The notes under the pieces: model-generated
Databases searched by the model: none
What the model was told of the DNA's origin: nothing
Seen by the model: only the letters and a program-made list of their open reading frames with translations
Program-made: the position numbers and the translations under genes
Part shown: in pieces, positions 1 through 40,775 of the stretch
How positions within the stretch are numbered: position 1 is the stretch's first letter
Layout: each line of letters starts with the position of its first letter
Assembly (NCBI GenBank): GCA_025210525.1
Contig: JAOARP010000025.1
Location: forward strand, 1 to 40,775
Source: Marinisporobacter sp.
GTDB taxonomy: Bacteria > Bacillota > Clostridia > Peptostreptococcales > Thermotaleaceae
Length of the DNA: 40,775 nucleotides
Direction: 5' to 3'

Positions 1-566
1 CAGTAGATGCAGTAACGACAGTAACAGAAGTAACAAATGTAGCATCAGTAGACGCAGTAGATGCAGTAGCGACAGTAACAGAAGTAACAAATGTAGCATC
101 AGTAGACGCAGTAGATGCAGTAACGACAGTAACAGAAGTAACAAATGTAGCATCAGTAGACGCAGTAGATGCAGTAGCGACAGTAACGTATGTAACAGAA
201 GTGAAAGCAATTACAGATACGGTAAATATTAATGTAGTGGGGAATGGATTTGTAGATGATCTTGGAACAGCAGCAAATATTGCAGCTGGAACTACAGTTA
301 CAGTATTGACGGAAGATACTTCTGAAACGAAGGTTACATCCTTCTATGTGAAGAGAACTGGTGGAGCTGGAACTGTTGAAACATGGTTACAAATATCTCC
401 AACTAATGTAGAGGCTGATTATATTGATGATCCGAATATAGTAACTTTAACAGATGATACACCAACTATATTAGATCCACAAAAATATCTTAAGTATACG
501 AGAGTAAGGGCAAAAGCTATAGGAGATACAGCAACTGTAGTGGCTCGTTATAATGCTCAAAATTAA
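1..566 (+). CDS. Val-x-x repeat surface protein with DUF6385-like C-terminal domain (5' end missing)
   Basis: The reading frame is open from base 3, so this is the C-terminal part of a longer protein; the GTG at 201 is internal. The first about 65 residues are an 18-residue repeat in which Val occupies every third position (unit VDAVTTVTEVTNVASVDA). The last about 110 residues are a non-repetitive, Thr-rich, probably all-beta domain ending in YNAQN. That end resembles the Y-x-AQ-E ends of the two DNRLRE proteins at 14.4-16.2 kb, which I assign to DUF6385. A hairpin follows the stop. Proteins of this build (low-complexity triplets plus a small end domain) are typical of spore or cell surfaces, and the neighbours are spore-surface-like; the role is inferred. 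The N-terminus, and so any secretion signal, lies outside the window. Confidence 0.75.
   Translation, partial: VDAVTTVTEVTNVASVDAVDAVATVTEVTNVASVDAVDAVTTVTEVTNVASVDAVDAVATVTYVTEVKAITDTVNINVVGNGFVDDLGTAANIAAGTTVTVLTEDTSETKVTSFYVKRTGGAGTVETWLQISPTNVEADYIDDPNIVTLTDDTPTILDPQKYLKYTRVRAKAIGDTATVVARYNAQN
3..185 (+). repeat. 54-bp in-frame tandem repeat
   Basis: Three full units (3-56, 57-110, 111-164) and part of a fourth are almost identical at DNA level. They differ mainly at one codon that alternates ACG, GCG, ACG, GCG (Thr/Ala), so the true period may be 108 bp. The array extends past the left edge. It encodes the Val-x-x stretch of the surface protein and is likely to vary in copy number. Confidence 0.9.
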
Positions 567-573
567 TCAAGAG

Positions 574-596
574 GCTATCGGATATATTCCGATAGC
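574..596 (+). terminator. Hairpin after the Val-x-x repeat gene (possible terminator)
   Basis: A perfect 9-bp stem (GCTATCGGA / TCCGATAGC) with a 5-nt loop begins 7 nt after the stop codon. It lacks the T-run of a standard intrinsic terminator, so it may instead protect the mRNA 3' end or be leaky into the glycosyltransferase gene. Confidence 0.45.
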
Positions 597-617
597 TATA
601 CATATGATTGAGGGGGG

Positions 618-2432
618 ATGGACTTGCTATTAAGTTTATGTGTTATTACAAAAAATGAAGAAAAAAATCTTCCGAAATGTCTTGAAAGTGTAAAAGATAT
701 TGTAGATGAAATGATTGTTATAGATACAGGATCTACTGATGATACAGTAAAAATAGCCAAAAGTTATGGAGCAAAGGTAGGTTATTATCAGTGGCAGGAT
801 AATTTTAGTGATGCAAAAAATTATGCTTTCAAGCAGGCAAAGGGAGATTGGATTTTAACCATGGATGGAGATGAAGAATTGTGTGATTCAGATAAGGATC
901 TGGTTTTGTCCTTATTAAATAATCCAGAGATAGATGTATATATATTTCAAACATTAAGCTATCTTGGAAACAAGGTGGGGCAAGAATTATCTAGTAACCT
1001 CAATGTTAGATTAATAAGAAATCATAAAGGATATAAGTATAGAGGTGCTATTCATGAGCAGCTTTGTAACCAATATGATGAAAATATTGATCAAGATAAA
1101 GTAAAAATAGAAAAAATAGTTGTGTATCATTATGGATATTTAAAAAGTGTAGAAAGAGAAAAAAATAAATCCAATAGAAATATGAAAATTTTAGAAAAGA
1201 TTTTAAAAAATGATTCTAATAATAATTTTCATTTATATAATATGGGCAGTGAATATTTAAGACTAAGAGATTTTGAAAAAGCTCTTGAATATTATAAAAG
1301 AGCATATGAAGAATTTATGCCCTATGGTGCCCATAGTCCTAAGCTTTTAGTAAAAATGATTTTAACTTTAGATTTATTAAATAGATATGAAGAAGAAAGA
1401 AAAATTTTAGAGATTGGCCTTAGATATTATCCTAAATTTACAGATTTAGAATATTTAAAAGCTTGTTTAAATCATAAAGAAAAAAAGTATTTATCAGCAA
1501 TAAAAGGGTTTATTAAATGTTTAGATATGGGAGAAGCCCCTATGGCTTTATGCAATATTAGTGGGGTAGGTGGATATAAGTCATATTATGCATTAGGGGA
1601 GATTTATCATCAGCTAGGAGATGATGATGAAGCCTATCATTGCTATATAAGAGCTATTCAAGGAAAGCCTGATTTTCATGTACCCCTTCATAGAATTGCA
1701 GAAATTTTAATAAAAAAAGAAAAGAATATAGATATAGTAAAACAAAAGTTAGAATCATTTTTTAAGAAGCCTTTTCATATAGGAGCTTATACAAAGTTAG
1801 GAGATTTATGGTTTGGGAATGAAAAATATGATGTAGCTCTTGAATATTTTTTAAGAGCTAAAGAAATTCTAAAAGATGATTATAGAGTAAATTATTATGT
1901 GGGTATTTGTTATCTATTTCTTAAGGATTATCAACAAGCATATAAGTATTTTGAAAAAGTAAAAGATGGAACTTATTGTGAACAGGCGGTATATAAAAGG
2001 ATTCTTTGTGAAATCATTTCCCAGAACCTAGAAGATGCAGAAAGATTACTTCTTTTAGCTAAAAGTTTTGAAAACAGGTCAATGTATAAGGTATATGCAT
2101 CCTTAAAAAAATTAATAGAAAATGAAGATTGTGAAAATATTAGTGACAATAAAGAGGAATCTAAAGAAGTTGTCGATATAATTTTTATCCTTTTAAACAT
2201 GCTTATAAAAATAGCATCACCTGAAATATTTGAAAAATCTTTACAACTATTAAATCTTATTGAAAATGATGAAGTTCTACTAAAACTTGCAAAACTATAT
2301 TATCAAAATGGTTATGATCGTTTAGCGTATCAAGAATTTATAAGATCTATAAAAATTTTTGACAGAATAGATCCAGAGGGTTTAGAAATGATGAAAAATA
2401 TATTAAAATTATCTAGTTTATTCACACCATAA
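618..2432 (+). CDS. Family 2 glycosyltransferase with C-terminal TPR repeats
   Basis: The N-terminal about 230 residues are a GT2 (GT-A fold) domain of the SunS-like, TPR-carrying type. It has the opening LSLCVITKNEE, a nucleotide-binding DTGSTDDT at about 36-43 and the metal-binding DGDE at about 83-86. The remaining about 370 residues are TPR-like helical repeats. Such enzymes act in the cytoplasm and transfer sugars to proteins or glycans; substrate unknown. The neighbouring Thr-rich repeat protein and collagen-like protein are plausible targets. The SD AGGGGGG directly abuts the ATG at 618, so the TTG at 624 (spacing about 8 from AGGGG) may be the real start. The TPR half is clearly homologous to that of the next gene, which has a different N-terminal domain. 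No signal peptide. Confidence 0.9.
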   Translation: MDLLLSLCVITKNEEKNLPKCLESVKDIVDEMIVIDTGSTDDTVKIAKSYGAKVGYYQWQDNFSDAKNYAFKQAKGDWILTMDGDEELCDSDKDLVLSLLNNPEIDVYIFQTLSYLGNKVGQELSSNLNVRLIRNHKGYKYRGAIHEQLCNQYDENIDQDKVKIEKIVVYHYGYLKSVEREKNKSNRNMKILEKILKNDSNNNFHLYNMGSEYLRLRDFEKALEYYKRAYEEFMPYGAHSPKLLVKMILTLDLLNRYEEERKILEIGLRYYPKFTDLEYLKACLNHKEKKYLSAIKGFIKCLDMGEAPMALCNISGVGGYKSYYALGEIYHQLGDDDEAYHCYIRAIQGKPDFHVPLHRIAEILIKKEKNIDIVKQKLESFFKKPFHIGAYTKLGDLWFGNEKYDVALEYFLRAKEILKDDYRVNYYVGICYLFLKDYQQAYKYFEKVKDGTYCEQAVYKRILCEIISQNLEDAERLLLLAKSFENRSMYKVYASLKKLIENEDCENISDNKEESKEVVDIIFILLNMLIKIASPEIFEKSLQLLNLIENDEVLLKLAKLYYQNGYDRLAYQEFIRSIKIFDRIDPEGLEMMKNILKLSSLFTP

Positions 2433-2481
2433 GAAAATATTTCGTAGAATAATACAAAATTATAAAGTGAGTGAGTAAATA

Positions 2482-4254
2482 ATGCTAGAAATAATAGAAA
2501 AAAAGCCTTTTAGAGATGCAGCCATTAATAGTGATATGCCTTATGAAAATTATGGGGATTATTATGCTTTATTTGTTGGAAAATATATGAATCATTCTGT
2601 CTATAGAAGTTTACTTTATTTTGATTTGCCATGTTTAGAGGAGGCAGGAAAGGTAAAAAAAGTAGAATTATTTTTATATGTAGCTCGAAATGATTGTCCT
2701 TCTATAAAAAAAGAATTTCATGTATATAGGATAAAAGAGGGCTTTGAAGAAAGTACCATAAACTATAGCAATCAATCTTCTATAGATGAAAGCTTTTATC
2801 AGACTTTTACAATAAATGAGGAAATGAATAATTATATAAAAGTAGATATTACAAGATTTTTTAACGACTGGTATTGTGAAAAAGCGCCTAATCATGGATT
2901 GATGATAAAAGCGGCAAATGAAAATAAAAACTTGTTAGTAGCTTTTTATAGCAAAGATCATGGGGTGGATACACCCAAATTACAAATACATTTTGAGAGA
3001 TTTGATGAAAAAAATCAACGGATTATAAAAAACAGCAAAATGAAAAATATTAAACCAGAAATTCTTTATGGATTGGCAAATGAATATTTTAATAATAAAA
3101 ATTATAAAGAAGCGTATGATTGCTATGAAGGCGCTTTTGACCAACTTATACAAAAACAAAAATATGGATATCAATTAGTATATAGGATGGTATTATCTCT
3201 AAAAGAACTACAACTGTATGATAAAGCTTTAGAAATGATTCATAAGGGAATTGGGTATTATCCAGATTTTACAGACTTAATTTATATAAAAGGGCAAATA
3301 TATATAAGTCAAAATAAAACTTCCTTAGCTATTAGGACGTTAAATGAATGCTTAAATAGGGGAGATTCTCCTATGTATCTGAATTATATAGAAGGTGCAG
3401 GAAGCTGTAAAGCATGGGAGTCTCTAGGCGAGATTTATTATGAATTAGGAGATTATGAGGAAAGCTATTATTATTGTAAAAAGGCATATGAGAAAAATAG
3501 TCAATTTATAAAACCTCTTTATACTATTACGAAAATATTATTCCATGAAAGAAGGGATCTTCAGGATATAAAAGAAAAATTAGAAAATTTTGTGGGAACT
3601 TATTTAGATGGAAAAGAATATATAATCCTTGCAGAGATTTATTTACAACTAAGAAGCTATAAAATAGCCTATGAATATATTGAAAAAGCTGAGGAATTGA
3701 TAATATTTTCGGAGAAGGATTTTTATCGTAAGGGAATGTGTTGCCTTCTTTTGAAAAATTATAAAAAAAGCTATAATAGCTTTGAAAAAATAGAAAAGGG
3801 AGAGTTAAAAGAAAAGTCTATTTTCAATAGGGTATTATGTGAAATACTCAGTGGGAATATGTATGGAGCAGTAAAGCTTTTAAATGAAGTGAGAGAACCT
3901 GAAAATACGAAGAAGAGGAAAGTATATTATGCTTTAAAAAATATATTAGAAGGAAAAAAATATGATATTATTAGTGATGATCAAGAAGAATCTAAAGAAT
4001 TGTTAGACATTATTTTTAAGGTATTAGATATTTTGATAGAAGCTGCATCTCCAGAAAACTTCGAAAAAGCATTGCAATTATTGAATCTTGTAGAAAATGA
4101 TGGGGTACTATTAAGGCTTGCAAAGCTTTATTATGATCATGACTTATATTCTTTAGCTTATGGAGAATTTGTAAGATCTATAAAGCTTTTTGATGAAATT
4201 GATTTAGATGGATTAAATATGATGACAAAGTCTTTTGCGAAAATGAGTATATAA
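2482..4254 (+). CDS. DNRLRE domain protein with TPR repeats
   Basis: Residues 1 to about 175 match the DNRLRE/CBM96-like beta-sandwich pattern: YRSLLYFDLP, then LFLYVARN, a VYRIKEGFEESTINY segment, and DITRFFNDWY before NHGLMIKA. The rest is a TPR array that aligns along its whole length with the C-terminal half of the preceding glycosyltransferase, including a near-identical final block (EESKE..DIIF, then LQLLNL.END). The pair therefore looks like a duplication followed by exchange of the N-terminal domain. No catalytic residues and no signal peptide are visible. DNRLRE domains recur twice more in this locus, so I infer a structural or scaffolding role on the spore surface, perhaps guiding the glycosyltransferase through the shared TPR. 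It sits 49 nt downstream and is probably co-transcribed. Confidence 0.82.
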   Translation: MLEIIEKKPFRDAAINSDMPYENYGDYYALFVGKYMNHSVYRSLLYFDLPCLEEAGKVKKVELFLYVARNDCPSIKKEFHVYRIKEGFEESTINYSNQSSIDESFYQTFTINEEMNNYIKVDITRFFNDWYCEKAPNHGLMIKAANENKNLLVAFYSKDHGVDTPKLQIHFERFDEKNQRIIKNSKMKNIKPEILYGLANEYFNNKNYKEAYDCYEGAFDQLIQKQKYGYQLVYRMVLSLKELQLYDKALEMIHKGIGYYPDFTDLIYIKGQIYISQNKTSLAIRTLNECLNRGDSPMYLNYIEGAGSCKAWESLGEIYYELGDYEESYYYCKKAYEKNSQFIKPLYTITKILFHERRDLQDIKEKLENFVGTYLDGKEYIILAEIYLQLRSYKIAYEYIEKAEELIIFSEKDFYRKGMCCLLLKNYKKSYNSFEKIEKGELKEKSIFNRVLCEILSGNMYGAVKLLNEVREPENTKKRKVYYALKNILEGKKYDIISDDQEESKELLDIIFKVLDILIEAASPENFEKALQLLNLVENDGVLLRLAKLYYDHDLYSLAYGEFVRSIKLFDEIDLDGLNMMTKSFAKMSI

Positions 4255-4270
4255 AAAAGTAAAGCATATT

Positions 4271-4310
4271 AAATAAAATGAGTCAATATAAATTGGCTCA
4301 TTTTATTTTA
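4271..4310 (+). terminator. Rho-independent terminator
   Basis: A 16-bp stem (4271-4286 with 4293-4308, one G-U pair) with a 6-nt loop whose descending arm ends in T-rich TTTTATTTTA. It closes the glycosyltransferase/DNRLRE-TPR unit and can also work for the minus-strand gene approaching from 4398. Confidence 0.85.
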
Positions 4311-4397
4311 GGGTGATAACTTAACCTTATAGTGTTTGCAGTAATATTAGAAATTTGAGATGTGTAAATTTTGAGTATATGATATCAATCTAGGTTC

Positions 4398-4778
4398 TTA
4401 TAATTCATCTTCTTCGATATAATCATCATGATTATGATTACATGGCTCATTACAATGATCAGGAGTAATAATAAGCTCCCTGATTTTCACATGATTGATC
4501 CAAATCTTTACAACATATTTTACATGAGGACAAAGGGGACCAAATATAAATTGACCACAATCATCTGTAAAAGTATGGGTAAGGGGTTCTAGGACACAAG
4601 GCTTTTTAGGGTCAGGCATTTTAAATAATTTTACAACAGCATCTTTTACTACCTTGTTATAACAATCTTTTACAACCCCATGAATGACACTTCTAGGTTC
4701 TTTAGGAACTTTGACAATGGCATCGATTTGTTCATTTTCATCTGGAACAAAATCAAAATTAACCAATTTATATCCCAT
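4398..4778 (-). CDS. Carboxypeptidase regulatory-like domain protein with Cys/His tail
   Basis: This 126-residue protein has a central fold of the CarboxypepD_reg/CnaB-like beta-sandwich type: VIHGVVKDCYNKVVKDAVVKL, then TDDCGQFIFGPL, then a closing strand region. The tail (HCNEPCNHNHDDYIEEDEL) is rich in Cys, His and acidic residues. It has no signal peptide and no enzyme motif. It is a paralogue of the protein at 6728-7240. The RBS AAAGGAGG precedes the ATG. Its location among SPOCS and collagen-like genes suggests a small structural spore-surface protein; the tail could bind metal or form disulfides. Function is inferred only. Confidence 0.75.
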   Translation of the reverse strand: MGYKLVNFDFVPDENEQIDAIVKVPKEPRSVIHGVVKDCYNKVVKDAVVKLFKMPDPKKPCVLEPLTHTFTDDCGQFIFGPLCPHVKYVVKIWINHVKIRELIITPDHCNEPCNHNHDDYIEEDEL

Positions 4779-4937
4779 ATAAATTCCTCCTTTTCATTTT
4801 TCATATGATACATTTTATTAGGATACAAGCTTAATTATTCCATTTTTAAATGATTCTAGAAAAAAGAAAAAGAATAAAAAAGCTATACTAAAATAGTACA
4901 AGTTATCATATAGTTAGTACAAAGAGAGGTGGGATTT

Positions 4938-5555
4938 ATGGGAATTGTTAGAAACTCTATGAATATAGAAGGACTTATATTAGAAGAAGATATACCCAGT
5001 CAAATAAAAGGACAAATCATAAGATATTCAGAAGTTGAAACCTTGCATGTTCCTGAGGACAAAGGAGAAGTGCAAAATATTTATGAAATAGCTATGAATA
5101 TAGAAATCAAATCAAAAAGAAGCATACATGCCCCCTTTGGGAACATCATAGTGGTAGATGGAATAAAGGAATACAAAATTATTTATACAGAAAATACAAA
5201 ATCCTGTAAAGCGAATATTCTTGAATTAAAAGTGCCATTTAATACATTTATTGAGTTACCAAAGGAAATAGACAATATTTTAGACATAAAAATTTATATA
5301 CTGGATGCGTATTTTGATGTTTTAGATCCTAGGAAGATTTATGGACATTTTTTATATTTAGTAGATGTTCATTATGACCACAAAGATCAAAGAAGTGAGT
5401 TGATGGTTTTTAAGGAAGATAATCATAAAGAGAATCATTTAGCAGAAGAAATGATCTATACAGATGCCACAATAGAAGAAATATCTGTCTCAGAGGAACC
5501 TATAAAAAGAGAAAGGGAAGATTTACTTATTGATTTAGACGAAGAAATATTGTGA
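4938..5555 (+). CDS. SPOCS (DUF3794) domain protein, divergent, with acidic tail
   Basis: About 205 residues. The first about 150 follow the SPOCS/DUF3794 plan: an N-terminal strand with LHVPEDK where others have LPE.KPDI, a KEYKIIYTEN segment matching Q.i.YtA, then LELKVPFNTFIELP matching the HaaHF.iPFsaFI motif, and a final strand LYLVDVHYD. SPOCS domains are known from SipL, which binds SpoIVA at the spore coat-cortex boundary. The last about 45 residues are charged and acidic. I start at ATG 4938 because GAGAGGTGG lies 6-8 nt upstream, rather than at the GTG at 4929, which is inside the SD. Its stop is 10 nt before the start of the GT4 gene, so the two form an operon. This is the most divergent of the eight copies. 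Confidence 0.7.
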   Translation: MGIVRNSMNIEGLILEEDIPSQIKGQIIRYSEVETLHVPEDKGEVQNIYEIAMNIEIKSKRSIHAPFGNIIVVDGIKEYKIIYTENTKSCKANILELKVPFNTFIELPKEIDNILDIKIYILDAYFDVLDPRKIYGHFLYLVDVHYDHKDQRSELMVFKEDNHKENHLAEEMIYTDATIEEISVSEEPIKREREDLLIDLDEEIL

Positions 5556-5565
5556 GGTGAAGGGT

Positions 5566-6690
5566 ATGAAAATTTGTTTGGATGGAATGGCACTAAATTA
5601 TTTGATGAATACAGGATTATATACTTATACTTATGAATTAATCAATCATTTACTTCATATTTATCCTCAAGGGAAATATGAAGTATTAATGGATAAAAAT
5701 GAGGAAAGATGCTCTTTGGTAAAACATAGAAAATTAAAATGGATATATATGGGAAATGATAGAAAAAACAATGATTATACTATGCTTGTAGATCATATAA
5801 GGAGGGATCATATTCACATTTATCATTCGGTGAATAATGGATTTAGCATTCCAAAAGAAAAGGTGTGTAAATATATTAGCACTATACATAATCTATTGCC
5901 TGTTAGTAAGGCTGAATATGTAGATACAAAATATTTTAATAAGTTTATGAACGTTTTCCCTAATGCTTTAGAAAGAGCAGATAAGATTATCGCTGTATCA
6001 AATTTTATTAAAGATGAACTGATGCATCATTACAAGGTTGCAGAAAATAAAATAAAGGTTATTTATCCAATTTGTTCAAATCAATTTAAACCATTAGATC
6101 TAGAAGAGAGCAAAAGAAAAATCAAAAAACATTATAAGATAGAAGGAGATTACTTACTTCATGTAGGAAGTATTCACATGAGAAAAAATATTCCAACTAT
6201 TTTTAGGGCTTTTAAAGAAGTTTTAAAATCATATAAAGATTTAACGCTACTGATGATAGGCGATTATGAAGGAAAAAGAGAAGGCTATTATTTAAAGCTC
6301 AAAGAATATGCTAAAAGCTTGAATATAGATGAAAATGTGCTTTTTCTTGGAAAGGTTAGTTATGAACATATGCTATATTTTTATAATGGGGCGAAGTGCA
6401 TGATCAATATTTCTAGCTATGAAGGATTTCCGTTATCTGTAGTAGAAGCAATGGCATGTAATACACCTATTGTTTGTACAAAAAATTCTTCTTTTGGAGA
6501 AGCATTAGGAAAAGCTGCTATATGGATAGATCTAAAAGATATTCACCTTATGAAGGATATTCTTTTGGAAGTATTATCAAATGAAAACTTTACAATAAAT
6601 TATATAGGAGAAGGAAAAGCACAAAAAACGAAATATGAATCTCAAGGTATTGTAAAGGATATGGTTCGTTTATATGAAGATATCGTATAA
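5566..6690 (+). CDS. Family 4 glycosyltransferase
   Basis: 374 residues with a GT-B fold. The N-terminal acceptor half includes ADKIIAVSNFIKDEL. The C-terminal Glycos_transf_1 half has HVGSIHMRKNIPTIF, then LFLGKVSYEHM and the E-x7-E donor motif region SSYEGFPLSVVEAMA. It is a retaining, cytoplasmic, nucleotide-sugar-dependent transferase; acceptor unknown. I chose ATG 5566, 5-6 nt after the SD GAGGTGA, over the in-frame GTG at 5557, which is part of that SD. It is translationally close to the upstream SPOCS gene, tying glycosylation to spore-surface assembly, as with glycosyltransferases that sit beside collagen-like exosporium genes in other clostridia and bacilli (inference by analogy). 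Confidence 0.88.
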   Translation: MKICLDGMALNYLMNTGLYTYTYELINHLLHIYPQGKYEVLMDKNEERCSLVKHRKLKWIYMGNDRKNNDYTMLVDHIRRDHIHIYHSVNNGFSIPKEKVCKYISTIHNLLPVSKAEYVDTKYFNKFMNVFPNALERADKIIAVSNFIKDELMHHYKVAENKIKVIYPICSNQFKPLDLEESKRKIKKHYKIEGDYLLHVGSIHMRKNIPTIFRAFKEVLKSYKDLTLLMIGDYEGKREGYYLKLKEYAKSLNIDENVLFLGKVSYEHMLYFYNGAKCMINISSYEGFPLSVVEAMACNTPIVCTKNSSFGEALGKAAIWIDLKDIHLMKDILLEVLSNENFTINYIGEGKAQKTKYESQGIVKDMVRLYEDIV

Positions 6691-6694
6691 ATAT

Positions 6695-6730
6695 AGGGGG
6701 AACCCCATGGTGGATTCCCTCTGAATTTTA
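6695..6730. terminator. Hairpin between convergent genes (probable bidirectional terminator)
   Basis: Bases 6695-6702 (AGGGGGAA) pair with 6715-6722 (TTCCCTCT, one G-U), with further CC/GG pairing inside. A short TTTT follows on the plus strand. It separates the convergent GT4 gene and the minus-strand Cys-tail gene. The stem is imperfect and the T-run short. Confidence 0.5.
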
Positions 6731-7240
6731 AAAATAACTATCATCAGGTAAATGGTGATCATTACATGAACAATTATTATTCGGTGAGGAGTGATAATCA
6801 TTACAAGAACAAGGATGATCGCATGGATCACATACTGCTTTTTTTAGAACGAGTTCTTTTCCTGTTGCTTGTTTGCTCACAAAGACTCTAAACTTGCAAA
6901 CAGAGTCATCATAAGGTGGACATATATCAAATTGATAAAAGCCTAGACAATCAGTAATACCGTGAGCGACTCCTTCGTATTCTATGTTACAGCCTTTTTT
7001 TACTTCTTTTACTAATTTTACTAATGCGCAAGGAACCGGCTTCCCATTACAATCTCTTATTTGTCCCCAAAGTCTTATTGTTTTTCTCTTTGCTACTTCA
7101 ATGTCTACTCTTATTTCACATGCTTTTGTATGCTTATCTACTTTAATACGTTTAGAAACATTGCCTTCTACAAATTCACAATCATCTGGTTTTACTTCTA
7201 CATTACCACAATAGGTGTCCATTCCTGTGATTTCCATCAT
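6728..7240 (-). CDS. Carboxypeptidase regulatory-like protein with duplicated CSCND-H tail
   Basis: 170 residues. The central part (about 45-135) has the same beta-sandwich plan as the gene at 4398: IRLWGQIRDCNGKPVPCALVKL, then ITDCLGFYQFD, then the CDPCDHPC junction. The tail carries the motif C-S-C-N-D-x-H twice, with acidic residues, making it one of the most Cys/His-rich stretches in the locus. It has no signal peptide and no known enzymatic motif. The RBS GGGAGG is about 11 nt from the first ATG. A sequence matching a sigma-K promoter lies upstream at 7360-7386 on this strand. I infer a structural spore-surface protein that may be cross-linked by disulfides or metal. Confidence 0.75.
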   Translation of the reverse strand: MMEITGMDTYCGNVEVKPDDCEFVEGNVSKRIKVDKHTKACEIRVDIEVAKRKTIRLWGQIRDCNGKPVPCALVKLVKEVKKGCNIEYEGVAHGITDCLGFYQFDICPPYDDSVCKFRVFVSKQATGKELVLKKAVCDPCDHPCSCNDYHSSPNNNCSCNDHHLPDDSYF

Positions 7241-7359
7241 ATAAAAATAAGCCTCCCTTTATATTATTAAGTTTTTATTTAAAATACGTAGTCAGCTTTG
7301 GAAATATTCCTTGAGTAAAATAAAAAAAAATCATAAAATGATTTGTTAGATTACTACTA

Positions 7360-7386
7360 TATAGTATGCAATACAAATAGTTTAGT
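7360..7386 (-). promoter_or_regulatory. Candidate sigma-K promoter (AC-N16-CATACTATA)
   Basis: Read on the minus strand, AC (7386-7385), a 16-nt spacer and CATACTATA (7368-7360) match the late mother-cell consensus. It points to the Cys-tail gene 6728-7240, leaving a leader of about 110 nt. Confidence 0.45.
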
Positions 7387-7522
7387 TACTATAGCAATAG
7401 AAATCAATGAGAAAACTCTAGCAAAGTTTTGTAGGAGAGGATGATTTTAAATAAGTATGATAAATAAACATAAACTTGCATATACATTTATTAAAATAAT
7501 GTCCTATAGGGAGGAACTATAG

Positions 7523-7999
7523 ATGGGATCAAAGTTTGAAAATTTTATAGAGCTTTTAGGAAATATTGAAGAATTTCCATCTTGGTCAGAAAATTTTAAG
7601 CAAGTACATATACAAAAAACTTCTTATTTAGATAAAAAAAATCCAAATATAAAAGAATTTTTACGTACCTCTGTAAAACCTGAAATACTCCATACAAAGA
7701 TCATAAAAACATCTAAAGGAAGTTCACAAGAAAATCAAATACTCACAGGATTAAATTTGATTGTAGAAGGAAAAATGATTCAAAATTTAGAGTATATACC
7801 AAAAGATACTTTAAAATCTATCCATGTAACACAACTAGCTATTCCTTTTTCAACTTGCATTGTTTTAGGGAAAGCATTTGATTATTATTCAAAACTGAAA
7901 GTAACACCTTATATAGAAGATATATATGTACGACGAATTATGGAAAGAAAAATATTTCAAAGTATATTATTAACCATTGATGTTACGGAGCTTTCTTAA
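7523..7999 (+). CDS. SPOCS (DUF3794) domain protein
   Basis: 158 residues, essentially one SPOCS domain. Visible landmarks are KPEILHTKIIKTSKG, LTGLNLIVEGKMIQNLEYIP, the strand pair TQLAIPFSTCIVLG (equivalent to HSAHFdiPFSAFI in the paralogues), TPYIEDIYV, and a final R.iFqsIlL strand. No signal peptide. RBS AGGGAGGA precedes ATG. It sits 27 nt before the SPOCS/beta-propeller gene and is surely in one operon with it. SPOCS domains in SipL mediate contact with the SpoIVA basal layer; a role in coat or exosporium assembly is inferred for this protein. Confidence 0.85.
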   Translation: MGSKFENFIELLGNIEEFPSWSENFKQVHIQKTSYLDKKNPNIKEFLRTSVKPEILHTKIIKTSKGSSQENQILTGLNLIVEGKMIQNLEYIPKDTLKSIHVTQLAIPFSTCIVLGKAFDYYSKLKVTPYIEDIYVRRIMERKIFQSILLTIDVTELS

Positions 8000-8026
8000 A
8001 TTTATAAACAGTTAGGAGGATTTGTT

Positions 8027-9490
8027 TTGGAAAATACAGAAAACCTTTTAGTAAAAACCATAGGTATTCATAAAAATTCCAAAGAAAATTCAGAGTATTT
8101 CTCTTTTGTATCTTCAGAAGAAGTAATGATACTACCTGAATATATGCCTGATATAAAAAAGATTGTTTCTATTATTGTAGAACCTGAAATACTCTCAAAA
8201 AAATGTATAGATACTATGAAGGGGCAATCTTCAGAAGGACACTATTTATCTGGGAAAAAGTTTATGGTTCATATGAAATTAAAACAAAAGGTATTATATT
8301 TAGCAGATGTAGCAGAAAAAACAATTCATACTTTTCAAAATGAATATTTTCAAAGTGTATATATTGTTATTCCAAAAAACATTGATGGATCAGATCCAAA
8401 AGATCTATTAAAATTTGATTATTTAAAACCCCAAGTGAATATACAAGAGATTGTTACTAAAAAGATAAATGAGCGGTGTATATTTAAAAAAGTTAGCTTG
8501 CTAGTAGATTTAGTTTTGATTCCTACTTATCAATTAAGTTATTCCATTAAGAACGAGCAAAGTAATATTTTTATATGTTATATGGATGGAAGCCATAAAA
8601 AGCAAATAACAATTTCTCGAAAAAATCATAACATTAAGCCTATGTGGTCTCCAATGGGATGGGAGATTGCCTTTTTATCAGATGATGAAAATAATAAGGG
8701 AAAATATATGCTTTATGTGTATAGCTTAGCAGATGGAGTGATTAGAAGAATTACTGACCCGGAGGATTTTGATGCTGTGGGAAGCTTTTGTTGGGATTAT
8801 GAAGAGCGAAGAATTATATTTTCAGCTTCTTATAGAGAACAGAAAAAATTATTTTGCATCAACATCAATACATTAGATTGGAAACAAATAACCTTTGGAA
8901 ATAGCGAAGCAAAAAATTATAAGCCAAAGAGCAGCCCAACAGGTGGGTATGTTGCTTTTTTACAATCTATATCAGGCGTTTCAAATTTATATATGATGGA
9001 TACAAATACAGGAAATATCACAAAGCTTACTTCGTGTGGATTTATAAGAGATTTTACCTGGTCTAAAGAAGGTAAGGTTATTGCATATATTTGGGATAGA
9101 AGTGGAGAATATAATAGGACCTATCTAATAGATTTAAATGGTATGGAGAATATAGTTTTGAAAACACCTAAACAAATTATAACCATGAGAAATATAAAGT
9201 TTTCTTTGGATAATCAATATATTGCATTTATTGGCTCTGATTTAATAACAGACAATATATTTTATTATGATTTAAGAAGAAAACGCATGACCAATTTAAC
9301 TAAAAATTATAATGGAATAAAGATTAGTGACTTTGTTTGGAAATCAGATGGGGAAAGTATTTATTATACAGCTAATGATTTAGAATATTATAATATTTAT
9401 AGAATATCTATAAAAAATTTTATGAAATATGCACTTACGAGTACGATGGCGTCAGATATTTCCTTGAGTTATCGTCCTAAAATTATATAA
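8027..9490 (+). CDS. SPOCS (DUF3794) domain fused to a TolB-like beta-propeller
   Basis: 487 residues. Residues about 15-165 form a SPOCS domain (LPEYMPDIKKIVSI, LSGKKFMVHMKLKQKVLYLADV, VYIVIPKN, then FKKVSLLVDL). Residues about 180-475 hold about six PD40/TolB-like blades with repeating patterns such as IKPMWSPMGWEIAFLSDD, YKPKSSPTGGYVAFLQS and ISDFVWKSDGESIYYTAND. The start is a TTG: AGGAGGA at 8014-8020 is 6 nt upstream and no better codon is near. TolB-type propellers are usually protein-interaction platforms, so this may be a hub linking the SPOCS layer to other surface components. No signal peptide, unlike periplasmic TolB. Co-transcribed with the SPOCS gene just upstream. Confidence 0.88.
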   Translation: MENTENLLVKTIGIHKNSKENSEYFSFVSSEEVMILPEYMPDIKKIVSIIVEPEILSKKCIDTMKGQSSEGHYLSGKKFMVHMKLKQKVLYLADVAEKTIHTFQNEYFQSVYIVIPKNIDGSDPKDLLKFDYLKPQVNIQEIVTKKINERCIFKKVSLLVDLVLIPTYQLSYSIKNEQSNIFICYMDGSHKKQITISRKNHNIKPMWSPMGWEIAFLSDDENNKGKYMLYVYSLADGVIRRITDPEDFDAVGSFCWDYEERRIIFSASYREQKKLFCININTLDWKQITFGNSEAKNYKPKSSPTGGYVAFLQSISGVSNLYMMDTNTGNITKLTSCGFIRDFTWSKEGKVIAYIWDRSGEYNRTYLIDLNGMENIVLKTPKQIITMRNIKFSLDNQYIAFIGSDLITDNIFYYDLRRKRMTNLTKNYNGIKISDFVWKSDGESIYYTANDLEYYNIYRISIKNFMKYALTSTMASDISLSYRPKII

Positions 9491-9509
9491 ACGAAGTAGA
9501 GAAAATAGA

Positions 9510-9558
9510 AAGTAGCCAAGAGGAAAAAGATTAAGCCTAATCCTTGGCTACTTATTTT
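9510..9558 (+). terminator. Rho-independent terminator
   Basis: An 11-bp perfect stem (AAGTAGCCAAG at 9510-9520 with CTTGGCTACTT at 9543-9553) with a 22-nt loop, followed by ATTTTG. It closes the SPOCS/propeller operon and lies just before the 3' end of the convergent SPOCS gene. Confidence 0.75.
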
Positions 9559-9572
9559 GTGGAAGTGAGTGA

Positions 9573-10049
9573 TTAGTGATAAAGACTTCCATCTATTAAA
9601 AGGATTATATTTTCAAATAATGTTCTTTGATCTATAAGAGATAAGCAAAGATCTTCTATGTAGGGGGTAATGGTAATAGGTGTATCTAAGATATAATCTT
9701 TTGGAAGCATGATAGAAGTGCAAAAAGGAATGTTAAATTCTGCAGCATGAACTACCTGTGTAGGCACGTCAGCTGCATATTCAATTTTTTGTATGAAATC
9801 CCCTTCTATAGAAAGATATTTTCCTGTTAAAACTTGTTTTTCTAAAGAAGTAATTGCAGGGGTTTTGATGAGCGTCTTTTTTAAGATGTTAATTTTTGTA
9901 TTTACTTCAACAAGATGGGAAATATCAGGCTTTGATTCGGGTAATACCAGAGTTCTTTCTATAGAGAATTGCTTGAAAATATAGGGCTGTTCAGGTAAGG
10001 TATCAGCAATACCTATAACTTTTGCAGAATTTTTGATTGTACCTTTCAT
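9573..10049 (-). CDS. SPOCS (DUF3794) domain protein
   Basis: 158 residues, a single SPOCS domain: VLPESKPDISHLVEVNTKI, LTGKYLSIEGDFIQKIEYAADV, VVHAAEFNIPFCTSIMLP, TPYIEDLCL and a closing LFENIILLID strand. The start is the ATG at 10049, 6 nt after AAGGAGGATC; the in-frame ATG at 10082 has no SD. A terminator of the neighbouring three-gene SPOCS group lies between it and the gene upstream, so it is transcribed separately. By sequence it resembles the 7523 copy more than the tandem trio. No signal peptide. Confidence 0.87.
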   Translation of the reverse strand: MKGTIKNSAKVIGIADTLPEQPYIFKQFSIERTLVLPESKPDISHLVEVNTKINILKKTLIKTPAITSLEKQVLTGKYLSIEGDFIQKIEYAADVPTQVVHAAEFNIPFCTSIMLPKDYILDTPITITPYIEDLCLSLIDQRTLFENIILLIDGSLYH

Positions 10050-10111
10050 TGTGATCCTCCTTATAAAATATCTTTGATTCATCCATATTCAATCATTGTA
10101 AGATGTATGAT

Positions 10112-10158
10112 AAAAATAAAAAACTTCCAAAAGGGGAAAATATCTTTTGGAAATTTTT
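10112..10158 (-). terminator. Rho-independent terminator of the SPOCS trio
   Basis: Bases 10125-10133 (TTCCAAAAG) pair perfectly with 10144-10152 (CTTTTGGAA). On the minus strand the stem is followed by GTTTTTTATTTTT. It lies directly after the stop of the SPOCS gene ending at 10165. Confidence 0.8.
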
Positions 10159-10164
10159 TCAATT

Positions 10165-10680
10165 TCATGGGCAAGGAATAAGTGGTACAGCAGTAAATAA
10201 TACTGTTACATTTTTAAATACTTCTCGATCATTTAATGCTTTTATAAATACATCCTCAACACATGGTTTTACGCAGAATTGTGCATCTAGATCTGTATTA
10301 CCATCTATAACGATAAATGCTGAAAATGGTATATCAAAGTGTGCTGAATGAACTGTTTGGCGTGGCACATTTGCAGTATAAACTACCTTTTGTTTTAAAA
10401 TGCCTTCAATGATCAATTTTCTCCCTGTTAATTGTGTTCCTTCTGCATTGTCACCGCCAGCAGAGTCTGGTGTTTCTACTACTCTCTTAGAGATGATTTT
10501 TACCTTTACAAATACCTTATCAATTGTTTCTATATCAGGTTTTTGTGGGGGAATGGCTAAGACCTCTGGTATAGAAATTTCCGTCCAATTTGGAGTAGTG
10601 GTAGTATCTATATTAAAATTATCTGTATCACATAATCCGATCACATCAATAACTTGATTGTCAAAACATTTACAACTCAT
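10165..10680 (-). CDS. SPOCS (DUF3794) domain protein, third gene of a tandem trio
   Basis: 171 residues. After a short Cys-containing N-terminus (MSCKCFDNQVIDVIGLCD) comes a full SPOCS domain: IPEVLAIPPQKPDIETIDKV, RVVETPDSAGGD, LTGRKLIIEGILKQKVVYTANV, TVHSAHFDIPFSAFIVID, KPCVEDVFI and REVFKNVTVLF. It is very similar to the two genes before it (10702-11346 and 11377-11910), so the three arose by tandem duplication. The spacing to the gene before it is only 21 nt. The C-terminus (LIPCP) keeps a Cys, as do its siblings. Predicted spore-coat or exosporium building block; no signal peptide. Confidence 0.88.
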   Translation of the reverse strand: MSCKCFDNQVIDVIGLCDTDNFNIDTTTTPNWTEISIPEVLAIPPQKPDIETIDKVFVKVKIISKRVVETPDSAGGDNAEGTQLTGRKLIIEGILKQKVVYTANVPRQTVHSAHFDIPFSAFIVIDGNTDLDAQFCVKPCVEDVFIKALNDREVFKNVTVLFTAVPLIPCP

Positions 10681-10701
10681 AGTTTATCCTCCTTTACACT
10701 T

Positions 10702-11346
10702 TTATGCACAAGTACGTGGAGTTGCTTTGATGAATATAGTCACGTTTTTAAATACTTGTCTTTTTGATACTCTACATACGAATATATCTTCAATACATGG
10801 TTCTATTTTATATTTAGTAAATAATGGTGTATCCCATGGAAGGATGATGAATGCTGAAAATGGTACATCAAAATGTGCTGCATGAACGGATTGTTCCTCT
10901 ACATCAGCAGTATAGATAATCTTTTGTCTGAGTATTCCTTCTAGAACAAGCTTTCTTCCTGTTAAAAAGGTTCCTTCATAATTAGGAATTGGTGTAAATA
11001 CTGGAGGTGGTCCAGGAACGATAGTTCCTACAGCTGGTGTTTTTACTACTCTTTGAGAGATAATATCTACACAAGAATTAAGGGTTAGAATCTGCTCTAT
11101 ATCAGGCTTTTGTTTTGGAATACACAATACTTCTGGAATGAATATCTGAGTCCAAGTATCATCTGGATCTGCACCAATAGTAATCCCTTCTATTTGTGCT
11201 TTTGTGCATACTCCTTTTATATCAATGAGTTGGTCTTCTTCGCAACCGCAACCCTCATCGACTTTTTTATCAAATAAGCCTAAGGAACCACAGGCAATAG
11301 AACCTAGCTTTCTTTCAATAACAATATCATTACATTGACTGCTCAT
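10702..11346 (-). CDS. SPOCS (DUF3794) domain protein, second gene of the trio
   Basis: 214 residues, longer than its siblings because of an extra about 45 residues at the N-terminus with a Cys/acidic patch (VDEGCGCEEDQLIDIKGVC) and a Pro-rich insertion (PGPPPVFTPIPN) in the loop before LTGRKLVLEGILRQKIIYTAD. The rest is canonical SPOCS: SVHAAHFDVPFSAFIILP, EPCIEDIFV and RQVFKNVTIF. RBS AAAGGAGG in front of the ATG; 30 nt after the previous gene. The loop insertion is at the same place where the siblings carry DSAGG or DSGGVEN segments, so this loop appears to be the variable, perhaps exposed, part of the domain. Confidence 0.88.
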   Translation of the reverse strand: MSSQCNDIVIERKLGSIACGSLGLFDKKVDEGCGCEEDQLIDIKGVCTKAQIEGITIGADPDDTWTQIFIPEVLCIPKQKPDIEQILTLNSCVDIISQRVVKTPAVGTIVPGPPPVFTPIPNYEGTFLTGRKLVLEGILRQKIIYTADVEEQSVHAAHFDVPFSAFIILPWDTPLFTKYKIEPCIEDIFVCRVSKRQVFKNVTIFIKATPRTCA

Positions 11347-11376
11347 AGTTGATCCTCCTTTATTAGATAAATTGAA

Positions 11377-11910
11377 TTAGCAGTTATCTGGACATTCTGT
11401 CATTGCAGCAGGAACGGCTTGTAAGAATAATGTTACATTCTTAAAGATTTGTCTTGGGCAAACATCCATAATAAATACATCTTCTACGCAAGAATTTACA
11501 TCGAAATTTAGATCTAGTGGATCTTCTCCACTAATAGGGTTATCTAAAACGATAAATGCTGAAAATGGCACTACAAAATGAGCAGAGTGTACAGACTGCT
11601 CAGGAACAGCAGCTGTATAATTGATTGTTTGACATAATTGGCCTTCAACAATAAGCTTTCTTCCAGTTAATAATTTGCCTTCTTGATTTTCTACTCCACC
11701 TGAATCTGGAGTTACAATTACTTTTTTTCTAAGAATCTCTACTGTTATATTTACAGAATTAATTTGTTCGATATCAGGCTTTTGCTCTGGGAGAATTAAA
11801 GTTTCAGGAATAGAAATTTGTGTCCAGTAAGGATAAGTGGTTAAATCAAAGACACTAGGATCACATAATCCAATGATATCTATAAAGCTTTTATTTGTAC
11901 ATGCACTCAT
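11377..11910 (-). CDS. SPOCS (DUF3794) domain protein, first gene of the trio
   Basis: 177 residues: a short N-terminus with one Cys (MSACTNKSFIDIIGLCD), then a complete SPOCS domain with ISIPETLILPEQKPDIEQI, VTPDSGGVEN, LTGRKLIVEGQLCQTINYTA, SVHSAHFVVPFSAFIVLD, NSCVEDVFI and RQIFKNVTLFL. It ends in a Cys-containing tail (MTECPDNC). The SD AAAGGAGG is 10 nt from ATG, and the 13-nt palindrome AGGATATTATCCT overlaps this SD, which could hide it in a small hairpin. A good sigma-K-like promoter lies upstream (11967-11992), so this is probably the promoter-proximal gene of the trio. Confidence 0.88.
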   Translation of the reverse strand: MSACTNKSFIDIIGLCDPSVFDLTTYPYWTQISIPETLILPEQKPDIEQINSVNITVEILRKKVIVTPDSGGVENQEGKLLTGRKLIVEGQLCQTINYTAAVPEQSVHSAHFVVPFSAFIVLDNPISGEDPLDLNFDVNSCVEDVFIMDVCPRQIFKNVTLFLQAVPAAMTECPDNC

Positions 11911-11966
11911 AGGATAATATCCTCCTTTTTATTTGCTAGGAAATTATAAAAATTAGAATCTGTGGA

Positions 11967-11992
11967 TAATTTATGATTGATAAATCAAATGT
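11967..11992 (-). promoter_or_regulatory. Candidate sigma-K promoter (AC-N15-CATAAATTA)
   Basis: On the minus strand AC (11992-11991), 15 nt and CATAAATTA (11975-11967) fit the sigma-K form, with the spacer one shorter than usual. It lies just downstream of the collagen gene stop and about 57 nt before the first gene of the SPOCS trio. Confidence 0.45.
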
Positions 11993-12001
11993 TTGACTAC
12001 T

Positions 12002-13531
12002 TTACGAAAAGATTACATCATCAATATACCAAGTACTGCCTATTACATCATCAGGAATAACTGTTACAGGCGGAACAGGATCTGCATTTACCTCTTCTGC
12101 AATGAATACAATTGTAGCTTGTGTAGTTCCTGGTGGAATTGCATCTGCACAACCACATGTAGTTGTACAATCACAGCTTAATAATTCTCTATAGGATTCA
12201 AAGTCGTAGTTATTGATTAATGGAGGAACATCAGTATTTACCAATACTTGATTAGGAGAGCCTTCAAATATACGGATACGTATATCCGCATCACTTTCGT
12301 TAAGGGTTCCATCGAGTATGGATGGAGTTACATCTCCCCAAAAGACTAATGCTCTTGTATTTAAGCTCCAAGGAATAGTGGAAGTTGGGTTTACTTTTGT
12401 TCCATTGAATTCATCGAGCCTTGCTCCCCAAAATTGAAGTTCATAGAAACATTCAGGATCAATACCATCTACAACTTGTGCCAGTATGGCTTTTTCCCAA
12501 CCTGTTCGATCTGTATTTACTTGTGTTTGTAAGCATGCAGAAACTAATCCTGAGTGAGAAATATGATTAATAGCAGTTGTATCTAGTTTTGCTTCTTGAC
12601 CAGGAGCATTTGATTTTTCAGTATTGATAGCTATATCCCAAAAGTCTTCAATAACTACACCACATTCAAAGCTCCCATCATCAATGAGATTACAACATCT
12701 GCAGCAGGGTCCTGGAGGTCCTTGAGGTCCCTCTGATCCCGGAGGTCCTGGGTCGCCTTGAGGTCCTGGGTTGCCTTGAGGTCCTTCAGGTCCTTCTGGT
12801 CCTTGTGGCCCCTGAGGTCCTTCTGGTCCTGGGGGACCTGGGCATCCTTGGGGACCAGGATCACCTTTGGGACCTTGCGGTCCTTCTGGGCCTGGACAGC
12901 CACAACAACCTTGAGAACCAGGATCACCTTTAGGTCCTTGAAGTCCTTGAGGACCTATAGGACCCATACAACCTTGATCTCCTTTAGGTCCTTGACAGCC
13001 TTGAGGTCCTGGAGGTCCTTGACATCCGCTATCCCCTTTAGGACCTTGTGGACCAACGGATCCTGGAGGTCCAACGGGTCCTGGCGGTCCTGGGCATCCA
13101 GGAGGTCCCATAGGTCCCCCATCCCCTTTAGGACCTTGTGGACCAACAGGCCCTGGGAAGCCTTGTGGACCAGGGCATCCTGGCATACCTTGAGATCCGC
13201 CATCCCCCTTAGGTCCTTGCGGTCCAGTAGGTCCAGGGAATCCTTGAGAACCAGGGCATCCTTGCATACCTTGAGAACCATTGTCGCCCTTTGGGCCTAT
13301 GCATCCATTATTTCCTTGAGGACCAGGATAACCTTGGCAACCTGTATCCCCTTTAGGTCCAACAGGTCCTGGAGGTCCTGGAGGACCCTGAGGACCCGGA
13401 TATCCTTGAGGACCTTGCCCAATATATGATGAATGTCCTCCCGAATAAAGTTCAGGGTAAGAATAGACACTATGTTGATCACGTTTGGAAGATTCATTTA
13501 TAGGTTTATCTGTATAGATATATCCAGCCAA
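12002..13531 (-). CDS. Cysteine-rich collagen-like protein with C-terminal jelly-roll domain
   Basis: About 509 residues from a TTG start. Residues 1-39 are a Tyr/Ser-rich leader ([16 protein letters not shown]). Residues about 40-276 are some 79 uninterrupted Gly-X-Y triplets, rich in Pro, with eight GPKGD motifs and 11 triplets holding Cys in the X position (GCP, GCQ, GCC and others). The helix ends in GPCCRCC. Residues about 277-509 resemble a carbohydrate-binding jelly roll ([11 protein letters not shown] at the start, WYIDDVIF at the end). BclA-type collagens of spore exosporia share this leader-collagen-globular plan. I chose TTG 13531 because AAAGGAGG lies 9 nt upstream and a sigma-K-like promoter sits between it and the in-frame ATG at 13606. 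Neighbouring glycosyltransferases may glycosylate it. No signal peptide or membrane anchor. Confidence 0.9.
12704..13414 (-). repeat. Gly-X-Y coding repeat, about 79 triplets
   Basis: A run of GGN codons every third codon makes this the most G+C-rich stretch of the first 16 kb. A 27-residue (81-bp) unit beginning GPKGD and passing through GMx-GCP-GxQ-GFP appears twice in full (triplets 14-22 and 23-31) and degenerates afterwards. Confidence 0.9.
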
Positions 13532-13556
13532 TTTTTTCGTCCTCCTTTCTCGATAA

Positions 13557-13584
13557 TATACTATGTGTGAGAAACTTATGTGGT
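13557..13584 (-). promoter_or_regulatory. Candidate sigma-K promoter of the collagen-like gene (ACC-N16-CATAGTATA)
   Basis: On the minus strand ACC (13584-13582), a 16-nt spacer and CATAGTATA (13565-13557) match the sigma-K consensus exactly. The start of transcription would fall near 13550, immediately before the SD of the TTG start at 13531, which supports that start. Confidence 0.6.
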
Positions 13585-13585
13585 G

Positions 13586-13612
13586 ACATTTTCTATAGAC
13601 ACACATATAGTA
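13586..13612 (+). promoter_or_regulatory. Candidate divergent sigma-K promoter (AC-N16-CATATAGTA)
   Basis: AC at 13586-13587, 16 nt, then CATATAGTA at 13604-13612 on the plus strand. Its -35 element is back to back with that of the collagen promoter. It points to the SPOCS gene at 13779 but would leave a leader of about 160 nt in which I see no convincing gene. Confidence 0.45.
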
Positions 13613-13778
13613 GTAGAGACAAGCTTTTTAAATTATAAAGGAGAGCGTATATATCTATTAAATTAGAACAAAAAAGAAAATACAGAATAGTATATATCAG
13701 GGAAGTAGATAAAAAAAATAGAAAAGAAGGTTAAGCCTTTTTATAAATATCTTTAATGATTGCTAGGAGGAATGAAAT

Positions 13779-14363
13779 ATGAAAAAGGATTGCATTGAGA
13801 TTACAGGGATTACCCCCTATGATCATTTTCCAGAGTGTCCATGTCATTATCCTAGTGGGCAAATTTGTGAAACAGATAAAATGTGTATCCCAAGAAAAAA
13901 ACCTGATATAGAATGTATTTGTCAAGTTTTTGCAGATGTATCGGTATCTTCATATAAGATCATACGGACTCCTGTAGGAAAAAAATTAGTGATTGAGGGG
14001 ATGAAGCATATTAAGCTTTTATATGTAGGGGATGAACCTTGCCAGAATATGCATTGTGCTCATTATGATATTCCATTTTGTATGTTTGTATTATTAAAGA
14101 ATTGGGAGGGTCAAATAGTAGATATATTCACGGGAATAGAACATATTGGTATACATGAGCTAGATAGTAGGTGTTTTACTGTATCTATTATTATTTTTGC
14201 ATGCCCAATTTTCAAAAAGAAACATGATTGTTGTTATGATTATGGACAGTGTAATGCCCATGTAAATTGTGATGTACATGTAAATTGTTATACGAACACC
14301 TTAAAGAATTGTGGAGATTCATCCAATCAATATTTTCATAGAAGTTGCGAGTACGGTTGCTAA
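13779..14363 (+). CDS. SPOCS (DUF3794) domain protein with Cys/His-rich tail
   Basis: 194 residues. The SPOCS core (about 25-145) shows CIPRKKPDIECICQVFADV, IIRTPVGKKLVIEGMKHIKLLYVGD, MHCAHYDIPFCMFVLL and a closing TVSIIIFACPIF strand. The EDvfi block is replaced by GIHELDS and the domain is shorter than in the trio. The last about 45 residues form a Cys/His/Asn-rich tail with a small repeat (HVNCDVHVNC) and a C-terminal Cys. There are about 20 Cys in total, most of them outside the usual SPOCS pattern. SD AGGAGG precedes the ATG. It is transcribed divergently from the collagen-like gene, itself Cys-rich, which suggests the two could be disulfide-linked in the assembled layer (inference). Confidence 0.85.
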   Translation: MKKDCIEITGITPYDHFPECPCHYPSGQICETDKMCIPRKKPDIECICQVFADVSVSSYKIIRTPVGKKLVIEGMKHIKLLYVGDEPCQNMHCAHYDIPFCMFVLLKNWEGQIVDIFTGIEHIGIHELDSRCFTVSIIIFACPIFKKKHDCCYDYGQCNAHVNCDVHVNCYTNTLKNCGDSSNQYFHRSCEYGC

Positions 14364-14368
14364 AAGAT

Positions 14369-14392
14369 AAAGCTGCCACTGGCAGCTTTTAT
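14369..14392. terminator. Bidirectional terminator between convergent genes
   Basis: AAAGCTGCC (14369-14377), loop ACT, GGCAGCTTT (14381-14389), flanked by A-rich DNA on the left and TTTTATT on the right. It starts right after the SPOCS gene and overlaps the stop codon of the convergent DNRLRE gene. Confidence 0.8.
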
Positions 14393-15225
14393 TCTTGTGC
14401 TTGATACCATATTTTGATGCGAGAGGTTTCACCAGGATTTACATTTTTTACTGCAACTCTTCCACATCTTGCAAAGGCATAGGGAGTAGCCCATATCATT
14501 TTATGGGGCTGAATGATACTTCCACTACAACCATCACAAATAAAATGAATGTCATCTGGACTAGATTCGAATTTAGCTATTACCGGAGTATTGCCTATGT
14601 TTTCAATATGACAAGTAAGGGTTTTGACATAGGATACATCTGCAACACCTGAATAACGCCAAGTATCATCCGTATCTACCACTTCTATATCTTCAATAAA
14701 ACGGGTTGGAAGGGGTGTATAAGTAACCTCTATAATAGGTGCTGAAACCGGATTGTTAAGGGTTACGATTTGATTATAGGTCATGTCTTGTATTTCTTCG
14801 TTTTTCATGATGAATCCATAGTTAGGGAGTTGATAATTATACCAGCTGGAAACTAGATTTGTAATATTGAAGGTATAAAAGCCTCCAGAGCTCATTGCCT
14901 TACTTTCTCCTAATAATGTAGGATCAAAAAGGGGTTGATTGATCCAATTGACAGCTTGTACAGACCAATCCTGTGTTAATGCAAAGGGGGTATAAAGAGA
15001 AGTATTTCCTCTTGACACATGTTGAACATATATTTTTAGCAATGCATTTGAAATAATACAATGATTTGGAATGCTTGAAACAGAAAATTTGAATAATATG
15101 CGATAAAAGGTAGATGTATTTTTCCTTCCTAAATACATAGTAGTACAATTGCCAAATACCTTTGATGGTTCACCTGAACTGATTTGTGCTACTTCTACTT
15201 GTAAATTCATTATACTAGGGGTCAT
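14389..15225 (-). CDS. DNRLRE domain + DUF6385-like domain protein
   Basis: 278 residues in two parts. Residues about 3-170 are a DNRLRE/CBM96-like beta-sandwich (YRILFKFSVSSIP, ALLKIYV, WSVQAVNWINQP, FNITNLVSSWY, NYGFIMKNEE). Residues about 185-278 are a DUF6385-like domain (VSYVKTLTCHIENIGNTPV, GRVAVKNVNPGETSRIKIWY) ending in YQAQE. No signal peptide or membrane segment. The SD AAAGGAGG is well placed before the ATG. It is a close paralogue of the gene upstream at 15326-16180, and the C-terminal domain resembles the end of the Val-x-x protein at the left edge. I infer an adhesive or scaffolding surface protein assembled from the mother-cell side. Confidence 0.85.
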   Translation of the reverse strand: MTPSIMNLQVEVAQISSGEPSKVFGNCTTMYLGRKNTSTFYRILFKFSVSSIPNHCIISNALLKIYVQHVSRGNTSLYTPFALTQDWSVQAVNWINQPLFDPTLLGESKAMSSGGFYTFNITNLVSSWYNYQLPNYGFIMKNEEIQDMTYNQIVTLNNPVSAPIIEVTYTPLPTRFIEDIEVVDTDDTWRYSGVADVSYVKTLTCHIENIGNTPVIAKFESSPDDIHFICDGCSGSIIQPHKMIWATPYAFARCGRVAVKNVNPGETSRIKIWYQAQE

Positions 15226-15325
15226 AAATTTTACCTCCTTTCAAAAGAGTCCTCTTTTTGTTATATGATATTCAAAGGAGAAGAGGGATGTTCGTACAAT
15301 ACTTTGAATATATGCAGTCATTCTT

Positions 15326-16180
15326 TTATTCTTGTGCTTCGTACCAAATTTTAATTCTTGATGTTTCAGTAGGGTCTATGTTTCTTGCTGCGATTCGGCC
15401 ATATTTTGCAAATGAATAAGGAACAAGCCAAATCATTTCATGACCTGGTAATATGCGAGGATTTGAACAATCGTCAATAAAATCAATGCCATTGGGGCTT
15501 GTTTGGTATTTTACCTCTACAGGTGTACTGCCTAAATTTTTAATATGGCATGTAATTGTTTTTGTAAGAGATATATCTACAATAGAGGAAAAACTATAGG
15601 ATCCAGCTGTATCTATTTCTTCATTTCCTGAAATATAACGAGAAGAAATAATATTAATTTTAGATTTTTGAGTATAGGCTATTTCTATTACTGGGGATAA
15701 ATCAGAATTTAAATCTGTGTTAATTTGCATGTATGATTGATCTTGTAATTCTTCACTTTTTATTATTAAACCATAGTTCATAATTTCATTTTCATACCAT
15801 TTGGTGATCATTCTTGTTATATTGAAAGTATGAAAATCTCCTTTTTGTATAAGTTTAGTTTCTCCTGCTACAGTAGGATAGTAAGCGGGTTGATTATTCC
15901 ATGTAACTGTTTGAAAAGACCAATCCTGTGATAGTGCATAAGGGGTAAATGCAATAGGCGTGAGTAGCCCTGCATATCGGATATATATCTTAAGTATGGC
16001 TTTTAATATGAAACATTGATTTGGGATAATTGAAACAGGAAATTTAAAAAGTATTCGATAAATGCTAGATTCATTTTTTCTTCCTAAGTGCATAGTTGAA
16101 CATAGACCAAATACTGTATCTGGTTGATACGAGCTAATCTGTGCTGTGACTGTTTGTGGAAATATACTTACAGAACTCAT
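15326..16180 (-). CDS. DNRLRE domain + DUF6385-like domain protein (paralogue)
   Basis: 284 residues with the same two-domain plan as the following gene: DNRLRE (YRILFKFPVSIIP, AILKIYI, WSFQTVTWNNQP, FNITRMITKWY, NYGLIIKSEELQD) and DUF6385-like (SLTKTITCHIKNLGSTPVEVKY, GRIAARNIDPTETSRIKIWY), ending in YEAQE. The start is ATG 16180, preceded by AAGGAGGATC; the frame extends up to an ATG at 16285 but without an SD. The 100-nt gap between the two paralogues has no clear terminator, so they may be co-transcribed. The DNRLRE domain is found in many secreted clostridial proteins, but there is no export signal here, consistent with spore assembly. Confidence 0.85.
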   Translation of the reverse strand: MSSVSIFPQTVTAQISSYQPDTVFGLCSTMHLGRKNESSIYRILFKFPVSIIPNQCFILKAILKIYIRYAGLLTPIAFTPYALSQDWSFQTVTWNNQPAYYPTVAGETKLIQKGDFHTFNITRMITKWYENEIMNYGLIIKSEELQDQSYMQINTDLNSDLSPVIEIAYTQKSKINIISSRYISGNEEIDTAGSYSFSSIVDISLTKTITCHIKNLGSTPVEVKYQTSPNGIDFIDDCSNPRILPGHEMIWLVPYSFAKYGRIAARNIDPTETSRIKIWYEAQE

Positions 16181-16454
16181 AAAGATCCTCCTTAAATATG
16201 AAAATATTTTAATAGTTTTTGTCTGTGAAGTTTTTTCGTTATATAGTATTCTAATAGATAGAAGAAAGTTCGAAAAATAAACCATTGTTTAGTTCTACTA
16301 TAGTATTTATTTTATGACTACTGTATAATATAATAAACTATATGGAATAAAAAATAAGATATAAATGGGTGATTATTGGGTAAATAAAGAAGGAAATTAA
16401 AGTTTTCTAAAGAATTCATATATAAGACTCAAATTATTTGAGGGAGAGAGATGA

Positions 16455-17024
16455 ATGAGTAATAAAAATAAAGTGATTGTTAGAATATATGGACAAGAAT
16501 ATACAATGGTGGGCAACGAATCTAAAGAATATATGCAAAGGGTTGCCAATTTTGTAGATGAAAAAATGATAGACATTGCAAGAAATAGTAAAAAACTAAG
16601 TACAGCAATGATCGCAGTTTTAACTTGTCTAAATATAGCGGATGAATATTATAAAATAAATCAAGAGATTGAAAATGTGAAAGAGGATGCACTAAAGCCC
16701 CTACAAGAATTAGAAGAAACACGTAGTCAGCTAGCAACAACTATAGCAGATTTTGAGACAAGAGAAATAGAATACAAAAAAAGGATTGAACAATTGGAAG
16801 AAGAAAGAAGAAACAATATGAAAAATAATGAGTGTGAAATTTTAAAAAAGGAGATAGAGACTTTAAAAGAAGCCCTTAGTCTGAAAGATACAGAAATAAA
16901 AAAAGCAAAAAAAGAAAATGAGGAATTAGAAAATAAGGTTTTTGATAGCCAAATTAAGTATGTACAAGCTAGAAAGGAATTAGATGCATTTATTGAGAAC
17001 TTTGATGAAAAAAGTAGAAAGTAA
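16455..17024 (+). CDS. zapA: Cell division protein ZapA with long coiled-coil tail
   Basis: 189 residues. Residues 1-100 are the ZapA fold (VIVRIYGQEYTMVGNESKEYMQ, then VNFVDEKM-like and a conserved helix ending NIADEYYKI). Residues about 100-185 are a highly charged coiled coil. ZapA binds FtsZ and cross-links its filaments at mid-cell. B. subtilis ZapA is only about 85 residues, so the coiled-coil extension is long, though extended versions are common in Clostridia. ATG 16455 is used; the ATG 4 nt upstream leads to an immediate stop. The gene lies upstream of the U32 and mutS2 genes, as in many clostridia, but a strong terminator separates them. Confidence 0.9.
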   Translation: MSNKNKVIVRIYGQEYTMVGNESKEYMQRVANFVDEKMIDIARNSKKLSTAMIAVLTCLNIADEYYKINQEIENVKEDALKPLQELEETRSQLATTIADFETREIEYKKRIEQLEEERRNNMKNNECEILKKEIETLKEALSLKDTEIKKAKKENEELENKVFDSQIKYVQARKELDAFIENFDEKSRK

Positions 17025-17044
17025 AATATTACTAATGGAATACT

Positions 17045-17078
17045 AAAAGTAGTGATATAATAATATTACTACTTTTTT
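17045..17078 (+). terminator. Rho-independent terminator after zapA
   Basis: A 14-bp stem (AAAAGTAGTGATAT, 17045-17058, with 17063-17076, one G-U) with a 4-nt loop and a T-run to 17078. It sits only about 35 nt before the U32 gene start, so the latter must have read-through or a promoter overlapping the terminator. Confidence 0.85.
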
Positions 17079-17111
17079 AGTGGACAAATGTACTTACAGG
17101 AGATGAGATCA

Positions 17112-19577
17112 ATGGATATAGAATTATTAGCACCCGTTGGAAGCTTTGAAAGTTTAATTGCTGCAGTGCAAAGTGGAGCGGATGCAGTATATTTAGGAGG
17201 AAAACTATTCAGTGCAAGACAATATGCAACAAATTTTGACGAGGAAGAACTAAAAAAAGCAGTGAAGTATTGTCATATAAGGGGTGTAAAAGTATTTGTT
17301 ACGGTAAATACTTTAGTATCTAATGAAGAATTAAAGGAATTAGGAAAATATATAGCTTTTTTATATCATATAGATGTAGATGCAATTATTGTTCAAGATT
17401 TAGGAGCCGCAAAGCTCATAAGAAATTTATTTCCAGATTTTGAACTCCACGGCAGTACCCAAATGTCTGTGCATAGCTTTGAAGGAGCAAAGCTTTTAGA
17501 GGAGCTAGGATTTAAAAGGGTTGTACTAGCTCGTGAAATGTCAAAAGAAGAAATTGCTTTAGTCAAAAATAATACAAAAATGGATATAGAAGTATTTGTA
17601 CATGGAGCTTTATGTATTGGGTATTCAGGACAATGCCTTATGAGCAGTATGATAGGAGGACGAAGTGGAAATCGTGGAAGATGTGCACAGCCTTGTAGAA
17701 AGCCTTATGATTTGGTAGATATGGCTACAGGAAAAAAAGCAAAAAATAGATTTGGTGAGTATCTTCTTAGTCCGAGAGATCTAAATACATTAGAAGATAT
17801 TGACGAAATATTAAATACAGGGGTAAAATCTCTTAAAATAGAAGGAAGAATGAAAAGACCAGAATATGTGGCTACGGTTGTGAGTGCTTATAGAAAAGCT
17901 ATTGGCCAGTATATTTTAAACAAAAAGAAACCACAAATAGATGAAAAAACTTTAAAAGAAGTAAAGCAAATGTTTAATAGAAGATTTACAAAAGGGTATA
18001 TATTAGGAGAAGAAGGAAAAAATCTTATGAGCTTCTCAAAGCCAAGCAATAGAGGGATAAAGCTTGGAAAGGTTCTAGATTATGATAAAAATAAAAAACG
18101 TGTTAAAATCAAATTAGAAGAGAAACTATCCAAGGGAGATGGATTAGAAATATGGTCCCAAAAGGGAGATAATTCTGGAACCATTGTAGAGAACATATTT
18201 CAAAAAGGGATAAAGAAAGACACTGCAAAGGCTGGTGAAGTTGTTGAAATAAAATTTAAGCATTCCGTATTGAAGGATAGTTTTGTATATAAAACCTCTG
18301 ATATAGGGCTTTTAAAAAGGGCGAAAGAAACATATGAAAGAAAAGATAAAAAAATACCCCTTTATGGGAAATTCATCGGAAAGCTTAATCAGCAAATTGA
18401 ATTATCATTATGGGATGAGGATGAAAATTTTGTTAGGGAAAAGGGATCTATGAAGGCTGAAAAAGCACTAAAAACACCTACTAGTAAAGAACGAATTGGT
18501 GAACAAATAGCTAAGCTTGGAAATACTCCTTATGAATTAAAGGAACTAGATATTCAGCTAGATGAAGGTGTAGCCATCCCTATTGGAGGAATCAATCAAT
18601 TAAGAAGACTTGTTATCGAAAAGATGGATGAATTAAGAGAAAATTATCACCATAGAGAAAATATAGATTTGAAAAGTGTTGATGAAAAAATAGAAGAATG
18701 GTTTAAACTTGAAGAAAAACAAAAGGAAGAAGAGAAACATATATATGTAAGTGTCAATAATTTAAAGCAGCTAAAAGCAGCATTGAAATTTCCTATAGAT
18801 CGAATTTATTATCATGATTTTGATACAATAGAAAAAGCATTAAAATTAGCAAAAGAGTATGGTGTACCATTGTTTCCAACTTTTTCAAGAATCACAGAAG
18901 ATAAAGAAATAAAAAGCATTAAGGATAAATTAAAGGATTTAGAGGTAGAAGGAATCTTAGCATCTAATCTAGGAATACTAAATGTAGTGAAGGATTTTTC
19001 AAATATCCATATAGCTACAGATTTTGCTTTCAATGTATTTAATAATGGAGCTATTGAATATTTGAGAGAAATGGATGCAGATGAGATTACCCTATCTCCT
19101 GAACTTACATTAAAAGAGTTAAGAAAAATTGTTAAGAAATCTTCTCTTCCTTGTGAAGTTATTATTCATGGGAATTTACCTCTCATGATTAGTAAATATT
19201 GTCCTATATCCACAGCATTAAAGGGAGATCAAAAGTATTGTGGTGCTTGTGAAAAAACTAGATTTGGACTCAAGGACCCATTAGGGGTAATTTTTCCTAT
19301 GATGAGAGATAACAATTGTAAAATGCAAATACTCAATGCTCAAAAGCTATGCTTAATTGAACATATGAAGGAATTGATGGATTCAGGAGTAAATGCTTTT
19401 AGAATAAATTTTACTATAGAAGATGAAAGAGAGATTGAAAAAACCCTACATGCTTATATAGAAGAGATGAAAAATAGCATCCAAGGAAAAAAGACGAGTC
19501 AATATACACAAAAATTTATCAAAGAAGTAAAAGAAAAAGGGTTTACAAAAGGACACTTTTTCAGAGGAGTTATGTAA
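17112..19577 (+). CDS. U32 family protein (RlhA-like) with DUF3656-type C-terminal region
   Basis: 821 residues. The N-terminal half is the U32 barrel (IELLAPVGSFESLIAAV, GADAVYLGG) with the U32 signature at about 159-177 (E-V-F-V-H-G-A-L-C, G-x-C, then S) and further Cys (GRCAQPCR) that probably hold an Fe-S cluster. The length and the extra Cys motifs near the end (HGNLPLMISKYCP, KYCGACEK) fit the long DUF3656-containing type. In E. coli RlhA of this family is needed for 5-hydroxylation of C2501 in 23S rRNA, and related TrhP acts on tRNA. Despite the name, protease activity is doubtful. I prefer ATG 17112, about 9 nt after AGGAG, to the ATG at 17088. Followed by mutS2 after 9 nt. Confidence 0.88.
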   Translation: MDIELLAPVGSFESLIAAVQSGADAVYLGGKLFSARQYATNFDEEELKKAVKYCHIRGVKVFVTVNTLVSNEELKELGKYIAFLYHIDVDAIIVQDLGAAKLIRNLFPDFELHGSTQMSVHSFEGAKLLEELGFKRVVLAREMSKEEIALVKNNTKMDIEVFVHGALCIGYSGQCLMSSMIGGRSGNRGRCAQPCRKPYDLVDMATGKKAKNRFGEYLLSPRDLNTLEDIDEILNTGVKSLKIEGRMKRPEYVATVVSAYRKAIGQYILNKKKPQIDEKTLKEVKQMFNRRFTKGYILGEEGKNLMSFSKPSNRGIKLGKVLDYDKNKKRVKIKLEEKLSKGDGLEIWSQKGDNSGTIVENIFQKGIKKDTAKAGEVVEIKFKHSVLKDSFVYKTSDIGLLKRAKETYERKDKKIPLYGKFIGKLNQQIELSLWDEDENFVREKGSMKAEKALKTPTSKERIGEQIAKLGNTPYELKELDIQLDEGVAIPIGGINQLRRLVIEKMDELRENYHHRENIDLKSVDEKIEEWFKLEEKQKEEEKHIYVSVNNLKQLKAALKFPIDRIYYHDFDTIEKALKLAKEYGVPLFPTFSRITEDKEIKSIKDKLKDLEVEGILASNLGILNVVKDFSNIHIATDFAFNVFNNGAIEYLREMDADEITLSPELTLKELRKIVKKSSLPCEVIIHGNLPLMISKYCPISTALKGDQKYCGACEKTRFGLKDPLGVIFPMMRDNNCKMQILNAQKLCLIEHMKELMDSGVNAFRINFTIEDEREIEKTLHAYIEEMKNSIQGKKTSQYTQKFIKEVKEKGFTKGHFFRGVM

Positions 19578-19586
19578 AGGGGCGTT

Positions 19587-21968
19587 ATGATGAACGAAAG
19601 AACTTTAAGAGTTTTAGAATTTGAAAAAATAAAGAATAAACTAATAGAATATGCACAATCAACGTTAGGAAAAGAAATTGCTAAAGAGGTAGAACCTTCA
19701 ACAGATTATGAAGAAATTGTAACTTGGCAAAAGGAGACCCATGAAGCAACGAGTATACTCCTTCAAAGGGGAAATGTTCCATTAGGAGGAATTCATGATT
19801 TATCTTATCATTTAAAGAGAGCTGAAATAGGATCATTTCTTTATCCGGGAAATCTTTTAGAGGTTTCAGATACTTTAAGAGGAGCAAGAAGATTAAAAAG
19901 CTTTATGAAAGAAGCAAAGGAAGGGGAAAGTAAATTTCCCGTTATGGAAGGCTATATAAGCAGTTTGTTTACTTTTAAGGGTATAGAAGATCGAATCAAT
20001 GCGTGTATTATATCAGATGATGAAATATCTGATCATGCTAGTTCTACATTAAGAAATATAAGAAGAACCATGGAGTCAAGAAATGTGGCTATAAGAAATC
20101 GATTAAATAGTATGATTTCTTCAACAAGTCATCAAAAGTATTTACAGGATGCCATTATTACTATTAGGCAAGATCGCTATGTGGTACCCGTAAAGCAAGA
20201 GTATAGAAGCAATGTGCCAGGACTTATCCATGATCAATCTTCTAGTGGAGCCACACTTTTTATTGAGCCCATGGCAATTGTACAGCTTAATAATGAATTA
20301 AAAGAATTAAAGCTAAAGGAAAAGGTAGAAATAGAAAGAATCCTTAGTGAACTAACAGCCTTGATTGGGGAACATGTTGAGGAGATTAGATCTAATCAAA
20401 AGGTTCTCTCTTTATTAGATTTTATATTTGCAAAAGGGAAACTAGCTGTAAATATGAATGGGGTAGAACCACAGATGAATAAGGATGGATATATTCGTAT
20501 TAAAAATGGAAGACATCCTTTGTTAGATAAAAAGACAGTGGTACCTTCAAACATATGGATTGGAGATGACTTTAATACATTAGTTATTACAGGGCCGAAT
20601 ACAGGAGGAAAAACTGTAACGCTAAAAACAGTAGGGCTTCTTACAGTCATGGCGCAGAGTGGTTTGCATGTTCCTGCTGATTATGGGACAAAGTTATCTG
20701 TATTTGAGAATGTTTTTGCAGATATTGGAGATGAACAAAGTATAGAACAAAGTCTTAGTACCTTTTCCTCTCATATGACAAATATCGTTGAGATATTAAA
20801 AAATGTAAATAGCAAAGCTTTAGTATTACTAGATGAGCTTGGAGCAGGAACAGATCCTACGGAAGGAGCAGCCTTAGCTATTGCTATTTTAGATCATCTT
20901 TACCATATGGGAGTAAGAACTATTGCTACAACCCATTATACAGAGTTAAAGGAATATGCGTTAACAACAAAAGGAGTAGAGAATGGATCAGTAGAATTTA
21001 ATGTGGAAACTTTAAGTCCTACTTATAAGCTTTTGATTGGAGTACCAGGAAAATCAAATGCCTTTGAAATATCAAAAAGACTTGGTCTTAGTGAATACAT
21101 CATAGAAAAATCTAGAAGTCTTATTTCTAGAGAAGATATTGCTTTTGAGGATTTATTAACATCTATTGAAAAGGACAAAAGAACTGCTGAAGAAGAAAGA
21201 GATGAAGCAGTAAGACTGAAGTTAATGGTACAAAAGCAGAAAAATGAGTATGAACAAAAAAATGAAAGATTAGCCATTCAAAGGGATAAGGTTCTAAGAG
21301 AAGCACGAGAAGAAGCGAGAAAACTTCTTAAGGGAGCAAAGGAAGAAGCAGATAGAGTAATCAAAGAATTACGAGATATGGCAAAAGTTCAAGAAGAAAA
21401 GGAAAGAAATAAAAAAATCGAAGAAGCAAGAAAAAATTTAAGAGGTCAAATTGGTGAGATGGAAAAGGGCTTAGGATTAAATATGGATACGGTTGTAAAT
21501 ACCAAACCACCAAAGCAATTAAAAATTGGAGATACAGTAATTCTTCTTAATTTAAATCAGAAGGGAGAAGTTGCATCAAAGCCAGATGCAAAAGGAGATT
21601 TGACTGTACAAGTAGGCATAATGAAAATTAATGTAAATATTAAGAATTTAAGAATAGATAAGGATGAAAAAGAAAGAATCAAAAAAACGGGAGTAGGAAG
21701 AATTGCAAAAAGGAAGAGCCAAAGTGTTCAAACATCTATAGATCTTAGAGGTCAGAATTTAGAAGAAGCCAGAATGAATACAGATAAATATTTAGATGAT
21801 GCATATATTGCAGGACTAAATGAGGTAAGTATTATTCATGGAAAAGGCACAGGGGTCCTTCGTGAAGGAATTAAAAATATGTTAAAAAGACATAAGCATG
21901 TAAAAAGTTCAAGGGATGGAGCTTATGGAGAAGGTGGAACAGGAGTTACTATCGTTGAGCTAAAATAG
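19587..21968 (+). CDS. mutS2: MutS2 ATPase/Smr nuclease
   Basis: 793 residues, full length for the family. It has the helical core and clamp, an ATPase with Walker A GPNTGGKT at 336-343 and Walker B around LVLLDELGAGTDPTEG, a basic coiled coil (about 515-620), and a C-terminal Smr domain (about 715-793) with the DLRG and HGKGTGVLR motifs. MutS2 suppresses homologous recombination and, in B. subtilis, acts in ribosome rescue on collided ribosomes (also called RqcU). It starts 9 nt after the U32 gene with two tandem ATGs (19587, 19590); either is plausible. No missing active residues seen. Confidence 0.97.
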   Translation: MMNERTLRVLEFEKIKNKLIEYAQSTLGKEIAKEVEPSTDYEEIVTWQKETHEATSILLQRGNVPLGGIHDLSYHLKRAEIGSFLYPGNLLEVSDTLRGARRLKSFMKEAKEGESKFPVMEGYISSLFTFKGIEDRINACIISDDEISDHASSTLRNIRRTMESRNVAIRNRLNSMISSTSHQKYLQDAIITIRQDRYVVPVKQEYRSNVPGLIHDQSSSGATLFIEPMAIVQLNNELKELKLKEKVEIERILSELTALIGEHVEEIRSNQKVLSLLDFIFAKGKLAVNMNGVEPQMNKDGYIRIKNGRHPLLDKKTVVPSNIWIGDDFNTLVITGPNTGGKTVTLKTVGLLTVMAQSGLHVPADYGTKLSVFENVFADIGDEQSIEQSLSTFSSHMTNIVEILKNVNSKALVLLDELGAGTDPTEGAALAIAILDHLYHMGVRTIATTHYTELKEYALTTKGVENGSVEFNVETLSPTYKLLIGVPGKSNAFEISKRLGLSEYIIEKSRSLISREDIAFEDLLTSIEKDKRTAEEERDEAVRLKLMVQKQKNEYEQKNERLAIQRDKVLREAREEARKLLKGAKEEADRVIKELRDMAKVQEEKERNKKIEEARKNLRGQIGEMEKGLGLNMDTVVNTKPPKQLKIGDTVILLNLNQKGEVASKPDAKGDLTVQVGIMKINVNIKNLRIDKDEKERIKKTGVGRIAKRKSQSVQTSIDLRGQNLEEARMNTDKYLDDAYIAGLNEVSIIHGKGTGVLREGIKNMLKRHKHVKSSRDGAYGEGGTGVTIVELK

Positions 21969-21975
21969 GAAAGGG

Positions 21976-22443
21976 GTGAAAAGACTGATACTCATTAGTG
22001 CTTGTTTAGGAGGCGTAGATTGTAAATATAATGGAGGCAATAATTTAAAAGAAGAAATTTTAAAGCTCATAAAAGAAAAAAAGGCTATACTAGTATGTCC
22101 GGAGCAACTAGGGGGACTAGCGACTCCAAGAGTTCCTTGTGAGATTGTAGGTGGAGATGGACAAACTGTATTAGAAAAACAGGCAAAAGTTATGAATAAA
22201 AATGGAGAAGATAAGACCACATACTTTTTAAAAGGAGCAGAGGAAACTTTAAAAATTGCGAAATTATATGATGTAAGGACTGCAATATTTAAAGGAAAGA
22301 GTCCATCCTGTGGAAGTGGAACTATCTATGATGGGAATTTTTCAGGAAATAAGAAAAAGGGAGATGGGGTCACTGCTGCTCTATTAAAAAATGAAGGAAT
22401 AAGAGTAGTTGATGAAGAAACCTTTATAAAAGGAATAAAATAA
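21976..22443 (+). CDS. DUF523 family protein
   Basis: About 155 residues with the family motifs SACLGGVDCKYNGG, CPEQLGGLATPR, and KSPSCGSGTIYDG near the end. The conserved Cys suggest metal or Fe-S binding. Function is unknown for most members, though related enzymes hydrolyse or modify small thiol-containing molecules. The start is uncertain: GTG 21976 lies inside the best SD (GGGGTGA, 21973-21979), while a CTG at 21985 is 5 nt after it and would give the N-terminus MILISACLGG that is typical of the family. Probably in one operon with mutS2 (7 nt) and the GerMN lipoprotein (24 nt). Confidence 0.85.
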   Translation: MKRLILISACLGGVDCKYNGGNNLKEEILKLIKEKKAILVCPEQLGGLATPRVPCEIVGGDGQTVLEKQAKVMNKNGEDKTTYFLKGAEETLKIAKLYDVRTAIFKGKSPSCGSGTIYDGNFSGNKKKGDGVTAALLKNEGIRVVDEETFIKGIK

Positions 22444-22467
22444 CCATTCAAAAAGGGGGAAATGATT

Positions 22468-23034
22468 ATGAAAAAAATTGTAACCATATTGTTATGTATG
22501 ACTTTAATGAGTAGTATCTTTTTTGTAGGGTGTAAGAAAGATGAAAAGGAAGCAGAGAATAAAAGCAATGTAAAGCCAGTAGTTGAGGAAAAAATAGAAG
22601 AAGAAAAGACGATGGACTATGTTTTATATATTAAGCATAAAGAAATGCCTTTCTTGTTTGATGAAGCATATACTATAGATAAAGAAGATGACAAGCTTAA
22701 AGGAAAGAGTATAGAAGAGTTTCTTATGAATGAACTTATCAACTTTGAACCTTTTGGAGAATTTAAAAATCCTATTCCAGAAGGAACAAAATTGTTGTCT
22801 ATTGAAAAAGTAAATGGTGTTGTAAAGATCAATCTTTCAAAAGAGTTTGAAGAAGGGCTAAAGAAAGATCCTACAGAAACGGAATTAACTATTGCAAGTA
22901 TTGTCAATACCATGGTAGCAGCAGGAAATGAAAAGGTCGAGTTTTTGGTTGAAGGAAAAGCTTTAGATCAAGTAAATGATGTAGATATGAGTAAGACTTT
23001 TGAATTTATGGATGGATTTTATCCAGATAAATAG
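22468..23034 (+). CDS. GerMN domain lipoprotein
   Basis: 188 residues. A signal peptide of 21 residues ends in the lipobox FFVGC (lipid-modified Cys22). A charged linker follows, and then a GerMN domain (about 55-185) with GKSIEEFLMNELINF, then GTKLLSIEKVNGVVKINLSKEF and TIASIVNTM. GerMN domains occur in GerM, which helps spore germination and engulfment-complex assembly in B. subtilis, and in other cell-envelope lipoproteins. I use ATG 22468, 8 nt after GGGGG, instead of ATG 22462. The gene ends the zapA-U32-mutS2 block at a strong terminator. Confidence 0.88.
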   Translation: MKKIVTILLCMTLMSSIFFVGCKKDEKEAENKSNVKPVVEEKIEEEKTMDYVLYIKHKEMPFLFDEAYTIDKEDDKLKGKSIEEFLMNELINFEPFGEFKNPIPEGTKLLSIEKVNGVVKINLSKEFEEGLKKDPTETELTIASIVNTMVAAGNEKVEFLVEGKALDQVNDVDMSKTFEFMDGFYPDK

Positions 23035-23039
23035 CTAAA

Positions 23040-23066
23040 AAAACCTCTGAAGAGAGGTTTTTTTAT
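23040..23066. terminator. Bidirectional terminator
   Basis: ACCTCT (23043-23048), loop GAAG, AGAGGT (23053-23058), flanked by a run of A on the left and seven T on the right. It serves both the GerMN gene and the convergent lipoprotein gene. Confidence 0.85.
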
Positions 23067-23425
23067 TTTGAATAAATAATTCCATTGATCTCTTCATCTG
23101 TATTTTTAGATGTGACCACGAGAATAACAACATGATCTTCTTTTTTTAGGTTAATAGATATAGGTTTTTTATCATCTGTTGTCTGCCAACCATTTTCATG
23201 AAGAAAATTTTCATAATCAGTTAAAAAGTTTTCGTAATCTGAATCTTTTACTCTAAAGGTTGCATGATCTAAGCCTTCCTCTTCTGTGGCATTTTCAAAG
23301 TTTTCAAAGGTCATGGATTCATAAGTAGGTAGATAAGAGAAGGGCTTTTTTTCAGAAGCTTTATTACATCCTGAAAAAGCAATCATAAAAATAAGAAAAA
23401 GTATAATGCTATTGACTTTTTTCAT
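23063..23425 (-). CDS. Small lipoprotein of unknown function
   Basis: 120 residues. An N-terminal hydrophobic segment ends in a lipobox (IAFSGC, Cys20), so the protein is probably exported and anchored in the membrane outer face. The mature part is about 100 residues, acidic and rich in Phe/Tyr, with a pattern that suggests a small alpha/beta fold (DYENFLTDYENFLHENGW, then DHVVILVVTSK). I do not recognise a family. The SD (GGAGGTG) is near the ATG. It is transcribed alone, convergent with the GerMN lipoprotein. Confidence 0.75.
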   Translation of the reverse strand: MKKVNSIILFLIFMIAFSGCNKASEKKPFSYLPTYESMTFENFENATEEEGLDHATFRVKDSDYENFLTDYENFLHENGWQTTDDKKPISINLKKEDHVVILVVTSKNTDEEINGIIYSK

Positions 23426-23471
23426 GATAACACCTCCATAAATAGTGTTGCCTTCTAGTATATCCTTTATT

Positions 23472-23498
23472 ATAAAAAACTGCTCAAAATGAGCAGTT
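23472..23498 (-). terminator. Rho-independent terminator of the rhomboid gene
   Basis: AACTGCTC (23478-23485), loop, GAGCAGTT (23491-23498); on the minus strand it is followed by TTTTTTAT. The stem overlaps the stop codon. Confidence 0.85.
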
Positions 23499-24921
23499 AT
23501 TTCTTTTGAAGGTCATTTAAAAACTTCTTAGCCATAGAATAATTTGGGTTGATGGATAAAGCTTTTTCTAAATAATTGATAGTTGTAGTTTGATCCCCTT
23601 CTTCATAGGAAATATAAGCTAAATAAAAATAAAATTCAGGGATTTGATCATTTTTTTCAATACCCTTTTGAAATTGTAACTTAGCATTGTTTAAGTCATC
23701 TTTTTTTAAGGAATCAACACCCATGTAAAAGTTATATTCCCATTGTTTTTTTTGAATAGAGATGCCACTCATAAGAGAAGCACCAATTATAGTTATAATT
23801 AATAATTGAGCAATGACTTTTTTAAAACTAAAAAGCTTTTCTTTTTTTAGCCCTAAAGCGTAGCTTGCTAAAAACCCTCCAATGAGACCCCCTATATGTG
23901 CAAAATTATCAATATTTGAATTAGTAAGACCAAAGACGATATTAATAAGGATTAATGAAACCATATTGAGACCATATCTTGCTGAAAAAATAGAAGGCTT
24001 TTGCATGCCAAAATAAAGATAGGCACCCATAAGACCAAAGATGGCTCCTGAAGCTCCAGCAGATACAGCAGAACTAAATAGAAAACTAGATAGGCTTCCA
24101 AATATGCCAGCAATCATATAAATGATAAAGAATTTAAAGAAACCATACATAAACTCCACATCTTTTCCAAGACTTTTTAATGCATACGTATTAAATAATA
24201 GATGGGTAATGCCTATATGAATAAACATACTTGTAATCAGACGATAATATTCTCCTGATGCAATAAGAGGGTTGTATTTAGCACCAAGACGAATAATATG
24301 ATCAATATTTGTACTACCACCTGTTATAGAAATATAGATGAAATAAATAATATTTAATCCCATTAGTATATGGGTAATATAAGATCTTTTATCTTTAAAG
24401 GAATAACCTTTTTTTTCTTTTGTCAATTGTTCAATCTCTAAAAGATCAATAGTTTCTATTGTTTCTTCAGGGATAGAAAGCATGTTTTCTTGAATAAACT
24501 TTTCAATTCCTTCTTCATCTTTAAAATTTGAAAGACTAGAAAGTACTTTATTTGTAGAAGCATCAATGATGATAAGATGGACATTTATTCTTTCTGCTTC
24601 AAGCCATGAATATAAAGCTTCTAAGTCATGAAATGCATCATTAGATGGATTTTCTAAAACAATGAGCTTGTAAAAGAATAATTTTTTAAAACTATTCTTT
24701 TGTTTAATGGTATGGTATTCATTATAAATGATACTTTTTTTGTATTCTAAAGATCCTTTTAAGAAATCTTCATGAAGAAAATGAATAAAAAAGTGAGAAA
24801 ACCAAATTTGCTTATGTAAAGAAATATCCAATACGCCTTGTATTTCTTTATAGGGATATAAGAAAAACTCTTTTTTTTCAATAAAGTATTTCATAAGTAA
24901 ATAAATGATTCTTGTGATCAA
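23497..24921 (-). CDS. Rhomboid family intramembrane serine protease with TPR tail
   Basis: About 474 residues. Residues 1-180 are a soluble N-terminal region of unknown fold. About 180-370 are the rhomboid core of several membrane helices, with the conserved H-x4-H-x3-N (about His235, His240, Asn244), catalytic Ser in GASG (about Ser291) and catalytic His in FAHIGG (about His342). The last about 75 residues contain TPR motifs (FYFYLAYISYEEGDQ, INYLEKALSINPNYSMAK). This layout resembles B. subtilis YqgP/GluP, which cleaves membrane proteins. The SD GGAGGG is 7 nt from a TTG at 24921, which I take as start; the TTG at 24936 lies inside the SD. Catalytic residues are all present. Confidence 0.92.
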   Translation of the reverse strand: MITRIIYLLMKYFIEKKEFFLYPYKEIQGVLDISLHKQIWFSHFFIHFLHEDFLKGSLEYKKSIIYNEYHTIKQKNSFKKLFFYKLIVLENPSNDAFHDLEALYSWLEAERINVHLIIIDASTNKVLSSLSNFKDEEGIEKFIQENMLSIPEETIETIDLLEIEQLTKEKKGYSFKDKRSYITHILMGLNIIYFIYISITGGSTNIDHIIRLGAKYNPLIASGEYYRLITSMFIHIGITHLLFNTYALKSLGKDVEFMYGFFKFFIIYMIAGIFGSLSSFLFSSAVSAGASGAIFGLMGAYLYFGMQKPSIFSARYGLNMVSLILINIVFGLTNSNIDNFAHIGGLIGGFLASYALGLKKEKLFSFKKVIAQLLIITIIGASLMSGISIQKKQWEYNFYMGVDSLKKDDLNNAKLQFQKGIEKNDQIPEFYFYLAYISYEEGDQTTTINYLEKALSINPNYSMAKKFLNDLQKK

Positions 24922-24983
24922 ATTGCTTCCCTCCAAATATTAAGATATAATGCTATTTTATCATATTCTATCAAAAAGAATAA

Positions 24984-25012
24984 ATACAGCTTAAGAAAAT
25001 CTTAAGCTGTAT
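24984..25012 (-). terminator. Rho-independent terminator of the racemase gene
   Basis: A perfect 12-bp stem (ATACAGCTTAAG, 24984-24995, with CTTAAGCTGTAT, 25001-25012) and a 5-nt loop. On the minus strand TTATTCTTTTTG follows; on the plus strand ATTTTTTC follows, so it may work both ways. Confidence 0.85.
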
Positions 25013-25039
25013 ATTTTTTCATAAACCATATAAATTTGA

Positions 25040-25738
25040 TTATAATGATTTCAATGCTTTTTTACCAGCAAAACGGATGGAACGAATAGCAATGACTTCT
25101 AATGGATCTACATAATTTCCCTCCATTTTAAACATTTCATAGCCAACAGAAAGTTCGGTACATCCTAATATGAAAACTTCAGCATCTTGATCTTTTAATT
25201 CTTCAACACTTTCGTTAAAACCATCTAAAGTAATATTTTTTCCTGCTTTTATATCATAAATAAAATCAGTTACGTTCTTTTGCGTTTTTGTAGGCTTTAC
25301 TAATTCCATTTCATATTTGTCGATAGCTCGATCATAAACACCTGTTTGACAAGTTCCTTCTGTTGCCAGTAGACCTATTTTTTTACCCGCATATTTTTCA
25401 GAAATAAATTTTGCCGTTTCGTCAATCATATTGAGAAAAGGAATTTGAATTTCCTTTACAATGTCATCATAAAAGTTATGGGCTGTATTACAAGGCATGA
25501 TTAAAAAGTCAGCGCCCATATTTTCTAGTCGTTTAGCAGATGTGATTAGTTGTTCTCTAGGGTCAGCCCCCTTTGCAATAAGGTGAGCTGTTCTGTCTGG
25601 AATAGAAGTATTATTATCTATTAAAATATGAATATGTTCCTGATCACTCTTAGCATCTGTTAAGAGTATAATTTTTCTAAAGAGATCTGCTGTTGCTAAA
25701 GGACCCATTCCACCTAAAATACCTATTTTTTTGCACAT
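25040..25738 (-). CDS. Aspartate/glutamate racemase family protein
   Basis: 232 residues of the PF01177 family. It has the N-terminal GILGGMGPLAT loop and the two catalytic Cys, Cys83 in MPCNTAH and Cys193 in LGCTEL. Such cofactor-independent racemases move the alpha proton of Asp or Glu; the YgeA/RacX type also acts on other amino acids, so the substrate is uncertain. I start at ATG 25738: GGGAG is about 9 nt upstream, while the ATG at 25747 directly abuts it. The downstream-acting partner may be the dicarboxylate/amino acid symporter encoded just upstream on the same strand, but a terminator separates them. Confidence 0.88.
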   Translation of the reverse strand: MCKKIGILGGMGPLATADLFRKIILLTDAKSDQEHIHILIDNNTSIPDRTAHLIAKGADPREQLITSAKRLENMGADFLIMPCNTAHNFYDDIVKEIQIPFLNMIDETAKFISEKYAGKKIGLLATEGTCQTGVYDRAIDKYEMELVKPTKTQKNVTDFIYDIKAGKNITLDGFNESVEELKDQDAEVFILGCTELSVGYEMFKMEGNYVDPLEVIAIRSIRFAGKKALKSL

Positions 25739-25790
25739 ATTTTTCATCTCCCAATTTTGTATAGTTAATATTTTCTATTTTCTATTATAA

Positions 25791-25829
25791 TAAAAAAAAT
25801 ACAGCTTGGATATACCAAGCTATATTTTT
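25791..25829 (-). terminator. Rho-independent terminator of the symporter gene
   Basis: AGCTTGG (25803-25809) pairs with CCAAGCT (25815-25821), extended by weaker pairs; on the minus strand TGTATTTTTTTTATT follows. Confidence 0.8.
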
Positions 25830-27058
25830 TAAGCAGATATTTTTTTTGCTGGATAATGAAGTTCTCCTTCAGTAGCTGCGATTACTGCTGCTGCTGAAGT
25901 ATCTCCAATAACATTTACAGAAGTTCTTGCCATATCTAAAACCCTATCGATTCCACCGATTAAGGCAACTCCTTCAAGAGGTAGGCCTACAGATTTAACA
26001 ACCATTGTAAGCATGATAAAACCTGCTCCAGGAACTCCAGCAGTACCAATAGATGCTAAAGTTGCTGTAAGAATAATTGTTAATTGTTGAGACATGGTTA
26101 AATCTAGCCCATAAACTTGAGCAACAAATAAAGCACAAACTCCTTGGTAAAGAGCAGTTCCATCCATGTTAATAGTAGCGCCAAGAGGAAGAACGAAGCT
26201 GGATACACCTTCTGATACTCCTAAATTTTCTCTTGTACATCTAATAGAAACAGGTAAAGTTCCAGAACTACTCGTTGTACTAAATGCTGTAAGGGCTGCT
26301 GGCATAATTCCTTTAAAGAAATTTATAGGACTAATTTTTGCAAAAACTTTTACAGCACTAGAGTATACTAGTATCGAGTGAAGAATACAACCAATGTAAA
26401 CTGCACCAATTACTTTAAGTAGTGGCAATAATACAGCAGGTCCATTTGTTGCAACAACTGGAGCGATTAATGCAAATACACCATATGGTGCTAAACTCAT
26501 AATAAATGCAGTAACTTTATACATGATTTCAGCTAAGCTATCAAAAAAATCAATAAATGGTTTTCCTTTTTCTTCAGGTAAAGATGTTGCTCCTATTCCT
26601 AAGAATAATGCAAAAGCTATAATTTGAAGCATATTTCCTTCCACTAAACCTTTTAATGGGTTCTTAGGGAAAATATTTAGTAGTGTATCTATAAGAGATG
26701 GTGCATCTTTTGCTGCTACACTAGCATCTACGGGTATTGTCATACCAGCCCCTGGTTGTAAAACATTACCTAATATAAGTCCGATGGTTACGGCAACGGC
26801 TGTTGTACATAAATAATACCCTACGGTTTTCCCTCCTATTCTACCTAATTTTTTTACATCTCCCACACTGGCAGCTCCAACGATTAAAGATGAAAATACT
26901 AATGGAACAATAATCATTTTAATTAAATTAAGGAATAATGTTCCGAAGGGCTTAATGTATGTAGTAGCTGTGTCAGGGGAACCTGTTAAGGTAAGACCTA
27001 CTAAAATACCTAAGCCTAATCCAATAAGGATTTTGGTTGTTAGTTGCATTTTTTTCAT
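25829..27058 (-). CDS. Dicarboxylate/amino acid:cation symporter (DAACS, GltP/GltT type)
   Basis: 409 residues with about eight membrane helices and the two re-entrant loops of the family. Visible motifs are the Ser-rich tip TTSSSGTLP (hairpin 1), GATINMDGTALYQ (helix 7, Na+/substrate site) and GIDRVLDMARTSVNVIGD (helix 8, with the Arg/Asp that contact substrate). Substrate is probably glutamate, aspartate or a C4-dicarboxylate, in symport with Na+ or H+. The start ATG 27058 is 6-7 nt after AGAAGGAGG; the longer frame to 27106 has no SD. A consensus sigma-A promoter precedes it (27117-27145). It has its own terminator, so the gene is monocistronic. Family certain, substrate not. Confidence 0.93.
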   Translation of the reverse strand: MKKMQLTTKILIGLGLGILVGLTLTGSPDTATTYIKPFGTLFLNLIKMIIVPLVFSSLIVGAASVGDVKKLGRIGGKTVGYYLCTTAVAVTIGLILGNVLQPGAGMTIPVDASVAAKDAPSLIDTLLNIFPKNPLKGLVEGNMLQIIAFALFLGIGATSLPEEKGKPFIDFFDSLAEIMYKVTAFIMSLAPYGVFALIAPVVATNGPAVLLPLLKVIGAVYIGCILHSILVYSSAVKVFAKISPINFFKGIMPAALTAFSTTSSSGTLPVSIRCTRENLGVSEGVSSFVLPLGATINMDGTALYQGVCALFVAQVYGLDLTMSQQLTIILTATLASIGTAGVPGAGFIMLTMVVKSVGLPLEGVALIGGIDRVLDMARTSVNVIGDTSAAAVIAATEGELHYPAKKISA

Positions 27059-27116
27059 TAAATAGCCTCCTTCTAAATGATTTAACTGAATTGTCAGATA
27101 ATTCAATTGTAACTAT

Positions 27117-27145
27117 ATTTTACAACGGAATTAGACCTATGTCAA
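27117..27145 (-). promoter_or_regulatory. Sigma-A promoter of the symporter gene
   Basis: On the minus strand TTGACA (27145-27140), a 17-nt spacer and TAAAAT (27122-27117). An imperfect inverted repeat, CTGAATTGTC / GATAATTCAA on the plus strand (about 27086-27107), lies between it and the start and could be a regulator or leader site. Confidence 0.8.
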
Positions 27146-27307
27146 ATAGTATAACACATTTATCGAATGTTGTACACAAATAATGAAAAAATACATATTC
27201 CAACCCAAAATGATAAATTACTAAGGTTAAAAGATGAAAAATAAATTTTAAAAAGGATAAAAAGTATATTTTTATAGGGAGTGTAAAAAATAAGCCTAAG
27301 AAACCTC
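27146..27307. other. Divergent intergenic spacer without recognised features
   Basis: This stretch between the symporter promoter and the argS promoter is A+T-rich. I see no gene with an SD, no tRNA and no strong hairpin in it. Confidence 0.6.
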
Positions 27308-27336
27308 TTGATTTGAATGGAAAGTTATGATAAATT
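27308..27336 (+). promoter_or_regulatory. Sigma-A promoter of the T-box/argS unit
   Basis: TTGATT (27308-27313), 17 nt, TAAATT (27331-27336) with a TG one base upstream (extended -10). Transcription would begin near 27343, giving a leader of about 275 nt that contains the T-box. Confidence 0.6.
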
Positions 27337-27379
27337 ATTATTCAAAATGAATATTTTTTTCGATGATAAGGAAAGTAAA

Positions 27380-27590
27380 TTTTAGAATGTATAAAAGCGA
27401 GTCGGAGTTGGTGAGAGTCCGATATACTACTAAGGTTGAAGCGTACCTTTGAGGATTTTGCTGAAATGAGTAGGCAAAACGGATTCCTAACGTTATATAG
27501 GAGTAGAGTGGATACATTTTGTATCAATAAGAGTGGTAACACGGGAAATAACTCTCGTCTCTTGAATAAAGAGATGGAGAGTTTTTATTT
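27380..27590 (+). promoter_or_regulatory. T-box riboswitch, arginine (specifier CGU)
   Basis: The leader has a stem I distal part with GGTGAGAGTCC, a specifier block GAAG-CGT-ACCTTTGAGG (CGT at 27442-27444, an Arg codon), and a T-box bulge GTGGTAACACGGG around 27532-27545. In that bulge UGGU can pair with the ACCA end of uncharged tRNA. A terminator stem (27550-27585) with TTTTTATTTTT follows. The antiterminator (AGAGU with ACUCU) and the terminator are mutually exclusive. Uncharged tRNA-Arg should therefore turn on argS, which follows directly. Confidence 0.9.
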
Positions 27591-27592
27591 TT
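27550..27592 (+). terminator. T-box-controlled terminator
   Basis: AACTCTC-G-TCTCTT pairs with AAGAGA-TG-GAGAGTT around a short loop, then TTTTTATTTTT. It competes with the antiterminator formed by the T-box sequence just upstream. Confidence 0.85.
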
Positions 27593-27617
27593 GATTAATA
27601 AAGAGGAGGATCTAAAT

Positions 27618-29318
27618 ATGATTGATTTTAAAAAGGAAATTGCTGATATTTTATCAGAAAAGATTGAAGAATTAACAACAGAGGAAATTCTTGATATGAT
27701 GGAGCTTCCACCTAATTCACAGATGGGAGATTTTGCTTTTCCTTGCTTTAAGCTAGCAAAAATATTTAGAAAAGCACCCAATATGATTGCAAAGGAAATT
27801 GCAGAATCTATTACAGGAAATGATTTATTTGAAAAGGTTGAAAACATGGCAGCTTATGTGAACTTTTTCATTGATAAAGCAACCTTTGCAAAATCTGTAG
27901 TAGGGGAAGTTTTAGGCAAAAAAGACCAATTTGGGTCTTCAGATTTAGGAAAAGGGAAAAAGGTGATTGTAGAATTTTCTTCTCCAAATATTGCAAAGCC
28001 TTTTCATATTGGGCATATTAGAAGTACAGTAATAGGAAATGCTATTTATAAGCTATATGATTTCCTAGGATATGATACAGTAACGATTAACCACTTAGGA
28101 GATTATGGAACTCAATTTGGAAAATTAATTGTAGCTTATAAAAATTGGGGAAATGAACAAGAAGTAGAAGCAAATCCTATTCCTACATTATTGAAGCTTT
28201 ATATTAAACTACATGAAGAAGCAGAAAACCATCCAGAACTTGAAGATGAAAGTAGAATGTGGTTTAAAAAATTAGAAGATGGAGACGAAGAAGCAAAAAG
28301 ATTATGGCAGTGGTTTAGAGATGTGAGTTTAAAAGAATTCAACCGTGTTTATGGAATGCTTAATATTTCTTTTGATTCTTATGCAGGAGAAAGCTTCTAT
28401 TCAGATAAAATGCCAAAAGTTTTAAATATGATGGAAGAAAAGAACTTATTAAAAGAATCAAAGGGAGCAGATATTGTAGATTTAGAAAAATACAATATGC
28501 CTCCAGCATTAATTAGAAAAAGTGATGGATCTACCCTTTATATTACAAGAGATATTACAGCTGCTATTTATAGAAAAGAGCATTATGATTTTTATAAAAA
28601 TATCTATGTAGTAGCATCTCAACAAAATCTTCATTTCCAACAATGGATGAAGGTTGTAGAGCTTATGGGATACGAATGGGCGAAGGATTGTGTTCATGTG
28701 CCATTTGGTTTAGTAAGTCTTGAAGAAGGAACTATGTCTACAAGAAAAGGTAGAGTCGTATTTTTAGAGGATGTACTTAAAAAAGCCATTGAACAAACAA
28801 AAGAAATTATTAAGGAAAAGAATAATAATCTTTCAAATATTGATGATGTAGCGAAACAAGTAGGAATTGGAGCAGTCGTTTTCCAAGAATTATCTAATAA
28901 TAGAATAAAAGATTATACATTCTCGTGGGACAGAACATTAAACTTTGATGGAGAAACAGGTCCATATGTTCAATATACCCATGCAAGAGCATGTAGTGTA
29001 TTAAGAAAAGCAGAAGCTACACTAGATGAAAATGTAAATTATGGACTATTATCTAATGAAGAAGCAATGGATTTAGTAAGAATTATTCAGCAGTTCCCAA
29101 CTACAGTAGAAGAGGCTGCAAGAAAATATGAACCATCTATTGTTACAAGATATATTGTAGACGTAGCTCAAGCCTTTAATAGATTTTATCATCATTGCCC
29201 AATTATAGTAGAAGATCAAGAACTTCAAAAGGCAAGACTTGCTCTTGTATCTACTGCAAAGCAAACCCTTCAAAATGGATTAAGCTTACTTGGGGTTGCA
29301 GCACCTGAAAGAATGTAG
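27618..29318 (+). CDS. argS: Arginyl-tRNA synthetase
   Basis: 566 residues. A class I synthetase with an N-terminal tRNA-recognition domain (about 1-90), the ATP-binding HIGH motif at about 130-133 (SSPNIAKPFHIGHIRST), a KMSK-loop variant (GTMSTRKGR) and the C-terminal DALR anticodon-binding domain (GPYVQYTHARACS, then SIVTRYIVDVAQAFNRFY). The variant KMSK loop is normal for ArgRS. It makes Arg-tRNA for translation in the cytoplasm. ATG 27618 follows the SD AGAGGAGGA. Expression is set by the Arg T-box in its leader. The next gene, a radical SAM protein, starts 12 nt later and would be under the same control. Confidence 0.97.
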   Translation: MIDFKKEIADILSEKIEELTTEEILDMMELPPNSQMGDFAFPCFKLAKIFRKAPNMIAKEIAESITGNDLFEKVENMAAYVNFFIDKATFAKSVVGEVLGKKDQFGSSDLGKGKKVIVEFSSPNIAKPFHIGHIRSTVIGNAIYKLYDFLGYDTVTINHLGDYGTQFGKLIVAYKNWGNEQEVEANPIPTLLKLYIKLHEEAENHPELEDESRMWFKKLEDGDEEAKRLWQWFRDVSLKEFNRVYGMLNISFDSYAGESFYSDKMPKVLNMMEEKNLLKESKGADIVDLEKYNMPPALIRKSDGSTLYITRDITAAIYRKEHYDFYKNIYVVASQQNLHFQQWMKVVELMGYEWAKDCVHVPFGLVSLEEGTMSTRKGRVVFLEDVLKKAIEQTKEIIKEKNNNLSNIDDVAKQVGIGAVVFQELSNNRIKDYTFSWDRTLNFDGETGPYVQYTHARACSVLRKAEATLDENVNYGLLSNEEAMDLVRIIQQFPTTVEEAARKYEPSIVTRYIVDVAQAFNRFYHHCPIIVEDQELQKARLALVSTAKQTLQNGLSLLGVAAPERM

Positions 29319-29330
29319 TGGAGGGATATT

Positions 29331-30200
29331 ATGAGATATGAAGGAAGTGTCTATAGACCACCTAGTGAAGCATATAGTTTGATTATTCAAGCTACAATAG
29401 GTTGTTCTCATAACAAATGTACATTTTGTAGTATGTACAAGGATAAACAATTCAGAATGAGAAATATAAAAGAAATTATAGAAGATTTGGAAATGGCAAG
29501 GGATTATTATAAACAGGTAAGAAGAATATTTTTAGCGGATGGGAATGCATTAGCGCTAAAGACTGAATATTTAAAGACTATATTGTTAAAAATCAAAGAG
29601 CTTTTTCCAGAATGTGAGCGAGTAGGAATCTATTCTGCACCAAAGGATATCTTAAGAAAAAGTGTAGAAGAGTTAAAAGAACTAAAGGATTTAGGCTTAG
29701 GCATTGCTTATTTAGGAGCTGAATCAGGAAGTGATGAAATTTTAAATCGTATTCAGAAGGGCGTTACCTCTGAAGAAATGATTCAAGCAGGGAAAAGAAT
29801 GGTTGAGTCAGGAATTCCTTTATCTGTTACCCTTATATCTGGATTAGGCGGAAAAGAGAAATGGACTCAGCATGCTAGGGAATCAGCAAGAGTGATTAAT
29901 GAAATCAATCCTCAATATTTAGGCTTACTTACGCTTCTTATTCAACCAGGAACGAAGATGTATGAAGAGGTTCAAAATGGAGAATTTAATCTTCTTTCCC
30001 CAGAAGAAGTGATTCTTGAAACAAAAGAGCTTATTAAAAATTTAGATGTAAAGAACTGCGTTTTTAGAAGTAATCATGCATCGAATTATGTAGCGTTAGC
30101 AGGTACATTACCAAGGGATCAAATGAATTTATTAAAACAATTAGACTTAACTATGGAAAATACTTATGGAATAAAAGATGAAATGTTTAGAAGACTATAA
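29331..30200 (+). CDS. Radical SAM protein with C-x4-C-x2-C cluster motif
   Basis: 289 residues. The N-terminal IGCSHNKCTFCSMYK places Cys25, Cys30 and Cys33 in a C-x4-C-x2-C arrangement rather than the common C-x3-C-x2-C. A TIM-barrel-like core follows with FLADGNAL (strand 2) and GIAYLGAESGSDEIL (SAM-contacting region), then LSVTLISGLGG. It is of the COG1032 type; the substrate is unknown. It has no C-terminal auxiliary Fe-S cluster and no B12 domain. It starts 12 nt after argS with a good SD (GTGGAGGG), so it is probably co-transcribed and under T-box control. A role in tRNA or ribosome modification would fit that context, but this is inference. Confidence 0.85.
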   Translation: MRYEGSVYRPPSEAYSLIIQATIGCSHNKCTFCSMYKDKQFRMRNIKEIIEDLEMARDYYKQVRRIFLADGNALALKTEYLKTILLKIKELFPECERVGIYSAPKDILRKSVEELKELKDLGLGIAYLGAESGSDEILNRIQKGVTSEEMIQAGKRMVESGIPLSVTLISGLGGKEKWTQHARESARVINEINPQYLGLLTLLIQPGTKMYEEVQNGEFNLLSPEEVILETKELIKNLDVKNCVFRSNHASNYVALAGTLPRDQMNLLKQLDLTMENTYGIKDEMFRRL

Positions 30201-30234
30201 AAAATCACAGCTTTAATGCTGTGATTTTTATTCT
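30197..30234. terminator. Bidirectional terminator
   Basis: AAAAATCACAGC pairs with GCTGTGATTTTT around TTTAAT, ending in TATTC. It overlaps the stops of the radical SAM gene (plus) and the small gene at 30228 (minus). Confidence 0.88.
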
Positions 30235-30422
30235 TGTAAATAAGTAAGAAATTCTTCTTCTGTTGTTTCTGCCAATAGACATAATTGTTGTAGGATACTA
30301 TCCTTTAGAGAAATGAAAGCATCTATGTTTGTATTTTCACCTGTATATTCAAGGGCTTGTAAGATCATTAACATATCTTTTTTATGAATCTCTTCTATTG
30401 AAATTTTATTAAAATTTTCCAT
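30228..30422 (-). CDS. Small protein of unknown function (64 aa)
   Basis: 64 residues, acidic, predicted mainly alpha-helical (MLMILQALEYTG, SLKDSILQQLCLLAETTEEEF). It has no signal peptide, membrane segment or metal motif. A perfect SD (AAAGGAGA, spacing 6-7) precedes the ATG, and the bidirectional terminator lies at its end, which supports a real gene. I do not recognise the family. It is transcribed away from the gene at 30546, with a terminator between them. Confidence 0.7.
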   Translation of the reverse strand: MENFNKISIEEIHKKDMLMILQALEYTGENTNIDAFISLKDSILQQLCLLAETTEEEFLTYLQE

Positions 30423-30516
30423 AGTAATCTCCTTTCTTTATGATTATATACTATAGGATTCGATAAAAAATTTATAAAACCTTCAAAATAAGATAAAATT
30501 AATAGCTTTTTAGACA

Positions 30517-30543
30517 TAAAAAAAGGAAATGTTATACATTTCC
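30517..30543 (-). terminator. Rho-independent terminator
   Basis: GGAAATG (30525-30531) pairs with CATTTCC (30537-30543); on the minus strand seven T follow. It closes the gene that ends at 30546. Confidence 0.8.
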
Positions 30544-30545
30544 CT

Positions 30546-31034
30546 TTATCGAAAACTTTTTGGTTCTGTTTTGTGATAAACTCTTTCACTACGGTTTTTT
30601 ACTTCTAAAATAGCTTCAGACATATTTTGCACTTCTTTTTTTAAAAATTCAATATCATCCTTATTGATATTATAATATAGATATAGATCTTCAAAGTATC
30701 GTACAATCTTAGTTAAATCTTTATCGATTTTTACAAAGGAATCAAAGTTTTTACTATGTCGCGCATTATTAAATTGATCAATATCATTTTTAATAGCTGT
30801 AACAACACTTTCTTCTGAAGGATGTTCACTAAGAACTAAAGCATAAGGTTTTATACGTTCAAGGAGATATGTATTATCTGGATTGATTCTGTAAAGATAC
30901 TTGATGTGCAAATTATTTTTATTATATTTTACAATAAACATAATGCCTTCTATTTCCATAACTTCTGCTCCAATGTTTCTTAATTCTTCAATGCAAAACT
31001 TATGCTTTAATAGTCTTGCGGAGAAAATAGTCAT
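30546..31034 (-). CDS. Hypothetical protein (162 aa)
   Basis: 162 residues, charged, without signal peptide or membrane segment. The N-terminal half looks alpha/beta (MEIEGIMFIVKYNKNNLHIKYLYRI). The C-terminal half is helical (DLTKIVRYFEDLYLYY, then DDIEFLKKEVQNMSEAILEVK). No known motif is recognised. The start ATG 31034 has the SD GGGAGGGA at the right distance; the longer frame to 31085 has none. It is divergent from the radical SAM gene at 31246 and monocistronic. Confidence 0.75.
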   Translation of the reverse strand: MTIFSARLLKHKFCIEELRNIGAEVMEIEGIMFIVKYNKNNLHIKYLYRINPDNTYLLERIKPYALVLSEHPSEESVVTAIKNDIDQFNNARHSKNFDSFVKIDKDLTKIVRYFEDLYLYYNINKDDIEFLKKEVQNMSEAILEVKNRSERVYHKTEPKSFR

Positions 31035-31185
31035 AAAAGTCCCTCCCTTATTCAGTTTATTATAGTATATCATACTAAAAGGCAAAATAATCAGACGATC
31101 AAAAAAGGAATGGACCTTATTGAGAAAAAATTAACTTACCTATAAAACCATAGGATAGATAGGCTGAACGTTGTATATATGAATG

Positions 31186-31194
31186 TGGTATAAT
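31186..31194 (+). promoter_or_regulatory. Extended -10 promoter (TGG-TATAAT)
   Basis: TATAAT at 31189-31194 is preceded by TGG, an extended -10. No good -35 lies 17 nt upstream. It is 52 nt before the start of the B12-binding radical SAM gene. Confidence 0.55.
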
Positions 31195-31245
31195 GTATTG
31201 GGCAATAATGAAAAAATAGAATACCAATAGAGAGGAAAAAGATTA

Positions 31246-32997
31246 ATGAAAATTTTACTGACTACTTTAAATTCAAAATTTATTCATACAGGATTAGCTT
31301 TACGGTATTTATATAATTATTGTAAAGAAGATTTTCATATGAAGATTGAAGAATATACAATCAATCACCATACAGATTATATTTTAGGAGAAATTTATAA
31401 AGGAAAATATGACGTTGTATGTTTTTCTTGTTATATATGGAATATTTCAAGTACATTAGAGATTATAAGAAATCTAAAAAAGGTGTGCCCTAAAATAACT
31501 ATTGTATTAGGGGGGCCTGAAGTAAGCTTTGATGCTGTATCCTTAATGGAAAAAGAAGGTTCTGTTGATTATATTATTGTAGGTGAAGGGGAAGAAACCT
31601 TCAAAGAATTAATGAACTTTTTGGTGAATAATAAAGGAAATCTTCACGAGATCAAGGGGATTTCTTATCGAAAGAATCATGAAGTCTTTAAGACACCAGA
31701 TAGAGAACTGATCAAAGATTTAGGAAGTATTCCACCTATATATACAGAGGATTTAGAGGAATATAAAAATAAAATTATCTATTATGAAAGTTCACGAGGG
31801 TGTCCCCATAATTGTAGATATTGCTTATCATCAACTATAAGAGGAGTAAGATTTTTTCCAATAGATCGAGTAAAATCTGATTTAGGTTTATTTTTAGAAA
31901 AAAGAGTAAAACAAGTGAAGTTTGTAGATCGAACGTTTAATGTAAAAAAGAGCCATAGCCTTGAAATTATGAAATATATTGTAGAAAATGATAATGGATA
32001 TACTAATTTTCATTTTGAAATTACAGCAGATTTATTAGATGATGAAACGATAGAATTTCTTTCAAATGTAAGGGAAGGATTATTTCAATTTGAAATTGGT
32101 GTTCAGACTACCCATGATCAAACCATGAAGAGTATAGACCGAAAAGTAGATTTTAATATACTTAGTCAAGTAGTAAGAAGGGTCGGGTCTTTTAGGAATA
32201 TTCATCTTCATTTAGACTTGATTGCAGGACTTCCCTTTGAAGATTTTTACAGATTCAAAAAATCCTTTGATGATGTGTATGCCCTAAAGCCTGAAAAGCT
32301 TCAGTTAGGATTTTTAAAGCTATTAAAAGGTTCTGGCATTAGGAAAGATACAGATTTACATGGATATGTTTTTAAGGATGACCCCCCTTATGAAGTTTTA
32401 GAAAACAAATATATGACCTATGAGGATACTTTAAAGCTTAAAATGATAGAAGAGATGGTAGAGCTTTTCTACAATGGGGATGGCTTTTTATATGGGATCA
32501 GCTATATCATAGACAATTTTTATGAACATCCTTCAGATTTTTATCACCAATTAGCAGAGTTTTGGGAAGAGAGAGGATATCATCATGTTTCTCACGGGAA
32601 AAATAAATATTACGAAATACTATTAGCCTTTTATAAAGAGTACAATTGGAAAAATGAAGATGTTTTTAGAGAAATATTAAAATTTGACTATTTGATGCAG
32701 GGAAAGACTACATTACCTAAGTTTTTTGTTCATAAGGAAGAAAAAGATTTTCAAAAAAGGATACATACATTTTTACATGAAGAAAATAATTTGGAAAAAT
32801 ATTTACCTAAATATAAGGACATGCCAGCAAAGCAGATTATTAAGAAAGTTCACTTTGAAAAATTTCAATATGATGTACTCTCATTGATAAAGAATCCAAA
32901 GCTAGAAAAAGTAGAAAAGGAGATTACCGTTTTATTTGATTATGATTTAGAGCAAAAGGTATTTGCCAAGGCAAAATACCACAAAGTAGATCTTTAG
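31246..32997 (+). CDS. B12-binding-domain radical SAM protein with DUF4080
   Basis: 583 residues. Residues 1-130 form a cobalamin-binding-like Rossmann domain (IVLGGPEVSFDA, YIIVGEGEETFKEL). About 175-400 are the radical SAM domain with Cys186, Cys190 and Cys193 in SRGCPHNCRYC. About 400-580 match the DUF4080 C-terminal region. I see no D-x-H-x-x-G motif, so cobalamin, if bound, would be base-on or held otherwise, as in many members of this class. Substrate unknown; methylation or cyclisation chemistry is typical of the class. The SD is AGAGGAAA. The next gene, an integral membrane protein, starts 11 nt later with its SD overlapping this stop, so they are co-translated. Confidence 0.88.
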   Translation: MKILLTTLNSKFIHTGLALRYLYNYCKEDFHMKIEEYTINHHTDYILGEIYKGKYDVVCFSCYIWNISSTLEIIRNLKKVCPKITIVLGGPEVSFDAVSLMEKEGSVDYIIVGEGEETFKELMNFLVNNKGNLHEIKGISYRKNHEVFKTPDRELIKDLGSIPPIYTEDLEEYKNKIIYYESSRGCPHNCRYCLSSTIRGVRFFPIDRVKSDLGLFLEKRVKQVKFVDRTFNVKKSHSLEIMKYIVENDNGYTNFHFEITADLLDDETIEFLSNVREGLFQFEIGVQTTHDQTMKSIDRKVDFNILSQVVRRVGSFRNIHLHLDLIAGLPFEDFYRFKKSFDDVYALKPEKLQLGFLKLLKGSGIRKDTDLHGYVFKDDPPYEVLENKYMTYEDTLKLKMIEEMVELFYNGDGFLYGISYIIDNFYEHPSDFYHQLAEFWEERGYHHVSHGKNKYYEILLAFYKEYNWKNEDVFREILKFDYLMQGKTTLPKFFVHKEEKDFQKRIHTFLHEENNLEKYLPKYKDMPAKQIIKKVHFEKFQYDVLSLIKNPKLEKVEKEITVLFDYDLEQKVFAKAKYHKVDL

Positions 32998-33008
32998 GAG
33001 GAAGTAGC

Positions 33009-33758
33009 ATGAACATACTGAGGGATATCTATGATACAAATAAAGAAATCAGTAAGAAGGCAATAGATTTGACAATGAAGAATTGGGTCATTGTTTTTAC
33101 AGGGATTATTTATTCTATCATTTCAATGGTATTGTTTCGAATAAGCTTTTTATTTTCCATATTGGCAGGGATTGTTATGACCTTGGTAATGAGTGCTTTG
33201 TTCTCTAATTATCTATATTTGATAGAAAATATAATTTCCTATGGAAAAATTTCATTAGATGATTTTAAGAAGGGTTTTCGGGTGTATATTTGGAAAATAT
33301 ATGGGATTATGGTGGTCATATGGTTTATTAACTATGGTGCAGATTTGTTTTTAAGTCCTTTGTTAAAATTAAGAATAGGATTTATTACATTATGGATGGT
33401 CCTTTATTGGATAGCTTTTGTATTATTAAACTGTTTACCAGAGGTGATTTATCAAAAGCATTATGATCTTAGTGATATGTTTCAGTATAGTTTTTCTTTT
33501 ATAAAAGAGAATTGGATGGATTGGTTTGTGCCTAATATACTTTTTGGATTAGTATTTTATTTAGTAATAGGAAGAAGCTTTACAACAAGTTACTTAATGA
33601 CGAGTTTAAGCTTTTCCTTATCCATCAGAAGTATGGTTCTTTATTTTGTAGGACAGCTGTTACTATCCTTTACTATGGTTTATAGAGGATTATTGTTTGA
33701 TCTTTTGAGTCGCACAACAAGAAAAAAGAGAATTTTCAAGAGAAATGTATATAGGTAG
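33009..33758 (+). CDS. Integral membrane protein of unknown function
   Basis: 249 residues with about six hydrophobic segments (near 28-45, 48-66, 95-113, 122-143, 172-190 and 208-230) and a basic C-terminus (TTRKKRIFKRN), as expected for a cytoplasmic tail. It recalls DUF624/YesL-type or other small polytopic proteins, but I see no diagnostic motif and make no call. AGGAGG overlaps the stop codon of the radical SAM gene, so expression is coupled. A terminator overlaps its own stop. Confidence 0.8.
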   Translation: MNILRDIYDTNKEISKKAIDLTMKNWVIVFTGIIYSIISMVLFRISFLFSILAGIVMTLVMSALFSNYLYLIENIISYGKISLDDFKKGFRVYIWKIYGIMVVIWFINYGADLFLSPLLKLRIGFITLWMVLYWIAFVLLNCLPEVIYQKHYDLSDMFQYSFSFIKENWMDWFVPNILFGLVFYLVIGRSFTTSYLMTSLSFSLSIRSMVLYFVGQLLLSFTMVYRGLLFDLLSRTTRKKRIFKRNVYR

Positions 33759-33784
33759 AGAGCCCATCAGGTTCTCTATTTTTG
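33756..33784 (+). terminator. Rho-independent terminator
   Basis: TAGAGAGCC (33756-33764), loop CATCA, GGTTCTCTA (33770-33778, one G-U pair) then TTTTTG. The stem begins at the stop codon of the membrane protein. Confidence 0.85.
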
Positions 33785-33896
33785 TAAAAAGAAAAGGATC
33801 AAAGAGGAAGATCATCAATATTAGGGAATAACTATTATAATGAAAAGATATAAAAAAGGAAAAGATAATCTCATGAATAAAAATTGGAGTGATTCG

Positions 33897-35111
33897 ATGA
33901 AGAATAATACACTTAAAATCATGGCATTATCTTTTGTACCTTTTATAATGGTTTTAGGAAATTCTATGTTAATTCCTGTATTTACAAATATAAAAAGAGA
34001 ACTAGCAATCAATCAATATGAAGTAAGCTTAATCATTAGTTATTTTTCATTTCCAGCAGCTTTATTGATCCCCTTTTTAGGATTATTATCAGATAGAATA
34101 GGGAGAAAAAAAGTATTGGTACCTTCTCTAATTGTATATGGATTAGGAGGAGTACTATCAGGAATTTCAAGTATTTTATATAAAGACCCCTATGAATATA
34201 TTTTAATAGGAAGAGTTATACAAGGCTTTGGTGCCGCAGGGACTTCTCCTATAGCTATGGCACTAGTGAGTGATATGTTTTCTAGTGAAAATAGAAGTAA
34301 AGCTTTAGGGATCATTGAAGCATCTAATGGGATTGGAAAGATTGTTAGTCCTATTCTTGGATCAATTATTGCACTGATTGCATGGTATATGATTTTCTTT
34401 TCGTATTCTATATTAACAATCCCTGTAGCTTTATGCATCTGGTTTCTAATTGAAGAAGATCCTAAAATTGCAGAAAGGAAAGATTTGAAAAAATATTTTC
34501 AAGAGATTATCATGATTACAAAAAATAAGCGTATGTCTATATTCCTTTGCTTTGTTACAGGATTTATAGCATTGTTCATTTTATATGGGCTACTTGCTAA
34601 TTTATCAGATATTCTTGGGAAAGAACAGGAAAGTCATTTTTTAGGAAGAGGATTTGTTGTGGCATTGCCACTTCTTAGTATGGCTATTGCATCTTATTGG
34701 TTTGGAACATATATGAAAAAAAGAGGCAATACTTATAAAATATTTATCATAGTTAGTTTGATGACTTGTAGTTTAGCTGCAAGTTGCATCCCTTATCTTG
34801 AAGAATATATACATAGATTATTCTTCTTAGAGGTAATTGCTACTAGTATAGGGATTATATTATCTGTATTAAATACATTTGTCACAAGTTGTATTCCTAA
34901 AGGTAAAAGAGGGGTTATTACAGCTCTTTATAATAGCTTTCGCTTTTTAGGTATTTCTTTTGGACCTATCTTTTTTAACGAGTTTCATAAAGGGACTACA
35001 AAAATATTTTTTTTACCTTTAATGGGTATAATGATTAGTATATTGTTTATACAATATGTAGACGATAGAAAAATGCTTGAATACTTTGGAATGAAAAAAG
35101 ATATGCACTAA
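33897..35111 (+). CDS. MFS transporter (drug-efflux-like)
   Basis: 404 residues with about 12 membrane helices. It carries the MFS motif A (GLLSDRIGRKK) in the loop between helices 2 and 3, the GRVIQGFGAAGTSP segment of helix 4 and a motif C-like GIGKIVSPILGS in helix 5, which mark DHA1-type proton antiporters. It is probably an exporter of small hydrophobic compounds; substrate unknown. I choose ATG 33897 (SD GGAG, 7 nt upstream); in-frame ATGs at 33840 and 33873 are possible, with weaker or no SD. It is monocistronic as far as seen. Confidence 0.88.
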   Translation: MKNNTLKIMALSFVPFIMVLGNSMLIPVFTNIKRELAINQYEVSLIISYFSFPAALLIPFLGLLSDRIGRKKVLVPSLIVYGLGGVLSGISSILYKDPYEYILIGRVIQGFGAAGTSPIAMALVSDMFSSENRSKALGIIEASNGIGKIVSPILGSIIALIAWYMIFFSYSILTIPVALCIWFLIEEDPKIAERKDLKKYFQEIIMITKNKRMSIFLCFVTGFIALFILYGLLANLSDILGKEQESHFLGRGFVVALPLLSMAIASYWFGTYMKKRGNTYKIFIIVSLMTCSLAASCIPYLEEYIHRLFFLEVIATSIGIILSVLNTFVTSCIPKGKRGVITALYNSFRFLGISFGPIFFNEFHKGTTKIFFLPLMGIMISILFIQYVDDRKMLEYFGMKKDMH

Positions 35112-35175
35112 AAAACTTTCTTTTTTTCCTGCAATAAGATATACTCAATGAGTAGAAAATGAAGGGAGGCTCATT

Positions 35176-36303
35176 ATGTTTATAAGAATAAAAGAATACA
35201 TAAATGATGGACTAGAAAGAGTTGTGTTTATTGAATTAAAAAAGGATGCACATATTGATCCTAGGTTTGAAATGTTAAAGGGAATTCCTATTCCCATGAA
35301 TATAGGGGAAATTACAAAGCCTTTAAAAGAAGGAAACGATGATTATGAATTATCTTTAGCAAGTATGGCAAGAGGAATGATTACTGTAATTGGATTAGAT
35401 AAGGATTTTAAATATATAGATGAGTATAAAGAATTTTTAACTCTATTTGATGAGAAAATTTTAGAATATATTGCCTATGAAGCATTAAAATTAGCTGAAG
35501 AGACAAAATTTCATGATGCTTTAATCTATTTTAAAGCCCTTATTACATTAGATGAGGATAATTTAAATGGATTATATAATTATGCTAGGTGCTGCCAGGA
35601 CATTGCATCTATAGGAGAGGATAGAGAGAAGCGAAAGGAATTCAAAAAAGAAGCCGTTGAAGCTTTGGAGATTATTACAGAAAAGTATCCAGACTTTTCT
35701 TTGGCTTATTATCATTTAGGATTTCATTATGCCAATCAAAACTTATTTAAAAAGGCGCAGATTATATGGGAAAAATGTATAGAACTTGATATAGATGAAG
35801 AAAAGAAAAAGGAATTATTATTTCAAATCAATGAATTGAAGGATCAAATACAATATGAAGAAGGATATACACATATTTTAAATAATCAATCAGACTTAGG
35901 ATTAAAAAAGCTGTTGCCCCTTATGGAAAAATATTCTGATTGGTGGAACTTATTGTTTTTTGTAGGTCTTGGATATAGACAAGTGGGGAATATGGAAGAA
36001 GCTATAAACGTTTTAAAGAAAATACTTACAATAAAACCAACACAAGTGGATACCCTTAATGAATTAGGATTATGCTATGCAACGATAAATGATTTTGAGC
36101 ATGCAGAAAAATATTTTGAAAAGGCTTTAAAATTTAAAAATGAGGATAGTGAGATATTAGCTAATTTAGGAATGGTCTATATGGAAGTGGGAAAACTTGA
36201 AAAGGCTAAGGGCGTTTTAGAAAAGTCTATCAATCTTAACCCTCATGATGAAATTACGATACAATGTATAAAAAAGTTAAAGAGTATGCAAGAACATCAA
36301 TAA
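35176..36303 (+). CDS. TPR repeat protein
   Basis: 375 residues. Residues 1-100 are an N-terminal region without known motif. The rest contains several TPRs, the clearest being YYHLGFHYANQNLFKKAQ, LNELGLCYATINDFEHAEKY and ILANLGMVYMEVGKLEKAKG. TPR arrays bind partner proteins; no catalytic domain or signal peptide is seen, so it acts in the cytoplasm. The SD GGGAGG is 6-7 nt upstream of ATG. It is not closely similar to the TPR arrays in the spore-surface locus. A terminator follows; the partner cannot be deduced from context. Confidence 0.85.
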   Translation: MFIRIKEYINDGLERVVFIELKKDAHIDPRFEMLKGIPIPMNIGEITKPLKEGNDDYELSLASMARGMITVIGLDKDFKYIDEYKEFLTLFDEKILEYIAYEALKLAEETKFHDALIYFKALITLDEDNLNGLYNYARCCQDIASIGEDREKRKEFKKEAVEALEIITEKYPDFSLAYYHLGFHYANQNLFKKAQIIWEKCIELDIDEEKKKELLFQINELKDQIQYEEGYTHILNNQSDLGLKKLLPLMEKYSDWWNLLFFVGLGYRQVGNMEEAINVLKKILTIKPTQVDTLNELGLCYATINDFEHAEKYFEKALKFKNEDSEILANLGMVYMEVGKLEKAKGVLEKSINLNPHDEITIQCIKKLKSMQEHQ

Positions 36304-36320
36304 TTGGTGTTCTTTTTTTA
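36288..36320 (+). terminator. Rho-independent terminator
   Basis: AAGAACATCAA pairs with TTGGTGTTCTT (one U-G), followed by a T-run (TTTTTTTA). The stem overlaps the end of the TPR gene. Confidence 0.8.
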
Positions 36321-36341
36321 TGTGTATAAGTTGTTTTTTAA

Positions 36342-36370
36342 AGAATATACTATAAATAGTAAAATATTCT
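36342..36370. promoter_or_regulatory. Nested palindrome upstream of ptb (possible operator)
   Basis: AGAATAT (36342-36348) and ATATTCT (36364-36370) flank a second palindrome, ACTATAAATAGT (36349-36360). It lies about 160 nt before ptb and lacks a T-run. It could be a regulator site; no regulator is identified. Confidence 0.3.
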
Positions 36371-36526
36371 GGTAAGAAAAATCATAATTCAAAGTACTAG
36401 AAAAATTCAGTAAATTGTAGTATAGTAAATTATATAGATAATTGTAAATTCATAACAAATTAAAAATTTTGTTTACGCGTTATTAAAAAAATGTAATTAA
36501 AAATAAAATTTATATGGAGTGATGAC

Positions 36527-37432
36527 ATGATTAAGAACTTCGAAGAATTAATAAGCAGTGCCAAAGAACAGAAAAAAATGAGACTAGCTGTAGCAGCTGC
36601 ACAAGATGAGGAAGTATTAGTTGCTGTTTGTAATGCGGCAGAAATAGGAATCGTTGAGCCCATCTTGATAGGAGATGGGGAAAAAATCATGTGTATTGCA
36701 AAGGAAAATAATTTAAAGATTGACGATTATGAAATCATTGAAGAAAAAGAAATAGATGAAGCTGCCAAAAGGGCTGTAAGTTTGGTGAGTTCAGGAAATG
36801 CAGATTTTGTTATGAAGGGTCTATTAGATACATCTATTTTGCTAAAGGCAGTCCTTGATAAGGAAATAGGTCTTAGAACAGATAGTCAATTAAGCCATGT
36901 GATGATTTATCATGTTCCTACCTACCACAAGCTATTGTTTTTAACAGACGGAGGAATGAATATAGCACCTACTTTAGAAGAAAAAGTAAAAATCACACAA
37001 AATGCTGTAGATGTGGCAAAGGCTATGGGAATAAAAAGTGTTAAGGTTGCAGCTCTAGCAGCAAAGGAAAAAGTAAATCCCAAAATGCAAGCAACTATTG
37101 ATGCTGATGAATTAAAACAATTAGGACAAAGAGGCGAGTTTGGAGAAGGTGTTATTGTAGAAGGACCTTTGGCATTTGATTTGGCTATATCAGAGGAGGC
37201 AGCAAAAACGAAAAATTTTGAAAGCGAAGTAGCTGGAGATGCAGACATTTTATTGGTACCAACTATTGAAATGGGGAATGGTATTGGAAAAGCTTTAACT
37301 TATTTTGCAAATGCTAAATCAGCTGGAGTTATTATGGGAACAAAAGCACCAGTAGTTTTAGTTTCAAGAGCTGATAGTCATGAATCAAAACTTTATTCAA
37401 TTGCTTTAGGAAGTATTATTGCAGCTAATTAA
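36527..37432 (+). CDS. ptb: Phosphate acyltransferase (phosphotransbutyrylase type)
   Basis: 301 residues of the phosphate acetyl/butyryltransferase family, the length of Ptb rather than Pta. Typical segments are RLAVAAAQDEEVLVAV at the N-terminus, FVMKGLLDTSILLKAVL, FLTDGGMNIAPTLEEK and VIMGTKAPVVLVSRADSHESK at the end. It converts acyl-CoA (butyryl-, isovaleryl- or aryl-acetyl-CoA) and phosphate to acyl-phosphate, from which a kinase makes ATP. It is 30 nt upstream of iorA, so it probably uses the acyl-CoA made by IorAB from amino-acid-derived 2-oxoacids. The usual partner gene buk is absent from the window. SD GGAGTG, start ATG 36527. Confidence 0.9.
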   Translation: MIKNFEELISSAKEQKKMRLAVAAAQDEEVLVAVCNAAEIGIVEPILIGDGEKIMCIAKENNLKIDDYEIIEEKEIDEAAKRAVSLVSSGNADFVMKGLLDTSILLKAVLDKEIGLRTDSQLSHVMIYHVPTYHKLLFLTDGGMNIAPTLEEKVKITQNAVDVAKAMGIKSVKVAALAAKEKVNPKMQATIDADELKQLGQRGEFGEGVIVEGPLAFDLAISEEAAKTKNFESEVAGDADILLVPTIEMGNGIGKALTYFANAKSAGVIMGTKAPVVLVSRADSHESKLYSIALGSIIAAN

Positions 37433-37462
37433 TAAATACTCAATTAAAAGGAGCGTGAAGAT

Positions 37463-39238
37463 ATGAAAAAGTTTCTAACAGGAAATGAAGCCGTTGCACG
37501 TGGTGCATATGAGGCTGGTGTAACTTATGCTTCAGCCTATCCAGGAACACCTAGTACTGAGATTTTAGAAAATATTGCACCCTATAAAGAAAATATATAT
37601 GCAGAGTGGGCGCCAAATGAAAAAGTAGCTTTAGAAACGGCGATTGGTGCATCTATTGCTGGAGCAAGAGCTCTAGCTGCTATGAAGCACGTAGGAGTAA
37701 ACGTTGCAGCAGATCCATTATTTACTTATTCTTATACAGGAGTAAATGGAGGTTTAGTATTAGTATCAGCAGATGACCCTGGGATGCATAGTTCTCAAAA
37801 TGAACAGGATAATAGATATTATGCCAAATTTGCAAAACTTGCTATGTTAGAACCAAGTGATAGCCAAGAAGCAAAAGACTTTGTAAAAGTTGCTTTAGAG
37901 ATTAGTGAAAAATATGATACACCTGTACTTTTCAGAGTGACTACGAGAATTTGTCACAGTAAAACCCTTGTTGAATTAGGGGAAAGACAAGAAGTGGAAA
38001 TGAAGCCTTACAAAAAAGATATACCAAAGTATGTAGCGTCCCCTGCAAATGCTAGAGTACTTCATATAAAGGTTGAGGAAAGATTAAAGCAATTAGAAGA
38101 GTTCAGTAATGAAACGGATTTAAATAAAATAGAGTGGAATGATAAAAAAATAGGGGTTATTACTTCCGGAATTGCTTATCAATATGCTAAGGAAGTATTT
38201 GGAGATAGTGTATCTTATCTGAAATTAGGATTTACTTATCCTCTTCCTATGAAAAAGATTAAAGAATTTGCAGAGGGAGTTGAAACCCTTTATATAATAG
38301 AAGAACTGGAAGGATTTATAGAAGAACAAATGAAAGCGGCAGGAATCAAATGTATAGGGAAAGAATTGATTCCCAAAATAGGAGAGTTAAATCCAGATAT
38401 TATAGCAAAAGCTATATTAAAAGAAGAAAGACCAATGATTCAGTATAGTGAAGCTGAAGTTGTAGGAAGACCACCAACTCTTTGTGCTGGATGTCCACAT
38501 AGAGGGTTCTTCTACATGTTATCTAAAAAGAAAAATGTTATGATTACAGGAGATATAGGCTGCTATACACTAGGTTCAGCACAACCCTTATCTTCTATGG
38601 ATACATGTATTTGTATGGGTGCTAGTGTAAGTGCTGGTCATGGTGCCCAAAAGGCATTTTCCTTTAATGGTGTAGATAAAAAGGTTATAGGGGTAATAGG
38701 AGATTCAACCTTTTTCCATTCTGGAGTTACAGGACTTATGGATATTGTCTACAATAAAGGAAATGCAGTAACTGTAATATTAGATAATAGGATCACTGGA
38801 ATGACAGGGCACCAAGAAAACCCTGGTACTGGCTATACCCTTCAAGGAGAAAAAACACACGCAATCAATATACCGATGCTTTGTGAAGCTGTGGGTGTGA
38901 AAAAGGAAAATATATTTGTAATTAACCCATTAAATTTAGATGATTGCAATAAGACAATAGATGAAGCTTTTAATAAGAAAGAGCCTACTGTTATTATCAC
39001 AGAGTGGCCTTGTGTTCTTAAGAAACCATCACCGGAAGATATTGAGAAGTTTGGTGATAAAAAGGTTATCTGTAAGGTAGATGAAGAAAAATGTAAAGCC
39101 TGTAGAATTTGTACAAAAACAGGATGTCCCGCTATATCATTCCATGAAAAAGCAAAAATCAATGAAGATATGTGTGTAGGCTGTGACGTCTGTCTTCAAG
39201 CATGTCCTTTTGATGCAATTGTAAAGGTAGGTGAATAA
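37463..39238 (+). CDS. iorA: Indolepyruvate ferredoxin oxidoreductase, alpha subunit
   Basis: 591 residues. It has the N-terminal pyrimidine-binding domain (LTGNEAVARGAYEAGV, SAYPGTPSTEI), the TPP-binding domain (GDIGCYTLGSAQPL, GDSTFFHSGVTGLMDI, LDNRITGMTGHQENPG) and two C-terminal ferredoxin-type 4Fe-4S motifs (CKACRICTKTGCP and CVGCDVCLQACP). With IorB it oxidises 2-oxoacids from aromatic or branched amino acids to acyl-CoA and CO2 and reduces ferredoxin, in the cytoplasm. SD AAAGGAG is followed by ATG 37463. iorB starts directly after the stop (TAAT-ATG). All clusters look intact. Confidence 0.95.
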   Translation: MKKFLTGNEAVARGAYEAGVTYASAYPGTPSTEILENIAPYKENIYAEWAPNEKVALETAIGASIAGARALAAMKHVGVNVAADPLFTYSYTGVNGGLVLVSADDPGMHSSQNEQDNRYYAKFAKLAMLEPSDSQEAKDFVKVALEISEKYDTPVLFRVTTRICHSKTLVELGERQEVEMKPYKKDIPKYVASPANARVLHIKVEERLKQLEEFSNETDLNKIEWNDKKIGVITSGIAYQYAKEVFGDSVSYLKLGFTYPLPMKKIKEFAEGVETLYIIEELEGFIEEQMKAAGIKCIGKELIPKIGELNPDIIAKAILKEERPMIQYSEAEVVGRPPTLCAGCPHRGFFYMLSKKKNVMITGDIGCYTLGSAQPLSSMDTCICMGASVSAGHGAQKAFSFNGVDKKVIGVIGDSTFFHSGVTGLMDIVYNKGNAVTVILDNRITGMTGHQENPGTGYTLQGEKTHAINIPMLCEAVGVKKENIFVINPLNLDDCNKTIDEAFNKKEPTVIITEWPCVLKKPSPEDIEKFGDKKVICKVDEEKCKACRICTKTGCPAISFHEKAKINEDMCVGCDVCLQACPFDAIVKVGE

Positions 39239-39239
39239 T

Positions 39240-39821
39240 ATGAGTGAGATAAAAAATATTTTATTAGTTGGTGTAGGTGGGCAAGGGATTATTCTAGCAA
39301 GTAAGATTTTATCTCAAGGTCTTATTAGTGCAGGATATGATGTGAAAATGTCTGAGGTTCATGGGATGGCGCAGCGTGGAGGAAGTGTTACAACACAAGT
39401 TAGGTTTGGAAAAAAAGTATATTCTCCAATTATAGGCAAGGGGCAAGCGGATATTGTTGTATCCTTTGAAAAGATGGAAACCTTAAGATGGTTAGATCAC
39501 TTAAAGGTAGATGGAAAAGTAGTAGTAAACGATTATGAAATACCATCTGCTCCTATTTTAGTAGGGGATAACAAGTACCCCGAAAATGTGTTGTGTATAT
39601 TAGAAGAAAAAGTACCTACAACTGTATTTAAAGCTGCAGAAATTGCAAAAGAACTAGGAAATATTAGAACAATGAATATTGTTATGCTAGGTGCTCTTAC
39701 AAAAGCTATGGGGTTAAATGAAGTAGATTGGGAGAAAATTGTGAAAGACAATGTAAAAGAAAAATTTGTTGATGTGAATATAGAGGCTTTAAGAAAAGGA
39801 ATGGAACAAGTTAAAGCGTAA
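39240..39821 (+). CDS. iorB: Indolepyruvate ferredoxin oxidoreductase, beta subunit
   Basis: 193 residues of the pyruvate/ketoisovalerate oxidoreductase gamma-type domain: ILLVGVGGQGIILASKIL, then SEVHGMAQRGGSV (the conserved MAQRGG), and PIIGKGQADIVVSFEKMETL. It is the partner of IorA. The start is ATG 39240, directly after the iorA stop at 39236-39238, with SD AGGTGA inside the end of iorA; the two are translationally coupled. A terminator follows about 50 nt after its stop. Confidence 0.95.
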   Translation: MSEIKNILLVGVGGQGIILASKILSQGLISAGYDVKMSEVHGMAQRGGSVTTQVRFGKKVYSPIIGKGQADIVVSFEKMETLRWLDHLKVDGKVVVNDYEIPSAPILVGDNKYPENVLCILEEKVPTTVFKAAEIAKELGNIRTMNIVMLGALTKAMGLNEVDWEKIVKDNVKEKFVDVNIEALRKGMEQVKA

Positions 39822-39868
39822 AAGGAAGTTTTTTAAAATCAATTTAAGTTTAGGCTCCTTGTTTCAAT

Positions 39869-39902
39869 AAGCACTATGGCATATATAGTCATAGTGCTTT
39901 TC
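39869..39902 (+). terminator. Rho-independent terminator of the ptb-iorAB cluster
   Basis: AAGCACTATG (39869-39878) pairs with CATAGTGCTT (39890-39899), then TTTTC. The T-run is short but the stem is perfect. Confidence 0.8.
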
Positions 39903-40056
39903 ATTACAATATGAAAAACTCGTAGAAGTATTTTAATATAGGCCGTTAAGGGATATAAAAATTAGTTTAAATAATGAATAAAAGAGATAAAAAGTACTTA
40001 TAATACCTAAGGAGTGTGTGATCAAAGGAATATCATAATAAATCATCTGAAATGTA

Positions 40057-40085
40057 TTGACGTAGAAATGAATTTGTGATATATT
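40057..40085 (+). promoter_or_regulatory. rRNA promoter P1 (TTGACG-N17-TATATT)
   Basis: TTGACG at 40057-40062, spacer of 17, TATATT at 40080-40085. Confidence 0.65.
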
Positions 40086-40134
40086 ATCAAATGTTCCTTT
40101 CAAATGGAAGTTGTTACTGCTAGAAAAATAACAG

Positions 40135-40163
40135 TTGACTTTGAGAGAGAAACATGGTAAGAT
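40135..40163 (+). promoter_or_regulatory. rRNA promoter P2 (TTGACT-N17-TAAGAT)
   Basis: TTGACT at 40135-40140, spacer of 17, TAAGAT at 40158-40163; the bases after the -10 (AAA) match those of P3. Confidence 0.75.
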
Positions 40164-40216
40164 AAATCTTGTCGCTTCGGAAAATAACTTTTAAAAATTA
40201 CCAATAAAAAAAGTTG

Positions 40217-40245
40217 TTGACAGATTCGACAGAAAATGATAAGAT
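40217..40245 (+). promoter_or_regulatory. rRNA promoter P3 (TTGACA-N17-TAAGAT)
   Basis: A consensus TTGACA at 40217-40222, spacer of 17 and TAAGAT at 40240-40245, about 115 nt before the 16S 5' end. Probably the strongest of the three. Confidence 0.85.
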
Positions 40246-40358
40246 AAACAAGTCGCCAAACGGCGGTCAGTTAAAAAGTTGATCTTTGAAAACTATACAG
40301 TGTAAGAATTTAAGCCAGAATATGGACTGTAAAGTCCAAACGTTCAATTCAAAACTTT

Positions 40359-40775
<417 letters not shown>

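Follow-up and report, generated by a model that had tools for sequence, protein, structure and literature searches.

A candidate spore-surface assembly island encoding SPOCS and collagen-like proteins in a Marinisporobacter-type clostridium

Background

The ribbon appendages of Clostridium taeniosporum are encoded by a cluster with the order CRD1-HYPO1-HYPO2-HYPO3-CRD2-P29a-GP85-P29b-CL2, in which no known function was assigned to HYPO1, HYPO2, HYPO3 and the CRD C-termini in 2018 (PMC5749712). SPOCS proteins of known role, namely SpoVID, CotE and SipL, are described as coat morphogens (PMC10867305, PMC6436350), and CotE as a homotrimer forming a Ca-dependent meshwork (PMC11980541). Exosporium filaments of the BclA type in Bacillus and Clostridium have collagen repeats and are encoded near glycosyltransferase and rhamnose-type genes; rhamnose is a constituent of the BclA glycan (PMC6222408).

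The sequence analysed here, termed the window, is a stretch of 40,775 nucleotides from an anaerobic spore-former, a Marinisporobacter-type clostridium (Thermotaleaceae). A block of genes at its left end shares collagen-like proteins with the C. taeniosporum cluster, the SPOCS domain with SipL, SpoVID and CotE, and collagen repeats beside glycosyltransferase and rhamnose-type genes with the BclA loci.

Gene content and boundaries of the block

Seventeen genes were identified at positions 1-16180 (Table 1). Seven of them encode SPOCS proteins by Pfam, and an eighth codes for a SPOCS/beta-propeller protein below the threshold. The remaining products are a collagen-like protein, a protein of Val-x-x repeats, three with DNRLRE, two Cys/His-tailed proteins related to each other, and two glycosyltransferases. 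Every element named for this region in a preliminary description of the DNA was recovered. The boundaries given there were too narrow: the locus does not begin at 1 but runs onto contig C6. The likely starts of w10 and w17, chosen by their ribosome-binding sites, lie at 10049 and 16180. Gene w01 is cut by the contig start, and a fitting N-terminus was found at the end of C6 (L110:18816-19169), the two contig ends sharing an exact match of 105 bp. The block extends about 12 kb beyond position 1 onto C6, where rhamnose- and Kdo-type genes are present; rmlA, D, B and C and a GT2-methyltransferase gene adjoin w01. The whole locus is an island bounded by pheT and zapA. Two genes of the zapA flank are, as we take them from their translations, those for a U32 peptidase and mutS2.

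Table 1. Genes of the block and its right-hand flank
Gene and product	Position	Strand	Evidence
w01, Val-x-x repeat stalk with C-terminal DUF6385	3..566	+	DUF6385 E 5.6e-13
w02, GT2 glycosyltransferase with TPR repeats	618..2432	+	Glycos_transf_2 E 6.6e-24
w03, CBM96/DNRLRE, TPR half shared with w02	2482..4254	+	CBM96 E 3.8e-18; 39% to w02 over 411 aa
w04, Cys/His-tailed protein	4398..4778	-	family A4; CarboxypepD_reg-type Pfam matches all sub-threshold
w05, SPOCS with acidic tail	4929..5555	+	PF12673 24.4 bits
w06, GT4 glycosyltransferase	5557..6690	+	Glycos_transf_1 E 2.8e-27
w07, Cys/His-tailed protein, relative of HYPO1 equivalent in G335	6728..7240	-	50% over 102 aa to L104:12068-12553
w08, SPOCS-only	7523..7999	+	PF12673 25.1 bits
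w09, SPOCS and TolB/PD40-type beta-propeller	8027..9490	+	PD40 23.6 bits; SPOCS via BLAST, tree
w10, SPOCS-only	9573..10049 (ORF to 10082)	-	PF12673 23.9 bits; conserved upstream box
w11, Cys-containing SPOCS-only	10165..10680	-	PF12673 53.4 bits; 6 Cys
w12, Cys-containing SPOCS-only	10702..11346	-	PF12673 39 bits; 10 Cys
w13, Cys-containing SPOCS-only	11377..11910	-	PF12673 38.6 bits; all-beta AlphaFold2 model
w14, collagen-like protein with C-terminal domain	12002..13606	-	Collagen E 4e-35
w15, SPOCS with Cys/His-rich tail	13779..14363	+	PF12673 40.9 bits; 20 Cys
w16, CBM96 and DUF6385	14389..15225	-	Pfam
w17, CBM96 and DUF6385	15326..16180 (ORF to 16285)	-	Pfam; start by ribosome-binding site
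zapA, U32 peptidase, mutS2	16455..21968	+	housekeeping flank, outside system; ZapA by Pfam

Three ORFs had a Pfam match to CBM96, with E from 5e-15 to 4e-18, and also matched the NCBIfam family DNRLRE (E 1.8e-25 to 1e-29); DUF6385 was found in w01, w16 and w17. The open-access literature searched contained no mention of DUF6385, and DNRLRE appeared together with spores in one paper, on an unrelated matter. The two Cys/His-tailed proteins are mutually related (30% over 104 aa, E 1.7e-5) and matched no Pfam family above cut-off; w04 is probably a beta-sandwich. The Bacillus endospore appendages known as Ena resemble the block in their Cys-containing proteins, which lie at the spore surface. DUF3992 (Ena) had no match in a scan of 19 ORFs that covered all 17 of the block. 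In w14, collagen triple-helix repeats are present as in BclA, but the BclA_C head was not found, and the last 235 aa had no Pfam match.

Collagen-like, CBM96 and glycosyltransferase genes are also known from vegetative surface loci, so that a glycoprotein locus serving the surface of growing cells or a biofilm could have such a content. Hydropathy, by which the earlier statement that the complete proteins have no signal peptide was assessed, agreed with it: none has a strongly hydrophobic N-terminus, the highest N-terminal 15-residue mean in any block protein being 1.34, and w02 has one internal hydrophobic stretch (mean 1.70, residue 519). This argues against a vegetative locus, which, with the SipL-family matches described below, is considered very improbable.

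SPOCS proteins

With the Pfam gathering score as the criterion for SPOCS (PF12673), seven ORFs scored above 23.6 bits. The eighth protein of the original count, w09, fell below the cut-off (14.6 bits, E 0.038) and was placed in the family through its first part by BLAST (33% to w08, 35% to w13), in agreement with the tree; its match to the TolB model (E 2.3e-29) was likewise under that model's cut-off. A whole-genome search gave nine SPOCS matches, six in the block and three in the true SipL, which is encoded on contig C61; w08 and w09 were absent from its list.

The block proteins differ from SipL in having one SPOCS domain each, not three, and no LysM match in Pfam scans, and the SipL domains were split from them in the tree (95/95, long branches). 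Seven of the eight block SPOCS fell into separate clades, each with a Tepidibacter protein, and the paralogues are therefore old and distinct. Like CotE, w08 and w10-w13 are short and SPOCS-only; Pfam CotE had no match among the 19 ORFs scanned, and a search with profile A3 gave no clear CotE-sized match in 299 Bacilli genomes. They may still be distantly related to CotE. In alignments of chosen orthologues, C16 and C141 of w13 were kept in 10/10 rows, and C5, C17, C140 and C170 of w11 in 9/9. The w13 model had a mean pLDDT of 90.8, and the fold search found no clear relative.

From the roles known for SpoVID, CotE and SipL, the block could belong to an ordinary inner or outer coat, its SPOCS proteins being CotE/SipL-like morphogens only, with no filament anchoring, and the collagen and CBM proteins attached otherwise. 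Fusion of SPOCS to DUF11 repeats speaks against this: giant DUF11 proteins with SPOCS at the end were found in three genomes (G405, G335 and G504). Such a SPOCS end is not universal, as the giant 2691-aa DUF11 protein of G522 gave no match.

Conservation and modules

A search for the gene set in other genomes, as the preliminary description had proposed, found all 17 genes collinear in a congeneric genome (G395, a record of Marinisporobacter sp. McD2.5). A second genus (G403) has 16 of the 17, likewise collinear despite rearrangement. The zapA/U32/mutS2 flank was kept beside the block in two relatives. Three modules were found apart in other genomes: DUF6385/GT2-TPR, collagen-SPOCS, and Cys/His-GT4-SPOCS-propeller; they need not, therefore, act together. 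In one genome (G106) the same string of housekeeping genes carries the DUF6385/GT2-TPR module, there placed between zapA and the gene for the U32 peptidase. Both observations would suit a hot spot for surface proteins, in which three independently mobile modules have come to lie between pheT and zapA with no joint structure. The collinearity in a second species and a second genus argues against such a hot spot, as does the distribution of the module markers given below, and we regard it as rather improbable.

The order of collagen gene w14 followed by SPOCS genes w13-w12-w11 recurs across classes. Among 32 named SPOCS loci, collagen lay directly upstream of w13 in 8, three of them from Bacillus/Pseudalkalibacillus. 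The other 24, three of which have less than 1.5 kb of upstream DNA, showed no collagen gene at this place, as would be expected of coat morphogens without filaments; on the other side, the 8 collagen-carrying loci are those of the closest w13 relatives (62-93% identity). The rmlA-D genes also adjoin the Tepidibacter cluster. Of 68 loci queried with rml and the GT2-methyltransferase, only 10 gave a match, and a single one (L078) had the full set of four rml genes.

Similarity to the appendage cluster of C. taeniosporum

A Clostridium genome, G335, has a cluster whose gene order and most of whose sizes resemble those of the C. taeniosporum appendage locus. Likeness to that species goes via G335 and is judged from order, size and internal similarity, not from direct sequence; by protein sizes, C. 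taeniosporum itself was not recognised among 68 genomes from the genus to which G060 belongs. SPOCS was carried by the G335 equivalents of HYPO2, HYPO3, CRD1 and CRD2, and the HYPO1 equivalent is a relative of w07. Identity was 39% between w10 and the HYPO2 equivalent and 37% between w12 and the CRD2-type C-terminus. Two collagen proteins, one with BclA_C, and GT2 genes adjoin the cluster, and so does a relative (51%) of the GT2-methyltransferase. Its P29 identity and its collagen proteins set the G335 cluster apart from that published.

The G335 cluster thus shares with the block a w07-type protein, GT2 enzymes and proteins that are SPOCS-only; in the block, by the same route, collagen-like w14 has HYPO1-type (w07) and HYPO2-type (w10) neighbours. 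The block differs from the C. taeniosporum cluster in its additional DUF6385, CBM96, SPOCS-propeller and rml/Kdo-type genes and in the P29-type DUF11 proteins, none of which was found among the 19 ORFs scanned. An appendage-like cluster built partly from the same families supports the spore-surface reading proposed at the outset, and SPOCS equivalents within it are a further point against a coat without filament anchoring, an explanation that we consider unlikely.

Link to sporulation

That homologues are common outside spore-formers had been named as one of three findings that would tell against a spore role; the genomes sampled did not bear it out. In a class sample of 393 genomes, the host's included, with SipL-family (PF12673) matches in 285, all 24 genomes with DUF6385 had such a match, as did every one of the 43 that carry the Cys/His family. 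With kinship ignored, the chance of these results was 3e-4 per genome and 0.007 per genus for DUF6385, and 4e-7 and 0.0015 for the Cys/His family. Of 32 genomes with named relatives of w11-w13, 30 had SpoIVA; it was not found in the other 2 or in 3 of the 24 DUF6385 genomes. Markers of all three modules thus track SipL or SpoIVA.

Searched with sigK- and sigE-like patterns, 16 block upstream regions had 3 sigK-like sites against 0 in 19 others (6 of 300 shuffles reached 3); sigE-like sites were not enriched (6 against 4; 57/300 shuffles). Apparent conservation of the upstream box extends to three genomes for w05, w08 and w10, and to two for the w13 site, the sigK-like sites being only partly kept in relatives. 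These data are weak evidence for sporulation promoters.

Proposed role of the block

A role at the spore surface is very probable. Judged from sequence, the block is best explained, with somewhat better than even confidence, as a spore-surface assembly island in which a SPOCS outer layer would anchor glycosylated collagen and other fibres. Of the single surface system of the preliminary description, the link to spores is supported; one joint function is what we still infer, since the three modules are found apart.

The block proteins would be produced in the mother cell cytosol late in sporulation. Coded directly after the collagen gene, w11-w13 would, in a manner similar to CotE, assemble onto the scaffold of SpoIVA and SipL and become disulfide cross-linked, giving a layer and anchor for collagen filaments of w14 and for DUF6385/CBM96 surface proteins; for this anchoring mechanism the prospects are evenly balanced. 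Glycosyltransferases may put rhamnose-type glycans on the filaments, and w14 has about an equal chance of being glycosylated or not. Related SPOCS proteins may hold the appendages of C. taeniosporum-type spores.

The neighbours of w14 are SPOCS genes, in contrast to ExsFA/BxpB for BclA, and PMC4942563 and PMC7333573 describe Clostridia as being without an ExsF homologue. Tentatively, Clostridia and some Bacilli could use SPOCS domains as a general means of attaching fibres to the spore surface, with old, distinct paralogues each holding a cargo of its own: collagen filaments, DUF11 fibres, propellers or Cys/His proteins. This system would stand in for the ExsFA/BxpB of the Bacillus cereus group, with the C. 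taeniosporum ribbons as one elaboration of it. The conserved collagen-SPOCS order and the presence of SPOCS in an appendage-like cluster provide specific anchor candidates for clostridial spore filaments, and the same results point to what HYPO1, HYPO2, HYPO3 and the CRD C-termini may be.

Gene content of the block

Pfam and NCBIfam scans confirmed the components that the preliminary description had listed for the block, and the gene set is real. The window spans positions 1-40775 of contig C60, one of the 66 contigs of the 4.69-Mb source genome. No family above cut-off was found in these scans for w04 and w07, which are related to each other by sequence comparison. The TPR half is common to w02 and w03 (39% over 411 aa); the two paralogues differ in the domain joined to it, CBM96 in w03 and GT2 in w02. 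A single-genome search gave 9 SPOCS matches, 6 in the block and 3 being SipL on contig C61. Weak matches of w13 to DUF7852 (E 0.0036) and the BC_2427 family (E 0.0011) were observed, and weak SPOCS-profile matches recur in Bacilli in frames of roughly 250-290 aa; a distant relation is possible. The fold search returned no clear relative.

Features of the island and of related loci
Feature	Position	Content	Basis
Block (contig C60)	3-16285	w01-w17, then zapA, U32 peptidase gene, mutS2 (latter two names assumed)	
SPOCS above cut-off		w05, w08, w10, w11, w12, w13, w15	Pfam/NCBIfam scans
SPOCS below cut-off		w09	Pfam/NCBIfam scans
Collagen		w14	Pfam/NCBIfam scans
CBM96/DNRLRE	w03: 2482-4254	w03, w16, w17	Pfam/NCBIfam scans
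DUF6385		w01, w16, w17	Pfam/NCBIfam scans
GT2-TPR		w02	Pfam/NCBIfam scans
GT4		w06	Pfam/NCBIfam scans
w13	11377-11910	SPOCS only	
Module A		w15, collagen w14, w13, w12, w11	
Module B		w04, w05, w06, w08, w09, w10	
Module C		w01, GT2-TPR, CBM96/DUF6385	
C6 upstream of w01 (L110)	G000:C6:38001-57170	pheS, pheT, CMP-Kdo-synthetase-like gene, kdsA, kdsD, kdsC, WbsX-type glycosyltransferase	
C6, opposite strand, after WbsX-type gene		rmlA, rmlD, rmlB, rmlC, GT2-methyltransferase gene	
G395 ORF pair between w01 and w02	L059:673-2138	presumed IS605/IS607-type element	
G547 SPOCS match	C1:113332-113745	seven stop codons	
G335 equivalents 1-5		556-aa DUF11+SPOCS; 161-aa w07 relative; 166-aa SPOCS; 160-aa SPOCS; 413-aa DUF11+SPOCS	
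G335 equivalents 6-9		269-aa DUF11; 289-aa collagen; 268-aa DUF11; 486-aa collagen; GT2 genes after	

Extent of the island and synteny

The w01 repeat had one other genomic match, at the end of contig C6. This contig terminates within an ORF beginning MPNNLVFNN, the start also found in most of ten w01 relatives examined, and its end matches the first bases of the window exactly over 105 bp. From sequence rather than a finished assembly, we strongly infer that C6 and C60 are linked. The extent originally assigned to the locus (1..16180) was thus too narrow, as the island runs onto C6 upstream of w01, with about 12 kb between the end of pheT and the end of C6. The island was placed between pheT and zapA because pheS, pheT and zapA are adjacent to one another in genome G106. 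In G106 itself (L057), a DUF6385/GT2-TPR module is located between zapA and the U32 gene, so that one housekeeping string has received two insertions, at zapA/U32 in G106 and at pheT/zapA in the window genome. At L110, w01 and the rml genes of this clostridium lie next to a WbsX-type glycosyltransferase and to Kdo-pathway-like genes, which we take to be kdsB-like, kdsA, kdsD and kdsC. RmlD and RmlC were named from specific Pfam families, and RmlA and RmlB from general families plus operon context.

All 17 block genes were collinear with the window in G395, of the same genus, and 16 of 17 were present, rearranged and with w06 missing, in G403, of the same family (NCBI places Marinisporobacter in Thermotaleaceae). 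zapA-U32-mutS2 adjoins the block in both, and a contig end cuts w01 in all three genomes. G395 also carries a pair of ORFs inserted in the block (table).

Distribution of modules and SPOCS tree

Scanning the genome collection with w11-w13, the Cys-containing SPOCS-only proteins, yielded 32 named loci. Collagen lay directly upstream of w13 in 8 (L072-L079), whose w13 relatives are the closest of the set and which include loci of Bacillus sp. NTK071 and NTK074B and of Pseudalkalibacillus hwajinpoensis; among the other 24, L084, L087 and L094 have <1.5 kb of upstream DNA. The w13 relatives in the Bacillus/Pseudalkalibacillus cassettes (L076, L077, L079) showed 66-67% identity to the window's, those of Acetivibrio and Romboutsia being less close (54-55%); horizontal transfer of these cassettes is possible. 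Module B was all or mostly present in G422, C. aestuarii, Tepidibacter and C. brassicae.

The SPOCS tree comprised 74 rows from the window, its own SipL, L104 (the G335 locus described below) and 13 of the 32 named loci; sequences scoring under set limits were excluded. Seven of the 8 window SPOCS proteins fell in separate, mostly well-supported clades, each with a Tepidibacter protein; w05, whose orthologues fell to the score limit, formed a long unplaced branch. The SipL domains stood apart (95/95), on long branches noted in a program warning and with the bootstrap not settled. Searching 299 Bacilli genomes with the SPOCS profile gave strong intact matches in 2, both contributors of profile rows, and three further weak matches (E 3e-4 to 1e-3). 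The match in G547, a 2.4-Mb Bacilli genome, is apparently a decayed gene.

Similarity to the appendage cluster of C. taeniosporum

The C. taeniosporum cluster is reported in the order CRD1 (564 aa), HYPO1, HYPO2 (158), HYPO3 (160), CRD2 (413), P29a (269), GP85, P29b (269) and CL2, with P29a, P29b and GP85 as appendage proteins (PMC5749712, 2018). A cluster on one strand of the Clostridium genome G335 has the same order. In G335 the equivalents of CRD1 and CRD2 share 33% identity across 399 aligned columns (36.6% over 399 residues in C. taeniosporum), and those of HYPO2 and HYPO3 share 35% over 117 (34% over 140). Three differences count against the match: the P29 pair is 48% identical in G335 but 87% in C. 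taeniosporum; the two collagen proteins agree at 8 of their first 39 residues in G335 but at all of them in C. taeniosporum; and in G335 it is the second collagen protein, not the first, that has the longer collagen region (PMC5749712). Judged by order, size and internal similarity rather than direct sequence, the G335 cluster resembles that of C. taeniosporum.

Among the G335 equivalents, those of HYPO2 and CRD2 pass the Pfam cut-off for SPOCS and that of HYPO3 scores under it (20 bits); in the CRD1 equivalent SPOCS was detected solely by our own profile (96.7 bits). Identities between window and G335 were 50% for w07-HYPO1, 39% for w10-HYPO2 and 37% for w12-CRD2. Giant DUF11 proteins with C-terminal SPOCS adjoin SPOCS-only genes in G335, G405 (2 of 3 giants Pfam-scanned) and G504; those at L064-L065 (G405), L105 and L106 span 1432 to 2762 aa. 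SPOCS was absent from the 2691-aa giant DUF11 protein of G522 when scanned.

Association with sporulation and proposed role

Of 393 genomes sampled from the class, 24 carry DUF6385, 23 of them with scores over the family cut-off. All 24 had a SipL-family match, and 21 had SpoIVA, the other three being 92-94% complete. The base rate of SipL-family (PF12673) matches was 285/393, counting any SPOCS match and not SipL alone. The w04/w07 family occurred in 43/393 genomes, several via weak matches of about 20 bits, and all 43 were among the 285 when the lists were compared by eye. With the window's own genome counted in both sets and kinship uncorrected, the chance of such overlap was 3e-4 per genome and 0.007 per genus for DUF6385, and 4e-7 and 0.0015 for the w04/w07 family. 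SpoIVA was present in 30 of the 32 genomes with named w11-w13 loci; the two without a match are MAGs, one of Oscillospiraceae (L082) and one of Anaerocolumna (L088). Clostridial SPOCS clusters with SpoIVA occur in records labelled Lutibacter and Alistipes (L073, L085), which suggests mislabelling or mixed bins. Putative sporulation promoters at the block provide weak evidence.

Genome comparison upheld the spore-surface reading, and the predicted role is well supported. The gene combination is new, and is kin to known spore-surface and appendage loci. Rhamnose-type genes and glycosyltransferases adjoin w01, rmlA-D the Tepidibacter cluster and a GT2-methyltransferase gene the G335 cluster; these would fit glycosylated filaments, but no more than 10 of the 68 loci gave a match to the rml/GT2-methyltransferase queries.

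SPOCS stands for SpoVID-CotE-SipL (PMC10867305). SpoIVA is reported to recruit SipL to the forespore via the LysM of SipL (PMC6436350); a meshwork built from CotE trimers is also described (PMC11980541). The window SPOCS proteins gave no LysM match. Conserved cysteines are seen in w11-w13 across the 9 or 10 orthologues aligned. In the mechanism proposed, w11-w13 would add a cross-linked layer onto the SipL/SpoIVA base, and this layer would hold the collagen filaments. Clostridia are described as having no ExsF homologue (PMC4942563, PMC7333573); if the mechanism is true, the SPOCS layer would explain how collagen proteins are anchored in them.
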